64,000 bases of DNA, from positions 186,001-250,000 of the forward strand of contig NZ_FNCN01000004.1 in the NCBI RefSeq assembly GCF_900100605.1, given 5' to 3'. A model generated the notes under the pieces. It saw nothing but the letters and a program-made list of their open reading frames with translations. It made no database searches and was not told the DNA's origin. The first letter of the stretch is position 1. Every line of letters begins with the position of its first letter. Made by a program: the position numbers and the translations under genes. Shown in pieces: positions 1 to 64,000 of this stretch. This DNA comes from Sinosporangium album. Its GTDB lineage: Bacteria > Actinomycetota > Actinomycetes > Streptosporangiales > Streptosporangiaceae.

Positions 1-1
1 G

Positions 2-814
2 CTGCCGGCCACGCCGGGCCGCGACACGGCGGGCATTCTCGCCGCCGCGCTCCACGAGGAGCTCGACGCGCTCCTCGTCGCGGGCGTCGACCCCGCCGAC
101 CTCGCCGACCCGGAGGCCGCGCTGGCGGCCCTGGAGAACACCCCGTTCGTGGTGAGCCTCGAACAGCGCGCGAGCGCGGTCACCGACCGCGCCGACGTGG
201 TGCTGCCGGTGGCCGTGGTCGCCGAGAAGGCGGGCACGTTCGTCAACTGGGAGGGCCGCGGACGCACCTTCGAGGTGGCCCTCGACGTGCCCGGCGTGAT
301 GAGCGACCTTCGCGTGATCGCCGCCATCGCCGACCACATGGACATCCACCTCGGACTCCCCGACGCCGTCACCGCCCGCCGCGAGCTGGCCTCGCTCGGC
401 GTGTGGCGGGGGGCGCGGCCCGCCGCGCCGTCGGTGACCGGCGGCTCCGCCGTACCGCCCGCCGCGGGCCAGGCGACGCTCGCGTCCTGGCACCTGCTGC
501 TCGACGACGGCACTCTCCAGGACGGCGAGCCGTACCTCGCGGGCACCCGGCACCCGGCGGAGGCCCTGCTGTCGGAGGCGACCGCCGCCGAGGTGGGCGT
601 GGCCGACGGCGACACGCTGGAAGTGTCCACGGCCGCGGGGTCGATCAGCCTGCCGGTGCGGGTGGCCGACCTGCCCGACCGCGTGGTGTGGATCCCGTCG
701 AACTCCGCGGGCCGCTCGATCACCCGCGACCTGTGCGCGGTGGCCGGCGACGTCGTCACGATCGCTTCCGGGGCCGTTCCGGCGCCCGCGGGCCACGAGA
801 ACGAGGAGCGGTGA
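2..814 (+). CDS. nuoG: NADH-quinone oxidoreductase subunit G, C-terminal part (cut by window edge)
   Basis: The reading frame is open from base 2 and shows the last 270 residues of NuoG, the large iron-sulfur subunit of the N-module of complex I. Visible are the end of the molybdopterin-oxidoreductase-like domain ([29 protein letters not shown]) and a C-terminal molybdopterin-dinucleotide-binding-like barrel ([20 protein letters not shown]). The N-terminal 2Fe-2S and 4Fe-4S cysteines lie outside the window. It is followed at once by nuoH, so it belongs to a complete-type nuo operon. The identification rests on these motifs plus gene order. Confidence 0.93.
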
Positions 815-819
815 GCCCA

Positions 820-2178
820 ATGCGGACATTCATAGCGCTCGCCGCGAATCCGGATTACCCCACGCTGGAGGACTTCGGCAAGGACCCGATCTGGATCTCG
901 ATCATCAAGGCGGTCGGGATCTTCGTCCTGCTGATGCTCGGCGTGCTGTTCGGCGTGTGGTTCGAGCGCAAGCTGATCTCGCGCATGCAGCACCGCTACG
1001 GTCCGAACCGCGCGGGTAAGTTCGGCCTGCTCCAGTCGGTGGCGGACGGCCTGAAGATGGCCCTGAAGGAAGACATCTTCCCCAGGACCGTCGACAAGGT
1101 GCTCTACTTCCTGTCCCCGGTCATCATCGCGGTCCCCGCCTTCCTGGCCTTCTCGATCGTGCCGTTCGGCCCGATGGTCACGATGTTCGGGGAGAGGACG
1201 CCGCTCCAGCTCACCGACCTGCCGGTCGCCGTGCTGCTGGTGCTCGCGCTCGCCTCGATCGGCGTCTACGGCATCGTGCTGGCCGGCTGGGCCTCGCGCT
1301 CGCCGTACGCGGTGCTCGGCGGACTGCGGTCGGCGGCGCAGGTGGTCTCCTACGAGATCGCGATGGCGCTCTCGTTCGTCGCGGTCTTCCTGGTGGCCGG
1401 CACCCTCTCGACCTCCGAGATCGTGAGGGCCCAGTCGGTCGGCGGCACGGTCTCGCTCTTCGGGATGGAGTTCTCGACCCCCTCGTGGTTCGTGATCCAG
1501 CTCATCCCGTCCTTCCTGATCTACGTGATCTGCATGCTGGGCGAGACGAACCGCGTGCCGTTCGACCTTCCCGAAGGTGAGGGCGAGCTGGTCGGTGGAT
1601 TCCACACCGAGTACTCCTCCTCGCTGAAGTTCGCCATGTTCATGCTGGCCGAGTATGTGAACATCTTCACGGTGTCCGCGCTGGCCATCACACTGTTCTT
1701 CGGCGGATGGCAGGCTCCGTGGCCGATCTCCCTGTGGGACGGCGCCAACACCGGCTACTGGCCGTTCCTGTGGTTCCTGCTGAAGATGGTGATCGTCTTC
1801 TCGTTCTTCGTCTGGGTCCGTGCCTCGCTGCCGCGTATTCGGTACGACCAGCTCATGGCCTTCGGGTGGAAGGTGCTGATCCCCCTGAACCTCGGGTGGA
1901 TCCTGCTCTTCGCCACCTTCCGCGCCCTGCGCATCGACGAGGGCAACCGAACCCTGATCATGACGATGCTGGCGTTCGTGGTGCTGGCCTGCTTCCTGAT
2001 CTACATGCGCTTCGACATCGTGGCGCAGCGTCGCAAGCGCGAGCAGGAGGCCGAGGTGGCGGCGGAGTTCGAGGAGCTCGGCAACGCGCCCGAGGCCGGC
2101 GGCTTCCCTGTGCCGCCGCTTGACCTGCCGCACTACCACGGGGTGCAGCGCAAGGAGGTTTCCAGTGGGACTCACTGA
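820..2178 (+). CDS. nuoH: NADH-quinone oxidoreductase subunit H
   Basis: Membrane subunit at the junction of the peripheral and membrane arms, lining the quinone channel. About eight hydrophobic segments are visible, with the family motifs [20 protein letters not shown] near the N-terminus and [20 protein letters not shown] in the middle. The protein is 452 residues, with a charged C-terminal tail after the last helix. I chose ATG 820 over GTG 811 because the purine-rich GAGGAG at 803-808 is well spaced only for the ATG. The GTG would overlap the nuoG stop as GTGA. It sits between nuoG and nuoI in one transcription unit. Confidence 0.95.
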
Positions 2179-2680
2179 TTGGCTGAACCCCGTCAAGGGC
2201 TTCGGCGTCACCTTCCACCACATGTTCAAGAAGCCCGTCACGGTGCAGTACCCCGAGGAGAAGCTGCCGACCGCGCCGCGCTTCCACGGGCGTCACCAGC
2301 TCAACCGCTGGCCGGACGGGCTGGAGAAGTGCGTCGGCTGCGAGCTGTGCGCCTGGGCCTGCCCCGCGGACGCGATCTACGTCGAGGGCGCCGACAACAC
2401 CGACGAGGAGCGCTTCTCGCCGGGCGAGCGCTACGGACGCACCTACCAGATCAACTATCTGCGGTGCATCCTGTGCGGCCTGTGCATCGAGGCCTGCCCG
2501 ACGCGTGCTCTGACGATGACGAACGAGTACGAGCTCGCGGACTACGGGCGTGAGAGCCTGATCTACACCAAGGAGATGCTCCTCGCCCCGCTCGGCCCCG
2601 GCATGGAGACGCCTCCGCATCCCATGCGCCTCGGGGAAACCGAAGAGGACTACTACCGTCTGGGACGAGAGCATGGGTGA
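2165..2680 (+). CDS. nuoI: NADH-quinone oxidoreductase subunit I
   Basis: Ferredoxin-like subunit carrying two 4Fe-4S clusters that pass electrons towards the NuoB cluster and quinone. Both canonical motifs are complete: [12 protein letters not shown] and [12 protein letters not shown]. The 171-residue length is normal. GTG 2165 is chosen because AGGAGG lies just upstream and it gives the usual start of the family ([14 protein letters not shown]). It overlaps the nuoH 3' end by 14 bp and nuoJ by 8 bp, which suggests translational coupling. The paralogue at 50677 has a long extra tail; this one does not. Confidence 0.95.
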
Positions 2681-3434
2681 GACGATCACGTTCTGGGTGC
2701 TCGCGGTCGTGTCCGTGAGCGCCGCGCTGGGCCTCGTGTTCAGCCGGAAGGCGGTCTACTCCGCGCTCATGCTGGGCGCGGTGATGCTCTCGCTCGCCGT
2801 GCTCTACGCGGTGCAGGACGCGCCCTTCCTGGCGGCGGTGCAGATCATCGTCTACACCGGCGCCGTCATGATGCTCTTCCTGTTCGTGCTCATGCTGGTG
2901 GGTGTCGACTCGTCGGACTCCCTGGTCGAGACGATCAGGGGGCAGCGGCTCTGGGCCATGATCGCCGGCCTCGGCTTCGCCGTACTCGTCGCGCTGGCCG
3001 TCGGCAACCTGGTGGTCGCGCCCCCGACGGGACTCGCCGGCGCGACGCAGGGAGCCGGCGGCAATGTGCCCGCTATCGCGGAGTTGATCTTCACGCGGCA
3101 CGTGTTCGCCTTCGAGGTCGCCTCCGCGCTGCTGATCACCGCGGCGCTGGCCGCGATGGTGCTCGCCCACCGCGAGCGGTCCCGCCCCAAGCCCACGCAG
3201 AAGGTGCTGGCCCGCGCCCGCTTCCTCAGCGATCATCCCTCGCCGCTGCCCGGCCCCGGCACCTACGCGCGCAACAACGCCGTCGACATGCCGGCGCTGC
3301 TGCCCGACGGCTCGATCTCCGAGCTCTCGGTCAACCGGGTCATCGCCCGGCACGAGGCCGAAGAGGGCGGCCTTCCCGAGGACCCCAAGCTTGCCGAGGC
3401 CATCAGGCAAGCCGTTGAGGAGGAGAGCAAGTGA
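2673..3434 (+). CDS. nuoJ: NADH-quinone oxidoreductase subunit J
   Basis: Small antiporter-like membrane subunit of complex I. Five hydrophobic stretches occur in the first 170 residues, including the conserved piece [23 protein letters not shown] in helix 3. A hydrophilic tail of about 80 residues follows, as is common in actinobacterial NuoJ. At 253 residues it is longer than the second copy (51606). ATG 2673 overlaps nuoI by 8 bp and the stop overlaps the nuoK GTG by 4 bp, so it is tightly coupled within the operon. Confidence 0.94.
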
Positions 3435-3727
3435 CCACGCACTACCTGGTCCTCTCCGTGCTTCTGTTCACCATCGGGGCCGTCGGAGTGCTGATACGGC
3501 GGAACGCGATCGTGGCCTTCATGTGCGTCGAGCTCATGCTCAACGCCTGCAACCTTGCCTTCGTCACCTTCGCCCGCCAGCACGGCAACCTCGACGGCCA
3601 GATCATCGCGTTCTTCGTGATGGTGGTGGCCGCGGCCGAGGTCGTGGTCGGCCTGGCGATCATTGTGACGATCTTCCGAACCCGCAGGTCGGCGTCCATC
3701 GACGACGCGAACCTGCTGAAGTACTGA
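3431..3727 (+). CDS. nuoK: NADH-quinone oxidoreductase subunit K
   Basis: Small three-helix membrane subunit (98 residues, standard length) homologous to MrpC. The conserved segment [18 protein letters not shown] carries the buried glutamate of helix 2, and [16 protein letters not shown] forms helix 3. GTG 3431 overlaps the nuoJ stop as GTGA. It is followed by nuoL after 10 bp. Confidence 0.95.
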
Positions 3728-3737
3728 GGGGTGGCCA

Positions 3738-5636
3738 GTGGAAACCGCTGAGATCATCCAGGGGGCCGGTGGCGCCATCGGCGCCTCCTGGCTGATGATC
3801 GCGCTGCCTCTCCTGGGAGCGGCGATCCTGCTGCTGGGCGGCCGCCGTACCAACGGCTGGGGGCATCTGCTCGGGGTCGCCATGTCCCTCGGCGCCTTCG
3901 TGGTCGCCGTGCTCTCCTTCGTGCAGATGCTCGGGCTCGACGACAGCCGACGCCGCCAGGCCGTGGAGCTGTTCGACTTCATCCCCGGCATGGTCAAGAT
4001 GGGGCTGCTGATCGACCCGCTGTCGATCAGCTTCGCGCTCCTGATCACGGGTGTCGGGTCGCTGATCCACATCTACTCGATCGGCTACATGTCGCACGAC
4101 CCGGACAGGAGGCGCTTCTTCGCCTACCTGAACCTGTTCGTCGCGGCCATGCTGCTGCTGGTGCTGGCCGACAACTACGTCGGCCTCTACATCGGCTGGG
4201 AAGGCGTCGGTCTGGCGTCCTACCTGCTGATCGGCTTCTGGCAGCACAAGCCGTCCGCGGCCACCGCGGCCAAGAAGGCGTTCATCGTCAACCGCGTCGG
4301 CGACTTCGGCCTCGCGATCGGCATCTTCACGATCTGGACGACGTTCGGATCGGTCGCCTACGGCCCGGTCTTCGAGGTGGCGGGCGAGGCCGACCAGGGC
4401 GTGCTCACCGCCATCGGCCTGCTGCTGCTCCTCGGCGCCTGCGGTAAGTCCGCGCAGCTCCCGCTCCAGTCGTGGCTGCTGGACGCGATGGAGGGCCCGA
4501 CCCCGGTCTCGGCCCTCATCCACGCCGCCACCATGGTCACCGCCGGCGTCTACCTGGTCGTGCGGTCCGGGGCCATCTTCGAGGCCGCGAGCACCGCGCA
4601 GTTCGTCGTCACCATCGTCGGCGTCGCCACGCTGCTCGCCGGTGCGATCATCGGTTGCGCCAAGGACGACATCAAGAAGGCCCTCGCCGGCTCCACGATG
4701 TCGCAGATCGGCTACATGATGCTGGCCGCGGGCCTCGGCCCGGTCGGCTACGCCTTCGCCATCGCCCACCTCATCACCCACGGCTTCTTCAAGGCCAACA
4801 TGTTCCTCGGCGCCGGATCGGTCATGCACGCCATGAACGACGAGGTGGACATGAGGAAATACGGTGGGCTGTTCTCCGTGATGAAGGTCACCGCCATCAC
4901 GTTCGGCATCGGCTACCTGGCGATCATCGGCTTCCCGCTGCTGTCCGGCTACTTCACCAAGGACGGCATCATCGAGTCCGCCATGCACGTCAACCCGGTC
5001 CTCGGCTGGCTCGCCGTGGCGGGCGCGGGCATCACCGGCTTCTACATGTCGCGCGTGATGTTCATGACCTTCTTCGGCAAGCGCCGCTGGGCCCCCGACG
5101 CGCACCCGCACGAGTCGCCCGCCGTGATGACGATCCCGCTGGTGATCCTCTCCATCGGCTCGGTCTTCCTCGGCGCCTACCTCATCCTCGGCAACCGCCT
5201 GATGCTGTTCCTCGCGCCCGCGGTCGGCCGACCCGCGGACCTGCCCGGCTTCCACCCGTTCAGCGCCCCCGGCCTCACCACCCTCGCGCTGGTCGCCGTC
5301 GGCGCCGCCATCGCGTGGGCGAAGTACGGCAGGGCCGAGGTGCCGCAGGTCGCCCCGCGCGGCTCGTTCCTCACCACGTTCGCCCGCCGCGACCTGTACG
5401 GCGACGCCCTGAACGAGTCGCTCTTCATGCGCCCCGGCCAATGGCTCACCCGCATCGCGGTGTTCTTTGACAACCGCGCCGTGGACGGCCTGGTCAACGG
5501 CCTGGCCGCGGGCATCGGCGGCACGTCGGGACGGATGCGCCGCCTGCAGAACGGCTTCGTCCGGTCTTACGCGTTGTCCATCCTCTTCGGTGCCGCGATG
5601 GTTGTCGGTGCCCTGCTCTACGTTGGGACCCTGTGA
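3738..5636 (+). CDS. nuoL: NADH-quinone oxidoreductase subunit L
   Basis: Largest antiporter-like proton-pumping subunit, 632 residues. Typical motifs are [16 protein letters not shown] with the conserved helix-5 glutamate, [17 protein letters not shown], and [15 protein letters not shown] with the helix-8 lysines. The long C-terminal region after about residue 450 matches the lateral helix of NuoL. GTG 3738 sits behind a weak GGGGTGG. The stop overlaps the start of nuoM. Confidence 0.95.
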
Positions 5637-7168
5637 TGCCCTGGCTTTCGATCCTGATAGCCGTGCCCGTCCTGGGCTCGGTGGGGGTGGCCCTCCTCCC
5701 CAAGGGCGCCGACAAGCTGGCCAAGCAGCTCACGCTGGCTGTCTCGCTGATCGTGCTCGGCCTCACCATCGCGATGGCCGTGCAGTTCTCGCCGGGCAGC
5801 ACCGACCGCTTCCAGTTCGCCGAGACCTACCGGTGGATCCCGAGCTTCGGCGTCCACTTCGGGGTCGGCGTCGACGGCATCGCCCTGGTGCTGATCGCCC
5901 TGTCGGCCGTGCTGGTGCCAATCGTCGTCCTCGCCTCCTGGCACGACGCCGACGCCCCCACCGCCAAACGGTCCGTCAAGGCGTACTTCTCGCTGCTGCT
6001 CCTCCTCGAAGCCATGATGGTCGGCGTCTTCGCCGCCACCGACGTGTTCCTCTTCTACGTCTTCTTCGAGGCCATGCTCATCCCGATGTACTTCATGATC
6101 GGGTCATACGGCGGAGCCCAGCGGTCCTACGCCGCGGTCAAGTTCCTGCTCTACTCGCTGTTCGGCGGCCTGCTGATGCTGGTGGCCGTGATCGCGCTCT
6201 ACGTGATCGCGGACAAGGGCACGTTCATGTTCCCCGAGCTGATCGGGGCCATCACCGACCCGGCGACGCAGAAGTGGCTGTTCCTCGGCTTCTTCATCGC
6301 CTTCGCCATCAAGGCCCCGCTGTGGCCGTTCCACACCTGGCTGCCCGACGCGGCGGCCCAGGCCCCGGCGGGCGCCGCCGTACTCCTCGTGGGCGTGCTG
6401 GACAAGGTCGGCACCTACGGCATGCTCCGCTTCTGCCTGGAGCTGTTCCCGGACGCCTCCAAGTTCTTCACCCCGCTCGTGCTGGTGCTCTCGGTCGTCG
6501 GCATCGTCTACGGCGCGATCGTCGCCATCGGACAGACCGACATGAAGCGCCTCATCGCCTACACCTCGATCTCGCACTTCGGCTTCATCGCCATGGGCGT
6601 GTTCGCGATGACCGCCAACGCCGCCTCCGGCGCGACGCTCTACATGGTCAACCACGGCTTCTCGACCGGCGCGCTGTTCCTCATCGCCGGCTTCCTGATC
6701 TACCGCCGGGGCTCGCACCACATCCAGGACTACGGAGGGGTCCAGAAGGTCGCGCCCGTGCTCGCGGGCACCTTCCTGGTCGCCGGCCTGTCCGGCCTCG
6801 CCCTCCCCGGCCTGTCGACCTTCGTGAGCGAGTTCATGGTGCTGATCGGCACCTACGAGCGCTACGTGGTTCCCGCGATCATCGCCACCTCCGGCGTGGT
6901 CCTGGCCGCGATCTACATCCTGTGGATGTACCAGCGCGTGGCCAACGGCCCGACCGCCGAAAAGGTGCAGGGCATGCGAGACCTCGACAGCCGAGAGAAG
7001 TGGGTCATCGTCCCGCTGCTCGCGCTGATCGTCGCGCTCGGCTTCTTCCCCAAGCCGATCCTCGACGTGATCAACCCCGCGGTGGACAAGACGCTGGCCA
7101 ACGTCTCGGTGACCGAGTTCAAGCCGGCCGTCCCCGCCGTCGCCGAGCCGAAGGGAGCCGGTGAGTGA
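5636..7168 (+). CDS. nuoM: NADH-quinone oxidoreductase subunit M
   Basis: Antiporter-like proton-pumping subunit, 510 residues. It shows FFEAMLIPMYFMIGSYGG with the helix-5 glutamate, PFHTWLPDAAAQAPAGAAV, and DMKRLIAYTSISHFGFIAMG. ATG 5636 shares one base with the nuoL stop (TGATG). GTG 5633 directly before it is an equally possible start and adds one residue. It is the next-to-last gene of the first nuo operon. Confidence 0.95.
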   Translation: MPWLSILIAVPVLGSVGVALLPKGADKLAKQLTLAVSLIVLGLTIAMAVQFSPGSTDRFQFAETYRWIPSFGVHFGVGVDGIALVLIALSAVLVPIVVLASWHDADAPTAKRSVKAYFSLLLLLEAMMVGVFAATDVFLFYVFFEAMLIPMYFMIGSYGGAQRSYAAVKFLLYSLFGGLLMLVAVIALYVIADKGTFMFPELIGAITDPATQKWLFLGFFIAFAIKAPLWPFHTWLPDAAAQAPAGAAVLLVGVLDKVGTYGMLRFCLELFPDASKFFTPLVLVLSVVGIVYGAIVAIGQTDMKRLIAYTSISHFGFIAMGVFAMTANAASGATLYMVNHGFSTGALFLIAGFLIYRRGSHHIQDYGGVQKVAPVLAGTFLVAGLSGLALPGLSTFVSEFMVLIGTYERYVVPAIIATSGVVLAAIYILWMYQRVANGPTAEKVQGMRDLDSREKWVIVPLLALIVALGFFPKPILDVINPAVDKTLANVSVTEFKPAVPAVAEPKGAGE

Positions 7169-8715
7169 ACGACATCGCCGCGCCGACCATTGAATACGGG
7201 CAGCTCGCACCGATGCTGCTCGTCTTCGGGGCGGCCGTCCTCGGAGTGCTCGTCGAGGCGTTCGCCCCGCGCTATCTGCGCAGGTCCATCCACATCCCGC
7301 TGACGCTGGCCGCACTGGTCGGGTCGTTCGCCCTGGTCCTCGTCCAGGTGTTCGTCAGCGGCGTCCCGACCTCGCCCGCCGCCATGGGCGCGGTCGCCGT
7401 CGACGGACCCACCCTGTTCCTGTGGGGCGTCATCGCGGCGCTCGCGTTCGTCAGCGTGCTGCTGATCAACGACGAGGACAACTTCGTCGCGCAGGCGGCA
7501 GCCGTACCGGGCAGTGCGGACGAGGAAGACGCGGAGATCGCCGGGTTCTCCCAGACCGAGGTCTACCCGCTCGTCCTGTTCGCCGTGGGCGGCATGCTGC
7601 TGTTCACCGCGTCCAACGACCTGCTGATCATGTTCGTGGCCCTTGAGGTCATGTCGCTGCCGCTCTACCTGCTGTGCGGGCTGGCCCGGCGCCGCCGCCT
7701 CCTCTCCCAGGAGGCCGCGGTCAAGTACTTCCTGCTCGGAGCCTTCTCGTCGGCGTTCTTCCTGTTCGGCATGGCCATGGTGTACGGCTTCGCCGGATCG
7801 GTCGGCCTGAGCGACATCAACGCCGCGCTGCCCAATGTCGGCGGACAGGAGCCCCTCCTGGTCCTCGGCACCGCGCTGCTCGGCGTGGGCCTCCTGTTCA
7901 AGATCGGCGCCGCGCCGTTCCAGGCGTGGAAGCCCGACGTCTACCAGGGTGCGCCCACCCCCATCACCGCCCTGATGGCCTCCGGCACGCTCGTCGCCGC
8001 CTTCGGCGCGCTGCTGCGCGTCTTCTGGGTGGCGCTCGGTAACTTCGACTGGGACTGGCGCCCCGTCATGTGGGGTGTGGCAATTCTCACGATGGTCGCC
8101 GGTGCGATCCTCGCCATCACCCAGACCGACATCAAGCGCATGCTCGCCTACTCGTCCATCGCGCACGCGGGTTTCCTGCTCACGGGCGTGATCGCGACCG
8201 GCGCGGCCGAGCAGAACCGCGACGCGCTGTCCGGCATCCTGTTCTACCTGCTCGTCTACGGCATCACCACCGTCGGAGCCTTCGCCATCGTCACGATGGT
8301 CCGCGACGCCGGTGGCGAAGCCGGCCACCTGTCCCGCTGGGCGGGGCTCGGCAAGCGGTCGCCGATGCTCGCCGGAGTCTTCGCGTTCTTCCTGCTGGCC
8401 TTCGCCGGCATCCCGCTGACCAGCGGATTCTTCGGAAAGTACGCGGTGTTCTCGGCGGCGGTGGCCGGCGGCGTGCTGCCGCTCGTCCTCGTGGGCGTCG
8501 TCAGTTCCGCCATCGCCGCGTTCTTCTACGTGCGGGTCATCGTGCTGATGTTCTTCAGCGACCCGGCGGCGGACGGACCGACGGTCGTCGGCCCCTCCGT
8601 GGGCACTGCTTCGGTGGTCGCCGTCGCGGCAGCGGCTACCGTAGTGCTTGGAGTGTTTCCGGAGCCCATGCTTGATCTGGCCGACAAGGCCGCTTCCGCG
8701 TTGTTCGTTCGATAG
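7165..8715 (+). CDS. nuoN: NADH-quinone oxidoreductase subunit N
   Basis: Antiporter-like proton-pumping subunit, 516 residues, last gene of the first nuo operon. Conserved features are ALEVMSLPLYLLCG with the helix-5 glutamate, APFQAWKPDVYQGAPTPIT, and DIKRMLAYSSIAHAGFLLTG. GTG 7165 overlaps the nuoM stop by 4 bp. A hydrophilic acidic loop (SADEEDAEIAGF, about residues 115-127) interrupts the early helices; such loops vary between species. Confidence 0.95.
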   Translation: MNDIAAPTIEYGQLAPMLLVFGAAVLGVLVEAFAPRYLRRSIHIPLTLAALVGSFALVLVQVFVSGVPTSPAAMGAVAVDGPTLFLWGVIAALAFVSVLLINDEDNFVAQAAAVPGSADEEDAEIAGFSQTEVYPLVLFAVGGMLLFTASNDLLIMFVALEVMSLPLYLLCGLARRRRLLSQEAAVKYFLLGAFSSAFFLFGMAMVYGFAGSVGLSDINAALPNVGGQEPLLVLGTALLGVGLLFKIGAAPFQAWKPDVYQGAPTPITALMASGTLVAAFGALLRVFWVALGNFDWDWRPVMWGVAILTMVAGAILAITQTDIKRMLAYSSIAHAGFLLTGVIATGAAEQNRDALSGILFYLLVYGITTVGAFAIVTMVRDAGGEAGHLSRWAGLGKRSPMLAGVFAFFLLAFAGIPLTSGFFGKYAVFSAAVAGGVLPLVLVGVVSSAIAAFFYVRVIVLMFFSDPAADGPTVVGPSVGTASVVAVAAAATVVLGVFPEPMLDLADKAASALFVR

Positions 8716-8723
8716 GAGTTCCC

Positions 8724-9719
8724 TTGGCCGCGCCACCGGTAGTTGACCTGCCATTCGTCGACGAACGGTTGGCGCGGGACGTGGCCGGCGGATTGGCCGC
8801 CGTCGAGAAACTCCTCCGCTCGTCTGTCGAGAGCGAGGACGCCTTCGTCACGGAGGCGTCCAGGCATCTCATCGAGGCGGGCGGCAAGCGCTTCCGCGCC
8901 ATGCTGGTCCTGCTCGCCGCGCAGTTCGGCTCAGGCACCGCCCCGGGCGTCGTTCCCGGGGCGGTCGTCATGGAGCTCACCCACCTCGCGACCCTCTACC
9001 ACGACGACGTCATGGACGAGGCCCGCGTCCGCCGTGGCTCGCCCTCGGCCAACGCCCGGTGGGACAACACCGTGGCCATCCTCACCGGCGACTACCTGTT
9101 CGCCCAGGCCTCCGAGATCCTCGCCGACCTCGGGGCCGAACTCATCCGCATCCAGGCCCAGACCTTCTCCCGCCTGGTGCGCGGGCAGATCCGCGAGACC
9201 ATCGGGCCGCGGGACGGCGAAGACCCCATCAAGCACTACATCGACGTGCTCGCCGACAAGACCGGGTCCCTGATCGCCACCTCCGGGCGCTTCGGCGCCA
9301 TGCTCGCCGGAGCCCCCGACGACATCATCGACCGCGTCACCCGCGCCTGCGAGGCCATCGGAGTCGGCTGGCAGCTCGGCGACGACCTCATCGATGTCGC
9401 CGCCACGTCCGCCGAATCCGGCAAACTACCCGGCACCGACCTACGCGAAGGCATCCGCACGCTGCCCGTGCTCTACGTGCTCTCCTCCACCGACCCCGCC
9501 GACGCGCGCCTGCGCGAGCTGCTCGCCGGTCCCGTGGGGGAGGAGGACATCGAGGAGGCCCTCACGCTGCTGCGGTCCCACGTCGCCATGGAGCGTGCCC
9601 GTGCCGAGCTGCTCGACTGGACCGACCGGGCCCGCCGCGATCTGGCCGCCCTGCCCGACATTCCGGCCAGGGCCGCGTTCATGGCCCTGTGTGACTACGT
9701 CGTAGAGCGTTCCGGCTGA
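8724..9719 (+). CDS. polyprenyl diphosphate synthase (probably for the menaquinone side chain)
   Basis: All-trans polyprenyl synthase, which condenses isopentenyl diphosphate onto an allylic primer. Both aspartate-rich motifs are present: YHDDVMDEA (first) and QLGDDLIDVA (second), with GGKRFRAMLVLL at the N-terminus. The length of 331 residues is normal. TTG 8724 follows AGGAGT at a good distance and lies only 8 bp after nuoN, so it is probably co-transcribed with the complex I genes. That points to heptaprenyl/octaprenyl-type chain synthesis for the quinone that Nuo reduces (inference). Its last 25 bp overlap the convergent rarD-like gene. Confidence 0.9.
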   Translation: MAAPPVVDLPFVDERLARDVAGGLAAVEKLLRSSVESEDAFVTEASRHLIEAGGKRFRAMLVLLAAQFGSGTAPGVVPGAVVMELTHLATLYHDDVMDEARVRRGSPSANARWDNTVAILTGDYLFAQASEILADLGAELIRIQAQTFSRLVRGQIRETIGPRDGEDPIKHYIDVLADKTGSLIATSGRFGAMLAGAPDDIIDRVTRACEAIGVGWQLGDDLIDVAATSAESGKLPGTDLREGIRTLPVLYVLSSTDPADARLRELLAGPVGEEDIEEALTLLRSHVAMERARAELLDWTDRARRDLAALPDIPARAAFMALCDYVVERSG

Positions 9720-10636
9720 ACGACGGGGGCGGCGGCCTTCACGGCGGTCGCCGTACGGCGTGCGCGGTGGGCGTGGCGCAGGCTGTCCCAGCTGAAGACC
9801 GACAGAGCCGCCCACACAATCGCGAACCCGACCCAGCGGCTCGGAGGCATGACCTCCTTGGCGATCAGCACGCCGCAGAGGAACTGGATCACCGGGGCGA
9901 TGTACTGCAACAGCCCGATCGTCGTCAGCGGCACCCGGATGGCCGCCGCCGTGAAGAACAGCAGCGGCACCGCCGTCACCAGTCCCGCGCCTGCCAGCAG
10001 CAGCGCATGCAGCGCCCCGTTGTGGCCGAAAGTGCCGACGCCGCTCTGCTCCAACACGACGAGGTAGACGAGGGCGGGGGCGAGTAGCACCAGCGTCTCC
10101 ATCGCCAAGCTCTCCGCCGCCCCCACGTTCGCGGTCTTCTTGACCAGCCCGTAGCACCCGAAGCTGAACGCGAGCACCAGCGCGATCCACGGCGGCCGGC
10201 CGTAGTCCACCGCCAGCACCACCACCGCCACCGCGCCCAGCCCCACCGCGGCCCACTGCCACGGCCGAAGGCGCTCCCGCAGGACCAGCACGCCGAACAG
10301 CACGCTCACCAGCGGGTTGATGAAGTAGCCGAAGGCGCTCTCCACCACCCGGCCGGTGTTGACGCCGTAGATGTACATGCCCCAGTTGATCGAGATGAGC
10401 ACCGCGGCCAGGGTCAACAGGGCCAGCTTGCGCGGCTGCCGTACGATCACGCGGAACCACGACCAGTAGCGCCGCACCGCCAGGATCGCCAGCACCGCGA
10501 CCAGTGACCACGCCATGCGGTGCGCGAGGATCTCCAGCGGCGTGGAGGGCTTCACGAGCGGCCAGTAGAGGGGGAACAAGCCCCACATGGTGTAGGCGGC
10601 GATGCCGTAGAGGACACCCCTGCGAGACTCAGGCAT
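9695..10636 (-). CDS. rarD: EamA family exporter, RarD type
   Basis: Ten-helix drug/metabolite transporter, 313 residues. The N-terminus GVLYGIAAYTMWGLFPLYWP is characteristic of RarD (chloramphenicol-sensitive protein family), and GLLQYIAPVIQFLCGVL matches its late helices. The substrate is unknown. ATG 10636 is the natural start and is divergent from msrA. The 3' end overlaps the polyprenyl synthase gene on the other strand, and I see no separate terminator hairpin between them. Confidence 0.9.
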   Translation of the reverse strand: MPESRRGVLYGIAAYTMWGLFPLYWPLVKPSTPLEILAHRMAWSLVAVLAILAVRRYWSWFRVIVRQPRKLALLTLAAVLISINWGMYIYGVNTGRVVESAFGYFINPLVSVLFGVLVLRERLRPWQWAAVGLGAVAVVVLAVDYGRPPWIALVLAFSFGCYGLVKKTANVGAAESLAMETLVLLAPALVYLVVLEQSGVGTFGHNGALHALLLAGAGLVTAVPLLFFTAAAIRVPLTTIGLLQYIAPVIQFLCGVLIAKEVMPPSRWVGFAIVWAALSVFSWDSLRHAHRARRTATAVKAAAPVVQPERSTT

Positions 10637-10769
10637 GTACTACATCTTTACTGCTTACAGCATTTAACACAAATAAGTATCACTTGTTGGACTATTAAGC
10701 ATTGCTAACGGGAATCGCGGATGCCGCATCATGGTTGATGAGCAAGGTAGAGAGCTGATGGAGGAAGAC

Positions 10770-11432
10770 ATGGGCTGGCTGTTCGGCACCACAACCACGA
10801 TGGTCTCGGCCGACGAGGCACTCCCCGGCCGCGACACCGCCGTGGCCGTCGCCGAGCGCCACGCCGTCCTCGACGCCCCACTGGCTCCGCCGTACCCCGA
10901 AGGCTCCCAGGTCGCCGACTTCGCCCTCGGCTGCTTCTGGGGCGCCGAACGCAAGTTCTGGCAGACCCCCGGCGTCATCACCACCGCCGTCGGCTACCAG
11001 GGCGGCTACACGACCAACCCCACCTACGAGGAAGTCTGCACCGGCCGAACCGGCCACGCCGAAGTCGTCCGCGTCGTCTACGACCCCGCCAAGACCACCT
11101 ACAACGCCCTGCTGAAGGTCTTCTGGGAAGCCCACGACCCCACCCAGGGCATGCGCCAAGGCAACGACGTCGGCACGCAGTACCGCTCCGCCGTCTACAC
11201 CCACACCCCCGACCAGGAAAAAGCCGCCCTCGCCTCCCGCGACGCCTATCAGGCCGTCCTCACCGCCGCCGGCTACCCCGCCATCACCACCGAGCTCGCC
11301 CCGGCCCCCACGTTCTACTTTGCCGAGGACTACCACCAGCAGTACTTGTTCAAGAACCCCGACGGCTACTGCGGCATCGGCGGAACCGGCATGTCCTGCC
11401 CGATCGGCGTAACCCCCGCCGGCGACGCGTAG
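10770..11432 (+). CDS. msrA: peptide-methionine (S)-S-oxide reductase
   Basis: Repairs methionine S-sulfoxide in proteins. The catalytic motif [10 protein letters not shown] is present with the nucleophilic cysteine, and conserved pieces [24 protein letters not shown] and [15 protein letters not shown] follow. The length is 220 residues. ATG 10770 is preferred because GGAGG at 10760-10764 precedes it by 5 bp and it gives the usual actinobacterial N-terminus (MGWLFG...EALPGRD). An upstream in-frame ATG at 10731 would add 13 residues. A resolving cysteine is visible near the C-terminus (GTGMSCP). Confidence 0.94.
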
Positions 11433-11668
11433 GCATGCGGTTGTTCCAACGTCTGGCTCTTGGTCGTCGGCTCAGCCGATCGATCGAGGGCCGGAGTCGT
11501 TTTCAGCGACAAGCTAGATTCGCGCCTTCAAGGAGCTCGATCGCCCGATAGCCCGACCCGATGGAAATCCTGGCGACGTCACCCGGTTCGCGGATCGTCC
11601 ACGGTCGTGATCCAACAGTGCACGCACGATCTTTGCGCACTTTGCTGAAGCCAGGATCCGCCTTTTGC

Positions 11669-11682
11669 TACTACGAGTAGTA
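11669..11682. promoter_or_regulatory. perfect palindrome before the vapBC-like pair, candidate operator
   Basis: TACTACGAGTAGTA is a perfect inverted repeat (6-bp arms, 2-bp centre) ending 11 bp before the antitoxin start. TAGTAA inside and beside it could be the -10 element, so antitoxin binding would block transcription. Autoregulation through such sites is known for VapBC families. The assignment here is inference from position and symmetry. Confidence 0.45.
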
Positions 11683-11693
11683 AACTGACTTCT

Positions 11694-12005
11694 ATGAGCA
11701 TGCCTGAGCGGGAATTCGCCCCGGGTAACGGGCCGGCGGCCAAGGTCAGCGTGTCCCTGAGGGCGGGCAACATCCGCGCTGTCCGAGAGCGGGTTGGAGC
11801 GCGCGGATTCTCCGCCTACGTTGATGCCGCGGTGGAGCGTCAGATCGAGCGGGATCTCTTGGAAGAGGCCCTACAGGCCAACGAGGCCGTTTCCGGGCCG
11901 ATCCCGCAGTCTTTGCGTGACGAGGCGGCGGAGCTGTTCCGCCACGTCAGGTCGGCACCTGAGCTCCAGGAAGAGGACGGATGGCGCGCACACGAAGCAG
12001 GCTGA
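11694..12005 (+). CDS. antitoxin of a VapBC-like toxin-antitoxin pair
   Basis: Protein of 103 residues with an N-terminal strand plus helices of ribbon-helix-helix type (KVSVSLRAGNIRAVRERVG, then GFSAYVDAAVERQIERD) and a charged C-terminal tail expected to wrap the toxin. It overlaps the following PIN-domain gene by 25 bp, the usual antitoxin-toxin layout. A perfect palindrome lies directly upstream. The exact antitoxin family is not certain. No ribosome-binding site is obvious before ATG 11694, so the message may be nearly leaderless. Confidence 0.75.
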   Translation: MSMPEREFAPGNGPAAKVSVSLRAGNIRAVRERVGARGFSAYVDAAVERQIERDLLEEALQANEAVSGPIPQSLRDEAAELFRHVRSAPELQEEDGWRAHEAG

Positions 12006-12397
12006 GCACGGGCACTGTGGTTCTCGACTGTGAGGGCCTCGTGAAGTGGTGCGAGGCAGACCAGCGTGTGACCGCATTCGTACGGGAGGCGCAGGATAAC
12101 GACTTTCGGGTTGTGGTCAGCGCGATGACACCGATCGAGGCGCAAGGCGTTCGCGTCAAAAGCGATCGCCTCAGGTGGTACCTGTCCCGGCTGAAGATCG
12201 AACCTGTGACCGAGGACATCGCGTCACGGGCGATCGAGCTTCTTCGAGGCGCCCGCCTGCATGGTCACAAGTACGCCATCGACGCCGTGGTCGCGGCTAC
12301 CGCGCTGCGCTCGGTGCGCCCGGTCATCGTTCTGACATCCGATGAGGACGACATGAGCAAGCTGTGCGGGAAAGCCGTGCAGGTGGTCCCCGTCTGA
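11981..12397 (+). CDS. PIN-domain ribonuclease toxin, VapC-like
   Basis: Small PIN-domain protein (138 residues), a predicted Mg-dependent RNase toxin. The acidic active-site residues can be placed: Asp in VVLDCEGLVKW, Glu in AMTPIEAQGV, Asp in KYAIDAVVAATALR, and Asp in LTSDEDDMSKL. The first ten residues lie in the overlap with the antitoxin gene, so an internal start slightly downstream is possible. It is complete, with no sign of inactivation. RNA target unknown. Confidence 0.8.
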   Translation: MARTRSRLSTGTVVLDCEGLVKWCEADQRVTAFVREAQDNDFRVVVSAMTPIEAQGVRVKSDRLRWYLSRLKIEPVTEDIASRAIELLRGARLHGHKYAIDAVVAATALRSVRPVIVLTSDEDDMSKLCGKAVQVVPV

Positions 12398-12596
12398 GTT
12401 CTGCGGCCATCCGGACGTGTCGGCCGCCGTCCTCGGCGTACACGGTGATTGCGAGCATGTCGACCATGCTGGCATGATTCGCGGGGCCGCTGATGAGCAC
12501 AGGGCGGATCTGTGGGGGAACCGATTCACAGTGCTCACCGCCTCCGGCACACGTGGGACAAGCCGATCGTGAAGACAACGGGGAGATCCTCGATTA
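12398..12596. other. interval without a convincing gene
   Basis: Between the VapC-like gene and the PIN-like remnant there is no complete gene. On the minus strand a stretch around 12400-12578 reads like protein (VLISGPANHASMVDMLAITVY) but has no good start or partner, and it overlaps the toxin 3' end. I regard it as possible debris of another gene. Confidence 0.4.
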
Positions 12597-12869
12597 TCAG
12601 GACGTGGACGAGGCGAGAGTCTTGTGATCTGGCTGGCAGGGGGAGCCGGATGACATACCCGATGTGGCCCGCCGACTTCGTGGCCTCGCGAGCCTCCTCG
12701 GATATTCATCGGCGTACTTGTCGACCTCCCTTACCACAATAGGTGTGGTGAACAGCCTGGAGACGTTGGCTCCGAGCACGTCGAGGCGATCGGCTTTGGC
12801 GAAGTGATGAATGACCATGGCGTCGGCTATGAGCGAGGGAAGAGGTTCTCCCATGCCGGCCACGCTCAT
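12597..12869 (-). pseudogene. PIN-like domain fragment, partner of the ImmA-like gene
   Basis: ATG 12869 overlaps the ImmA-like stop by 4 bp, and the first 55 residues look like a PIN-type fold (LIADAMVIHHFAKADRLDVLG, then TPIVVREVDKYADEYP). After about residue 58 the sequence turns into Arg/Ser-rich text without family character and stops at 90 residues, short for a PIN-like protein. A frameshift or deletion near 12690 is likely. ImmA/IrrE genes are often followed by such a PIN-like gene, so this was probably a two-gene module. Confidence 0.45.
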
Positions 12870-13426
12870 GGGGCATCGTCCTCTTCGAGCCGGGGAGGCA
12901 GATCCGATGTGCTCTCAAGCTGCCCGTGCATCAGCTCCAGTGCCCGCTTGCTGGTGATCCGTCCTTGTCGGTACGCCGTCATCACGGCATGCGCGAAACT
13001 AGGGGGTACGCGGATGGCGTTGAGGTCTGGCTGAGGTGTCCAACCAAGAGAGTCTCTGAACTCCGCGTGTGTCGGTAGACATCCTCGAAGCTCTCTCTCT
13101 TCTGGCGGAGTTATCAGCTCAGCATTCCGAGCCTGGCGGAGAGCGAGAGTCCACGAAGTCCGGTACTCGGCCGCGAGTTTGACGAGGATCGATCGGCTTG
13201 TCGCCTTCGCTTCGCCAGCTCGGCGAACGGCTTCCACGGGCAGTAGGAGCTCTGCGGCAAAGGCTTCTACCAGCGCTTCGCGTTCTGCCCGCGATGCGCT
13301 GACTCCTATGTCGGACGAATATTCGTCACCCAGTACCAGGTGCCCGAGTTCGTGAGCCGCCGTGCTGCGCCGTCGGCCAGGGGCGTCATGGAGGCTCACT
13401 ACGGCTGCTGCTACGTCACCGTCCAC
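12866..13426 (-). CDS. ImmA/IrrE family metallo-endopeptidase, probably N-terminally truncated
   Basis: Zinc peptidase domain with the HExxH motif (STAAHELGHLVLGDEYSSDIGV) followed by the family's helical part (ALVEAFAAELLLPVEAVR). Relatives cleave repressors or antitoxins, and often carry an N-terminal extension of 100 residues or more. Here GTG 13426 lies only about 20 residues before HExxH, and the frame upstream runs into a stop at 13484-13486, so the N-terminal part is missing. About 200 bp separate it from katG, too little for the lost region. It is paired with a broken PIN-like gene, so the module is probably decaying. Confidence 0.7.
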   Translation of the reverse strand: MDGDVAAAVVSLHDAPGRRRSTAAHELGHLVLGDEYSSDIGVSASRAEREALVEAFAAELLLPVEAVRRAGEAKATSRSILVKLAAEYRTSWTLALRQARNAELITPPEERELRGCLPTHAEFRDSLGWTPQPDLNAIRVPPSFAHAVMTAYRQGRITSKRALELMHGQLESTSDLPPRLEEDDAP

Positions 13427-13616
13427 AGCTGAGGCTCCATCACCGGGAAGTTCCTTTGCCGAAGCGATGAGGCGAGTCGATAGTCACGTAGTCATAGAGA
13501 CGCTTACGTCAATCTTTAGTGGGCGTCTGATCTGGGACGTACAAGGCTGAAGACGCCCAATGTGCAGTTGTCCTGTTTCTCCTCGCGGGCATCCACGCAC
13601 GATCGTGGAATCGAGA

Positions 13617-13652
13617 ACGTCCAGGTCGGCCCACTCGGGCCGACCTGGACGT
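13617..13652. terminator. strong hairpin behind katG
   Basis: A 16-bp perfect inverted repeat (arms 13617-13632 and 13637-13652) with a 4-base loop ACTC lies just downstream of the katG stop on the minus strand. No T-run follows, which is common for actinobacterial terminators. It should end katG transcription before the ImmA-like remnant. Confidence 0.8.
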
Positions 13653-13658
13653 CGTTGG

Positions 13659-15902
<2,244 letters not shown>

Positions 15903-15920
15903 CTAAGCGGCCCACGGTGC

Positions 15921-16358
15921 TCAGGAGCTGCGGGCGGTGGAACAGTTGGGGCACAGGCCCCAGTAGATGACCTCGGCTTCGTCGATAGAGAAGCCGTGGT
16001 CGTCGGCCGCGGTCAGGCAGGGAGCCTTCCCGACGGCGCAGTCAACGTCGACAACGGCACCGCATGACCGGCACACCAGGTGGTGATGGTTGTCACCGAC
16101 GCGTCCCTCGTAGAGGGCCGGGCTGCCGGGCGGTTCGATCCGCCGTACGAGCCTCGCCGCGGTGAGCGCGTGGAGGGCCTCGTACACGGCTTGAAGTGAG
16201 ATGTGGCCTACGCGGTCGCGCACCCCCGAGGCGATCGCCTCCACATCAAGGTGGTCACCTTCTCGAACGGTTTCGAGCAGTGCGACGCGCGCGGCCGTCA
16301 CTCGCAGGCCTGCACCGCGCAGCTCCTCTGCGGTTGTCGGAGTCTGGGATGCGGTCAT
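15921..16358 (-). CDS. furA: Fur family transcriptional regulator (peroxide-responsive FurA/CatR type)
   Basis: DNA-binding metalloregulator of 145 residues. It has the winged-helix domain (LRVTAARVALLETVREG, GHISLQAVYEALHALTAARLVRRI), the regulatory histidine cluster GDNHHHLVC, and structural zinc pairs CRSCG and CPNC. Position directly before katG shows that it controls the catalase-peroxidase, as FurA/CatR does in other actinobacteria. ATG 16358 gives the conventional start; GTG/ATG codons farther up (to 16382) add only an atypical leader. No ribosome-binding site is evident, so a leaderless message is plausible. Confidence 0.92.
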   Translation of the reverse strand: MTASQTPTTAEELRGAGLRVTAARVALLETVREGDHLDVEAIASGVRDRVGHISLQAVYEALHALTAARLVRRIEPPGSPALYEGRVGDNHHHLVCRSCGAVVDVDCAVGKAPCLTAADDHGFSIDEAEVIYWGLCPNCSTARSS

Positions 16359-16667
16359 GGGACTAAAGGTACTCAAAAACACGAACTATGCAAAATAACG
16401 AATGATCCAAGTCTAGGCCTCAAGTGGCGTCGTCGTCCGGTTAGCGCGCTTCGGCGTGTCTTGGTGGCGGCGCGGGTCACGCGGGTCACGAGTGCGTGAG
16501 ATCGATGATCAAGGGAAACGGTCCCGTGTGAGGGCGGGGACCGCAGGTGGCAGTTCGGCCTCCTGCAGTGGTCACCTCTGAGGATCGCCGTCTGTGAGTG
16601 CGAACATGCGCTGACTGTGACTTTTCGCCTGTTGTGGGTGATGGCTTGGCGCGGGCCTTGCGAGGGG
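16359..16667. other. intergenic region upstream of furA
   Basis: The first 45 bp next to furA (to about 16405) are strikingly AT-rich for this genome and include TTATTTTGCATAG on the furA strand. This is the expected place for the furA promoter and its own FurA box, but I could not define a clear inverted repeat. The rest, up to the SUKH gene stop, shows no gene. Confidence 0.4.
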
Positions 16668-17399
16668 TCAGCGGGGGCCGGGGGCGATGAGGGGGTTGGC
16701 GGGGTCGGTCGGGGCGGGGTGCTGGTCGAGATCGAGGTCGGCGTAGAGGTCGTGGCCGTCGGCCCAGCGGTTGAGCCAGTCCCGCAGGGTGGGGATGGTG
16801 AGGTGGATGCCCTGCGCGGGGTCGTCATCGGGGTCGTCGCAGGCGTCGGCGTCCCAGAGGTGGACGGGGTTGCCCGGTTCGGTGAGGGAGACGTACCAGT
16901 AGACCGAGCAGCCGGCGGCGACGAGGGGGAGCCCGAGGGTGTCGTAGGTCGTCGGCCACGTGGCGCTGCCGTACGCCCGGTGGCCGTGGGGTGGGATGCC
17001 GAGAATGTCGTAGGAGGGGCCGAATCCGCCGTTGCTCACCTCGGTATAGATCCTCCGGAGGAGTTCGGGGAGTTTGTGGTTGATGTGTCGCTCGTAGGTG
17101 TCGACCTCCGCGGGTGAGGCGGGGGCGTACGGAGGCTCGTGGGGGGCGTCCCGGAAGTACGCGAGGGCGGCCGGGGCTCCGGCGTCCACGATGGCGTCCT
17201 TCAGGTGGTCGGGGGCGTCCGGGGGCCACTCCGACGGGTCGGAGTCGTCGGTGCGGACTCGGTAAGAGGTGGCGTATGCGGTGATGGCATCGCCGTACTC
17301 GCTTTTGAGCCAATTCAGGGGCACGTAGACGGTGTCGTGGCGGCGGGCGGGGTCCCAGGCTCGGCGCCGAAGACGTTCGATCAGGTCATTGTCCGACAT
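16668..17399 (-). CDS. SMI1/KNR4 (SUKH) family protein
   Basis: Predicted cytoplasmic protein of 243 residues from the SUKH superfamily, whose bacterial members are often immunity proteins of toxin systems. The family core is visible from about residue 85: SPAEVDTYERHINHKLPELLRRIYTEVSNGGFGP, followed by GIPPHG and the Trp-rich strand YWYVSLTEPGNPVHLW. ATG 17399 (MSDNDLIERLRRRAWDP) is chosen because the upstream in-frame extension looks non-coding. No toxin gene is adjacent, so its role is open. Confidence 0.72.
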   Translation of the reverse strand: MSDNDLIERLRRRAWDPARRHDTVYVPLNWLKSEYGDAITAYATSYRVRTDDSDPSEWPPDAPDHLKDAIVDAGAPAALAYFRDAPHEPPYAPASPAEVDTYERHINHKLPELLRRIYTEVSNGGFGPSYDILGIPPHGHRAYGSATWPTTYDTLGLPLVAAGCSVYWYVSLTEPGNPVHLWDADACDDPDDDPAQGIHLTIPTLRDWLNRWADGHDLYADLDLDQHPAPTDPANPLIAPGPR

Positions 17400-17687
17400 G
17401 TGGGACAGGATGCCAGGGGCACCGTACAGGCAGGTAAGCGTGGGATGACGTGTTGCGTACGGCACTGCCGGGCGCCGATGAAATCGGCGTGGAGCTGGGA
17501 ATTCTGTCAAGTTTGTTATGTGTAAATGTTGATATGTGTGGAGGTGTGTCGGTGGCGGACTGTTCCCAGCTCAGTGCCACCGTGAGTGGCCGGGATTGGC
17601 GCCCTGAGGTTTCCAGGTCTGAAACCAGCCGATGTCAAAAGGTGCAATCACCATGTACGACAGTAAAGATTGATCTAACCTCTAAAA

Positions 17688-18092
17688 ATGGATAGCGCCA
17701 GTCAAGGGGCGGCCGACCTGCTGACCGGGCTCGGGCAGGCCGCCGTGCGATTCGGGAACGTAGGCCGGGCTGTTCACCAGGCCCATCAGCCGTTCGTTCG
17801 CTGGGAGCCCTTCAGCCGGTTGTCGAGATCCGGTGTGGCCACGGGCATGGTCTTCGTCCTGCCGGATGGGCGCGAGGTGTGCTTCGAGGTCGGGGTCGCC
17901 ATGGACGGCCAGGGGTTCCGGGTGCGGGGCGAGGTCTCCGACGAGGGGGAGCGGCTCGTGGAGCTGCCCGTTTCCGACACCGCGAACGTCCGCGAATGCC
18001 TGGTGGTGCTGCGTGCTTATGTGGGCGAGGTGACGGGTCCCGCCCGGCGGATCCTCGACGAGCGGATGGCGGCGCTGCACGAGCCGGACTGA
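17688..18092 (+). CDS. hypothetical protein
   Basis: Protein of 134 residues with no family I recognise. It is predicted alpha/beta: a central segment of alternating strands (TGMVFVLPDGREVCFEVGVAMDG, then FRVRGEVSDEGERLVELPVSD) followed by a helical C-terminus (PARRILDERMAALHEPD). There is no signal peptide or membrane helix. ATG 17688 lies 8 bp after TCTAAC, which could be a -10 element, so translation may be leaderless. It is convergent with the DUF742 gene across a hairpin. Codon use is like its neighbours, supporting it as real. Confidence 0.65.
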   Translation: MDSASQGAADLLTGLGQAAVRFGNVGRAVHQAHQPFVRWEPFSRLSRSGVATGMVFVLPDGREVCFEVGVAMDGQGFRVRGEVSDEGERLVELPVSDTANVRECLVVLRAYVGEVTGPARRILDERMAALHEPD

Positions 18093-18162
18093 CCCGGAGC
18101 TGACGCCGACCGACGCCGCACTTCGCCGGCTCCAGCATCGCGGTCCTTCAGCATCGCGGTCC

Positions 18163-18191
18163 TCCGGCGTACAGGTCAGGTGTACGCCGGA
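18163..18191. terminator. bidirectional hairpin between convergent genes
   Basis: TCCGGCGTAC and GTACGCCGGA form a perfect 10-bp stem around a 9-base loop, placed between the stop of the plus-strand hypothetical gene (18092) and the stop of the DUF742 gene (18207). It probably terminates both. Just before it a 15-bp unit (CAGCATCGCGGTCCT) occurs twice in a row. Confidence 0.7.
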
Positions 18192-18206
18192 AACCCCTTC
18201 ACGTGG

Positions 18207-18575
18207 TCACAGGGCCTTGAGCCCCTGGAGTACTTCCCGCAGCAGCCCTTCCTGGGGCAGTTGGGCGACGGTGGCGGGCGGCCGGATGGAGACGAGGCCG
18301 CGTTCGCGCAGGTCGCCGAGGAGGACCTGCACCACGCGGAGGGGCAGCTTGGCCTCGGAGGCCACCTCCGCGATGGAGGAGGGCATGGAGCACGCCTTGA
18401 GCACCTGGATGTGCTCGGGGGCGAGGCCGACGGCCGGCGTGGCGTTGCCGGCGGCCGTACGGGTGACGATGGAGATCAGGTCGAAGCTTGCCCCCGTAGG
18501 CCGGGTGCGTCCGCGTGTCATCGTGTACGGGCGGATGATGGGACCCGCGTCGTGATCCATCCATCGTTCGCTCAC
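18207..18575 (-). CDS. DUF742 protein of a conservon (CvnC-like)
   Basis: DUF742 protein (122 residues) with a winged-helix-like fold: RPYTMTRGRTRPT at the N-terminus, LAPEHIQVLKACSMPSSIAEVASEAKLPLRVVQVLLGDL in the middle. In actinobacterial conservons it works with a sensor-kinase-like protein, a roadblock protein and a small GTPase. GTG 18575 overlaps the sensor gene's stop as GTGA with GGAGGA upstream, so the two are translationally coupled. No roadblock gene precedes it and no GTPase gene follows, which is unusual. Confidence 0.88.
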   Translation of the reverse strand: MSERWMDHDAGPIIRPYTMTRGRTRPTGASFDLISIVTRTAAGNATPAVGLAPEHIQVLKACSMPSSIAEVASEAKLPLRVVQVLLGDLRERGLVSIRPPATVAQLPQEGLLREVLQGLKAL

Positions 18576-20839
18576 GGGCCTGTTTCCTCCTCCGCGCGCC
18601 GCCATCCGGACTGGAACGTGCTCAGCAGGGTGCGGGAGGGGCCGTCGTCCGAGGTCGGCGACGCCACCTTTCCCGCGCCCGTTCCCGCGCCCTTTCCGGC
18701 ACCGTTGGCCACCCCGTTCCCGGCCGCGGCGTCGGCGGCCGAGTGGAGAGCGGGACCGGTGTCCGTGAGGACGGGCGCGAGCATGGTCGGCTCCACGTTG
18801 AGATGACGGACCTGCCCCCCATTTTTCCCATTCTGCCCAATTGGAGCGCTCCGAGTGGCGGTCTGGCCGTATCGGCCTTTGCCGTTCTTGCGCACCCGCT
18901 TGGGCAGGCCGTTCTCCAGCTCCGCGTCCTCCTCAGGGGCGGACGGCTCCTCCGCCACCACCAGCGGGCGGGCGATGAGCACGATCGCCGTGGTCCCGCC
19001 GTACGGCGAAGCCCGGAACGAAACGTGGACGCCGTGCCGCTGGGCGAGCCTGCCAACGACGAACAGGCCGAGCCGGTCGCTGTCGGCGAGGTCGAACTCG
19101 GGCGGTTCGGAGAGCCTGGCGTTGAGCCGATCGAGCTCCTGCTGGGTCATGCCGAGCCCGCGGTCCTCGATTTCGAGCACATAGCCCCGCGCGACGTCTT
19201 CACCGCGCACCTCGACCTGGGTGTGGGGCGGGGAGAAGATGGCGGCGTTCTCGACGAGTTCGGCGACCAGGTGGATGACGTCGGTGACGGCGTTGCCGAC
19301 GAGGGCGGGGCCCGGTGGCACGTTGATGGAGACCCTGAGGTAGTCCTCGACCTCCTCGACGGCCGCGCGCACGACGTCGAAGATCATGACGGGGTTGCGC
19401 CATCCGCGTCCGGGCACCGCGCCGGACAGGATGATCAGGCTTTCGGCGTGGCGGCGCATACGGGTGGTGAGGTGGTCGATGGCGAAGAGCTCGTCGAGGG
19501 TCTCCGGGTCGACCTCCTTGCGCTCCATGAACTCCAGCATCGAGAGCTGGCGGTGGAGCAGCGACTGGCTGCGCCGGGCGAGGTTGAGGAAGACCATGTT
19601 GACGCCCTTGCGCATCTCGGCCTGGCCGACGGCGGCGTCGACGGCGGTGTGCTGCACTGAGGCGAACGCCTCGGCGACGACCGCGATCTCCTCGGTGGTG
19701 CCGGTCTGGATGTCGGGCGCCTCGGCGGCGACGTCCACGTCTTCGCCTGTGCGGAGCCTGGTGACCAGGTTCGGCAGCCGCCGTTGGGCGAGGTCGAGGG
19801 CGGCGTTCTGCAGGCCGCTCAGCTCGGCGACCATCCTTCGGCCGAACCGGATCGAGATGAAGATCGAGGCGGCGACCGCGACGAGGCCGAGCCCGCCGGC
19901 GATGGCGATCTGCATGAGGACGGCCGTCGCGAGGGGGGTGGAGCGGTCCGTGATGACCTGGCCGCTCTCACCGCTGATGCGGTCGAAGGTGTCGGCGAGG
20001 TTCTTCGTGACGGCGTCCCAGGTGGCGGCCTCGCTCGGCAGTGGTTGGCCGGGGCGCACACTGGTGACGACGGCCCTCTCCACCTGCTCGAACTGCTGGT
20101 AGTCGCGTGAGCTCTGGACGCGCGAGTATGGCACGCGCAGCTCGTCGTCGAGCTGCCTGTAGCCCATCGAGTAGAGCATCGCTCGGTTGGTCACCATGTC
20201 ACGGAAGGCGGCGTGCTCTTCGGAGCTGATGCGGCCGGAGGTGAGGACGCCAGACAGGAGGGCGGCCTGCTGGCTGAGGAGCTCGCGGCTGAGTCCGATG
20301 AGGTTGGCGGCCCTGGTCTGGTCGACGAGGTCGATGTCGGGGGAGACCCGCATGCGGTCGTAGACCTGGAAGGCGGCGCCGATGATCGCGTTGTAGCCCT
20401 CAAGGCTCTGCATCCGGGTGAAGTTGTCGGTGTCGACGCGGGCCCTGAGGTCGGGCAGACGGTTGGTCTGCTGGATCAGCTCGTTCAGCCGGTGCCGCAT
20501 CTCCACAGGGGTCTCGGCCTGGATGCCGGTGGTCAGCGCCTTACGCTCAAGGTCCTTGAGGGCGATGGTGGTGGTGTTGCGCTGGCTGTCGAGGGCGGTG
20601 CGGTCGCCCACGTCGTCGCTGAGGAATATCAGTGAGAGCATGCGCTCGTGCTGGAGCGATGAGGTCACAGCGCGAACGGGGACGATGACGTTGTCGTAGA
20701 CGGTCTTGATCCTGAGCAGTTCCTGCCCACTCCGGATGGTGATCGTGGCCGCGAATCCCCAGATCGCCACCAGGGAGACGATCGGGATGAGGAGTAAGGC
20801 GGCGATTTTCACCCGGATGGGGCGTCTGCGACGGCCCAT
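18572..20839 (-). CDS. nitrate/nitrite-sensor-type histidine kinase (conservon CvnA-like)
   Basis: Membrane sensor of 755 residues: a TM helix at about 11-33, an extracytoplasmic NIT-type helical domain to about 300, a second TM helix near 308-330, a HAMP-like linker, and a C-terminal ATPase domain with N-box VAELVENAAIFSPPH, G1-box IEDRGLGMT and GLFVVGRLAQRHG. The dimerisation region (NLARRSQSLLHRQLSMLEFME) lacks a standard H-box, as in conservon kinases, so it may act through protein contacts rather than phosphotransfer. The tail is Gly/Ala/Lys-rich. ATG 20839 follows GAGG at good spacing. DUF742 is downstream; no response regulator is near. Confidence 0.9.
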   Translation of the reverse strand: MGRRRRPIRVKIAALLLIPIVSLVAIWGFAATITIRSGQELLRIKTVYDNVIVPVRAVTSSLQHERMLSLIFLSDDVGDRTALDSQRNTTTIALKDLERKALTTGIQAETPVEMRHRLNELIQQTNRLPDLRARVDTDNFTRMQSLEGYNAIIGAAFQVYDRMRVSPDIDLVDQTRAANLIGLSRELLSQQAALLSGVLTSGRISSEEHAAFRDMVTNRAMLYSMGYRQLDDELRVPYSRVQSSRDYQQFEQVERAVVTSVRPGQPLPSEAATWDAVTKNLADTFDRISGESGQVITDRSTPLATAVLMQIAIAGGLGLVAVAASIFISIRFGRRMVAELSGLQNAALDLAQRRLPNLVTRLRTGEDVDVAAEAPDIQTGTTEEIAVVAEAFASVQHTAVDAAVGQAEMRKGVNMVFLNLARRSQSLLHRQLSMLEFMERKEVDPETLDELFAIDHLTTRMRRHAESLIILSGAVPGRGWRNPVMIFDVVRAAVEEVEDYLRVSINVPPGPALVGNAVTDVIHLVAELVENAAIFSPPHTQVEVRGEDVARGYVLEIEDRGLGMTQQELDRLNARLSEPPEFDLADSDRLGLFVVGRLAQRHGVHVSFRASPYGGTTAIVLIARPLVVAEEPSAPEEDAELENGLPKRVRKNGKGRYGQTATRSAPIGQNGKNGGQVRHLNVEPTMLAPVLTDTGPALHSAADAAAGNGVANGAGKGAGTGAGKVASPTSDDGPSRTLLSTFQSGWRRAEEETGP

Positions 20840-21581
20840 CGGCACCTCGCATTCCGGGTTTCTCGATATCTAACAGTGGCGAAACAGTAGCAACCTCTGT
20901 GACCCCTCACTAGAGGGGTATCCAAAGTGGCGGCATTTTATTGAGTGATGGGTGTGACGGAGAGGCACGTCGCGTCCCATCCGGTGCGGAGTGGGAGCGA
21001 GTCGAAGATGCTCTCTCCGAGGGAGGCTCAAACGGTCCCCCCACACGCCTATCGTTGTATTTGTCGGGGAATTGAGTCAGGAATCGCGGCCCTGAGCCGC
21101 GTGTCCGGCGTGTGGGGGTGAAAGTCGACAGCCCCCTCTCCGTGAGGGGATCACCGCAGGAGGCGGCGGTGAATCGGGCGACGTCGCGTTGCGATGGGTA
21201 ATCGATGAAATGCGTATCGTAGTCGCTGCTGCGGCGTAATAGTCAGCACCCCGGTTGACGGAGTTCGCGAACACAGTGAAAGGCATCGCAACCACTCAGA
21301 AGCATCCTCGGGGGAGGCGTTAGGAGAAGGCGATGCGTGCATAGTTTCCATGTCCAGTTGCATACTCTTTTGTATCCAATTTCTGGCATAGGTCTATGAA
21401 TGGAACTGCCGGAAGCTGAAGCGCGTCTTCTTTGGGTAGTGGGTCTTCTTCAGCCGCGCACGATGAGTCGCGGGCCGGACACGGCTTGTAGGTGACTTGT
21501 CGGAAATGGAAACCGGTTTCACAGGCGATCCTTGCGAATCCGGTGGAAGAACTCCCGGTGAGACCGTACGAGGGAGATCGG
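20840..21581. other. long non-coding interval with many inverted repeats
   Basis: About 740 bp without a credible gene separate the divergent sensor kinase and SWIM genes. It is unusually rich in perfect inverted repeats: ACCCCTC/GAGGGGT at 20902-20919; 12-bp arms at 21038-21049 and 21107-21118 enclosing a CGCGGC/GCCGCG hairpin at 21085-21101; CCCCTC/GAGGGG at 21133-21149; TCACCGC/GCGGTGA at 21151-21172; GCTGAAG/CTTCAGC at 21415-21454; palindrome GAAACCGGTTTC at 21509-21520. It may hold promoters for both genes and a structured RNA. I could not match it to a known riboswitch. Confidence 0.5.
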
Positions 21582-21926
21582 ATGACGTCCGTTCCGGAGC
21601 TGGTCGAAGTGGAGTTGGAGCGGGCCTGCGAGGCGGCCCGTGCGCGGGGGGCCGAGCTGGAGCGCGCCGGGGCGGTGCAGCTCGTCAGATACGCGCCGTC
21701 GGTGGTGACGGCCGAAGTGGACGACCATGCCGCTCATGTCGAGTTCGCCGTCGTGGACGGCGTGCTCACCTGCTTCTGCACCTGCCGGGACGGCCGAGCG
21801 GGCGAGTTCTGCGCACATTGCGTGGCCACCGCGCTCGCCGCCTGCCGACGGCGGGTGCGGTGGAGCGCAGGTCGTGACGGCGCCCGCCGCGCCGACCCCG
21901 ACGCGGGGCACGCGCAGCGGGCGTAG
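21582..21926 (+). CDS. SWIM zinc-finger domain protein
   Basis: Small protein (114 residues) with a SWIM-type zinc site: CFCTCRDGRAGEFCAHC fits C-x-C-x(n)-C-x-H, a fold that binds DNA or protein. The part before it (PSVVTAEVDDHAAHVEFAVVDGVLTC) forms the strands typical of SWIM domains. ATG 21582 has AGGGAG 5 bp upstream. It stands alone with a long leader and is followed by the EamA gene, which has its own promoter. Function unknown. Confidence 0.8.
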   Translation: MTSVPELVEVELERACEAARARGAELERAGAVQLVRYAPSVVTAEVDDHAAHVEFAVVDGVLTCFCTCRDGRAGEFCAHCVATALAACRRRVRWSAGRDGARRADPDAGHAQRA

Positions 21927-21972
21927 GGCAGGGAGGTCTAGGGCGTAAACCGACTTGTCGCACGTTGTCTTG

Positions 21973-21983
21973 TTGTCAGACAA
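21973..21983. promoter_or_regulatory. candidate GntR (FCD-type) operator before the EamA transporter gene
   Basis: TTGTCAGACAA is a perfect 5-1-5 palindrome that fits the TNGTNNNACNA pattern typical of FCD-class GntR regulators such as FadR and LldR. It directly precedes the transporter start, and the gene after the transporter is such a regulator. A possible promoter (TTGTCG 21955-21960, GACAAT 21979-21984) overlaps it. Confidence 0.55.
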
Positions 21984-21984
21984 T

Positions 21985-22875
21985 ATGCCGATGATGCGTC
22001 ATGGACCCCGCATGGTGGTCGCCGCCGGCGTGCTGTGGGGCACCGCGGCCACGGCGGGCACGATCGCGCTGCAGGCCGGGGTGGCGGCCGAGCCGCGCTC
22101 CCTGGCCGCGGCGCGCCTGGTGATCGGCGGAGCGGCGCTGGCCCTCGTGGCGGGAGCCGCGGCCTGGGGAGTGCTCCGCCGCCACCCGGTGACGATCCTG
22201 CTCGGCGCGGCGGCCGTCGCCGCCTACCAGCTCTGTTACTTCGCGGCCGTGGCCAGAACCGGCGTCGCGGTCGCGACCGTGGTCGCCATCGGCAGCGGCC
22301 CGGTCTTCACCGGGCTGCTGTCCTTCCTGTACGACCGGGTCAGGCCGACGCGGCGATGGGTTCTCGCCACGGGGGCGGCGGTGGCGGGCAGTGCCGTACT
22401 GATCGTCGGTGGCGACGCGCGGGTGGGCGGCGAGGTGCTGTCCGGCGTGCTGCTGGCGCTGGGCGGCGGTGTGCTCTACGCGTTCTACGCGGTCACCGCG
22501 GCCCGGGTGATCGGCTGGGGGTCCGACTCCAACGCCGTGATGGGCGCGATGTTCGGCGGTGCGGCGGTCTTCATGGCGCCGCTGCTCCTGGTCTTCGGCG
22601 CCTCCTGGCTGACCGGCCCCGCCGGCCTGACCGTCGCGCTCTACCTCGGCATCGCGACCACCGCCCTGGCCTACGTGCTGTACGGCAAGGGCCTGCGCAC
22701 CACGCCCGTCGCCTCGGCGGCCACGCTGGCGCTGGCCGAGCCGGCGGTGGCGGCGCTGCTGGGCTTCGCCGTACTGAATGAGCCGTTGACGGTGATGTCG
22801 GCCTCGGGGCTTGCCCTGCTCGGGGTCGGACTTGTCGTGGTGGCCCTGCCCGAGAGGGCACAATCGACGGTGTGA
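21985..22875 (+). CDS. EamA family transporter
   Basis: Drug/metabolite transporter superfamily, ten predicted helices in two EamA repeats (AAGVLWGTAATAGTIALQAG at the start of the first; ATTALAYVLYGKGLRTTPVASA in the second), about 296 residues. The substrate is unknown. Several in-frame ATGs compete as starts (21985, 21991, 21994). The putative promoter would place transcription start at about 21991, so a leaderless message from 21991 or 21994 is possible. It overlaps the GntR regulator gene by 4 bp, so both form one operon. Confidence 0.85.
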   Translation: MPMMRHGPRMVVAAGVLWGTAATAGTIALQAGVAAEPRSLAAARLVIGGAALALVAGAAAWGVLRRHPVTILLGAAAVAAYQLCYFAAVARTGVAVATVVAIGSGPVFTGLLSFLYDRVRPTRRWVLATGAAVAGSAVLIVGGDARVGGEVLSGVLLALGGGVLYAFYAVTAARVIGWGSDSNAVMGAMFGGAAVFMAPLLLVFGASWLTGPAGLTVALYLGIATTALAYVLYGKGLRTTPVASAATLALAEPAVAALLGFAVLNEPLTVMSASGLALLGVGLVVVALPERAQSTV

Positions 22876-23495
22876 TCCTTCCCCTGCGGCCCGTCTCCGC
22901 GGTCGACGCATTGGCCGACGCGCTGCGCGGACGCGTGCTGTCGGGTGAGATCGCGCCGGGGACGCCGCTGCCGGAGCAGGAACTCGCGGCGGCGTACGGC
23001 GTGGCCAGGCCGACGGTTCGCGAGGCGCTCGCCGTCCTCGTGCATGAGGGGTTGCTCCGCAGGGAGCGCAACCGCAGCGCCTATGTGCCGGAGGTGACCG
23101 CGGCCGATCTGGCGGATTTGATGTTCGTGCGGGCGGCGCTGGAGGACCTCATGGCGGAGAGGCTCTGCGGGCGGCGGGTCGAGGCCGCCGAGCGGGCCCT
23201 CGACCGCATGGGGGCCCTGAGGTCCGACGCGCCCTGGTCGGAGATCGTGGCCGAGCACATGGCGTTCCACCACGCGTTGATCGACGCGGTGGGGAGCCCG
23301 CGGCTTTCGCGGCTCTACGGTGTGCTGGCGGCGGAGATGCGGCTGGGGGTGGTGCGCATGCGGCGGATGTATGAGGACCGGGAGGTGCTGGTGGCCGAGC
23401 ACCGGGCCCTGCTGGAGGCGATCTCGCGGGGGCCGGTCGACGCCGCGCGGGCGGCCGTCGCCTCACATCTCGACCATACGTGGGGTGAGGTTTGA
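22872..23495 (+). CDS. GntR family regulator with FCD ligand domain
   Basis: Transcription factor of 207 residues: winged helix at about 8-70 (ALRGRVLSGEIAPGTPLPEQELAAAYGVARPTVREAL), then an all-helical FCD domain with the usual metal-binding residues (FHHALIDAVG, EHRALLEAI, SHLDHTW). GTG 22872 overlaps the transporter stop as GTGA. With the TTGTCAGACAA site before the transporter this looks like a self-contained, ligand-controlled exporter operon. The ligand is probably a small organic acid, as in other FCD proteins (inference). Confidence 0.88.
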   Translation: MILPLRPVSAVDALADALRGRVLSGEIAPGTPLPEQELAAAYGVARPTVREALAVLVHEGLLRRERNRSAYVPEVTAADLADLMFVRAALEDLMAERLCGRRVEAAERALDRMGALRSDAPWSEIVAEHMAFHHALIDAVGSPRLSRLYGVLAAEMRLGVVRMRRMYEDREVLVAEHRALLEAISRGPVDAARAAVASHLDHTWGEV

Positions 23496-23541
23496 CCGTG
23501 TCTCTTGCACCGGGGGCGTGGAAGTCGTCACAATCGCGGCC

Positions 23542-23949
23542 ATGCACGGCGACCCAATGCCGGACTCCTATGTGTACGTGACCGAGGAAGGCGTGACCCG
23601 TCACTACGCCGACGGCAGCGTTGAGGCCCTCGCGTGGGAAGACGTGGTCGAAGTCCGTGTCGGTGGTGATTTAGAGGTGGATGTGCACTACATCCTTCTG
23701 GACCGTGAGGGCCAGGGGTGCGTGGTGCCCCGCTCCGCCACCGACGCGTCGTTCCTCGCCAGGCTCCGCTACCTGCCCGACTTCGACCTCGACAGGCTCG
23801 CCCTCGCGGTCGAGCAGGCGGTGGATGCGGTGGATGCGGTGGATGGGGACGAGTCGGACGCCGACGGCGATGCCGTTGATGTTGTTGATGTCGTGGTCTG
23901 GCGCAGTCCCGACCCGCCCGCACCCCTACCCGATCTGGAATACGACTGA
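23542..23949 (+). CDS. hypothetical protein
   Basis: Protein of 135 residues, not recognised. The first 90 residues alternate strands and short turns (SYVYVTEEGVTRHYADGS, VEVRVGGDLEVDVHYILLD), then comes an acidic, low-complexity tail with a VDA repeat encoded by three copies of a 9-bp unit (23820-23846). No signal peptide. A possible promoter TTGCAC (23505-23510) and CACAAT (23529-23534) would put transcription start almost on ATG 23542, so translation could be leaderless. It converges on the GH26-like gene. Confidence 0.6.
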   Translation: MHGDPMPDSYVYVTEEGVTRHYADGSVEALAWEDVVEVRVGGDLEVDVHYILLDREGQGCVVPRSATDASFLARLRYLPDFDLDRLALAVEQAVDAVDAVDGDESDADGDAVDVVDVVVWRSPDPPAPLPDLEYD

Positions 23950-23963
23950 TACCGGGGAGATCC

Positions 23964-25553
23964 TCAGTCGTCCTGGTTCAAATAGCTGTCCAGACCTGCG
24001 AGGGCGTAGCCTTGCCACCCTTCGGTGGTGAGGGAGTACGGCATATTGGGCCGGTCGAAGTAGAGCACGGCTCGGATTTTCGGGAGCCGCTTGAGATCGT
24101 CCGCCATATCCTTGAAGTAGGCCTCCTGGCACTTCTTGCCGAAGCCGAACTCCATGATCCCGTAGTTCTTCTCGCGCGCTCCCTGTCCGAGGAGACCGGC
24201 CTCTAGTCGGGAGTAGAACCGGTTCAGGGTCGCGTAGGCCGAACCGTGGGCGCAGCCGTTGTCGTAGGGGTCCCAGGAGATCCAGTCGACGTACTCGTCT
24301 CCCGGATAGGACTCCGTGTAGATCGCGTCGTCTTTCGCGAAGCCCCCTACGACGTAGTTCCAGGAAACGTTTGACACACCTTCCTTGACAAAAAGATCAT
24401 GGACGTGCCGCCACATCTGCTTATAGCCGGCCAGCCATGCCTTTCTGAAGGGGCCGTTCTCCATCCACTCGACCTGGCTATCGATTTCTCCGGAGATATC
24501 CACGACAAGCTGTCCCGGGAAGGATTTGAAGCGTTTGGCGATCGCTTTCAGCAGCGGATCGAATCTGCCCGAGGCGACGTCCTTGGGGTGGAACCACTCG
24601 CCGGTGAAGTCCGTGGGCACGTTGGGGTCGGTGAAGGTCGCCGGTTTGGGCAGCGGCACGCCGTTGAAGGAGGTCGGGCATGTGCCGAAGCAGCCGCTGT
24701 CGAACTGGAGGAACAGCACCCTGTCGCGGGCGAGTTCGGCGTCGCGCTTGCTCGGCCAGCTCACCGTTTGGTTGGGGGAGGAGCCGGTGAGCTGGGAGAA
24801 GCTGTAGTAGCGCCGGAAGGCGTCGAACTTGCGGGGCACCGTGCTGGACGTGAGCTGGGTGCTCTCGTGGGCGGTGATGTCGGCGTTTCCTGAGCGGTAC
24901 AGCCCCCACAGGGCGCCGTCGCAGGCGGGGGTGACGGTGTCCGCGGTGAGATCCGCCCCGGCGCTGATCACCAGCTCTGGGGCCTGGTCCAGCACGGTGT
25001 TCTCGCGCGAGGCGAAGTCGACGTGGGTCTTGCCCTGATGGGTGATGGCGAAGGAGATCTCGCCCGCCTTCGTCACCGCGCTCGACACGTCGAAGGTCGC
25101 CCACTTGCCGGCTTGCAGGCCGCGGGCCGTGGCGACCGGCTTGCCGACGTCGGGTCGCTCGTCCCACAGCGTGTCCTCATCCCACGCCTCGGGGTCGGTC
25201 GTGCTGACCGTGGTGATCTCGCTCTCCGCCGTGGACGTGCGCGCCAAGAGGCGGAGGGAGACGCTGACGCCGCAGGTGGAGGGCGGCAGCTTCGGCACGG
25301 TGAATTTCAGGAGGGCTCGGCGCTCGCCGGGGGAGGCCCCGGTGCGCAGGCGCCATTCGTCGCCTTTGGCGACGTGGCGGTCATGGGTCGTGACGTAGGT
25401 GTCTTCGCTCACCGGGACGACGACGTCGGAGGTCGCCTGGTTCCTGGCCTTCACCTCGTCGCCGGGGGTGAGGAGAGCCGCAACACTGACGAGTGCGGCT
25501 CCGGCGGCGCTCGTGGTGATAAGCGTACGTCTAGCTCGCGGGGCACTCATCAT
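23964..25553 (-). CDS. secreted DNRLRE-domain protein with GH26-like glycosidase domain
   Basis: Exported protein of 529 residues. A signal peptide is seen at about 1-33 (ARRTLITTSAAGAALVSVAAL). A DNRLRE/CBM-like jelly-roll follows (about 45-200: VVVPVSEDTYVTTHDRHV, GERRALLKFTVP). The C-terminal half resembles GH26 endo-glycanases, with candidate catalytic glutamates in VDISGEIDSQVEW and YGIMEFGFGKK. ATG 25553 follows GAGGTGAAG. It is divergent from the initiating sugar transferase of the polysaccharide locus, so it may trim or release that polymer (inference). Substrate not known. Confidence 0.75.
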   Translation of the reverse strand: MMSAPRARRTLITTSAAGAALVSVAALLTPGDEVKARNQATSDVVVPVSEDTYVTTHDRHVAKGDEWRLRTGASPGERRALLKFTVPKLPPSTCGVSVSLRLLARTSTAESEITTVSTTDPEAWDEDTLWDERPDVGKPVATARGLQAGKWATFDVSSAVTKAGEISFAITHQGKTHVDFASRENTVLDQAPELVISAGADLTADTVTPACDGALWGLYRSGNADITAHESTQLTSSTVPRKFDAFRRYYSFSQLTGSSPNQTVSWPSKRDAELARDRVLFLQFDSGCFGTCPTSFNGVPLPKPATFTDPNVPTDFTGEWFHPKDVASGRFDPLLKAIAKRFKSFPGQLVVDISGEIDSQVEWMENGPFRKAWLAGYKQMWRHVHDLFVKEGVSNVSWNYVVGGFAKDDAIYTESYPGDEYVDWISWDPYDNGCAHGSAYATLNRFYSRLEAGLLGQGAREKNYGIMEFGFGKKCQEAYFKDMADDLKRLPKIRAVLYFDRPNMPYSLTTEGWQGYALAGLDSYLNQDD

Positions 25554-25648
25554 CTTCACCTCAAGACTGATTTCGTAACTCCTCGTGGGACTAAGCATGG
25601 CCCACAACTTCCACGTTCACCTGTCAAGTGGTGAAATGTCTGCGCATT

Positions 25649-25662
25649 GTCCACATGTGGAC
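25649..25662. promoter_or_regulatory. perfect palindrome in a divergent promoter region
   Basis: GTCCACATGTGGAC is a perfect 14-bp palindrome between the GH26-like gene (start 25553, minus) and the sugar transferase gene (start 25735, plus). Its position suits an operator controlling both directions. The regulator is unknown, and no regulator gene lies in the locus. Confidence 0.4.
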
Positions 25663-25734
25663 GTTAGTAGGGCCTTTACACCAAAGTCATGATCATTCTA
25701 CGCTCACGAAATAGGCCTGACAGCTTCGAGTTCG

Positions 25735-27261
25735 ATGACAACCCAGGCGGCGGGTGGGGCGTCTGTTAGGCGTGGGGTGGGAGAGTCAGATCGCGAGGCG
25801 AGGATGACCGCTGTTGCCGACGGAGCATTCCGTACGGATGTGTCCCGAGCGCCCTGGGACAGCAAGGAGTGGGAGCAAGGCTATGTGACGGGCGCGGTGC
25901 TGGGCGATCTCGCCTGCTCGGCGGTGGCGTTCGCCGGCCTCATCGGCGTGCGCCTGCTCATGGACGCCTTCTACTGGCCCGAACTGCCGCTGGGCGTGTT
26001 GCTTGCCCTGCTATGGCCGTTAGCCGTGGCGTTCGCCGGCGGCTACCAGTCCCATCGCGTCGGCGACGGGCCGGACGAGTACCGCTCGGTGCTCCAGGCC
26101 GCCGCGGCGATGGCGTCCCTCGTCGCGATCGTCGCCTACGTGACGCAGACGCCGGTCGCCCGCAGCTACGTGATGATCGGCTTTCCCCTGCTCGCCATCA
26201 CCGGCTGCCTCTTCCGGTACGGCTGGCGCAAACGCCTCCACCACCGCAGATCCCAGGGTGAGTGCCTGCGCCGGATGGTGGTCGTCGGCCACCCGGGCAG
26301 TGTCTCCGATCTCATCCGCCAGCTTCGCCGCGAGCGCTACCACGGCATGCAGGTCGTCGCCGTATGCCTGCCGGAGTACCCGCTGGGCAGCCTGGACTGC
26401 GAGATCGACGGTGTGCCCGTGCTCGGCGACTTCGCGGACGTGGCCGAGGTGGTGACGAAGGTGTCGGGCGATGCGGTGGCCGTACTCGCCTGCCCGGAAC
26501 TCGACGGTATCGCGCTGCGCCGTATGGCGTGGCGGTTGGCGGAGACCGACACCGACCTGTTCGTCGCCTCGGCGCTGATGGACGTGGCCGGCCCGCGGAC
26601 CAGCGTGCGCCCGGTGGCCGGGCTGCCGCTGCTGCACGTCGAGCACCCCGTCCTGTCGGGCATGCGGCAGAGCGTGAAGAACGCCTTCGACCGCCTGGTC
26701 GCCGGGCTGGTGCTCCTGCTTCTGTCGCCGCTGCTTCTCGCCATCGTGGTGATGATCCGCTCCACGAGCGAGGGCCCCGCTCTCTTCACCCAGGTCAGAG
26801 TGGGCAAGAACGGGCGGGAGTTCCTGGTCTTCAAATTCCGCACCATGATCGTGGAGGCGGAAAGAGTCCGAGTCGACCTCGCGGCACTCGATGAGGGCAA
26901 CGGGGTGCTCTTCAAGATGAGGAACGATCCACGCGTCACGAGGATCGGCACTTGGTTGCGCCGCTATTCGCTGGACGAGCTCCCCCAGCTTCTCAATGTC
27001 CTGCGCGGTGATATGTCGCTGGTGGGGCCGCGTCCACCGCTGCCGTCAGAGGTCGCGCAGTACGGCACCGACGTGCACCGCAGGCTGGTCGTCAAGCCGG
27101 GAATGACGGGATTGTGGCAGGTCAGCGGGCGTTCCGACCTGTCGTGGGAGGAGTCGGTGAGGCTGGATCTCCGCTACGTGGAGAACTGGTCGCTGACCCT
27201 GGACCTGCAGATCCTCTGGAAGACCTGGGCCGCCGTGGTCCGCGGTACCGGCGCATACTGA
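25735..27261 (+). CDS. polyprenyl glycosylphosphotransferase that starts exopolysaccharide synthesis
   Basis: Transfers a sugar-1-phosphate to a lipid carrier as the first step of repeat-unit assembly. N-terminal membrane helices lie at about 45-150, a nucleotide-sugar-binding-like region follows (RRMVVVGHPGSVSDL), and the C-terminal bacterial sugar transferase domain carries FDRLVAGLVLLLLSPLL, VGKNGREFLVFKFRTM, LPQLLNVLRGDMSLVGPRPP and MTGLWQVSGRSDLSW. It has 508 residues from ATG 25735; ATG 25804 is an alternative. It is the first gene of the Wzx/Wzy-type locus. The sugar is not predictable with confidence. Confidence 0.92.
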   Translation: MTTQAAGGASVRRGVGESDREARMTAVADGAFRTDVSRAPWDSKEWEQGYVTGAVLGDLACSAVAFAGLIGVRLLMDAFYWPELPLGVLLALLWPLAVAFAGGYQSHRVGDGPDEYRSVLQAAAAMASLVAIVAYVTQTPVARSYVMIGFPLLAITGCLFRYGWRKRLHHRRSQGECLRRMVVVGHPGSVSDLIRQLRRERYHGMQVVAVCLPEYPLGSLDCEIDGVPVLGDFADVAEVVTKVSGDAVAVLACPELDGIALRRMAWRLAETDTDLFVASALMDVAGPRTSVRPVAGLPLLHVEHPVLSGMRQSVKNAFDRLVAGLVLLLLSPLLLAIVVMIRSTSEGPALFTQVRVGKNGREFLVFKFRTMIVEAERVRVDLAALDEGNGVLFKMRNDPRVTRIGTWLRRYSLDELPQLLNVLRGDMSLVGPRPPLPSEVAQYGTDVHRRLVVKPGMTGLWQVSGRSDLSWEESVRLDLRYVENWSLTLDLQILWKTWAAVVRGTGAY

Positions 27262-27295
27262 AGCGGCGGCTTTTCGCTACGTTTGACTGTTCAGT

Positions 27296-27323
27296 CCTGT
27301 CCGATGCAGATATATAGGACAGG
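27296..27323. repeat. inverted repeat between sugar transferase and kinase-like genes
   Basis: CCTGTCC and GGACAGG are perfect 7-bp arms around a 14-base AT-rich centre that contains TATATA. This may be an attenuator-like hairpin or an operator of the downstream genes; the 184-bp gap here suggests a separate promoter for the following operon. Confidence 0.35.
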
Positions 27324-27445
27324 CGCGAAAAATGGTCTTATTATGAAAAGGGAAGATTTAGGCATGAGGTAAAGCATGAAGAATGCTCTTACGCTCCTAT
27401 GTGTCTGAGTTTTCCGATTCGTAATGACCAGATGGTGGGATCTCC

Positions 27446-28738
27446 GTGCAACCGATGAGTGACGATGGCCGACCCGCCGCCCCGAGCCATGCCCTGCGTG
27501 CTCTCATGACGCAGCTATGGCTCTCCGAGGACCCCGGCGACGGCTGGCCGGTGCGGGTAGCGCTCGACCACGTGCCGGAGGGCGGACGCCCCGTCGAGCG
27601 CTACGCGGTGACGCCGGACCCCGCCAGGGCCAGGTTCCTGGTGCCCCTGGCCACGCAGGTCTCGGCCGCCGCCTCGGTGAGCCGCTACAACGGCCTGAGG
27701 GCACCCAAACTGCGCGCCTCCCGCGCCCTGCTCGGAGCCGGATTCAGGTCCGGGATCGCACAGCGCCTGCTCCGCAGCCGCCTCGTCGTGGCCATCGACC
27801 GGGACACACCGGACCACATGCTCACCGAGTACCTCCCGACCCGCCACCTCGCTCGGGCGCTGGGCGTGGACCTCGTCGCCGGCATCAGCGTGCGCGACCC
27901 CGACCCCAACCTCAAGCCGATCCTCCAGCTGTTCCGCGTGACCGACGGGGCCCCGGCGGGGTTCGCCAAGGTCGGCTGGAACGCCGCCACGCGGACCCTC
28001 GTCAGTAGGGAGGCCGCGGCGATGGGCCTGGTGCGCGACGCCGTACCCGTGCGCGTGCCCAGAGTGCTCCACCACGGTTCGTGGCAGGGCAGAGTGATCA
28101 CGGTCGTCGAACCGCTGCCCCAGAGCGTGAGCCGCCACACCGACCCCGATCGGCCGCTCGACCCGGCCATCCCGCTCGCCATCGCCGAGAGCACCGGCAC
28201 GTTCACCAAAAACCTCGGCGACTCGACCTACTGGCACGAGCTCACCGGTCAGGCCAGGGAACTGTCGGTGTCCAAGCTCGGCGACGACCTGCGCACAACC
28301 GCGGCGGCCGTCGCCGCCGCGATGGAGGCGGTCGAAGCCTCCCACGGCCTCACCGAACTGCGCTTCGCGCGCTGGCACGGGGACTGGACACCATGGAACG
28401 TCGGCTGGGTCGGCAAGGAGCTCTGGGTATGGGACTGGGAGCACAGCGCGCCCGCCGTACCACTCGGCTTCGACCTGCTCAACTGGCGGTTCCAGGTGGC
28501 GGTCGCGCAGCGCGGGCTGCCGCTGCGCACCGGCGTGAGGGACGCCTTCACCTCCGCGCGGGACGAACTGCCGGCCATCGGCGTCCCGGGTGAGGTCAGG
28601 GAACTGGTGGCCTGGCTCTACCTCTTGGAGATGTTCGTCCGCACATGCCGGCTTCGCGCGGGCGGCGGTGGATGGCACTCCCAGATCTTCCCCGAGGCCA
28701 TACTCGGGGTTCTCGGCGAACTGCGGGCGGCGGTGTGA
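27446..28738 (+). CDS. aminoglycoside phosphotransferase-fold protein
   Basis: Kinase-like protein of 430 residues. The C-terminal half has the APH/choline-kinase catalytic loop and metal site: ARWHGDWTPWNVGW followed by LWVWDWEHSA. The N-terminal 150 residues are family-specific. It could phosphorylate a sugar or small molecule for the neighbouring polysaccharide locus, but the substrate cannot be read from the sequence. GTG 27446 has GGTGGGA 5 bp upstream; ATG 27455 is an alternative. It is followed after 26 bp by the split glycosyltransferase genes. Confidence 0.78.
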   Translation: MQPMSDDGRPAAPSHALRALMTQLWLSEDPGDGWPVRVALDHVPEGGRPVERYAVTPDPARARFLVPLATQVSAAASVSRYNGLRAPKLRASRALLGAGFRSGIAQRLLRSRLVVAIDRDTPDHMLTEYLPTRHLARALGVDLVAGISVRDPDPNLKPILQLFRVTDGAPAGFAKVGWNAATRTLVSREAAAMGLVRDAVPVRVPRVLHHGSWQGRVITVVEPLPQSVSRHTDPDRPLDPAIPLAIAESTGTFTKNLGDSTYWHELTGQARELSVSKLGDDLRTTAAAVAAAMEAVEASHGLTELRFARWHGDWTPWNVGWVGKELWVWDWEHSAPAVPLGFDLLNWRFQVAVAQRGLPLRTGVRDAFTSARDELPAIGVPGEVRELVAWLYLLEMFVRTCRLRAGGGGWHSQIFPEAILGVLGELRAAV

Positions 28739-28764
28739 CCCGGCGCCGTGGAAGGTGGCATTGA

Positions 28765-29214
28765 GTGAAGGTGCTTTTCGTGTGCTCGGGTGGCGGGCAC
28801 CTCGGACAGCTCTACCGGTTGCGGTCGTGGTGGCAGGGTGAGCAACGGCATTGGGTGACCTTCCGGCAGGCCGACGCGGTGTCGCTGCTGGCGGAGGAGA
28901 AGGTCACCTGGGCCTACCATCCGACCACGCGCAACATCCCCAACCTGCTGCGCAACCTGATGCTCGCCTTCCGGCTCCTTCCGCGCTACAAACCCGACGT
29001 CATCGTCAGCAGCGGCGCGGGCGTCGCCTATCCGTTCTTTCTGCTCGCCAAGCTGTACGGCTGCCGCACGGTCTACCTGGAGGTCTACGACCGCATCGAC
29101 TCGGGCACCCTGACCGGGAAACTGTGCTATCCGCTGTCCGACCTGTTCCTGCTCCAGTGGCCCGAGCAGCGCGAGGCGTATCCCAAGGGTGTCGTCGTTG
29201 GGCAGGTGATGTGA
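28765..29214 (+). CDS. Alg14/PssD-like glycosyltransferase subunit
   Basis: Membrane-anchoring half of a two-part GT-B glycosyltransferase (149 residues). The glycine-rich start VLFVCSGGGHLGQLYRL, the segment PDVIVSSGAGVAYPFFLLAKLYG and the end YPKGVVVGQVM match the PssD/Cps14F/Alg14 family. GTG 28765 is the start. It ends one base before the next gene, which encodes the catalytic half, so the two act together on the lipid-linked primer. Confidence 0.88.
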   Translation: MKVLFVCSGGGHLGQLYRLRSWWQGEQRHWVTFRQADAVSLLAEEKVTWAYHPTTRNIPNLLRNLMLAFRLLPRYKPDVIVSSGAGVAYPFFLLAKLYGCRTVYLEVYDRIDSGTLTGKLCYPLSDLFLLQWPEQREAYPKGVVVGQVM

Positions 29215-29215
29215 C

Positions 29216-29752
29216 ATGGCCGAGCGTCCCCTGGTCCTGGTGAGCGTCGGCACCGACCACCACCCCTTCGAACGTCTCATGGGGTGGGTGGAGCGGTGGC
29301 TCGACGCGCGGGCCGGGTCGGTCCGCTGCGTCGTGCAGCACGGCACGTCACGCCCCCCGCGCGGCGCGGAATGCCACGACATGCTGGCGCACGACGAACT
29401 CCAGACGCTGATGCGCGAGGCGGACGCCGTCGTCTGCCAGGGCGGCCCCGGCGGCATCATGGAGTCCCGGATCGCCGGTCGGCTGCCGATCGTGGTGCCG
29501 CGTACGGCGGCGCTCGGCGAGCATGTCGACGACCACCAGGTGAGGTTCACCCACGTGCTCGCCACCCACGGGCGCATCGCCCTGGCCGTCACCGAGCCCG
29601 AGTTCGCGGCCCATCTGGAGAAGGCGCTCGCCGACCCGGAGGGATACCGAGCCGAACACGACGAAAGCGCGGCGGAGGCGACAGCCGTACGCTTCGGCGA
29701 GCTCGTGCGCGGCGTGGTCGCACGGCCGCGCCGCGGACTGCTGCGCCGCTGA
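29216..29752 (+). CDS. Alg13/PssE-like glycosyltransferase subunit
   Basis: Donor-binding half of the split glycosyltransferase (178 residues), homologous to the C-terminal domain of GT28 enzymes. It shows VLVSVGTDHHPFERLM at the N-terminus and CQGGPGGIMESRIAGRLPIVVPR, the nucleotide-sugar loop. A basic C-terminus follows. It adds the second sugar with the Alg14-like partner just upstream; the family usually transfers from a UDP-sugar. A terminator hairpin follows. Confidence 0.88.
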   Translation: MAERPLVLVSVGTDHHPFERLMGWVERWLDARAGSVRCVVQHGTSRPPRGAECHDMLAHDELQTLMREADAVVCQGGPGGIMESRIAGRLPIVVPRTAALGEHVDDHQVRFTHVLATHGRIALAVTEPEFAAHLEKALADPEGYRAEHDESAAEATAVRFGELVRGVVARPRRGLLRR

Positions 29753-29799
29753 ACACAGGCATACGGCAGCGGCTGAAGTCAGACCTACGGCAAGAGAAG

Positions 29800-29827
29800 A
29801 AGGCCCCCGATCGCCCTCGGGGGCCTT
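29800..29827. terminator. terminator hairpin between convergent genes
   Basis: AAGGCCCCCGA and TCGGGGGCCTT make a perfect 11-bp stem with a 6-base loop. It lies 48 bp after the PssE-like stop and 16 bp before the stop of the convergent secreted-protein gene, so it probably serves both. Confidence 0.85.
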
Positions 29828-29842
29828 CGCTCGTAGGCCAGG

Positions 29843-32683
29843 TTACGGCAGCGTCGCCTTGATGCTCATGTCAAAGCTCAGGTCGGCGCTCCACTGGTTG
29901 TTCTGGTGCATCTCCACCGCGATCGTATTGGTGCCCGCCACCAGCGCGGACGCCGGTACGGTGAACCGCACCGGAGTGCGTTCCTCGGCGTTGGTCTGCA
30001 GACCCACCAGGGCCGCGGTGTCGTGCGCGATCGTGCCTTCCGGCAGGTTGTCCCGCCCGACCTCGGTGCCGTTGATGTAGACCACGGCGCCGTCGTCGCG
30101 GATGAGGTCGATCAGCAGCGATTCGTAGGCCGCGGGGTTGGCGACGTTCAGCGTGGTGCGGAAGTAGGCGGTCCAGTGCCGCGGCGTGGTGCCCGCGGGG
30201 ATCAGGGTCGTCTCGCCGCCGTCGCCGTAGCCGAACTCGCCGTTGCCGGCCGCCCAGGCGGAGTCGTCGAACGTCGTGCCCGACCAGGCGGTGCCCTGGT
30301 CGACGCCGTCGTAGACCCACTTCCACTGCGAGCCGAGGTTCATCAGCGAGGTCGTGGACTGCACGTGCAGAGCAGCCGTGCTGGCCGAGCGGTTGCCCGC
30401 GTCGTCGATGGCCCGCACCCAGTACTTGTGGGTGCCCTGCGGGTTGGAGTCGGTGAACGTGGCACTACTGGTCTTGGCGATCACGCGGTCGTCGCGCAGG
30501 ATCTCGTAGTCGGGGGCGCCGGAGTTGTCGGTGCCGGCGTTCCAGGCGAGCTGGGTGCCGCCCGTGGTGCCGGTGGTGCGGAGGTTCGTCGGCGCCGTCG
30601 GGGCCGCGCTGTCGGTGGCGCAGAGCCGTCCGAAGCCGCCCAGCCACTGGTAGCTGCTCGTGGCGCTGTTCCACGAGCCGCGGTTCATGTCGCCGCCGAA
30701 CCAGAGGCACCCGTTGGCATCCTTGATCAACTCCCAGGGGCCGTCGCCGCGGCGGGAGTCGATGGACGGGACGAAGTTCGGGAGGTACTTGCCGGTCTGG
30801 GCGTCCCAGGCGCCGATCCACAGGATCTGGTGGGCGTTCGACCAGTTAGCGGTGTTGTCCCAGCTCGTGGCGTCGTTGAACACGAACTCGGGGCAGTGGC
30901 AGGCGCCGTAGACCACGCCGTCGATCTCGACCGAGGCCTGGAGGTCACCGCCGCCCCTGGTGATGTGCCCGGTGAGACGGGTCAGGTTGTCGCGGGTGTA
31001 GAGCTGGAAGTCGTGCTCGGCGCCGCCCATCCAGACCTTGTCGCCCACTTCCAGAACGGTCTGGCGGTAGTCCCGGTTCTGGGCCGTGGTGCTGGGCAGC
31101 CAGTTGTTCATGCCGGGGACGAGGGCGGCGGGGGTGGCCGTGCTGATCACCGCGAAGCTGTTGGCGGACTGGCCGTTCACGTTGGAGAAGCGCCCGCCGA
31201 AGTAGACGCGGTCACCCTGCGAGCTGGCGTCGAGCTCGATGACGGTGGCGTCGAAGTGCGGCGTCCAGTCGGCGTCGGGGCGCCCGTCGGACACGCGCAC
31301 GCGCGCGGCGGCCACGGCCCAGACCGGGCTGGACAGCGGGTTGCCGCCGCTCACGTGGTTGAAGCCGCCGCCCACGTAGATCCAGTCGCCCTGCCGGTCG
31401 AGCGCCTTGATCTTGACCGGCAGGCCGCCGGCCCTGGTGAAGGTGGTCCGCCAGCCCGGCACCACCGCACCCGTGGTGGGGTCGAGCGCCGCCATGCCGG
31501 CCGTGTTCGGCTCGCCGTTCACATTGGTGAACTCGCCGGCGATGATCACCTTGTCGTCCAGCGTCTGGATGTCCCAGACCTGTCCGTCGAGCGTGGGGAG
31601 GAACTGCGTCCGCCACTCACCAGTGCTGACGTCGAACGCCGCGAGGTACTGCTGCTGGACCTTCTCGCCCGGGCCCGGATTCGCGCCCTTCTGGACGTAC
31701 TGGAACCTGCCGCCGACGTAGATCGTGTTCCCGAGGGTGCCCATCGCCTGCACCTCAAGATGCTCCTCGCCGACACCTCCGCCGACCACGCCGGTCACGC
31801 CCCAGGGCAGCGCCGTGGTGGAGTTGCTGACCAGCGGGGTGACCGTCGAGGCGGGGAGCCCCGCCTCGGGGACCGTACCGTAGGACGCGCTGGTCAGCTT
31901 GGGCCGGATGAAGACCTGCGTGAAGGGGATGGGGTTCCCCTCCGTGCTGTTCTGCCACAGGTAGCTGGTCGCCGACGTGGACGCGCCGCCCATGAGGGAG
32001 CCGTAGCTGAAGCCCTTCTTCCACCCGTGGTTGTTCCACTCGTAGGTGAAGATCCGGTGCGACCCGTTGATGTAGTTCCAGTCGCGGGTGTTGCCGGCCC
32101 CGTAGTTCGTCCCGTTCACGCTGACGGAGCTGAGCTTGTGGGTGGGGTTCGCGTCGAACGTCCAGGACCAGGAGTCGAGGTTGGAGAACTTCCAGCGCAC
32201 CTCCTGCCAGGAGGTGCCGGTGTTGTTCGCCGCGCGGCGCAGCCGTACGCCGTCGGTCAGGGCGTCCACACGACCGCCGTTGAGCAGGCCGTTCACTGTG
32301 TCGCCGGGCAGAGCGGCGGGGGCGAACGCGCCGGTACCGGAGGGCGTGTTGCGGATCGCTCCGGGGGTCCGCTGGCCGGGGTAGTAGAACGTCCAGCCCT
32401 CACGGCCTCTGCCGATGAGGACCCAGCCGCCGCCGTCGGTGGTCATGTCGCAGTAGAACTGCTGCGGTGCGACGAGCTTGGGCGTCTGAAGCCAGTAGAC
32501 GCCGTCCGCGCTCGCTGGAAAGTCCTGTTTGATCGCCCAGCAGGAGAGGGCGGCCTTGTTGCTGCTGGTCCCGTCGCGGGCGACGGCGGCCTGGGCAGGT
32601 GCCGGTGGAGTGCTGACAACGGCCACACCACTGAGTAAGGCGGAAAACGCCAACGCAGTGAGGGCACGACGAAGGGCGGACAT
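29843..32683 (-). CDS. large secreted protein: fibrinogen-like domain, propeller repeats, FN3 and C-terminal beta domain
   Basis: Extracellular multidomain protein of 946 residues. A signal peptide runs to about 32 (APAQAA end). A fibrinogen-C-like domain spans about 46-265 (CWAIKQDFP, YCDMTTDGGGWVLIGRG). A beta-propeller with delta-60-type repeats lies at about 285-690 (IYVGGRFQYV, VIIAGEFTNVNG, IYVGGGFNHVSGG, VYFGGRFSNVNG). An FN3 domain follows (APTAPTNLRTTGTTGG), then a jelly-roll-like tail (FDDSAWAAGNGEFGYGDG). ATG 32683 follows GGGGGGAG. Such domains bind glycans or proteins, so a role at the cell surface with the exopolysaccharide is likely (inference). No catalytic motif is seen. Confidence 0.8.
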   Translation of the reverse strand: MSALRRALTALAFSALLSGVAVVSTPPAPAQAAVARDGTSSNKAALSCWAIKQDFPASADGVYWLQTPKLVAPQQFYCDMTTDGGGWVLIGRGREGWTFYYPGQRTPGAIRNTPSGTGAFAPAALPGDTVNGLLNGGRVDALTDGVRLRRAANNTGTSWQEVRWKFSNLDSWSWTFDANPTHKLSSVSVNGTNYGAGNTRDWNYINGSHRIFTYEWNNHGWKKGFSYGSLMGGASTSATSYLWQNSTEGNPIPFTQVFIRPKLTSASYGTVPEAGLPASTVTPLVSNSTTALPWGVTGVVGGGVGEEHLEVQAMGTLGNTIYVGGRFQYVQKGANPGPGEKVQQQYLAAFDVSTGEWRTQFLPTLDGQVWDIQTLDDKVIIAGEFTNVNGEPNTAGMAALDPTTGAVVPGWRTTFTRAGGLPVKIKALDRQGDWIYVGGGFNHVSGGNPLSSPVWAVAAARVRVSDGRPDADWTPHFDATVIELDASSQGDRVYFGGRFSNVNGQSANSFAVISTATPAALVPGMNNWLPSTTAQNRDYRQTVLEVGDKVWMGGAEHDFQLYTRDNLTRLTGHITRGGGDLQASVEIDGVVYGACHCPEFVFNDATSWDNTANWSNAHQILWIGAWDAQTGKYLPNFVPSIDSRRGDGPWELIKDANGCLWFGGDMNRGSWNSATSSYQWLGGFGRLCATDSAAPTAPTNLRTTGTTGGTQLAWNAGTDNSGAPDYEILRDDRVIAKTSSATFTDSNPQGTHKYWVRAIDDAGNRSASTAALHVQSTTSLMNLGSQWKWVYDGVDQGTAWSGTTFDDSAWAAGNGEFGYGDGGETTLIPAGTTPRHWTAYFRTTLNVANPAAYESLLIDLIRDDGAVVYINGTEVGRDNLPEGTIAHDTAALVGLQTNAEERTPVRFTVPASALVAGTNTIAVEMHQNNQWSADLSFDMSIKATLP

Positions 32684-32841
32684 GTGCTCCCCCCAGGGAA
32701 TGGTGAACAGGGCCGATTTGCCCGAATCAGAAGCCGTGTACGGGCGTCGGGCCCCCCGATCTAAGTAAAAGGAAAGTTAACGCAGTCGTCCGCCATTCGT
32801 CAACGCGATATGGCTTATTTACAGAGCCTGCCGGGAAACTG

Positions 32842-33741
32842 TCAGGAATCCCATGGAAAAGTGGTGTCGAGCAGCCTGAACAGCTCCTGGTTGTGGGGGC
32901 GATAGAATTCGGTCAGCTCGGCCTTGGTCTCCGGATTCATCGGTGGCGCGGGGATATAGTTATGCCGCTTCGCCACGGGCAGCTCGAAACCCGGCAGACC
33001 CAGGAAGTCGACCACCCGGGAGAATGTCGCCCTTTCGTCCTTGTAAAGATCCTCTGCCGCGATGACAAGGATGTTCTCCCGCGGGAAGAGTTCCAGCCAC
33101 CGCTCCACCTGCGGCCGGTAGACACCTCGGTCGCGATAGGTGTGGAAATCGTGGGCCGAGCTGTAGTAATAGGGGTCGGCGGCCATCTTCTCGTGCTCGC
33201 CGCGCAGTCGGTCGGCCTCGGCCGCCAGGGCATCGTCGAAGGTCAGGGGCTCGGTGCCGGCGTCCACCCGCTCCCAGTAGTGCGAGTAGGCGCGCTTCAC
33301 GGGGTCGCGCAGCGAGATGATGATCTTGGTGTTGGGCATGCGGTCGAGCACCCGCTGGGCGACCGGAGGGTAATACATGTAATACGGGCACGCCTCTCCG
33401 GTCAGAGGGCGCACGCCATATTTCTGCTCAAGCTTGTCGAGATGGCCCTCGGTGGCGAAGTGCGAGCGATACCAATCGTCCCCCTTCGCGTAGTTCACAT
33501 AGAAATACCACGGGCTTTTGATTTCCCGGGACTCGGGATACATCGGCATGACCAGCGGATGCTGGACCAGATAGTTCCAAAGCGATGTGGTGCCCCCGCG
33601 CTTAGTTCCGACGATCAGAAAGTCCGGCAAATGCCGCTGCTCCGCGGTCCGTACGGCATAAGCCCGCGTGGCGGCGTTCGCCGCGTCCTTCGCCCAACGC
33701 GGGGACATGTCCTTCAGGCGAGCCCCGAGACTCCGCGACAT
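32842..33741 (-). CDS. PAPS-dependent sulfotransferase
   Basis: Cytoplasmic or membrane-associated sulfotransferase of 299 residues. The 5'-phosphosulfate loop FLIVGTKRGGTTSLWNYL and the 3'-phosphate-binding piece IISLRDPVKRAYSHYWERV are both clear, in the right order, like carbohydrate sulfotransferases. ATG 33741 has GGAG 5 bp upstream; GTG 33747 is an alternative. It sits beside flippase, polymerase and glycosyltransferase genes, so it probably sulfates the polysaccharide repeat unit. Confidence 0.87.
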   Translation of the reverse strand: MSRSLGARLKDMSPRWAKDAANAATRAYAVRTAEQRHLPDFLIVGTKRGGTTSLWNYLVQHPLVMPMYPESREIKSPWYFYVNYAKGDDWYRSHFATEGHLDKLEQKYGVRPLTGEACPYYMYYPPVAQRVLDRMPNTKIIISLRDPVKRAYSHYWERVDAGTEPLTFDDALAAEADRLRGEHEKMAADPYYYSSAHDFHTYRDRGVYRPQVERWLELFPRENILVIAAEDLYKDERATFSRVVDFLGLPGFELPVAKRHNYIPAPPMNPETKAELTEFYRPHNQELFRLLDTTFPWDS

Positions 33742-33790
33742 CGTCACTCCAATTTGAGGTTCATTCGTTTTCTGCCGGCGGTTCCCCGGC

Positions 33791-35344
33791 CTATTTACGT
33801 TTGCGGACGCTTTCGAGGAGCACGTCTGCGTGCAGGCTCTCCCGCTTGACCCACAGCGTGGCGCCGAACCCGGCGCACGCCACCGCCAGGTAGAGCGCGA
33901 ACATGGCCACCGTCGGCGGGCCGGCGAACCGGAACCCGACGCCCACCACCCCGAACCAGAACACCGCCGCGGCGGCGGACACGCCGATGGTGCGCAGGCC
34001 GAGGCGCAGGCCCATGCCGTACCTCACCTGGAAAGCCGCGGCGAGGGTGTCCACCAGGTAGGCGGCGGCCCAGGCGATCGACGCCCCGACGATGCCGTGA
34101 TCCGGAATGAGCAGCAGATTGAGCCCGATGTTCACAACGAGTGCAGCGACCTTGTTGTAGAGGCTCCACGAGCTCTTGCCGCCCATGAGCAGCACCGTCT
34201 GCACGTTGCCCGCCGCCAGCACGACCAGCATGGCGACCGCCAGGATGGCCAGAGCGGTGCCGCCGCCGGTGAAGTCCTCGCCGAACAGCATCAGCACGAC
34301 CGGCCCGAAGCAGGCCAGCGCCAGGTAGAGCGGCCAGGAGGCGGCCACCACCCAGCCGGTCGCCACGGCGTTGAGCCTTTCGGCGGTGGGGAAGTCCTTG
34401 ACGGCCAGCAGCGCGGCGATCTGTGGCGCGACCGCGATGCGGGTCGCGGCGAGCACCAGGGTGCCGGAGGTGATGAACCGGCTCGCGGTGGCGTAGACGC
34501 CCGCGTCGTGGTTGGAGACCATGGCCCCCACGACGAGGACGTTCAGCCACACGATCGCGATCTCGATCGTCGCCGCAGCGCCGCGCGCCGCAGAGAACCC
34601 CCAGAACTCCCGCAGCAGCGGACGTTCTCCGGGCTCGGCGGGCGGGTCCGGAGGCGCGCCCGCCTCGGCCCGGCGGATCAGCCTCCACAGCACGAACGCC
34701 GCGGCCAGGAAGGTGAGCCCGACCGGCACCGACCAGGCGAGCATCACCGCCCCGGAGCCGAGTCCCGCGGCGAACACCGCGAGCGCCAGCAGTGGCCTGG
34801 CCACCGGCATCGCGGTGTTCAAGACCGTGTAGACGGTCAGGTCGCCCATGCCCCGGACGCCCGACAGCGCGACCTGGCGCGCCGCCGACACCGCGAGGAA
34901 GGGGGCCGCGCATTGGATGAACAGGATCGCCACGTCGTGGTACTCCGGCTCGGCGAACAGCGACGCGAGCCAGGGCGCGAGGACGAAGCCGAGCACTGCC
35001 GTCAGCGTGCTGAGCAGGAGGACGGGAATCATCGCCGACACCGCGACCGTGCGCACCGCCCTGACACGGCCGAGGGCCTTCAGCCGGGCGGCCGTCCGCA
35101 CGAGGCCGGTGTCGGTGCCCAGCTCGGTGATCTCGCTCAGGATCATGAACAGGGCGACGACGATGAAGAAGACCCCGGCCTCGGCCGCGCCAAGGGTCCG
35201 GGCGACGACGAGCGTGATCGCGAATCCGGCGGCGGCCGACAGGATCGACCCCAGCAGGGTGATCAGACCCGACTTGGCGAAGGTCTTGATCTCCTTACCG
35301 CCGTCGTGTTCCTTGTTCGTCGCTGTCGTGTCGGGCACGGTCAC
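33791..35344 (-). CDS. polysaccharide flippase (Wzx-like, MOP superfamily)
   Basis: Integral membrane protein of 517 residues with about 14 hydrophobic segments. The N-terminus KSGLITLLGSILSAAAGFAITLVVARTLGAAEAGVFF is typical of Wzx/PST exporters. It should flip lipid-linked repeat units across the membrane. GTG 35344 overlaps the stop of the polymerase-like gene as GTGA, so the two are coupled. Confidence 0.88.
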   Translation of the reverse strand: MTVPDTTATNKEHDGGKEIKTFAKSGLITLLGSILSAAAGFAITLVVARTLGAAEAGVFFIVVALFMILSEITELGTDTGLVRTAARLKALGRVRAVRTVAVSAMIPVLLLSTLTAVLGFVLAPWLASLFAEPEYHDVAILFIQCAAPFLAVSAARQVALSGVRGMGDLTVYTVLNTAMPVARPLLALAVFAAGLGSGAVMLAWSVPVGLTFLAAAFVLWRLIRRAEAGAPPDPPAEPGERPLLREFWGFSAARGAAATIEIAIVWLNVLVVGAMVSNHDAGVYATASRFITSGTLVLAATRIAVAPQIAALLAVKDFPTAERLNAVATGWVVAASWPLYLALACFGPVVLMLFGEDFTGGGTALAILAVAMLVVLAAGNVQTVLLMGGKSSWSLYNKVAALVVNIGLNLLLIPDHGIVGASIAWAAAYLVDTLAAAFQVRYGMGLRLGLRTIGVSAAAAVFWFGVVGVGFRFAGPPTVAMFALYLAVACAGFGATLWVKRESLHADVLLESVRKRK

Positions 35345-36705
35345 CGGCTGATCACCTTGGGGGAGAGGGACTTGGAGGAGAGATGCCTGGGCGAGAGGGA
35401 GGGGGGAGGCACGGCGGACAGGCGTCTCTCACGTAATCCCAGTGCGGCTGCCGTGAAGATCACGACAAGCTGTGTGCTGTCGAGGCCGTAGTAGAACATC
35501 ATGAACACCGCCATCGTCGGCACCACGTGCAGCCAGATCAGGCCGAGGTCGACCTTTCTGGTGGCCCACGACAGACTCGCCATGAACAGCACATAGAACA
35601 GCAGGGCCGGGAAGCCGAACGAGAACATGATGTTCCAGAACTGGCCCTGAGTGCCGACCGAGACACCGATGGTGTGCGACGGGCGCGGCGCCCCCCAGCC
35701 GAGCAGCGGCGACTCCAGCGTGCGGACGAACGCCTCGGTGTAGATGCCGACCCGGTCGTCGTTGGAGCCGCTCACCTCGGTGCGCGAGGTGATGTTGTCT
35801 ATCACTCCGGTCAAATAGGCCACGACACCGCCCACCGCCATCACGCCGAAGATGACGATCAGTCCCCGGACCTGGCCCCTCATCGCGTACCGCAGCGCCG
35901 CGTAGACCAGGCCGAACCCGACGGCGACCAGCATGCCCCGGTTGAGGGTGGCGAAGGCCGGCACGAGCGAGGCCACGGCGGCGATACCCAGCACGATCCG
36001 CTGCCAGGGGGTCGCTCCGATGCGCATGTAGAGCAGGACGAGCGGGATCATCAGAGCGTAGTGGCTGCCCCAGGCGTTGGTGTACGGGAAGGGAGCGGCG
36101 GGCCGTACGAACGGTTCGTCGGCCCCCCAGATCGTCTGCACCTCGGCGAACTTCGGGAACAGCAGTGATGAGACCAGCTCGTTGGAGGCGATCGAGCCGG
36201 GGATCAGCTGGCCCACCGGGGTGGTGAACGAGCCTTCGGGGAACAAGACGCCGAGGTAGCCGCCGACGACCACGAAGGCCCAGAAGACCACGACGAACCC
36301 GGCTGCCTTGCGCACGGGGAGTCTTGCCCGTGAGCAGTTGTAGACGTAGACGAACACGACGGTGGCGCTGCCGTACGCCATGAGGCGGAAGGCGGCCCCG
36401 ACCAGACGCGGTGCGCTGTCGAGCTGCGTGGCGGACATGATCATGGCCAGCAGGAACAGCAGCCAGACGCCGAACCCGCGGGGCACGAGTGTCCCGCCCC
36501 GGCGCACCATAAAACGGATCATGGGAACGGAGACGATGGCCCCCGCGAAAGGGGCGAGCCCCAGCACCCACCAGAGTGGGTACAGCACGAAGAGGGCCTG
36601 CAGCGGCCATACCGGTAGGTCTCGCTCGGGCGGCGCGTCGGCGCCGCTCGGGGAGCGCGTGGTTCCCAGTCCGTTCACGTCAGCGGTCTCAGATTCCCCT
36701 GCCAC
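35341..36705 (-). CDS. O-antigen polymerase/ligase-like membrane protein (Wzy-like)
   Basis: Membrane protein of 454 residues with about 12 hydrophobic segments and a large periplasmic-type loop (PEGSFTTPVGQLIPGSIASNE to WGADEPFVRPAAPFPYTNAW). The segment RVGIYTEAFVRTLESPLLGWGAPR is the conserved stretch of the Wzy/WaaL family. It probably polymerises the repeat units outside the membrane. GTG 36705 overlaps the upstream GT2 gene by 17 bp. Confidence 0.85.
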   Translation of the reverse strand: MAGESETADVNGLGTTRSPSGADAPPERDLPVWPLQALFVLYPLWWVLGLAPFAGAIVSVPMIRFMVRRGGTLVPRGFGVWLLFLLAMIMSATQLDSAPRLVGAAFRLMAYGSATVVFVYVYNCSRARLPVRKAAGFVVVFWAFVVVGGYLGVLFPEGSFTTPVGQLIPGSIASNELVSSLLFPKFAEVQTIWGADEPFVRPAAPFPYTNAWGSHYALMIPLVLLYMRIGATPWQRIVLGIAAVASLVPAFATLNRGMLVAVGFGLVYAALRYAMRGQVRGLIVIFGVMAVGGVVAYLTGVIDNITSRTEVSGSNDDRVGIYTEAFVRTLESPLLGWGAPRPSHTIGVSVGTQGQFWNIMFSFGFPALLFYVLFMASLSWATRKVDLGLIWLHVVPTMAVFMMFYYGLDSTQLVVIFTAAALGLRERRLSAVPPPSLSPRHLSSKSLSPKVISR

Positions 36706-37651
36706 GTGCGTTGAGGGCGCTGAGTACGCGTTGCCCGGTGGTCACCCTGCCCGCGACCAGGAAGGCGAGGTAGGCCCGGCGCTCCCGCCAGTTGTGGCGG
36801 ACCGCTCGGTAGCCCCATCGCCGCGCGCTGCGGTAGTTGCCCGCCGCGGCCTGGTAGAAGGCGATCTGGCCCTCGATCCGCGCGAGGCCGTGCGGTTCGG
36901 TGGCGAACTCGGGGTGCTTGTCCAGCAGATGGGTGAGCGCATCGGCGATCATGGGGAAGCGGCGCGAGAAGAACGACCCCTGCCAGTTGATGGCCACCAG
37001 GGGCTCGCGCACGCAGTGGATGGGCCCCAGTTTGGCGATGCGCAGCAGCAGGTCGTAGTCCTCGGCGTAGCTGCCGGGGAGCTGCTCGTCCACCGGGCCG
37101 ACCCGTTCGATCAGGACGTCCCGCTTGATGATCAGAGTGGATCCGTTGAGCGCGAAGATGCGGTCCTTCAGCAGGTCGCGGAAGGTGACGGGGCGCTCGG
37201 GCCCGTGCCGCGGGCTCGCCGTGCCGCGGCAGCGGATCTCGATGCCCGTGCCCGCGGCGACGCCGCCGGACGTCGCCAGCAGCTCGGTCTGGGCGCGCAG
37301 CTTGCCCGGCAGCCATTCGTCGTCGTCGTCGCAGAAGGCGACCAGCTCGGTGTCGGCCATCGACACGCCGGTGTTGCGTGAGCCGGCCAGGCCGGGGGTG
37401 TTGGCGTTGACGGTCGTGGTGACCGTACGGCCGGGCCGTGTCGGGACGCCGATGTCGACCGGTTCGGACTGGTCGAAGACGACGACCACGTGGATCGAGC
37501 CGTCATACTCCTGGTCGAGGATGGCGGTGACGGCGCGGCGCAGCAGTTCGAGGCGGTCCCGGGTGGCGACGACGACCGTCACCGAGGGGGCTGCGGTTAT
37601 GGGGGTGTTCGACCCGTTCAGCGCGTTGCTCCTTTCTGGGATACGAGGCAC
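36689..37651 (-). CDS. family 2 glycosyltransferase
   Basis: GT-A enzyme with the GT2 signature: SVTVVVATRDRLELLRRAVTAIL at the start of the fold, NTGVSMADTELVAFCDDDDEWLPGKL with the metal-binding DxD, and EDYDLLLRIAKLG as the later acidic motif. The start is uncertain. GTG 37651 gives 320 residues but lacks a ribosome-binding site. AAGGAG at about 37630 is ideally placed for a CTG codon at 37621. The frame stays open to 37894, but that would run into the divergent gene. It is the first gene of the polymerase-flippase operon. Confidence 0.85.
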   Translation of the reverse strand: MPRIPERSNALNGSNTPITAAPSVTVVVATRDRLELLRRAVTAILDQEYDGSIHVVVVFDQSEPVDIGVPTRPGRTVTTTVNANTPGLAGSRNTGVSMADTELVAFCDDDDEWLPGKLRAQTELLATSGGVAAGTGIEIRCRGTASPRHGPERPVTFRDLLKDRIFALNGSTLIIKRDVLIERVGPVDEQLPGSYAEDYDLLLRIAKLGPIHCVREPLVAINWQGSFFSRRFPMIADALTHLLDKHPEFATEPHGLARIEGQIAFYQAAAGNYRSARRWGYRAVRHNWRERRAYLAFLVAGRVTTGQRVLSALNARGRGI

Positions 37652-37742
37652 GTCTAGGCTAGGCTCGCGGACCAGACATGGTGTCTCGCCGCCCCGTATG
37701 CGGAGAAGCGGCCAACTTTCATGATTATCCGCGTCTAAGGCA

Positions 37743-38855
37743 ATGGGTGGTTTTGCGGTGCGTGGTGGCAGGGTCCTTGTGTCTTCACTCGCGCTGGGGT
37801 GCGCGCTCTCGATGGCTGCGACCGCCCACGCGTCATCAGTCATCGAGGTCGACCCTCCCGAACGTCTCTTCGAAGTCATAGGTGGCCGCATCACCGAGGC
37901 CAGCGGGCTGGCCCTGAGCGAAGACGGTGAGCGGTTCTACACCATCCCTGACGCGGGAGGGCCCGCCGAGGTGTACGTGTTTGGAAAGAAAGGTGAGACA
38001 ACTGCAATTCTCACCCTCCCGACGCGCGACCTGAACGAGGACTGGGAGGACATCGCCGTCGTCAAGGGCAAGGACGGCCGACGGCACATCTACCTGGCCG
38101 ATACCGGAGACGCGTGGTTTGTGCGGCGGGACAAGGGCATGCCCAACCGCACGGAATACCGGCTTCTGAAGTTTCCCGAGCCCGACCCGTCGGTGAAGGG
38201 CGAGACGCCGGTGACGGACGTGATCACCTACACGCTCGCGTACGCCGATGGCGGGTCGCACAATTCCGAGGCGGTAGCCGTACACCCTCGCACGGGTCAG
38301 GTCTTTTTCATCGCCAAGACGGAGAAGGCCGGTGCTCCCGTTCGAGCATGGAGCGCTCCAGCCACTCTTTCGCAAAACCGGACAAACACCCTGCGGCAGA
38401 TTCACGCCGACCTCCGCGTGCAGGGGGCGTCGGGCGCGTCCTTCTCCCCGACCGGCGACCGCCTGGTCGTGCGCAACGCCACCCACGCCTACGTGTGGTG
38501 GATCAAGAACAGCGACGTGGCCGCGTCGCTACGGGCCAAGCCGATCACGGTCGAGCTCCCCACGCAGCGGCAGGGCGAAGGGATCGCCTTCACCATCGAT
38601 GGACAGGCGCTGCTCGTCAACTCCGAGGGTTCACGCCAGGCGGTGTGGAAGGTGCCGCTGCCGAGCGAGGCAGGCGCGCGGGAGGACACCGACAAACAGG
38701 TCGGGGCGAGCCTGCCCCCCACCCTCGCCGAGCCCGCTCCGGGCACGGGCGACAACGATCTTCTGATGATCATCATCGCCCTGGTCGCAGGGACCGGCGG
38801 GCTCGGCCTGCTCACCTACCACCTCGTGCGGGCACGCCGTACGACGGTCAGCTGA
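37743..38855 (+). CDS. exported propeller-like protein with C-terminal membrane anchor
   Basis: Protein of 370 residues with a signal peptide at about 1-30 (VLVSSLALGCALSMAATAHA), a beta-propeller-like middle (ITEASGLALSEDGERFYTIPDAGG, HNSEAVAVHPRTGQVFFIAK, QGEGIAFTIDGQALLVNSEG) and a C-terminal TM helix (LLMIIIALVAGTGGLGLLTY) with a basic end. The function is not known. Its place inside the polysaccharide locus suggests an envelope role. ATG 37743 has no clear ribosome-binding site, so it may be leaderless. Confidence 0.7.
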   Translation: MGGFAVRGGRVLVSSLALGCALSMAATAHASSVIEVDPPERLFEVIGGRITEASGLALSEDGERFYTIPDAGGPAEVYVFGKKGETTAILTLPTRDLNEDWEDIAVVKGKDGRRHIYLADTGDAWFVRRDKGMPNRTEYRLLKFPEPDPSVKGETPVTDVITYTLAYADGGSHNSEAVAVHPRTGQVFFIAKTEKAGAPVRAWSAPATLSQNRTNTLRQIHADLRVQGASGASFSPTGDRLVVRNATHAYVWWIKNSDVAASLRAKPITVELPTQRQGEGIAFTIDGQALLVNSEGSRQAVWKVPLPSEAGAREDTDKQVGASLPPTLAEPAPGTGDNDLLMIIIALVAGTGGLGLLTYHLVRARRTTVS

Positions 38856-38907
38856 CGCGCTCGGCCGACGCGGACACCGCCGGCCGTCGTACGGCACGGC
38901 GGACCGC

Positions 38908-39825
38908 TCAGCGGTCCCGGTCGGTCCGGAGCCTCCCGGCGACCCGGCCCGCCAGCGTCGCCACGAAACCGATGTGCGGGTCGAGCATCACCCGCCTGCC
39001 GTGCGCCGCCGGCGTCGTGCCGGTGTTCCACCCGAACTCCGTGGTCAGCCCGTGCGCGTAGCCCGCGGCCAGAGTGGCCTCGCGCGTGGCCTCGCTCACC
39101 GCGTCGGACTGGCCGAACGGGTAGGCCACCGTCCGGATCGGTACGTCCAGTTCGCCTTCCAGCCGTTCGCGGGACAGACGCAGATCGGCGAGTTGGGCCT
39201 CGGGCGACTCCTGCGCCAGCGTCACGTGGCGCATTGTGTGCGACCCCACCGAGAAGCCGCGCCTGATCAGCTCGTGTGCGTCGTTCCAGTCGAGGAACAG
39301 GTCCTCGTCGCCGGGATGCCCCTCGGGCGCGAGGCGGTCGAGCAGATCGGCGAGGGCCTCCTCGCGGGCGTCGGCCGACATGACGCGCAGGACATCGGAG
39401 GCTTTGCCGTAACAGAGCCTGCCTGCCTGCCCCCGCGTGAAGAGCCGCATGCCGCGCCACTCGACGCGGTCGCGGGAGCTGCGGGCGAACGCCCAGCCCG
39501 CCACCTCCCACCACGCCCGGCTCTCCCGCGACAGCAGCCCGGGCACGAGGAAGAACGTTCCAGGCAGCCCCAGTTTCTCCAGCACGGGTACGGCGAGCCG
39601 CAGGTTGTCGTGGTAGCCGTCGTCCCAGCAGAGCGCCACCGCTCGCGGCGGCAGCGGCCTGCCTTCACGCAGCGCGTCAAGCGCCTGTTCCAGGGGGACC
39701 ACGTTGGCGTAGCGGCGGAGTTGCCGAAGCTGGCGTTCGAGCCCGGAGACCCCCGAGCCCGTCACCGGGAAGCACCATGTGGACTCGACGTTGTGCCATC
39801 CGAAGACCGTTAGCTGAGAGGGCAT
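38908..39825 (-). CDS. polysaccharide deacetylase (NodB fold)
   Basis: Metal-dependent deacetylase of 305 residues. The first motif ALCWDDGYHDN keeps both aspartates, GSHTMRHV gives the two zinc histidines, and YPFGQSD matches motif 3. No signal peptide is seen, so it may act on lipid-linked intermediates or be membrane-associated. ATG 39825 shares one base with the stop of the upstream FemAB-like gene. It probably removes acetyl groups from sugars of the exopolysaccharide. Confidence 0.87.
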   Translation of the reverse strand: MPSQLTVFGWHNVESTWCFPVTGSGVSGLERQLRQLRRYANVVPLEQALDALREGRPLPPRAVALCWDDGYHDNLRLAVPVLEKLGLPGTFFLVPGLLSRESRAWWEVAGWAFARSSRDRVEWRGMRLFTRGQAGRLCYGKASDVLRVMSADAREEALADLLDRLAPEGHPGDEDLFLDWNDAHELIRRGFSVGSHTMRHVTLAQESPEAQLADLRLSRERLEGELDVPIRTVAYPFGQSDAVSEATREATLAAGYAHGLTTEFGWNTGTTPAAHGRRVMLDPHIGFVATLAGRVAGRLRTDRDR

Positions 39826-40940
39826 CAGCGATCTGCTCCAAACCCGTACCGGCGAACCCTGTTGATGGAGTCACGTGTCTCGCGGGCGCGTCGGCGGAGC
39901 TCGGGGTGGCTCTTGACGAACGCGCGCGCCGCCCGGGGGGGAGCGTGCCAGGCCCGGTAGAGCGCGGAGCGCACCGACGGCCGTGACATCCAGCCCTCGG
40001 CCAGCGGGATGTGCGAGCTGGCGAAGAACTCCTTGTACGGCTCGCCGCCCTTGCCGAGGTCGATGGTGGTCAGGCCGTCGGCCGCAGCGGCCTGCGCGAA
40101 CCTTAGCAGCATGACCAGCCCAGGGGAGTACTGCCCGAAGGCGTCGGCGTCGTAGGAGCCGAACCACCGCTCGTAGACGGTCGCCGACCGCAGCCCGAAC
40201 TCCACCGCCACCGGTGTGTCGCCTGCGTAGAGGACACTCAGCAGCCCGCCGTACTCCCTACCGGTCTCCTCGAAGCTCTGCTCGAAGCTCTCCTCCACGA
40301 GCTGTTTCACCCACGGCCATGTGAACCGGTCGGAGGCGCCGGTGCGGCGGTAGTGGGCGGACTTCCACGTCATCATCAGGCGGAGCATGGCCGGGTCGCG
40401 CGAGCCGTACTCCAGCCGGAGTTCGCCGTGTTCGCGGCCGAGCTTGCGGTCCTTGCGCTCGACCGAACCGATCGCGGACTTCGTCAGCGCCCGGCGGGCG
40501 TCGCGGTAGGCGGCGTAGCCTTGGCCGAGGTCCATCACGGGGGACCCCACCCGGATCGCGTCCCTGCCGTCTTCGGGGATCTGCGCGGCCAGAAGATGGT
40601 CGAATTCGAACACCGACAGCGACGCTGCCTCTAGCATGTCGGCCGGTGACAGGCGCACGCCCGGGCGGTGCACGACCCCCTGGCAGTCCGACACCGACAG
40701 TCCGATGGCGCGGGCCACGCCCGAGCCGTGCCGTTCGAACGGGAGGAACCCCGCGATGCCCTGGTCGTCCTCGAAGACGGCGACCTCGCAGTGAGGCCGC
40801 ACCCGGGCGATCGCCAGCGCGAACCCCGGCGACAGGAACGGGCTGTCCAGGCCGTGGCCGGCCATGTGCCACGTCCGCCACAGGGCCAGGTCGTCGGGAC
40901 CGAGGTCACCGGGTTTGACTGATTCTGCTCGTGTGCCCAT
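39825..40940 (-). CDS. FemAB/CelD-type GNAT-fold protein
   Basis: Protein of 371 residues with the acyltransferase-6 arrangement seen in CelD/BcsL and FemAB proteins of polysaccharide loci: FEDDQGIAGFLPFERHGSG in the N-terminal half, and GGLLSVLYAGDTPVAVEFGLRS then FGSYDADAFGQYSPGLVML and IDLGKGGEPYKEFF in the C-terminal GNAT-like half. It may transfer an acyl or aminoacyl group to the glycan. ATG 40940 follows GAGGGG and begins a two-gene operon with the deacetylase. Confidence 0.78.
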   Translation of the reverse strand: MGTRAESVKPGDLGPDDLALWRTWHMAGHGLDSPFLSPGFALAIARVRPHCEVAVFEDDQGIAGFLPFERHGSGVARAIGLSVSDCQGVVHRPGVRLSPADMLEAASLSVFEFDHLLAAQIPEDGRDAIRVGSPVMDLGQGYAAYRDARRALTKSAIGSVERKDRKLGREHGELRLEYGSRDPAMLRLMMTWKSAHYRRTGASDRFTWPWVKQLVEESFEQSFEETGREYGGLLSVLYAGDTPVAVEFGLRSATVYERWFGSYDADAFGQYSPGLVMLLRFAQAAAADGLTTIDLGKGGEPYKEFFASSHIPLAEGWMSRPSVRSALYRAWHAPPRAARAFVKSHPELRRRARETRDSINRVRRYGFGADR

Positions 40941-40965
40941 GGCCCCTCGCCGGCTGTGTGGTTAA

Positions 40966-40989
40966 GCGCGTTGATGACCGATAACGCGC
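40966..40989. promoter_or_regulatory. inverted repeat in the divergent promoter region
   Basis: GCGCGTT and AACGCGC are perfect 7-bp arms around a 10-bp centre, 26 bp upstream of the FemAB-like gene and within the 256-bp divergent region that also serves the Wzz-like gene. This suits a dimeric regulator site; regulator unknown. Confidence 0.35.
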
Positions 40990-41196
40990 AAAATTAGCGT
41001 CCCGATGTTATACGTGATGATCTACAAATTGGGGCTAAACGCCAAGTACATCCCTTTTGGATCATCAGGAATCGGCAATGAAAGGGTATTCTGGGGTGGC
41101 CTTTGCCGCTCGCCGAGATCGTCGCCCAGTCAATGAGATCGTTTGGCCGGAGCCACGAATGCCAGAGCCACGGATGGAAGGGTTCCAGGGAACCTG

Positions 41197-42879
41197 ATGA
41201 GCACGACCCCTCGCGTGCAAGCCATGGAGATGGCCGACTATGCCTCTCTTCTGCGGCGCCGGTGGTGGGTGATGGTGGTGGGCGCGGCCCTCGGCGTCGC
41301 CGTCGCGGCACTTGCGGTGGTCACCCTGCCCGACGTCTACACTGGCAAGGCGACCGTTCTCGTCACCCCTGAAGACCCCGAGAGCCGTAACACCGAGATC
41401 AACCTCGACACCGAGTCGGGGCGTGTGCGCGGGGTCGAGGTGGTCAAGCGGGCGCAGGCGATCCTCGGCACCTCCGAGGGCTTCGAGACGCTGATCGAGC
41501 GGGTCACGGTGAGCGCGCCGCGCGACTCGTCGCTGCTGGCCATCTCCTACACGGCGGCCGATCCCACGCGTGCCCGCGACGGCGCCAACGCCTTCGCCAA
41601 CGCCTACCTCGCCCACCGCAAGGCGCGGGCCGAATCACGCCTGAAAAGGCAGGTGAACAGCCTCCAGAGCCAGGTCGACAAGCTCAAGGAGAGGCTTGAA
41701 AGGGCGCCCAAGGACGACCTTGACGAACGCAACCTGATCAACGGCGAGCTCCAGGCGTACTCCTCCAGACTCGCCGATGTCCGGATCGATGCCGCCGATG
41801 TGTCGGTGGGCGAGATGCTCACCCTGGCCGCGATGCCGAAGCAGTCGTCGTTCCCCGACCCGATGATGTTCCTGCCCGCCGGGTTGTTCGGCGGGATCCT
41901 GCTCGGCGCGGCCATCGCGCTCATGGTCGACCGGGCCGACAACCGGGTGCGTGCGGCCTCCGACGTGCGCCGGGTGCTCGGCGCGCCAATCCTGCTCAAC
42001 CTCCCGCGCAGCCGCAAAACGGCCGCGCTCGGCATCCAGTCGGCCCGCAGCCGCATCGGGCAGCGCTTCCACGAGTTGAGCCACGCGATCACCGCCCGGC
42101 TCGGCGACGGGCCCGGCAATCAGGTCATCCTGGTGACCGGTGCGAGTGAGGGCATGGGCTCGAACATCGTGGCCGTCAACATTGCCGCCGCGCTGGCCCG
42201 GACCGGCTCCGACGTCATGCTCGTCAACGCGGACCTGCGGTCGGAGGTGAGCAGCAGGCTGCTCGGGGTGGCCGAGCAGCAGGGCCTGTCGGAGGTGCTG
42301 CTCGGCACCTCCACGCTGTCGGAGGTGGAGACGCGGGCCGCGATGCCGCCCTCGTTGCGTGTGTTGTCGCGCGGGCACGAGACCGAGCTGGTGGTGGACA
42401 TGCTGCAAGGTGAGCGCATGTCGCGTCTCGTCGACTCGCTGCGCGACAGGTCACGCTATGTCGTGATCGAGGCGCCTTCGACCTCGGCAGGGGCCGACGC
42501 CCAAGCGCTCGCCCAGCTCGCGGACCTCGTCCTCATGGTGGTCGAAGTACCGAAGACCCGCTTCACCGACATCCGCGATGGCCTGCGGCAACTCGATCAG
42601 GTCGGCGCTGAACTGCCCGGCGCGGTGGTCATCCCGTCGCAGTCGGACGAGGGTCTGGCCGGCGCCGTACCGCCCTCGGTCATGACCTACGAGGGGAACG
42701 AACCGGGCGGTAAGAAGGCCGGCAAGCGCGGCAAGCCCGGAAAGAGGGACAGGGAGCTGATCGAGGACATCGTTGAGCGGGGCGCGGTCGGCTCCGACGA
42801 GGACGGCCTCAGCACCGCGACCTTCCCCGCCGTGCGGAACGGCGACCTGTCCATCATCAAAGACCACGTCAAACGCTGA
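41197..42879 (+). CDS. Wzz-type chain-length protein fused to a degenerate BY-kinase-like ATPase
   Basis: Membrane protein of 560 residues that should govern chain length or export of the polysaccharide. It has a Wzz domain with TM helices at about 24-46 and 230-250 and a coiled-coil stretch between (SRLKRQVNSLQSQVDKLKERL). A CpsD/Wzc-like P-loop domain follows. The P-loop reads GASEGMGSN instead of the canonical GxxxxGK[ST], the A' motif VNADLR has Asn for the first Asp, and Walker B has IEAP for IDTP. No tyrosine cluster is present at the C-terminus. It is probably catalytically dead. ATG 41197 follows AGGGAA. Confidence 0.85.
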   Translation: MSTTPRVQAMEMADYASLLRRRWWVMVVGAALGVAVAALAVVTLPDVYTGKATVLVTPEDPESRNTEINLDTESGRVRGVEVVKRAQAILGTSEGFETLIERVTVSAPRDSSLLAISYTAADPTRARDGANAFANAYLAHRKARAESRLKRQVNSLQSQVDKLKERLERAPKDDLDERNLINGELQAYSSRLADVRIDAADVSVGEMLTLAAMPKQSSFPDPMMFLPAGLFGGILLGAAIALMVDRADNRVRAASDVRRVLGAPILLNLPRSRKTAALGIQSARSRIGQRFHELSHAITARLGDGPGNQVILVTGASEGMGSNIVAVNIAAALARTGSDVMLVNADLRSEVSSRLLGVAEQQGLSEVLLGTSTLSEVETRAAMPPSLRVLSRGHETELVVDMLQGERMSRLVDSLRDRSRYVVIEAPSTSAGADAQALAQLADLVLMVVEVPKTRFTDIRDGLRQLDQVGAELPGAVVIPSQSDEGLAGAVPPSVMTYEGNEPGGKKAGKRGKPGKRDRELIEDIVERGAVGSDEDGLSTATFPAVRNGDLSIIKDHVKR

Positions 42880-42889
42880 CACCCAAGGC

Positions 42890-42923
42890 GAGGGCCCGGC
42901 GGACGAGCGTCCGCCGGGCCCTC
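42890..42923. terminator. strong terminator hairpin between convergent genes
   Basis: Perfect 15-bp arms (42890-42904, 42909-42923) around a GAGC loop, located 11 bp after the Wzz-like stop and 27 bp before the korB stop on the other strand. It closes the polysaccharide locus and also the kor operon. Confidence 0.88.
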
Positions 42924-42949
42924 GTGTTCTCGTGTCCTCGGCGCGGGGG

Positions 42950-43996
42950 CTAGCCGATGCGCCAGGTGTCTCCGGACATGAGCAGGTCCGACAGCGTGCC
43001 GGCGCCGCGCTCGCTCTTCGCGGCCTCGACCTGCACGGACATCTCATGGTCGTAGGACGGCCGCTCGACGCTGCGGAACACCCCGACCGGCACGTGCGCG
43101 AACCACGGCTCGTCGAGCCGGGACAGCGCGAACGCCACCGAAGGGTCGGGGTTGTGGGCGTCATGCACCACGATCTCGGACTCGTCCACGCCGTCCCGGT
43201 CGACCACCTCAAGGGAGCCGTCCGGTCGGCGGCGCACGGCCTTGACCGCCGAGACGATCGGCTGACCGTGCTCCAGCCGGAGCGTGATGTTGTCCCGGAC
43301 CTCCGGGTCCTTCAACGGCTCGAAGGCGTTGTCGTTGAAGATGTTGCAGTTCTGGTAGATCTCCACCAGCGAGGTGCCCCGGTGGGCGGCGGCCTCCCGC
43401 AGGACCGACTGCAGGTGCTTGCGGTCAGAGTCGATCGTGCGGGCGACGAAGGATGCCTCGGCGCCGATCGCCAGCGAGATCGGGTTGAACGGCTTGTCCA
43501 GAGACCCCATCGGCGTCGACTTGGTGATCTTGCCGACTTCGGAGGTCGGGGAGTACTGACCCTTGGTCAACCCGTAGATCCTGTTGTTGAACAGCAGGAT
43601 GTTGAGGTTGACGTTGCGGCGCAGCGCGTGGATCAGGTGGTTGCCACCGATCGACAGCGCGTCGCCGTCACCGGTGATCACCCAGACCGACAGGTCGGGC
43701 CTGGAGGCGGCGAGCCCCGTCGCGATGGCGGGGGCGCGCCCGTGGATCGAGTGGAAACCGTAGGTGTTGAGGTAGTACGGGAAGCGCGACGAGCACCCGA
43801 TGCCCGAGACGAACACGACGTTCTCCCGGCGCAGCCCCAACTCGGGCATGAAGCTCTGCACCGCGGCCAGGATCGCGTAGTCACCGCACCCCGGGCACCA
43901 ACGCACCTCCTGGTCGGACTTGTAGTCCTTCATGGTCTGCTTGGCGTCGGACTTGGGGACGAGGGCGAGGCCCTTGCCGTTGAGAGACTCAGTCAC
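42950..43996 (-). CDS. korB: 2-oxoacid:ferredoxin oxidoreductase subunit beta
   Basis: Thiamine-diphosphate subunit, 348 residues. It carries VRWCPGCGDYAIL at the N-terminus, the ThDP/Mg motif ITGDGDALSIGGNHLIHALRRN, and LFNNRIYGLTKGQYSPTSE. With KorA it oxidatively decarboxylates a 2-oxoacid, most likely 2-oxoglutarate, to the CoA ester and reduces ferredoxin. The start overlaps the korA stop region by 8 bp. This is the anaerobic-type counterpart of the dehydrogenase complex, used by many actinobacteria under aerobic conditions. Confidence 0.92.
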   Translation of the reverse strand: MTESLNGKGLALVPKSDAKQTMKDYKSDQEVRWCPGCGDYAILAAVQSFMPELGLRRENVVFVSGIGCSSRFPYYLNTYGFHSIHGRAPAIATGLAASRPDLSVWVITGDGDALSIGGNHLIHALRRNVNLNILLFNNRIYGLTKGQYSPTSEVGKITKSTPMGSLDKPFNPISLAIGAEASFVARTIDSDRKHLQSVLREAAAHRGTSLVEIYQNCNIFNDNAFEPLKDPEVRDNITLRLEHGQPIVSAVKAVRRRPDGSLEVVDRDGVDESEIVVHDAHNPDPSVAFALSRLDEPWFAHVPVGVFRSVERPSYDHEMSVQVEAAKSERGAGTLSDLLMSGDTWRIG

Positions 43997-45836
43997 TGTC
44001 GATCACGTCCTGGATCACGCCGGCCAGTTCCTCCGCCTTGAACGGCAGGCCGCGCACGCGGTTGTAGCTGATCACATCGACGAGGAAGCGCGCCCGCAGC
44101 AGCAGCGCGAGCTGGCCGAGGTTGATCTCGGGCAGCAGCACCTTGTCGTAGGCCCGCAGCACGTCGCCGGTGTTGGCGGGCAGCGGGTTGAGGTGGCGCA
44201 GGTGCGCTTGGGCGACCTTGCCGCCGGCCTTGCGCACACGCCGTACGGCTGCCGCGATCGGTCCGTAGGTCGACCCCCAGCCGAGCACCAGCACACGGGC
44301 CTCGCCGTCGGGGTCGTCGACCTCCAGGTCGGGCACGTCGATGCCGTCGACCTTCGCCTGGCGCAGCCGCACCATCAGGTCGTGGTTGTTGGGGTCGTAG
44401 GAGATGTTGCCCGACCCGTCGGCCTTCTCGATGCCGCCGATCCGGTGCTCGATGCCCGGCGTGCCGGGAACCGCCCACGGGCGGGCCAGGGTCTGCGGGT
44501 CGCGCTTGTAGGGGAGGAAGGTCGTGCCGTCCTCGCCGTTCGGCTCGGTGGCGAACTCGACGGAGATGTCGGGCAGCTCGTCGATCTCCGGCAGTCGCCA
44601 CGGCTCCGATCCGTTGGCCAGGTAGCCGTCGGAGAGCAGCATGACCGGCGTGCGGTACTTCAGCGCGATGCGCGCCGCCTCGATCGCCGCGTGGAAGCAG
44701 TCGCTCGGCGTGGACGGCGCCACGATCGGCACCGGGGACTCGCCATTGCGCCCGAACATCGCCATGAGCAGGTCGGTCTGCTCGGTCTTGGTCGGCATGC
44801 CGGTCGAGGGACCGGCCCGCTGCACGTCCACCAGGATCAGGGGCAGCTCGGTCATCACCGCGAGGCCGACCGTCTCCGCCTTGAGCGCCACGCCCGGGCC
44901 GCTCGTCGTGGTCACGCCGAGCGCTCCGCCGAAGGCGGCGCCGAGGGCCGCGCCGACTCCGGCGATCTCGTCCTCGGCCTGGAAGGTGCGAATGCCGAAC
45001 CGCTTGTGCTTGGACAGCTCGTGCAGGATGTCCGACGCCGGAGTGATCGGGTAGGACCCGAGGAACAGCGGCAGCTTCGACTGGACGGACGCCGCGATCA
45101 GGCCGTAGGCGAGGGCCTGGTTGCCCGCGATGTTGCGGTAGACGCCGGGGGTGAGCTTGGCCGGCTTGATCTCGTAGGAGACCGAGAACGCCTCGGTCGT
45201 CTCCCCGTAGTTCCAGCCCGCGTTGAAGGCCGCGACGTTGGCCTTGGCGATGTCCGGCTTCTTGGCGAACTTGCTCTCCAGGAACTTCACCGTCGCGTCG
45301 ACCGGCCGGTGGTAGAGCCAGGACAGCAGGCCGAGGGCGAACATGTTCTTCGCGCGCTCGGCGTCCTTCTTGGAGATGTCGAAGTTGTCCAGCGCCGTGA
45401 CCGTCAGCGAGGTCAGCGGCACCGGGTGGACCCGCCATTCGGCGAGCGTGTCGTCCTCCAGCGGATTGGTCGTGTAGCCGACCTTCTGCAGGTTGCGCTT
45501 GGTGAACTCATCGGTGTTGGCGATGATGTCGGCGCCGCGCGGCAGGTCGCCGAGGTTGGCCTTGAGCGCGGCGGGGTTCATCGCGACAAGGACGTTCGGA
45601 GCGTCACCGGGGGTGAGAATGTCGTGGTCGGCGAAGTGGAGCTGGAAGCTCGACACGCCCGGCAGGGTGCCTGCCGGGGCGCGGATCTCCGCGGGGAAGT
45701 TGGGGAGCGTGGAAAGGTCGTTGCCGAATGAGGCCGTCTCCGCGGTGAAACGGTCTCCAGTCAACTGCATGCCGTCGCCGGAGTCTCCGGCGAACCGGAT
45801 GATGACCCGGTCGAGTTGCTGAACCTGCTTTGTCAC
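43989..45836 (-). CDS. korA: 2-oxoacid:ferredoxin oxidoreductase subunit alpha
   Basis: Fused gamma-alpha subunit of 615 residues. The N-terminal gamma domain begins VIIRFAGDSGDGMQLTGDRF, and the alpha domain has GNQALAYGLIAASVQSKLPLFLGSYPITPASD, TTTSGPGVALKAE, and VDVQRAGPSTGMPTKTEQTD, which bind the oxoacid and CoA. GTG 45836 follows GAGGAGGA at a good distance; the longer frame to 45881 has no such signal. It is the first gene of the korAB operon and lies some 2.3 kb from the start of the second nuo cluster. Confidence 0.92.
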   Translation of the reverse strand: MTKQVQQLDRVIIRFAGDSGDGMQLTGDRFTAETASFGNDLSTLPNFPAEIRAPAGTLPGVSSFQLHFADHDILTPGDAPNVLVAMNPAALKANLGDLPRGADIIANTDEFTKRNLQKVGYTTNPLEDDTLAEWRVHPVPLTSLTVTALDNFDISKKDAERAKNMFALGLLSWLYHRPVDATVKFLESKFAKKPDIAKANVAAFNAGWNYGETTEAFSVSYEIKPAKLTPGVYRNIAGNQALAYGLIAASVQSKLPLFLGSYPITPASDILHELSKHKRFGIRTFQAEDEIAGVGAALGAAFGGALGVTTTSGPGVALKAETVGLAVMTELPLILVDVQRAGPSTGMPTKTEQTDLLMAMFGRNGESPVPIVAPSTPSDCFHAAIEAARIALKYRTPVMLLSDGYLANGSEPWRLPEIDELPDISVEFATEPNGEDGTTFLPYKRDPQTLARPWAVPGTPGIEHRIGGIEKADGSGNISYDPNNHDLMVRLRQAKVDGIDVPDLEVDDPDGEARVLVLGWGSTYGPIAAAVRRVRKAGGKVAQAHLRHLNPLPANTGDVLRAYDKVLLPEINLGQLALLLRARFLVDVISYNRVRGLPFKAEELAGVIQDVIDSD

Positions 45837-46407
45837 AGCTCGGTCCTCCTCGACGCGGTGAGGCGCCGATAATCGTGGCACGTTCTTGGTTCCATGCTAG
45901 GTCCCTTGGGGTTTCGCGCTTGTGGGGTCACATTCCAGTCGGCGTTGTCGCATGGTGCTTTCCATGCGATGCACGCTGTGAAGATCTCGCCGGGTGGCGG
46001 ACTGGATGGCAGCAGGGCGCCGATAAGCGGCGCGGGACGGATTGCGGCAGCACGGGCCGGGTGGGGACAGCCATCGGCGGACTGCGATCGGCGGGTGTCA
46101 GCGCTCGCTCACGACCGGAAGTGGTTAGCGCGACACAGTCCAGACGCGAGCCGGCACAGGTCAACGTGCAGACGGGCGAAGAGGACGGTAAGGGTCACCT
46201 GCCCAACTATATGTCCCCGTCGCGCGTGACTGAGCGGGGGTCACACCACCACCTCGCACCGCAGGTCACGCGGTGGTGGGCGGGCTGAAGCCTCTTCTGC
46301 CCGAAAAGTGCCACATGAATGGGCATACGATTTAGGCGCTTGTTGTCGGAATCGACGATCCCTGCCTTAGGTGTTACAGACCGTACCTGCCGCAGGGTTT
46401 CCGGGCC
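45837..46407. other. intergenic region upstream of korA
   Basis: About 570 bp with no convincing gene: open frames on both strands have poor codon character and no ribosome-binding sites. CCACCACC (46246-46253) and GGTGGTGG (46272-46279) could form a hairpin that ends the deacetylase transcript coming from the right. The korA promoter should lie in the left half. Confidence 0.45.
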
Positions 46408-47994
46408 CTATCCAGGACTGTCGCCTCCGCTGTGCCCACCATGCCCACCATGCCCACCATGCCCACCATGCCTATTGTGCCCTTGATCGCTCGTGCGGTC
46501 GGGCGCCTCCCGCGGTGGGGCCTGCGTCGGCGTCACATGCGGACCCGCCGCGTAGATCCGGCCCGGCTCCATCACGGCGTTGCCGTACAGCTCAGGGATG
46601 GTCACGAACGCGTAGCCCTGGTCGCCGAGCTCCCTCAGGATGTGGGGCAGCGCCTCCACGGTGCCCGGCTGCGTATCGTGCAGCACGACGATCGAACCGT
46701 TCCGCGTCTGCTCCGTCACGGCCTTTCGGATCGTCGCGCTGTCGTAGCGCGGCAACTTGTGCGTGTCGATGTCGCCCGTCACGATCGCGAGCCCCATTCC
46801 CCTGGCGACGTCAGCCACCTCTTGGTCCACCTTGCCGTACGGCGGGCGCAGCAGCGCCGGCCGTTCCTGGGTGGCCGCGGCCACCGCGTCCTGGGTGCGC
46901 TCCACCTCGTCGAGGATCTTGCTCGCCGGCATGGTCGTAAGCGTGCGGTGCGACCACGAGTGATTGCCGATCAGATGGCCCGCGTCACGCATCTGCCGGA
47001 GTATCGCCGGATGCACCGACGCGTTGGGCCCGTTCACGAAGAAGGTCGCCCGTGCGTCGCGGGTCTTCAACGCCTTGAGGATCTTCTCCGTGGTCGGCCC
47101 CGGGCCGTCGAAGGTGAGAGCGACGCACTTGGTCGCGCGGCAGTTCACCGAACCCGCGCCGGAGCTCTTGGACGGCGGGCGCGGAGTGGCCGCCCCGAAG
47201 GCGCGTTCCACCTCGCCGGGAGAAGGTTCGCCCTGCGGCAGGTCGCTTCCGGCTCGGGAAGCGCTGGCGCGCTGTCCGGCCGTCGACAGCAGCGGCGCGA
47301 TCTCCTGGCGGTCTATGGCGACGGCCACGCGACCGGTGCTCTTTCCCGACACCTGGTAGTCGTCGAACTCCACGATGAGGTCGCCCCTCCGGTTGAAGAC
47401 CAGGGAGTCGAACATAGTGCGGCTCGCCACGACCCTTCCGGGAGTGATCTGCGCATGGCGCTTTCCCCCCTCGGTCCGCACCATCCTGGCCAGTTCGCTC
47501 AGCGCCTGGCCTTCTTTCAGGAGGTCGGCGGAATCGAGCGGCTTGTCGGCGGACTTGTCGTACCAGATTGTGCGGTGAGAGTTGAACCAGCGCCCGTCGG
47601 TGAATTGGCCGGTGCGCAGGCGGATGCCCACCATGGAAGGGGAAAGGCCCACGATGCGCCAATCCATGGTCAATTCCGGAAGGGTTTCCTGGCCGGCACG
47701 TGATTTCGCCGCGGTGAACGTGGCGACCTGGCGTTCGATCTCGGCCTGGAGATGTTTGTTCAGGGCGGCGGTGTTCTTGAACTGGGGATAGGAGATATGG
47801 ATGTGACTGCCCTTGTCCCTGGTGAGCTTGACCTGTGATGACAAACCCTCGACCTCGGTGGGGTCGATGTAATTGATCAACGTGGGGTCTGAAGGGACCG
47901 GGCGGTTTTCGGGTTCGGATACATCGGTTGCGCTATAGGCCACTGCTGTGATGGCTATCAGCGCCAGTCCGCCGATGCCGAGCAGTCTGCGCAT
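46408..47994 (-). CDS. exported NodB-type deacetylase with DUF3298-like domain and His-Gly tail
   Basis: Membrane-anchored or secreted protein of 528 residues. A signal/anchor helix lies at about 1-22 (LLGIGGLALIAITAVAYSA), then a PdaC/RsiV-like DUF3298 region (about 45-230), then a NodB domain (about 285-480). Zinc histidines are present (GNHSWSHRTL), as are RPPYGKVD and VVLHDTQPG. The first motif reads LTFDGPGP where LTFDDGP is normal, so one aspartate is missing. The C-terminus is a repeated His-Gly-Gly tail encoded by 9-bp repeats. The substrate may be peptidoglycan or the nearby polysaccharide. Confidence 0.82.
   Translation of the reverse strand: MRRLLGIGGLALIAITAVAYSATDVSEPENRPVPSDPTLINYIDPTEVEGLSSQVKLTRDKGSHIHISYPQFKNTAALNKHLQAEIERQVATFTAAKSRAGQETLPELTMDWRIVGLSPSMVGIRLRTGQFTDGRWFNSHRTIWYDKSADKPLDSADLLKEGQALSELARMVRTEGGKRHAQITPGRVVASRTMFDSLVFNRRGDLIVEFDDYQVSGKSTGRVAVAIDRQEIAPLLSTAGQRASASRAGSDLPQGEPSPGEVERAFGAATPRPPSKSSGAGSVNCRATKCVALTFDGPGPTTEKILKALKTRDARATFFVNGPNASVHPAILRQMRDAGHLIGNHSWSHRTLTTMPASKILDEVERTQDAVAAATQERPALLRPPYGKVDQEVADVARGMGLAIVTGDIDTHKLPRYDSATIRKAVTEQTRNGSIVVLHDTQPGTVEALPHILRELGDQGYAFVTIPELYGNAVMEPGRIYAAGPHVTPTQAPPREAPDRTSDQGHNRHGGHGGHGGHGGHSGGDSPG
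46434..46469. repeat. 9-bp tandem repeat encoding a His-Gly-Gly tail
   Basis: Four exact head-to-tail copies of GCCCACCAT; read on the minus strand they encode repeated Gly-His-Gly triplets at the C-terminus of the deacetylase. Copy number is likely to vary between strains. Confidence 0.9.
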
Positions 47995-48069
47995 GCTCGC
48001 CACGTTAACGGTGAAATATGCGTTTTTACTGGTCTTTGAGGGGAAGGGGGGGTGGTCTTTGACTGCGTA

Positions 48070-48108
48070 CCGTGACGCCTAGGTCACGGCGGCTCACCGG
48101 GTTAAGAT
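48070..48108 (+). promoter_or_regulatory. candidate promoter with Rex-like inverted repeat before the second nuo cluster
   Basis: CCGTGAC (48070-48076) and GTCACGG (48083-48089) are perfect arms with a 6-bp centre, giving GTGA-N8-TCAC, the half-site spacing of Rex operators. TAAGAT at 48103-48108 is a good -10 element and lies 6 bp before the nuoA ATG. The repeat covers the -35 position. Regulator assignment is inference: the outer bases differ from the usual Rex consensus. Confidence 0.5.
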
Positions 48109-48114
48109 CCGAGC

Positions 48115-48474
48115 ATGAGCTCCTATGCTCCCGTGATCGCCCTGTTCGCGATCGGCGTGGCCGTCTTCGCCGGGGCTCTGCTCGTCAACCGGCTCCTGCG
48201 CCCCACCCACTCCACGCCCGACAAACTCACGACCTACGAATGCGGCGTCGACCCCGTCGGCGAAGGCTGGGCGCAGTCGCAGGTCCGCTACTACGTCTTC
48301 ACCTACCTCTATGTGGTCTTCGCCGTGGACGCGGTGTTCCTCTTCCCCTGGGCCACGGTGTTCGCCCGCCCCGGCTACGGCATGACCACCCTCGTCGAGA
48401 TGTTCGTCTTCCTCGGCGTGATCGCCCTCGGCATCGTCTACGCCTGGCGAAAGCGCGTGCTCACCTGGACCTGA
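48115..48474 (+). CDS. nuoA: NADH-quinone oxidoreductase subunit A, second copy
   Basis: Three-helix membrane subunit of 119 residues. The conserved loop TTYECGVDPVGEGWAQSQVRYYVFTYLYVVFAVDAVFLFPW is intact, including the quinone-site cysteine. It opens the second nuo cluster. ATG 48115 lies 6 bp downstream of a TAAGAT -10 element without a ribosome-binding site, so the message is probably leaderless. nuoB follows after 97 bp. Confidence 0.93.
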   Translation: MSSYAPVIALFAIGVAVFAGALLVNRLLRPTHSTPDKLTTYECGVDPVGEGWAQSQVRYYVFTYLYVVFAVDAVFLFPWATVFARPGYGMTTLVEMFVFLGVIALGIVYAWRKRVLTWT

Positions 48475-48571
48475 CCCGGCCACGGACCCACACCGGCGCC
48501 CCGCGCCGGACCGGGGCCACCCGCGCCGGACCCGGACGGGCGACTCGCCTTGACCTGGGAGGGAGAGGAGA

Positions 48572-49093
48572 ATGCGAGATATGGCGGATCTCCCAATGCC
48601 CACCGTTCGCGTGGGGCCGCTCTCGCGGCTCGCTCCCAAACCCATGCGCTTCATCCTCAACTGGGGACGGCGCTACTCCCTGTGGGTGTTCAACTTCGGC
48701 CTCGCCTGCTGCGCCATCGAGTTCATCGCCACCTCGATGAGCCGCCACGACTTCATCAGGTTCGGAGTCATCCCCTTCGCCAACGGCCCCCGCCAGGCCG
48801 ACCTCATGATCGTCTCGGGCACCGTCACCGACAAGATGGCCCCGGCCGTCAAGCGTCTCTACGAGCAGATGCCCGACCCGAAATACGTCATCTCATTCGG
48901 AGCCTGCTCCAACTGCGGCGGGCCGTACTGGGACTCCTACTGCGTGACCAAGGGCGTCGACCAGATCATCCCCGTGGACGTCTACGTGCCGGGTTGCCCG
49001 CCCCGGCCCGAGGCCCTTCTGCACGGCATCATCAAGCTCCAGGAGAAGATCGCGGCCGAGTCCCTCGACGAGCGCTACGCGAGCCGCACATGA
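48572..49093 (+). CDS. nuoB: NADH-quinone oxidoreductase subunit B, second copy
   Basis: Subunit that carries the terminal 4Fe-4S cluster (N2) next to the quinone site, 173 residues. All four ligand cysteines are in place: LACCAIEF (two), FGACSNCGG, and VPGCPPRPE, so the cluster should form. It diverges from standard NuoB in the stretch [19 protein letters not shown] 48572 has GGGAGAGGAGAA upstream. The stop overlaps nuoC as ATGA. Confidence 0.93.
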
Positions 49094-49674
49094 GAGCCGC
49101 CCTCGAAGAACGGTACGGCTCGCGCGTCCGCCTGGCCGAATCCTTCGGCGAGACCACGGCCGACGTCGAACCCGCCGACTGGTACGGCGTGGCGGAGTTC
49201 GCCAGAGACACGCTGGGATGCGTGTTCTTCGACTGGCTGACCGGCGTCGACGAGCCGCCGGAGGCCCTGTCGGTCGTCGCCCACCTCTACGATCCCGCCG
49301 GGCACCGCCACCTGCTGCTCCGCACCCGGGTGCCCTCCGCCGACCCCGTGCTCCCCACCCTCACCGGGCTCTACCGGGGGGCGAACTGGCACGAACGCGA
49401 GACGTTCGAGATGTTCGGCGTCGTCTTCGACGGCCACCCGAACCTCGTGCCGCTGCTCCTCCCCGACGGGTTCGAAGGCCATCCCCTGCGCAAGGACTTC
49501 ATCCTCGCCTCCCGGGTCGCCAAACCGTGGCCGGGAGCCAAGGAACCCGGCGAATCCGGCCATGGCTCACCCAGCCGCCGCAAAACCCTGCCGCCGGGTG
49601 TGCCCACCGACTGGGCGCGCGAACACCCCCGCCCTCCCGCGGGCGGTGACCCGGAGAACGAGCCGCAAAGCTAG
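49090..49674 (+). CDS. nuoC: NADH-quinone oxidoreductase subunit C, second copy
   Basis: 30-kDa-type subunit of 194 residues, with the conserved core [47 protein letters not shown]. The C-terminal 45 residues are Pro/Arg-rich and low in complexity. In standard clusters nuoD (49-kDa, quinone-binding) comes next. Here nuoH follows directly and there is no NuoD fusion, so D is missing from this cluster. Confidence 0.92.
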
Positions 49675-49681
49675 GAGGAAA

Positions 49682-50635
49682 GTGGCCGAAGTCCTCGACC
49701 TCGCGATCAGGCTCATCCTGATCGTCGCCGCCTTCCTGGTGCTGCCGCTCGTCATCGGGCAGACCGAGCACAAGGTCATGGCGCACATGCAGTCGCGCCT
49801 CGGCCCCATGTACGCCGGAGGCTTCCACGGCTGGGCCCAGCTCATCGCCGACGGCGTGAAGTTCATGCAGAAAGAGGACGTCATCCCCGCCGCCGCGGAC
49901 CGGCGGATCTTCGCCATCGCCCCGGCCGTCGCGCTCGTGCCGTACCTCGTCGTGCTCGCGGTCATCCCCGTCGGCCCGGGACTCGTCGGTGCGGACCTCA
50001 ACGTGGGGCTGTTCTTCGTCCTCGCCGTCATGGGGGTCGGCGTGCTCGGTTCGATCATGGCCGGATGGTCGTCGGGCAACAAGTTCAGCCTTCTCGGCGG
50101 CATGCGGTCGGCCGCCCAGCTCGTATCGTACGAGCTGCCGCTGGTGCTCGCCACCTCCTCCGTCGCCATGGCGGCCGGCACCCTGTCCCTGCCCGGCATC
50201 GTCGAAGCGTGGGAGTGGTGGTGGCTGCCGTGGCAGGCGATCGGGCTCGCCGTCTTCTTCATCGCGGGTCTCGCCGAACTGCGCCGCCCGCCGTTCGACA
50301 TGCCCATCGCCGAATCCGAGATCATCATGGGGCCGATGACGGAATACACCGGCATCCGGTTCGCCCTCTTCATGCTGGCGGAATACGCGGGAATCGTCGT
50401 GCTGTCGGCCCTTACCACCGTGCTCTTCCTCGGAGGCTGGCACGGCCCCGTCCTGCCCGGCCCGGTCTGGACACTGATCAAGGTCTTCGCGCTGGCCTTC
50501 ATCGTCATCTGGGTCCGGGTCAGCTACCCGCGGCTTCGCGAGGACCAACTGCAGAAACTCGCCTGGGTCGGCCTCGTGCCCCTCGCCCTGCTCCAACTCG
50601 CCATCACCGGAGTCGTCAGAGTGTTCACGGCGTGA
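49682..50635 (+). CDS. nuoH: NADH-quinone oxidoreductase subunit H, second copy
   Basis: Membrane subunit of 317 residues, much shorter than the first copy (452) because it lacks the C-terminal tail. Motifs are present but altered: TEHKVMAHMQSRLGPMYAG for the first loop, LGSIMAGWSSGNKFSLLGGMRSAAQLVSYE, and LAELRRPPFDMPIAESEIIMG in place of the canonical ETNRxPFDLxEAE. GTG 49682 has a strong AGGAGG upstream. Confidence 0.93.
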   Translation: MAEVLDLAIRLILIVAAFLVLPLVIGQTEHKVMAHMQSRLGPMYAGGFHGWAQLIADGVKFMQKEDVIPAAADRRIFAIAPAVALVPYLVVLAVIPVGPGLVGADLNVGLFFVLAVMGVGVLGSIMAGWSSGNKFSLLGGMRSAAQLVSYELPLVLATSSVAMAAGTLSLPGIVEAWEWWWLPWQAIGLAVFFIAGLAELRRPPFDMPIAESEIIMGPMTEYTGIRFALFMLAEYAGIVVLSALTTVLFLGGWHGPVLPGPVWTLIKVFALAFIVIWVRVSYPRLREDQLQKLAWVGLVPLALLQLAITGVVRVFTA

Positions 50636-50676
50636 GCCGATGAGGCTGGTAGTTCACGATCCACGCCAGGTGCGAC

Positions 50677-51609
50677 ATGATGAGTAGCGTGGCGCATATC
50701 CCAGGAGAAGGGCTGGCCAAAGGGTTGGCTGTGACCCTGCGGCACATGCTCGACAAATCGGTGACCCAGCAATACCCCGAGGTCCAGCCGGATCTGCCTC
50801 CCCGCAGCCGGGGCGTCATCGCCCTGGTCGAGGAGAACTGCACCGTGTGCATGCTCTGCGCGCGCGAGTGCCCGGACTGGTGCATCTACATCGACTCGCA
50901 CAAGGAGACGCTGCCCGCCCCCGAAGGTGGCCGGCCACGCGCCCGCAACGTGCTCGACCGGTTCGCGATCGACTTCTCGCTGTGCATGTACTGCGGGATC
51001 TGCATTGAAGTGTGCCCGTTCGACGCCCTGTTCTGGGCGCCGGACTTCGAATACGCCGAGCACGACATTCTCGACCTCCTCCATGAGAAGGAGCGGCTGG
51101 GGTCGTGGGTCGAATCCGTCCCCCCGCCGCCCCCGCACGAGGTGGGCGCCGAGCCGCCCAAGGAGGTCGCGGGCGGTGGCCGTCCCGCCCGCGAGAGCCG
51201 TACGGCCCCGGCCCGCGCGGCCCAGAGCCCCGGCGCGTCGCAGCCCGTCGAGCAGCCTTCCGCGGAGGAGGCGGCCTCCCCGCGGGAGCGGCCCCGCGCA
51301 AGGACCGCCCCCCGCGACGTGCGGGGCATCCGGCCGCCGGGCGCGTTGCCCGCCAAGCCTGCGCCGGACGAGTCGGTGCCGGACGAGCCTGAGGCCGCCA
51401 AGCCTGCGCCCGCACCGCCGTCTGACCGGGCGTCCGGTGAGGAGCGGCCTCGGCGGCGTCTGAGCCCGCGGGATGTGCGGAACATCCGCCCCCCGGGCGC
51501 GTTGCCCGCCAAGCCGCCCGCCTCGGAGCCCGAACCGCCCGGCGGATCCGGCCCACCTGACCCCGGGGCCTCGAAGTCCCAGGAGCCGCCGGAGGACTCC
51601 ACGACATGA
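50677..51609 (+). CDS. nuoI: NADH-quinone oxidoreductase subunit I, second copy, with long repeat-containing tail
   Basis: Ferredoxin-like subunit with two intact 4Fe-4S motifs, [12 protein letters not shown] and [12 protein letters not shown], in the first 130 residues. It is 310 residues long, about 140 more than normal NuoI. The extension (from about residue 150) is Pro/Ala/Arg-rich and predicted disordered. It contains a 17-residue unit twice (51310-51360 and 51466-51516): [17 protein letters not shown] and [20 protein letters not shown] 50677 or 50680. Stop overlaps nuoJ as ATGA. Confidence 0.92.
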
Positions 51610-52139
51610 GCGAGGCGCCGTCCTACCTCTCCCCGACCGGGCATGAGATCGTTTTCCTGCTGCTGGGCGTGGTGGTCGTAGGGACGGGGCTGCTCGTGGT
51701 GACGACCCGGCAGGTGGTCCACGCGGCGCTCTGGCTGGTGGTGTGCCTCGGCGCGCTGGCGGGGTGCTACCTGGTGTTGACGGCGGAGTTCGTGGCGTGG
51801 GTCCAGGTGTTGATCTATGTCGGCGCGGTGGTGGTGCTGCTGCTGTTCGGCATCATGCTGACCCGGGCGCCGATCGGGCGTTCGCCCGACCTGGACAGCC
51901 GGAACAGGCCGGTGGCCGCGGTGGTGGCCCTGGCGACGGCGGCGGTGCTGGTCACCGTGGTGGTGGATGGCTTCCGCCATGCATATGTGGATTTGTCGCC
52001 TGGGAAGGGGACGGCTGAGGAAGTCGGCGTGGCGGTGTTCCGCTACTGGGTGCTGCCCTTCGAGGCGCTCTCGGTGCTCCTGCTCGCCGCGCTGGTCGGT
52101 GCCATCGTGATCTCCCGTACGGACATCAGGGGGAGATAA
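51606..52139 (+). CDS. nuoJ: NADH-quinone oxidoreductase subunit J, second copy
   Basis: Membrane subunit of 177 residues with five hydrophobic segments, including [22 protein letters not shown], the conserved third helix. It lacks the long hydrophilic tail of the first copy (253 residues). ATG 51606 overlaps the nuoI stop. nuoK starts at the next base after the stop. Confidence 0.92.
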
Positions 52140-52547
52140 GTGCACATTGTCTATCCGGTCGTGGTCTCGGCGCTGCTGTTCTCGATCGGGGTGTACGGCG
52201 TGCTCGCCCGGCGCAACACGATCCTTGTGCTGATGTCGGTCGAGCTCATGCTCAACGCCGTCAACCTCAACCTGATCGCCTTCGACGTGTGGCTGGGGGA
52301 CCGGCTCCACGGCGGCCAGGTGCTCACTCTGTTCGTCATCGTCATCGCCGCCGCCGAGCTGGGACTCGGCCTCGCCATCGTCCTCGCCGTGTTCCGCAAC
52401 CGGCGGACCGTGGACCTCGACAGCCTCCGGGACCTCGCCGAGCCCGGCCCCGATTGCGACGCGGCGGGCCCTGATCGCGGTGTGGCGGGCCCCGCCCCCG
52501 CGCCGGGGCCGCGCCGCGGGACCGGCCAGGAGGGGGCGGCGACATGA
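52140..52547 (+). CDS. nuoK: NADH-quinone oxidoreductase subunit K, second copy
   Basis: Three-helix subunit with the conserved [18 protein letters not shown] and [18 protein letters not shown] segments. At 135 residues it is about 35 longer than usual owing to a Pro/Gly/Ala-rich tail ([14 protein letters not shown]). GTG 52140 directly follows the nuoJ stop. The stop overlaps nuoL as ATGA. Confidence 0.92.
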
Positions 52548-54439
52548 TGGTCATGGTGGCCTGTGCCGTACTCCTGCCGTTTCTCGGGGCGGTGGGCGGA
52601 CTGCTCGGCCCGAGGGCGGTGCGGTTCGCGGCGCGGCGGGCGGCGTGGCGGGCGGTGCGGTTCGCGGCGTGGTTCGCGGTGGTGCCGACGGCGGTCGCCG
52701 CCATCCTGGCCGGGGTGGCGGCCGTGCGCGTGCTGCGCGGCGGGACGGGCGGGACGGCGGTGGCCGGAACGCTGACCGTGGTGGAGACCGGCTCCCTGCC
52801 GGTGGCCGTCGGGCTTGAGGTGACGCGGCTGTCGGCACTGACCGGGGTGCTGGTCACGGTGGTGGCACTCGCCGTACAGGTGTACTCGGTCGGCTATATG
52901 CGCGACGACCGGCGGTATCCGTCCTACAGCGCCTTCATCAGCCTGTTCACGAGCGCCATGCTCCTGGTGGTCTACGCGGCCGACCTGATCGTGCTGTACG
53001 TCGGCTGGGAGATCATGGGCCTGTGCTCGTATCTCCTGATCGGGCACTGGTGGGAGGACCGCGCGAACTCCCGGGCCGCGGTGAAGGCGTTCCTGGTGAC
53101 CCGCCTCGGCGACGTGGGCTTCCTGTTCGGGATCTTCGTCCTCGCCGTCGGTGCCGGCAGCTTCCGCATCGACGACGTGGTCACGAAATATCCGGCGATG
53201 TCGACGACTGTCCTCACCGTCGGCACCCTCCTCCTGCTCGTCGGTGTCGCCGGCAAAAGCGCCCAAGCCCCCCTGCACACCTGGCTTCCCGACGCCATGG
53301 CGGGCCCCACCCCGATCAGCGCCCTCATCCACGCCGCCACCATGGTCGCCGCCGGTATCTTCATCGTCGCCCGGCTGTTCCCCCTCTTCCTCGCCGCGCC
53401 CACCACGCTCGCCGTACTCGCGATCATGGCCGCGCTCGGCATGCTGGGCGCCGCCCTCGCCGCGCTGGCGCAAGACGACCTCAAACGCGTGCTCGCCTAC
53501 TCGACCATCAGCCAGCTCGCCTTCATGGCAGGCGCGCTCGCCGCCCGCGACGACGACGCCGCGATCTTCCACCTGTTCACCCACGGCGCGTTCAAGGCCC
53601 TGCTCTTCCTCTGCGCGGGCCTGATCATCCACCGCGCCGCCACCAACCTCATGAGCGGCATGGGGGGCCTGCGCCGCGCCATGCCGATCACCTTCGCCAC
53701 CACGACCATCGGCTTCGCCGCCCTCATGGGCCTGCCGCCCGCCAGCGGCTTCTTCAGCAAGGACGCCGCCCTCGCCGCCATGGGCGCCGCGCCGGGTGCC
53801 GCGCCCGGCACGGCGCCCGGTGCCGTGCCCAGTGCCGTGCCCAGTGCCGTGCCCGGTGCCGTGGGCTGGATCCTGTACGGCACAGCCCTCGCGACCGTCG
53901 CCGTCACCGGCGCCTACGCGACACGCGCGTGGTTGCGCACGTTCTTTGGCGAACCCCGCGCACAGACAGGCGACCACGCCCGAGAGGGCCCCGCCTCGAT
54001 GCTGTGGCCGGTGATCCTGCTGGCGGTGCCCGCCCTGCTGCTCGGCTTCGCCGTACCCGCCGCGCCGCACTGGGGGACGGCGGCGCTCAGCGTCGCGCTG
54101 GCGCTGCTTGGAGCGGGCGCCGTCTACGCCACCTGGCGCGGCGCCCCCGACGCCGACCCGGCCCGCCTGCTCGGCCCGCTACGGCGCGCCTGTGAACAGG
54201 CGTTCTACGTGGACACGGCCTACAACGCCCTGTTCGTGCGCCCGGTGCGGTGGCTTGCCCACGCGGTCGTGCGCGCCGACGACACGGTCGTGGACGGGGC
54301 CGTGCGGGGCTCCGGCCGTACCGCCCGAGGGCTGTCGGGCGTGCTGCGCCTCGCACAGAACGGCAACGCGCAGATCTACGTCAGCGGCCTCGTGGCCGGA
54401 CTGCTGATCATCGTGGTGGGGGCGGTGGTGCTCGGATGA
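52544..54439 (+). CDS. nuoL: NADH-quinone oxidoreductase subunit L, second copy
   Basis: Antiporter-like subunit of 631 residues. Key motifs are kept: [16 protein letters not shown] (helix-5 glutamate), [25 protein letters not shown], and [17 protein letters not shown]. After [10 protein letters not shown] it contains a low-complexity insertion of repeated GAxP-type tetrapeptides (DNA about 53783-53865), absent from the first copy. ATG 52544 (or 52547) has GGAGGGGG upstream. Confidence 0.93.
53783..53865 (+). repeat. 12-bp imperfect tandem repeat inside nuoL
   Basis: About seven imperfect copies of a 12-bp unit of the type GGTGCCGTGCCC encode Gly/Ser-Ala-x-Pro tetrapeptides in the loop after a membrane helix of the second NuoL. 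Likely made by slippage and probably variable between strains. Confidence 0.8.
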
Positions 54440-55953
54440 CACCCGTGCCGGCCCTGGCCGTGCCTGTCCTGATCGTCTCTGTCCTGATCGTGCCCGCCCT
54501 CGGGGCCGCCCTGCTGCTCGGGCTCCGCCTCCAGGTCAGGGCGCTCAAGATGTACGGGCTCGCCGTCTCCGGGCTCACCCTCGTGCCCGTCGTCGCGATG
54601 GCCGTCACCTTCGACTACCGGCGGGCCGCGCAGATCCAGCACGAGGTGGACCTGCCCTGGATCCCCGGCCTCGACCTCAGATTCCACCTCGGCGTGGACG
54701 GGATCTCCCTACCGCTCGTCGCCCTCACCGCCCTGCTGACCTTCCTGTGCTTCGTCTACCTGTCCGGCGATCGGCGAACCGAGCGGCTCAGAGCGATGAT
54801 GTCCGCCCTGCTCCTGCTCGAAGTCGGGATGCTCGGCACATTCCTCGCCCTCGACCTTCTGCTCTTCTTCGTGTTCTTCGAAGTCGTGCTGATCCCGATG
54901 TACTTCGTCATCGCGATCTGGGGAGGCCCCGGCCGGCGCGCGGCGGCGCTGAAGTTCATCCTTTACACGCTGCTCGGGTCCGTGGTCCTGCTGCTCGGCC
55001 TTCTGCTCATCTGGTCGCAGACCGGCACACTCGACATCGTCGCCCTAGCCCACAGCCAGGGGGCGGCCCTGCCGCGCGCCGTGCAGATCGTCGCCTTCGT
55101 CACCATCGGTCTGGGCCTGGCGGTCAAAACCCCGATGTGGCCGCTGCACACCTGGCTGCCCGACGCGCACACCGAAGCCCCCACCGTCGGCTCTGTCCTG
55201 CTCGCCGGGGTGCTCCTGAAAATGGGCACGTACGGCTTCGCCCGCATCGCCATCCCCGTCCTGCCCGACGGCGCCCACGCCGTCGCCCCCTGGCTCGGCG
55301 CGTTCGCCGTCGTCGGCATCGTGTACGGCGCGCTCGCCTGCCTGGCCCAGCGCGACCTCAAACGGATGATCGCCTACTCGTCCGTCGGCCACATGGGCTT
55401 CGTCCTGCTGGGCTTCGCCACCCTCACCCCCGTCGGCGTCAACGCCGCCCTGTTCGGCAACATCGCCCACGGCCTCATCACCGGCCTGCTGTTCTTCCTC
55501 GCCGGCGCCGTCAAGGACAGGTACGGCACCGCCGACATGGCCGAGCTCGGCGGAGGGATGCTGGGGCGTCTGCCGTACCTCGGCTCACTCCTCACCTTCG
55601 CCTGCATCGCCTCACTAGGGTTGCCGGGCCTTGCGGGGTTCTGGGGGGAGATGTTGGCGCTGTTCGGCGCGTTCGAGCCCGCCGAAGGGCTGTCCCGGCC
55701 GCTGTTCCTGGTGTTCATGGCGGTGGGTGGCCTCGGCACGGTCCTCACCGCGGCCTACTTCCTGGTCATGCTGTCCCGCGTCACCCACGGCCCGCCCGGC
55801 CCCCTCACCCCCTCGGCCGTCGGGGACGTCCGCACGTTCGAGCTGAGCGCCTGGGTGCCGCTCGTGCTGCTCATCCTGGTGTTCGGCCTCTGGCCGAAAG
55901 CCCTCCTCGCGATCACCGACCCGGCCGTGCAGACCTTCCTGGAGGCGCGATGA
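54436..55953 (+). CDS. nuoM: NADH-quinone oxidoreductase subunit M, second copy
   Basis: Antiporter-like subunit of 505 residues with FFEVVLIPMYFVIAIWGG (helix-5 glutamate), [32 protein letters not shown], and DLKRMIAYSSVGHMGFVLLG. It keeps the canonical HTEAPTxGS segment better than the first copy does. ATG 54436 overlaps the nuoL stop as ATGA; the stop overlaps nuoN as ATGA. Confidence 0.94.
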   Translation: MTPVPALAVPVLIVSVLIVPALGAALLLGLRLQVRALKMYGLAVSGLTLVPVVAMAVTFDYRRAAQIQHEVDLPWIPGLDLRFHLGVDGISLPLVALTALLTFLCFVYLSGDRRTERLRAMMSALLLLEVGMLGTFLALDLLLFFVFFEVVLIPMYFVIAIWGGPGRRAAALKFILYTLLGSVVLLLGLLLIWSQTGTLDIVALAHSQGAALPRAVQIVAFVTIGLGLAVKTPMWPLHTWLPDAHTEAPTVGSVLLAGVLLKMGTYGFARIAIPVLPDGAHAVAPWLGAFAVVGIVYGALACLAQRDLKRMIAYSSVGHMGFVLLGFATLTPVGVNAALFGNIAHGLITGLLFFLAGAVKDRYGTADMAELGGGMLGRLPYLGSLLTFACIASLGLPGLAGFWGEMLALFGAFEPAEGLSRPLFLVFMAVGGLGTVLTAAYFLVMLSRVTHGPPGPLTPSAVGDVRTFELSAWVPLVLLILVFGLWPKALLAITDPAVQTFLEAR

Positions 55954-57515
55954 CCACGACCTCCGCCACCCACGCCGCCTCCCACGTCGCCTCCCATGCC
56001 GCCACCGCCTCACCGCACGCCGCCACCGCGGTCCAGGCCATCGACTACGCCGCGATCGCGCCCCCGCTCGCCCTCGCGCTCACCGCCTGCGCCGTGCTGC
56101 TCCTCGATGCTTTCCTCCCGCACAGCTCGCGCAGCTCGCACGGCCCGAGCGTCAGAGGCGCCCTCGGGTTCACCGCCCTCGCCGGCGTGATCGCGGCCGG
56201 CGCCCTGCTGGTGGCGCAAGCCGTACACGGAGGCACCCTGTCGACCTTCTGCGTGCCCGAGCCGGCCGCCTGCTCATACGTCGTCGACCACATCACCCTG
56301 GTCTTCGGGGGATTAACGCTGGTCGCCGGAGTCGTGGTGATCCTGATGTCGATGGGCCAACTGTCCGACGGCGACATCCCGGTAGGGGAGTGGTACTTCC
56401 TCCTCCTCTGCGCCCTCATCGGCGCGATCACCCTGCCCGCCTCGCGCGACCTCGTCATGCTCGTCGTGGCTCTCGAACTCGTCTCCCTGCCCGTCTTCGC
56501 CCTCACCGCCCTGCGCCGCTACGACGGCCGCGCCTCCGAGGCCGCGGTGAAACTCTTCCTCGTCTCCGTCGTCTCCACCGCGATCACCCTGTTCGGGATC
56601 TCCCTCCTGTACGGCGCGAGCGGCACACTCCACCTCAGCCACATCGCCGGAGGCCTCGCGAAAAGCCCGATCCCCGAAGCCCACGGGGTCGTCACCGCCG
56701 CCGTCATGCTGGTCATCGCCGGGTTCGCGTTCAAGGTCGCGGCAGTGCCGTTCCACTCATGGGCGGCCGACGTCTACCAGGGGGCGTCCGTCCCGGTGGC
56801 GGCGCTCCTATCGGTCATCTCCAAAGCCGCCGGATTCGCCGGGCTCATCCTGGTGCTCGCCGTCACGCGACCCCTCTACTCCGAGGTCTGGGTGCCCGTC
56901 GTCGCCGTGCTCGCCGCCCTCACCATGACCATCGGCAACCTGCTGGCCATGCGGCAACGCCACGCCGTACGGCTGCTCGCCTGGTCGTCGGTCGCGCAAT
57001 CGGGCTACATCCTCGCCCCGCTGGGCGTCGGCCCGGAAGGCGCCGGCGCGGCCGTCGTCTACCTCGTGTTCTACGCCGCCATGAACCTCGGCGCGTTCGC
57101 CGTCGCCATGCTCGTCGCCCGAGGCGGCAGCCTCGCGGACTACCGCGGCCTCGTCTTCCGGCGGCCCGCCGCCGCCCTGGCCCTCGCCTTCTTCCTCGTC
57201 TGCCTGGCCGGCCTTCCCCCCGGCCTCGCCGGGCTGTTCGCGAAGGTCGCGGTGTTCCGCGAACTGGTCGACGGCGGCGTGGGCTGGCTCGCCGTGGTCA
57301 TGGCCGTCAACACGGTCATCGGCCTGTACTACTACGTCACCTGGGCCGCCGCGCTCTTCACGCCGGCTCCCGCGCCGGTCGAGGCTCGGGAGGCTCCCGC
57401 CGTACGGCTCGCGCCCGTCGCTGTGGGCGTCGCCGTCTCCGTCGTGATCACCGTGGTGTTCTCCGTGGCCCCTCAGGTCGTCTTCGACGCCGGTTTGCTC
57501 TCCGCTCTGGGGTGA
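55950..57515 (+). CDS. nuoN: NADH-quinone oxidoreductase subunit N, second copy
   Basis: Antiporter-like subunit of 521 residues, last gene of the second cluster. It shows ALELVSLPVFALTALRRYD, FHSWAADVYQGASVPVAALLS, and RLLAWSSVAQSGYILAPLG. The N-terminal 30 residues are Ala/His-rich (ATHAASHVASHAATASPHAA) and precede the first helix, an unusual leader. ATG 55950 overlaps the nuoM stop. Confidence 0.93.
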   Translation: MTTTSATHAASHVASHAATASPHAATAVQAIDYAAIAPPLALALTACAVLLLDAFLPHSSRSSHGPSVRGALGFTALAGVIAAGALLVAQAVHGGTLSTFCVPEPAACSYVVDHITLVFGGLTLVAGVVVILMSMGQLSDGDIPVGEWYFLLLCALIGAITLPASRDLVMLVVALELVSLPVFALTALRRYDGRASEAAVKLFLVSVVSTAITLFGISLLYGASGTLHLSHIAGGLAKSPIPEAHGVVTAAVMLVIAGFAFKVAAVPFHSWAADVYQGASVPVAALLSVISKAAGFAGLILVLAVTRPLYSEVWVPVVAVLAALTMTIGNLLAMRQRHAVRLLAWSSVAQSGYILAPLGVGPEGAGAAVVYLVFYAAMNLGAFAVAMLVARGGSLADYRGLVFRRPAAALALAFFLVCLAGLPPGLAGLFAKVAVFRELVDGGVGWLAVVMAVNTVIGLYYYVTWAAALFTPAPAPVEAREAPAVRLAPVAVGVAVSVVITVVFSVAPQVVFDAGLLSALG

Positions 57516-57585
57516 CCACTGCGGGGAACGTTATCTTGCCGGACAGACGTTGTAGCCGATGAACCCAGACCTCGAAAGGGGGACA

Positions 57586-58437
57586 ATGCACCACAACGGC
57601 CTGCGCACAGCGGTCCTTCTCGGAGCGATGTCCGCCCTGATCATCGGGCTGGGCGCCTGGCTCGGGGGCGGCGGCGCGCTCCCCGTCGCACTGCTCGCCG
57701 CACTCGGCATCACCGGTGCCGCCTACCTGTTCGGCGATCGCATCGCCCTCACCGCCCTCCGCGCCCGGCCCGTCGGCGAGGTCGAACAGCCCACGCTCTA
57801 CCGCATCGTGCGCGAGCTCTCCACCGAGGCCAGGCAACCTATGCCCCGCCTCTACATCTCGCCCACCATGCAGCCCAACGCCTTCGCGACCGGTCGAAAC
57901 CCCCGCAAGGCCAGCATCTGCGTGACCTACGGCCTCACCGGCCTGCTCAACGAGCAGGAGCTCCGCGGCGTGGTCGGCCACGAGCTGTCCCACATCTACA
58001 ACCGGGACACCCTCATTTCATGCGTCGCCGCGGCCCTCGCCACGATGATCACATTCGTCGGCTACGTCGCCGCCCTCTTCGGCGGCTCGGACGACGACGA
58101 GGGCCCCGGCTTCCTCGGCGCGGTGCTCATGATGGTGCTCGGTCCCGTCGCGGCCGGCCTCATCCAGTCCGCCATCGCCCGCGCTCGCGAATACCAGGCC
58201 GACGAGGCCGGCGCCTTCCTCACCGGCGACCCGCTCGCCCTCGCCTCCGCACTGCGCAAGATCGAGATGTACGGCCGCCGGCACCCCCTGCCCGAGAACG
58301 CCCGCCTCGCCTCCGCCGCCCATCTCATGATCGCCAACCCGTTCCGCGGGCGCGGCCTCGGCCGCCTCTTCGCCACACACCCCGCCACCGCCGAACGCGT
58401 AGCCCGCCTCGAACGCATGGCGGGCTACCGCCGCTGA
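57586..58437 (+). CDS. htpX: HtpX-like zinc metalloprotease (M48)
   Basis: Membrane protease of 283 residues for quality control of membrane proteins. Two N-terminal helices (AVLLGAMSALIIGLGAWLG, LLAALGITGAAYLFG), the HExxH site VVGHELSHIYNRD, two further hydrophobic segments, and the third zinc ligand region REYQADEAGA are all visible. ATG 57586 follows AAGGGGG. It lies 70 bp after nuoN on the same strand, perhaps co-transcribed. Confidence 0.93.
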   Translation: MHHNGLRTAVLLGAMSALIIGLGAWLGGGGALPVALLAALGITGAAYLFGDRIALTALRARPVGEVEQPTLYRIVRELSTEARQPMPRLYISPTMQPNAFATGRNPRKASICVTYGLTGLLNEQELRGVVGHELSHIYNRDTLISCVAAALATMITFVGYVAALFGGSDDDEGPGFLGAVLMMVLGPVAAGLIQSAIARAREYQADEAGAFLTGDPLALASALRKIEMYGRRHPLPENARLASAAHLMIANPFRGRGLGRLFATHPATAERVARLERMAGYRR

Positions 58438-58478
58438 CACCCGCGGCCGACCGCCGCCCGTTCCCCCTTTTTAGCCTT

Positions 58479-59525
58479 CTATTCGCCTGGCAGCTGAAGC
58501 CAGGAGTCGCCGGCCTTGTCGGGAATGCCGAAAGAGTCCTTCTTTCGGGTATCGCCGTTCCTCGGGTCGACCGCATAGCGCGCCGCCCCCGCGAATGCCC
58601 GATCGCCAGTCGACAGCCTCGTCCACAGAGTGAGGTTTCCCGAGGCGTCGAAATAAAGGCTGTGCGGATGTTCCTGCCGCGGATAACCGAGCTTGACCGC
58701 CGACGAAAATACACCTGTCGACAGGTTGTAATGCCGCAGCCCCGTCTTCGCCCCGGCCCGCGAGTATCCGACCACCAGCGCGACCGTCGCCCCGTCCTCC
58801 GCCAGCGCGACCGGGCCGTTGCTCGCCACCTCCCGCGGAACCATACGGCTCACCTGCTTGCGGCCGTCCGCGCCGAACACCGCGAACTCCGCCGCGCCTT
58901 TCGATGTGAACCGGTTCACCAGCAGACGAGAACCGTCGGGGCCGAACCCGAGGATCTCGTAGGCCGCCGGGATCTCGGCGTGCGTGCCCCGTTCGAGATC
59001 GACCAGCACACTTGGCCTCGTGCCCTTCTGGTCGCCCCTATCGTCCCCGTAGTCGAGCACGAGATACCGCCCGTTCGGGGAGAGCCTCGGGTCGATGTCC
59101 ATCATCCCGAGCCCCTTGGGAGGCTTGGCCACCGCATCGGGAAGTGCCTCCACCGCGCCCGTCGCGACGTTACGCACCACCATCGTGTCGTCCGCCTCGC
59201 GGAAGTAGTGGATGAACCGGCCATCCCCACTGACCGCCGTCGGCGCCGGCCAGTACTTCACCGACGTGCCCTTCGCGTCCTTGGCGATAACGCGGACATC
59301 CGCGAGCTTCACCACCTTCCCCGACCGCAGCGTCATTTTCCACGGCCCGCAAGGAGCGGTGAAGGTGTTCTTCTCGCATGCGTCGGCCCAAGTGAAGCGC
59401 ACAGTGTCGTCCGCATTCGCGGTGAAAAGCGCCTCTGGCATGGAAAACGCTCCCGCTTCGGCGGGCACACCCAATGCCATTCCCGCCGCCACGACCACCC
59501 CGAACACCACCGGCCTCTTCCCCAT
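58479..59525 (-). CDS. secreted propeller-like hypothetical protein
   Basis: Exported protein of 348 residues: signal peptide at about 1-26 (VVFGVVVAAGMALGVPAEAGA), then repeats with WD40/TolB-like propeller character (APTAVSGDGRFIHYFREADDTM, DPRLSPNGRYLVLDYGDD, EILGFGPDGSRLLVNRFTS, VALAEDGATVALVVGYS). No catalytic motif is seen and the function is unknown. ATG 59525 follows AGGAGG. It is convergent with htpX. Confidence 0.75.
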   Translation of the reverse strand: MGKRPVVFGVVVAAGMALGVPAEAGAFSMPEALFTANADDTVRFTWADACEKNTFTAPCGPWKMTLRSGKVVKLADVRVIAKDAKGTSVKYWPAPTAVSGDGRFIHYFREADDTMVVRNVATGAVEALPDAVAKPPKGLGMMDIDPRLSPNGRYLVLDYGDDRGDQKGTRPSVLVDLERGTHAEIPAAYEILGFGPDGSRLLVNRFTSKGAAEFAVFGADGRKQVSRMVPREVASNGPVALAEDGATVALVVGYSRAGAKTGLRHYNLSTGVFSSAVKLGYPRQEHPHSLYFDASGNLTLWTRLSTGDRAFAGAARYAVDPRNGDTRKKDSFGIPDKAGDSWLQLPGE

Positions 59526-59869
59526 GGCTCCTCCTTTTCGCTTGTTCGACCATCACCTTGATGGACGCGAAAAAGCCCGGGAAAGTTGATTACGGACCGG
59601 CTACGGCATTGCATTCTCAGCCATCAACGGACCGCTGATCACAGCCTGATCGGCCCCGGCATGCAGGGCGAGATTCCACACGCAGGTGCCGCCGGCCGCC
59701 TCCGGCGGCGCGAGCCGTACGCCGCACCGGGCCGTCCCCCGGGGGCGGTGGCCCGAGGCACACGACGGCGTGCGCCCTCGTGGACGACGCTCCCGGCCGT
59801 GTGCCCCGGACATGCCTACAAGACCCCGTACGGCGGCAGCCGCCCCCTGAGCCTTGCCCACCCCGCCGA
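59526..59869. other. intergenic region between the secreted protein gene and yajQ
   Basis: About 340 bp without a gene. It contains GC-rich inverted repeats, among them the 10-bp palindrome CCCCCGGGGG at 59736-59745, which may serve as terminator for the yajQ transcript, and the promoter side of the secreted-protein gene near 59530-59600. Confidence 0.4.
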
Positions 59870-60364
59870 CTAGCGATAGTTCGTGAACTGGAGGGCGATG
59901 TCCAGGTCCTTGCCCTTCAACAGGGAGATGATCTCCTGCAGGTCATCCTTCTTCTTCGAGCTCACCCGGAGCTCGTCCCCCTGGATCTGAGCCTTGACCC
60001 CCTTCGGCCCTTCATCCCGGATGATCTTCGAGACCTTCTTCGCATTGTCTTGGTCGATCCCCTCCTTGAGGGCGACCCCCAAGCGATACTCCTTCCCCGA
60101 CAGCCGCGGCTCGCCCGGGTCGAGAATCTTCAGCGACAGACCCCGCTTGATCAGCTTCTCCTTGAACACATCGAGAACCGCGTTCGCCCGCTCCTCGGAG
60201 TTCGCCCTGATCTCGATGTCCTTCTGCGCCCCCGCCCGGGCGATATTCGCCCCGGTGCCCTTGAAGTCGAACCGGTGCCCGATCTCCTTGAGCGTCTGGT
60301 TCAGCGCGTTATCGACCTCCTGCTGGTCGATCTTCGAAACGATGTCGAACGACGAGTCAGCCAT
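59870..60364 (-). CDS. yajQ: YajQ family nucleotide-binding protein
   Basis: Cytosolic protein of 164 residues; relatives bind cyclic di-GMP or RNA. The family start [20 protein letters not shown], middle [19 protein letters not shown], and end [28 protein letters not shown] are unmistakable. ATG 60364 has GGAAAGG upstream. The longer frame to 60466 is not typical of the family. It is divergent from tRNA-Tyr. Confidence 0.95.
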
Positions 60365-60632
60365 ACACGACCTTTCCGAGAAGGAAAAACACACCCCCGG
60401 CGCCCCCGCCCCCACACCGTCCAACAAACAGCGCGAAGCCAACGCCAGGCCACCCGCATGCACCACACGCCACGGGCCTGATCAGCCTAGCTACCATCCC
60501 GCTTACACGGGAGCCGCCGTCCCCACCATCCACCGGCCCCACCGGCCCCTCGTCCCCCACCGTTATGGATGTCACGCCACGCCCAGAAGTCCGCTATTCT
60601 TCTACCTGTCGCCGCGAGAGCGGCACACCCCA

Positions 60633-60717
60633 GGCAGGTTGCCCGAGCGGCCAAAGGGAGCGGTCTGTAAAACCGTCGGCTCAGCCTACGATGGTTCGAA
60701 CCCATCACCTGCCACCA
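60633..60717 (+). tRNA. tRNA-Tyr (GTA)
   Basis: The acceptor arms GGCAGGT and ACCTGCC pair, the CCA end is encoded (60715-60717), the T-loop reads GGTTCGAACCC, and the anticodon loop CTGTAAA gives GTA for tyrosine. The long variable arm (CGTCGGCTCAGCCTACG) is the class II arm expected for bacterial tRNA-Tyr. A terminator hairpin follows after 8 bp. Confidence 0.97.
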
Positions 60718-60725
60718 GCAGGGAA

Positions 60726-60764
60726 AAGAGCCCCTGACCAGCGGAGACGCGGTCAGGGGTTCTT
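60726..60764 (+). terminator. terminator behind tRNA-Tyr
   Basis: AAGAGCCCCTGACC and GGTCAGGGGTTCTT form a 14-bp stem (one G-T pair) around an 11-base loop, directly after the tRNA. Confidence 0.85.
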
Positions 60765-60854
60765 TCGTTGATATCCGCTGTCCACGGCTGTCGGCGGCTC
60801 CCTACGGCTTGTCACGGCGAATGTGCGGCCAAGCTCTCGTTATGCCGGCCAAGT

Positions 60855-61056
60855 GAGGCGGCTCGATCGCCGACTTCAAGATCACGGTCGGCGGAGAGTC
60901 GCTGAAGGCCGTTGCCGCGGAGGTGTCGGACAGGTGGTTTGTCCAGAGCATCTTGCCGTATGCCCCTGGAGAGGTGCCGGTCTGGGCGGATCCGAAGCGG
61001 GAGAAGCGCGCAGAGCAGCAGAAGCCCGCAAGAGGCGATGGCTGCGGCACGTCGTG
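60855..61056 (+). pseudogene. fragment of an unrecognised protein gene
   Basis: The frame reads like genuine protein (IADFKITVGGESLKAVAAEV, then WFVQSILPYAPGEVPVWADP) for 66 codons but begins directly after an in-frame stop and has no start codon. I take it as the 3' end of a lost gene, perhaps from a mobile element that used the adjacent tRNA region. Family not recognised. Confidence 0.4.
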
Positions 61057-61127
61057 AAGCCCACGTTCGCCGCACGTGTGAACAGGGAGCGACCGGCGCC
61101 GCCCGAGGCATGTGGCGCCGTTCGCGG

Positions 61128-61259
61128 CCTCCTGTTGATGAGGGCGTCGAAGTCGCGTTCGATGCCGTTGGCGAACGAGCGCAGCGGGGCGACGTCGGCG
61201 GCGTGGACGGCACTCAGCCAGGGCTTGAGGGCGGCGGCCCGTGCTGTCTGTGCGAACAA
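61128..61259 (-). pseudogene. remnant of an ISL3-like transposase
   Basis: About 44 residues resemble the late part of ISL3-family transposases (LKPWLSAVHAADVAPLRSFANGIERDFDALI), where a W-x-x-A-x-x-x-x-x-x-x-L-x-S-F-A-x-G pattern precedes the catalytic region. Sequence on both sides is unrelated, and no terminal repeats were found, so only a scrap remains. Confidence 0.45.
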
Positions 61260-61304
61260 GGATCTTGAGCGGCGGCCTGGGATCAGGTGAATGCGCGGTC
61301 GACG

Positions 61305-61700
61305 TTATTCGAATTCGCTCGACGGAGGGGACTCGTGCTGTGCTCCCCAGTCCCACAGTGCTTGGAGCACAGGGCCGAGACGGCGTCCGTGTGCGGTGAG
61401 TGTGTAGTGGACCCTGGGCGGCCAGCTTGGTAGGCGGCGGCGTTCGAGCACTCCGGCATTTGTCAGGTGAGCCAGCCGGTCGGAGAGGACTTTGTCCGAC
61501 AGTGCGGGCAGGGTGTGGCGGAGCTCGGTGAAGGTGTGGTCGCCTCGCAGGAATTCCCGGATCAGCAGGGTCGTCCAGCGGCCGTGCAGGGTGGCGAGGG
61601 TGATCTCCACAGGGCAGGAGGGGGTGGGTTCGGTGACGTTTGCACGAGGATCGTCGGGTAAGCCCGGTTGGGCTGTGTAACCAACCGTTTGGTGAGTCAC
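61305..61700 (-). CDS. HxlR family transcriptional regulator
   Basis: Winged-helix regulator of 131 residues. CPVEITLATLHGRWTTLLIREFLRGDHTFTELRHTLPALSDKVLSDRL is the typical HxlR core, with the N-terminal cysteine (TPSCPVE) often used for redox or quinone sensing, and the wing RVHYTLTAHGRRLGPVLQAL. GTG 61700 with AGGAGA 7 bp upstream is preferred; the longer frame to 61943 is not family-like. HxlR genes usually control a divergent neighbour, here only a remnant. Confidence 0.85.
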   Translation of the reverse strand: MTHQTVGYTAQPGLPDDPRANVTEPTPSCPVEITLATLHGRWTTLLIREFLRGDHTFTELRHTLPALSDKVLSDRLAHLTNAGVLERRRLPSWPPRVHYTLTAHGRRLGPVLQALWDWGAQHESPPSSEFE

Positions 61701-61796
61701 GAAGGCGTCTCCTAGCGTTATCGCGTCCGATTGATGTCGCCCTGCTGGAAGGACGCACATCGATGCTCTGGCAGCTCGCTGAACGTCCTGAGTGAC

Positions 61797-61886
61797 GTGC
61801 CCATGGTATTCGCCGAGAGGTTCAACGCCGGTGATGCGGCGGTGGCGCCGGTCCGCAACGCGGCGACACGGCATCTGACGGATTGA
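61797..61886 (+). pseudogene. possible fragment of a SnoaL-like gene
   Basis: A 30-codon frame (VFAERFNAGDAAVAPVRNAA) resembles the N-terminal phrase of SnoaL-like/DUF4440 proteins and lies divergent to the HxlR regulator, with a terminator hairpin 20 bp after its stop. The rest of such a gene is missing. Weak call. Confidence 0.25.
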
Positions 61887-61905
61887 TGATCTTTCGTACG
61901 GGGGC

Positions 61906-61940
61906 CTGAAGTGGCCCGGACATCGTCCGGGCCACTTCAG
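61906..61940. terminator. terminator-like hairpin in the decayed region
   Basis: Perfect 16-bp arms (61906-61921 and 61925-61940) around the loop ATC. No intact gene ends next to it on the plus strand; it probably belonged to the SnoaL-like remnant, or it ends the small gene at 62088 on the minus strand. Confidence 0.75.
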
Positions 61941-62087
61941 CACATCTCCTGTGTCACGCTACTGCGCTACCGACAACGCGTCGGAACGCCGGACGTAGAC
62001 GCGGCAAGACACCGTTGCCCTGCTTCGCTAGCCCTGTTTCGCTAAAGGCCAGAGCGACACGGCCGCGTGCCACACATCGGTCAGCCC

Positions 62088-62447
62088 TTACGCGGTGGCG
62101 CCCTGCTGCTGACTGATCACGAAATCCTGGAGGATCAAGGACTTGTCCTGTGCGAGAAACACACCGCCGCGAGCGGCAGGATCCCAGCCATTCGCGAGAG
62201 CATGCTCGACGACCGCCCGCACATCCCTTGGGGTAGGGAATGCCGTGTCGGTTGCGCAATATCCCCAGGGCCCACCTTCGTAGGTCGAAACCAGGTCCGC
62301 CTGGAGCCTCTGACCGTTCTTTCCTCCGCCCCAGACCCGGAGACGGACACACCGCCGACAAGCCCCATCGCCCGTTGTATGGCCGATACGCGCCGTCCAG
62401 ACGAAGACCTGGTTGCCAATGCGCAACGTCCGCATCCTGCTCTTCAC
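62088..62447 (-). CDS. small conserved-type hypothetical protein
   Basis: Protein of 119 residues. The pattern (MRTLRIGNQVFVWTARI; KNGQRLQADLVST; FPTPRDVRAVVEHALANGWDPAARGGVF) matches a family of small actinobacterial proteins of unknown function that I recall but cannot name. A Cys pair (GACRRC) may bind metal. GTG 62447 is chosen because GGAGG lies 7 bp upstream; ATG 62435 is an alternative. It stands alone in the decayed zone and looks intact. Confidence 0.6.
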   Translation of the reverse strand: MKSRMRTLRIGNQVFVWTARIGHTTGDGACRRCVRLRVWGGGKNGQRLQADLVSTYEGGPWGYCATDTAFPTPRDVRAVVEHALANGWDPAARGGVFLAQDKSLILQDFVISQQQGATA

Positions 62448-62768
62448 GCACACGCCTCCGAAGCTTAAGGAGCACTCACGGGCCCGGCACGGCTTCAACG
62501 CTAACGCACGGGATGTACGCAGGATGCTCTCTGAGGGAGAGGAACGGGATTCCCGCTTATCCGATCAAGGTGATGGTCGCCGGCGAGGGCATCGACTCGA
62601 CGTTTTGTTCGCTGACCTCGGTAGCTGGGCAACGGCAGGGCCGCGTCAGTCCGACTCGCCTAAACATCCTTAAACGCTCTGATAGGTATTGGGTAGCAGG
62701 TCGACTACTCGCATTAATCACTGAAATAAGCTAGTGCAGCGGTTTGCATCATGCAGTAGGTGCATCTA
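62448..62768. other. intergenic region, lower GC than its surroundings
   Basis: About 320 bp without a recognisable gene. The right half (62660-62768) is noticeably AT-richer than the rest of the window. AGTAG/CTACT arms at 62755-62770 form a small hairpin at the end of the HIRAN-like gene. Confidence 0.4.
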
Positions 62769-63554
62769 CTACATAGTCCTATCAGGTGATATTTCCCAGT
62801 CCGGTCCTCGAAATGGTTGGTAGCCGGGCGCTAGGAAACCGGAAAACTCGACGCGCAGTCGCAGGTTAGGTGGGGCGTCGGCTCCGTTGATCTGAGCCAC
62901 GTGGAGATCGGCGAGGTTGTGGTTACGCACTGCGTGAACGTAGTCGAGCAAGAGGTCGGGGACCCAGCCCAGCTCCACGCCATCCCCGGTGACCAGCAGC
63001 GCGCGGGGGTTCGCGGGATTCTCCGGGTTATCACGCAGCTCGAGAAGCTCGCCGATCCGGAGTTGGGAGATCCGTGCCTCGTGTCCAGATAGGTGGCGCA
63101 AACCGTGTACGAAGAACGTTGCTGAGGTTTGGCCGTTCTCATTCACATGAGGTTCCGGCACCAGGAAGATCGCATCACCCGCGCGTCGTCCCCCAGAGCG
63201 GCCCAGGATCGTCAGCTCGGAAGAGTTGGCGCTCAGCCCCAGCACGTTTAGATACTGTTGGTAGTCCGGTCGACGCCGATTCATGATCCTCTGGCTGAAC
63301 AATGGAAAGAGATTCTTTGACCGGTAATGGCGGGTCAGATCGGCGAAACCGAGCAGTGGCCTAAAGCCAGGAATGTCGCGAACCCGTTGGAGGTAGGCGA
63401 AGACGAACCCCGCAGGGGAAGTCCGCAGGACCCCTACCGGCGAGATGGAGCGAGTCTTAGGATCTTGCCGGGCGACGATCAATCGGGTCGACCCCCCTCG
63501 CGAGCGAGCTTTGCTAGACGAAGGCGGAGCGGCAATGGTCACTGGGCTATCCAT
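62769..63554 (-). CDS. HIRAN-like domain protein paired with a HipA-like kinase
   Basis: Protein of 261 residues. The N-terminal half (PAGFVFAYLQRVRDIPGFRPLLGFADLTRHYRS, then LFPLFSQRIMNRRRPDYQQYL) resembles the N-terminal subdomain of HipA-like proteins. The C-terminal half (FFVHGLRHL, LRIGELLELRDNPENPANPRALLV, GVELGWVPDLLLDYV) has the pattern of a HIRAN domain, which binds DNA ends in SNF2-type proteins. ATG 63554 overlaps the HipA-like stop by 8 bp, so both are made together. Possible role in a toxin-antitoxin or defence unit (inference). Confidence 0.6.
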   Translation of the reverse strand: MDSPVTIAAPPSSSKARSRGGSTRLIVARQDPKTRSISPVGVLRTSPAGFVFAYLQRVRDIPGFRPLLGFADLTRHYRSKNLFPLFSQRIMNRRRPDYQQYLNVLGLSANSSELTILGRSGGRRAGDAIFLVPEPHVNENGQTSATFFVHGLRHLSGHEARISQLRIGELLELRDNPENPANPRALLVTGDGVELGWVPDLLLDYVHAVRNHNLADLHVAQINGADAPPNLRLRVEFSGFLAPGYQPFRGPDWEISPDRTM

Positions 63555-64000
63555 CGAGCAGCCTCCTCCGGTTGGTGTCCATGAGCTCCACTGCGAACGT
63601 ACGTGCCTCCACTGACATTTCCGGGGTCGTGGACGCCAGCATGTTCAGATGATCTTTACCCAAGTCTCGCACTCGGTCCCTCCAGTATGCGCGAACAGCC
63701 TCACTGAGCATCTCTAGCCCCCGCCGCGCGAACTCCACGAGAGTCACCTTCCTGCAGTCCTGGAACCGATGCGCAGTGCCGTTCCGCAGGTATGCCTCCC
63801 ACTCGACGGGGTTGCCGAGCTTCCTCCTCCGATGATCATCGGTCAGATGGAAGCCGAGGCTTGTCGCGTGATCGTATGTGGGACATAGGCCGCGGTCCGT
63901 CTCTTCCGGCCCCAGGAGGACCGCCCAGTTGGCCGAGTGTCGGTCGCGGTTAGCGATCACTGCGTCGAGCACTAAGTAGCCGGCAAAGAGATCGAAAGCA
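63547..64000 (-). CDS. HipA-like kinase, C-terminal part (cut by window edge)
   Basis: The last 150 residues of a HipA/CtkA-type kinase. The catalytic loop VIANRDRHSANWAVL has the conserved Asp-Arg-His and Asn, and CPTYDHATSLGF gives the metal-binding Asp in the DxxxSLG form of this family. Helical C-terminal regions follow (FARRGLEMLSEAVRAYW). The frame is open to the window end, so the start lies beyond 64000. HipA relatives phosphorylate translation factors and often act as toxins; the target is unknown here. Confidence 0.75.
   Translation of the reverse strand, partial: AFDLFAGYLVLDAVIANRDRHSANWAVLLGPEETDRGLCPTYDHATSLGFHLTDDHRRRKLGNPVEWEAYLRNGTAHRFQDCRKVTLVEFARRGLEMLSEAVRAYWRDRVRDLGKDHLNMLASTTPEMSVEARTFAVELMDTNRRRLLDG

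Follow-up and report, generated by a model that had tools for sequence, protein, structure and literature searches.

Sulfation of polysaccharides is familiar chiefly from animals, algae, cyanobacteria and certain marine bacteria. A 2021 paper (PMC8205485) and a 2026 paper (PMC13390465) describe bacterial examples as known only from cyanobacteria, whereas others report sulfated capsular polysaccharides with their biosynthesis clusters from the marine bacteria Vibrio KMM 8419 (PMC11641403) and Cobetia marina KMM 1449 (PMC11766843), and sulfate in an actinomycete polymer, the exopolysaccharide of Streptomyces rochie OF1 (PMC9911575). The 2026 paper proposes a sulfated polysaccharide for Actinoplanes missouriensis from the wps-1 cluster (AMIS_7280-7380). 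In that study, knock-outs of wpsH (encoding a heparan-sulfate-type sulfotransferase), wpsI and AMIS_7390 (a sulfate adenylyltransferase/APS kinase gene adjoining wps-1) have deformed sporangia, loss of the second wps-1 sulfotransferase gene, wpsB, leaves sporangia normal by SEM, and the wps-1 genes are required for sporangium shape and dispensable for growth (PMC13390465). Among the papers listed by our literature searches, mostly non-subscription, no other presents an actinomycete gene cluster proposed to make a sulfated polysaccharide. One of those listed reports a nodH sulfotransferase in Frankia (PMC5059922).

Here we describe a related locus in the window, a 64,000-nucleotide stretch of DNA from the soil actinomycete Sinosporangium album. 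Judged by the published description of wps-1, the locus shares with that cluster Wzx, Wzy, a putative Wzz, a GT2 glycosyltransferase, a heparan-sulfate-type sulfotransferase, a kinase-like protein and a GH26 protein. It is set apart by its initiator of WbaP type, its Alg14/Alg13 (PssD/PssE) glycosyltransferase pair and its secreted propeller protein; wps-1 for its part encodes a GT26 of the WecG type, a methyltransferase and a further sulfotransferase, and an APS-kinase-family gene lies next to it. The xss cluster for synechan in Synechocystis likewise encodes a Wzx/Wzy pathway in which sulfotransferases accompany the glycosyltransferases, but is cyanobacterial, with eight glycosyltransferases, two sulfotransferases and chemically demonstrated sulfate (PMC8205485). 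Given that a sulfated actinomycete polysaccharide has already been proposed from wps-1 (PMC13390465), the window cluster is predicted to be a widespread second cluster type beside it.

Gene content of the locus

The first-pass annotation had placed assembly and tailoring genes in this region, and open reading frames with Pfam matches bear out the initiator, Alg14, Alg13-type, GT2, Wzx, Wzy, deacetylase, FemAB and sulfotransferase genes. It had also described a split over several divergent operons, which corresponds to five blocks of alternating strand:

23964..25607, - strand: secreted CBM96-GH26-like protein, oriented divergently to the operon (Pfam CBM96 1.7e-20, Glyco_hydro_26 4.3e-6)
Block 1, 25735-29752, + strand
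25735..27261, + strand: initiating polyprenyl-phosphate hexose-1-phosphate transferase, WbaP/WcaJ type (Bac_transf 5.6e-68; NCBIfam TIGR03025 420.8 bits, cut-off 295.6)
27446..28738, + strand: APH-like phosphotransferase (APH 3.1e-6; HGDxxxxN motif)
28765..29214, + strand: Alg14/PssD-type half of a two-part glycosyltransferase (Alg14 8.6e-13; PssD/Cps14F equivalog NF041549 120.1 bits, cut-off 110)
29216..29752, + strand: Alg13/PssE-type half of the glycosyltransferase (Glyco_tran_28_C 5.5e-10; WelK 81.6 bits and PssE 54.5 bits, neither reaching its cut-off)
Block 2, 37894-29843, - strand
29843..32683, - strand: secreted fibrinogen-like/propeller protein (NF040941 4e-22; N-terminal hydrophobic segment)
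32842..33747, - strand: sulfotransferase, heparan-sulfate (NDST/3-OST) type (Sulfotransfer_1 8.1e-14, 52 bits, cut-off 22)
33791..35344, - strand: Wzx flippase (Polysacc_synt 1e-12; 13 hydrophobic segments)
35341..36705, - strand: Wzy polymerase (Wzy_C 2.9e-10; 8 hydrophobic segments)
36689..37894, - strand: GT2 glycosyltransferase (Glycos_transf_2 4e-15, domain from residue 106)
Block 3, 37743-38855, + strand
37743..38855, + strand: exported protein with a C-terminal membrane anchor, weakly phytase/esterase-like (Phytase-like 5.4e-4, below cut-off; one C-terminal hydrophobic segment)
Block 4, 40940-38908, - strand
38908..39825, - strand: polysaccharide deacetylase, lineage-specific (Polysacc_deac_1 1.1e-17; match in 4 of 80 named loci)
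39825..40940, - strand: FemAB-fold acyltransferase, lineage-specific (Acetyltransf_6 7.3e-32; match in 5 of 80 named loci)
Block 5, 41143-42879, + strand
41143..42879, + strand: putative Wzz-type co-polymerase with a fused BY-kinase-like domain (AAA_31 4.6e-6; Wzz 6.7e-5, below cut-off; two hydrophobic segments)

The initiator, glycosyltransferases, Wzx and Wzy of a Wzx/Wzy pathway occur here together, with the initiator, Alg14, Alg13-type, GT2, Wzx and Wzy proteins above their Pfam cut-offs. The initiator and the PssD half additionally exceed curated NCBIfam cut-offs, and the PssE half fails its own (54.5 bits against 120). The start of the GT2 gene is uncertain, as its open reading frame overlaps the divergent gene at 37743. 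For the previously annotated Wzz-like protein, which is fused to an AAA_31 domain, the Wzz match is a weak one (23.6 bits against a cut-off of 25.5). Its BY-kinase-like domain has a degenerate P-loop in which the Lys is missing, as it is in all nine relatives with a readable motif among 17 loci inspected.

The gene set is larger than first annotated, since it includes the GH26 protein, which lies outside the range originally considered (25735-42879), and the APH-like, propeller and anchored proteins, which lie inside it. All four have matches in each of the six genomes with the closest sulfotransferases; the Alg14/Alg13 pair is found in five of these, being absent from genome G039, and the deacetylase and FemAB genes in three. 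The HGDxxxxN motif of the APH-like protein recurs in 14 of the 17 inspected loci, and this protein may correspond to the 'protein kinase-like' WpsI. The anchored protein has a match in 10 of 80 named loci. The secreted propeller protein combines an N-terminal fibrinogen-like region (YCDxxxxGGGW), a beta-propeller-like middle and a C-terminal beta region. Residues 311-520 were modelled with pLDDT of about 89 or more and matched propellers in a Foldseek search of solved structures; the model is poor over the first 300 residues (whole mean pLDDT 66.4), so only the propeller-like middle is claimed.

Two ideas on polymer chemistry were considered. Heparan-like N-deacetylation with N-sulfation, suggested by a deacetylase near an NDST-type enzyme, was set aside as a core function on account of the rarity of the deacetylase among the 80 named loci. 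Four NDP-sugar dehydrogenases scored above cut-off in the genome and were considered as a sign of uronic acid, but 13 of 14 control genomes also have such enzymes above cut-off, so their presence speaks neither for nor against uronic acid use.

Recurrence across actinomycetes

The gene set was found from Streptosporangiaceae to Micromonosporaceae, in many spore-forming actinomycetes. Among 80 named loci, 64 had full flanks, and 57 of these 64 carry the sulfotransferase, Wzx, Wzy, GT2, APH, Alg13 and Alg14 together, the sulfotransferase being the query and hence present by construction. Wzx lies directly upstream of the sulfotransferase in all 64, at 11-378 bases from the match, and 46 of the 64 have a GH26-like match (tblastn). 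The grouping is beyond chance, with gene order kept in the six closest genomes and in the named loci.

Alg14 served as an independent anchor in 200 genomes of the host's order, where 54 of 63 Alg14 genomes have the sulfotransferase within 8 kb. The remainder have it on another contig (four), at 282 kb (one) or not at all (four); the five genomes in which it is distant or absent were counted against the association. Its retention in most genomes under this independent anchor marks the sulfotransferase as a regular cluster member. The cluster's closest relatives are in Sinosporangium, Planomonospora and Planobispora, which are sporangium formers. The cluster or its core also occurs in Micromonospora, Salinispora and Actinomadura, and in part in Phycicoccus; Micromonospora and Actinomadura are not known, as a rule, to form sporangia. 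Sulfated capsules had been called little described in actinomycetes in the first-pass annotation. By their genes they are not rare, with sulfotransferase relatives (E <= 1e-20) in 173 of the 200 genomes, and both the wps-1 proposal (PMC13390465) and the Streptomyces sulfate report (PMC9911575) are already on record.

The sulfotransferase and its probable PAPS supply

By sequence and predicted fold, the sulfotransferase is of the heparan-sulfate type. Profile searches of the PDB gave E-values of 4.4e-40 to 3rnl, 7.7e-33 to 3-OST-3 and 3.4e-29 to NDST. The predicted model (pLDDT 91.3), searched against solved structures, matched 3rnl (VIA Z 27.5) and 3-OST-3 (26.6), with a range of 24.5-27.5 over 3rnl, 3-OST and NDST chains, whereas SULT, TPST and Stf9 gave 12.2-14.6, 14.6 being the next best among the matches listed. 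Human NDST-1, the 3-O-sulfotransferases and Alicyclobacillus 3rnl share the fold and PAPS motifs of the window enzyme, but identities are 20-35% in structural alignments, their catalytic Glu is not kept and the window enzyme has no membrane segment. Hydropathy analysis found no hydrophobic segment in the protein, which looks cytosolic.

It is quite unlikely that this enzyme sulfates a small molecule or membrane lipid and is merely located in a polysaccharide cluster. Bacterial sulfotransferases with such substrates, rhizobial Nod factor and mycobacterial products, are mentioned in PMC8205485, and the genome has four further PF00685 matches. Both fold and sequence, however, group the window enzyme with polysaccharide sulfotransferases and apart from SULT, TPST and Stf9, and its constant position next to Wzx and retention in most Alg14-anchored clusters point to a polysaccharide substrate.

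Both PAPS-binding motifs are intact, as first annotated: GTKRGGTTSL at residues 47-56, and R147 and S155 of LRDPVKRAYSHYW. All 23 aligned sequences share R50, T54, S55, R147 and S155, and the P-loop Lys of NDST and 3-OST is Arg in all 23. Arg is also used in the P-loop of tyrosylprotein sulfotransferases. The catalytic base of NDST and 3-OST, which we take to be the Glu before the HFF/QFF motif, is absent from aligned position 78 in all 23 sequences (S 18, T 2, G 2, A 1), with Ser in the window enzyme. Because this residue is replaced, and because the literature searched yielded no chemical proof of sulfate for this cluster type, we infer the sulfotransferase activity.

No PAPS genes were found at the window locus itself. 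A single APS kinase and a single CysD exceed their cut-offs in this genome, and both lie in a second locus, on contig C28. WecG GT26, a second sulfotransferase and APS kinase were absent from the window open reading frames scanned (with one PF00685 match on contig C64), and all three are on C28. The order Wzx-sulfotransferase-APH-Wzy-Wzz on C28 equals that of WpsG-WpsK in the description of wps-1 (PMC13390465; gene order, not orientation). Window proteins match their C28 counterparts at 21-39%, and WbaP at 63%. The C28 locus thus resembles wps-1 in sequence-based gene content and order, and the species appears to hold two such systems. A PF01507 (PAPS_reduct) match on C28 was considered as CysH and rejected, NCBIfam identifying it as CysD, the sulfate adenylyltransferase small subunit. 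In its N-terminal half, the APS kinase encoded on C28 is only weakly ATP sulfurylase-like (61 bits, cut-off 323), so it is not called a complete PAPS synthase; the first step of PAPS supply is CysD plus CysN. A CysQ-like neighbour is below cut-off (115 against 229 bits).

The first-pass annotation had suggested searching related genomes for the gene set together with PAPS genes, and the set proved widespread, with PAPS genes nearby in some. G039 and G196, each with one sulfotransferase match, have CysD, CysN and APS kinase no more than about 15 kb from it; G039, one of these two key cases, is the genome without Alg14/Alg13. Among the matches listed, 128 genomes have entries for both APS kinase and a sulfotransferase of this family, wps-1-type and window-type mixed, and the two lie within 20 kb in 114 and on different contigs in 14. 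Presence of APS kinase was dropped as evidence: it matches in all 200 genomes of the order, those lacking the sulfotransferase included, and in 50 of 50 named genomes (from the 80 loci), and so is uninformative alone.

A homologue that is catalytically dead, or of different chemistry, would leave the polymer without sulfate, and the replaced Glu and the Arg-for-Lys change fit this reading. We regard it as quite unlikely, as the PAPS-contact residues are invariant across genera, the Arg P-loop has its precedent in tyrosylprotein sulfotransferases, and CysDN and APS kinase adjoin the cluster in some relatives. The phenotype of the wpsH knock-out (PMC13390465) also counts against it.

Proposed pathway and possible role of the polymer

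Collectively, a Wzx/Wzy-dependent heteropolysaccharide sulfated inside the cell is the best explanation, and a probable one. The initial call of a probably sulfated exopolysaccharide is likewise the best reading, the sulfotransferase being regular in the cluster, of heparan-sulfate type and genetically tied to PAPS synthesis. The WbaP-type enzyme would load hexose phosphate onto undecaprenyl phosphate, and the PssD/PssE-like pair and GT2 would extend the lipid-linked sugar to an oligosaccharide some three residues long. The sulfotransferase would then transfer sulfate to the lipid-linked unit in the cytosol from PAPS, presumably supplied by CysD, CysN and APS kinase of the wps-1-like locus on the other contig. 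Wzx would flip the sulfated unit, Wzy would polymerise it under Wzz control, and the secreted GH26 and propeller proteins may bind or trim the polymer, which in the window lineage the deacetylase and FemAB-fold enzyme may tailor. We infer the enzyme activities, the order of steps and the sugars.

By analogy with wps-1, the polymer perhaps forms the matrix of spores or sporangia. That it instead serves as an ordinary capsule or biofilm matrix of vegetative cells, and plays no part in development, is a possibility that we take seriously without favouring it, and it is compatible with the proposed pathway except for this last step. The cluster or its core occurs in Micromonospora, Salinispora, Actinomadura and partly Phycicoccus, which differ in development, but the closest clusters belong to sporangium formers, and wps-1 genes serve sporangium shape and not growth (PMC13390465). 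A more specific version of the sulfated-polymer reading is rather unlikely to hold in full: that spore-forming Streptosporangiaceae and Micromonosporaceae share a glycosaminoglycan-like envelope or spore matrix, in which the PssD/PssE-like pair adds uronic acid or galactose to a lipid-linked repeat, an enzyme akin to those of animal heparan sulfate but altered in its active site sulfates the repeat in the cytosol, PAPS genes accompany the cluster or a sister cluster, and some species have two systems.

If the proposed pathway is correct, glycan engineering would gain new sulfotransferases that modify polysaccharides in the cytosol. Sulfated polysaccharides would be common in morphologically complex actinomycetes, with a linked PAPS supply, and what holds sporangia and spores together would become directly testable.

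Composition and conservation of the locus

The reading of the locus at 25735-42879 as one for a probably sulfated exopolysaccharide holds, and judged from its genes the product is probably a sulfated heteropolysaccharide. The window covers bases 186001-250000 of contig C64 in the source genome (7.06 Mb, 97 contigs, 99% complete). All of the parts named in the first-pass annotation were matched by Pfam, the Wzz part weakly so, and additional members were identified, including a CBM96-GH26 protein beyond the range originally assigned. The features discussed below are:

23964-25607, CBM96-GH26 protein (GH26)
27446-28738, APH-like phosphotransferase (APH)
29843-32683, secreted 946-residue protein with a fibrinogen-like YCDxxxxGGGW domain (FibCBM)
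32842-33747, minus strand, sulfotransferase (ST)
37743-38855, anchored exported protein (Phyt)
41143-42879, Wzz protein with a BY-kinase-like domain (Wzz)

ORF calls place FibCBM, ST, Wzx, Wzy and GT2 consecutively; neighbouring frames either overlap slightly or are separated by no more than ~160 bases, a spacing expected in an operon. The APH kinase retains an intact HGDxxxxN motif in a polysaccharide-cluster setting. The P-loop Lys is missing from Wzz and from all nine relatives in which the motif was read (17 loci looked at), and this protein is probably a pseudokinase co-polymerase. FibCBM, which may bind the polymer as a lectin or serve as its scaffold, has matches in 59 of the 64 full-flank loci described below, with ~30% identity in Micromonospora; a propeller-like middle lies beside its fibrinogen-like domain.

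Several neighbouring genes were also observed. The product of an upstream gene (18572-20845) is a histidine kinase that carries a nitrate/nitrite-sensing NIT domain; G181, another genome of the order, has a partial match near its cluster. On the other side, a second polysaccharide deacetylase (46408-48003) lies past a pair of genes (42950-45881) whose products we take to be 2-oxoacid:ferredoxin oxidoreductase-like; this pair also adjoins the G181 cluster, and a match to its B half adjoins the cluster in locus L056.

A genome-collection scan with the ST alignment as query yielded at least 80 named loci; G015, G027, G192 and G196, four of the six genomes compared next, are apparently among them. 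Of the loci listed, the nearest named relative of the window locus is from Sinosporangium siamense (86% identity for ST, 90% for Alg14 and KorB). When six genomes with STs 64-83% identical to the window ST were compared by tblastn, WbaP, APH, FibCBM, ST, Wzx, Wzy, GT2, Phyt, Wzz and GH26 were matched in all six, Alg14/Alg13 in five (G039 being without) and the deacetylase (DAC) and FemAB in three. Sixty-four loci exceed 20,500 bases (full-flank loci); among these, Wzx was found in 64, GT2 in 62, APH in 61, and Wzy, Alg13 and Alg14 in 60 each, followed by GH26-like proteins (46), Wzz (30), WbaP (12), DAC (4) and FemAB (4); these counts are not independent, since many of the loci come from Micromonospora. 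ST, Wzx, Wzy, GT2, APH, Alg13 and Alg14 occur all together in 57, and Wzx lies immediately upstream of ST, at 11-378 bases, in all 64. In Micromonospora, the genes run in a single direction (GH26, FibCBM, Wzz where detected, Wzy, Wzx, ST, APH, Alg14, Alg13, GT2). The split over divergent operons, correctly noted for the window, is therefore a trait of some lineages and not of the system.

Association and type of the sulfotransferase

Since ST was the query in the scan, the test was reversed to start from Alg14, which is present in 63 of 200 genomes of the order Streptosporangiales. ST lies within 8 kb of Alg14 in 26 of 26 genomes among the ST matches listed. A profile search of the other 37 placed it within 4 kb in 28, which brings the total to 54 of 63. 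In the other nine, ST is on a different contig (four genomes), 282 kb away (G130) or was not found (G162, G053, G031 and G017); the three weakest Alg14 matches (G031, G130 and G017) all fall among the five genomes in which ST is distant or absent.

A profile search returned 3rnl (Alicyclobacillus), 3-OST-3, NDST-1, 3-OST-5 and 3-OST-1 as the best relatives of solved structure. The ST model (pLDDT 91.3) scored Z 24.5-27.5 against 3rnl, 3-OST and NDST structures, whereas the next rows (olefin-synthase and curacin domains, TPST and SULT enzymes) reached at most 14.6. This gap in the modelled fold favours a polysaccharide acceptor over the small molecule that had been raised as the alternative. 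Hydropathy analysis found no hydrophobic segment in ST, so the enzyme is expected to be cytosolic and would sulfate a lipid-linked unit, in contrast to the Golgi enzymes.

The PAPS-binding residues are unchanged across 23 aligned sequences, in which Lys77 and Glu118 are also invariant. Position 78, presumably the counterpart of the Glu that acts as base in the animal enzymes, is Ser in 18, Thr in two, Gly in two and Ala in one, but never Glu. ST is therefore not classed as a heparan-sulfate sulfotransferase; it is related to these enzymes but may rely on a different base.

PAPS supply and a second cluster

The PAPS genes of the source genome sit with a different cluster. Its single APS kinase and the single CysD over cut-off (a second match is far under it) are both on contig C28, adjoined by CysN and a CysQ-like protein. 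The same region, C28:150000-172000 (L037, L038), contains:

second sugar-phosphate transferase, GT2, WecG-type GT26, two sulfotransferases
flippase-like protein, Wzy, Wzz, GH26-like match, methyltransferase

This is a probable second sulfated-polysaccharide cluster with its PAPS route included, resembling the wps-1 cluster of Actinoplanes missouriensis, as described in PMC13390465, both in the genes it contains and in its Wzx-ST-APH-Wzy-Wzz order. The window ST is closer to Micromonospora STs (45-50% identity) than to its C28 paralogue (37-38%). Two more PF00685 sulfotransferases lie away from both clusters (C33:40865 and C18:46505; L003, L005).

Counting either ST type in the genomes of the order among the matches listed for both genes (at least 128), ST is within 20 kb of the APS kinase in at least 114 (median 6.9 kb) and on a different contig in at least 14; none has the two more than 20 kb apart on one contig. 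The first-pass annotation proposed searching relatives for the gene set together with PAPS genes. CysDN and/or APS kinase occur in six of the 12 closest named loci (L057-L060, L062 and L064; the other six of L053-L064 are without), and G039 and G196, with one ST match each (E <= 1e-20), carry CysD, CysN and APS kinase within ~15 kb of it. L118 (Kineosporia), one more of the at least 80 named loci, holds CysDN. PAPS genes are thus able to adjoin a window-type cluster.

Relation to wps-1 and possible role

The window cluster is not unique, nor is it the first for which a sulfated polysaccharide is proposed, wps-1 having come earlier (PMC13390465); it is a second cluster type, and a widespread one. 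Tezuka and Ohnishi (PMC13390465) report squashed sporangia for mutants in wpsH, which codes for a heparan-sulfate-type ST, and in wpsI, and likewise on knock-out of the Wzx/Wzy/Wzz genes and of two glycosyltransferases, with normal growth of wps-1 mutants; wpsI, required for normal sporangia, is a possible counterpart of the window APH kinase. A mutant in wpsB, the second ST, had sporangia normal by SEM but released fewer spores. The authors' proposal, which they describe as awaiting proof, is that the sporangium matrix contains a sulfated polysaccharide. Knock-out of AMIS_7390 (sulfate adenylyltransferase/APS kinase), which adjoins wps-1, caused severe defects that they called unexpected, discussing the enzyme family in relation to sulfur amino acids; the word "PAPS" is absent from the main text (PMC13390465). 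PAPS supply for both wps-1 sulfotransferases would, we suggest, be a simple explanation.

Wps-1 and the window cluster are sister systems with different initiators and glycosyltransferases. The genera of the window cluster's closest relatives are sporangium formers. Since this cluster occurs in sporangium-forming and sporangium-less genera, a role at the spore surface or in the general envelope is equally possible.
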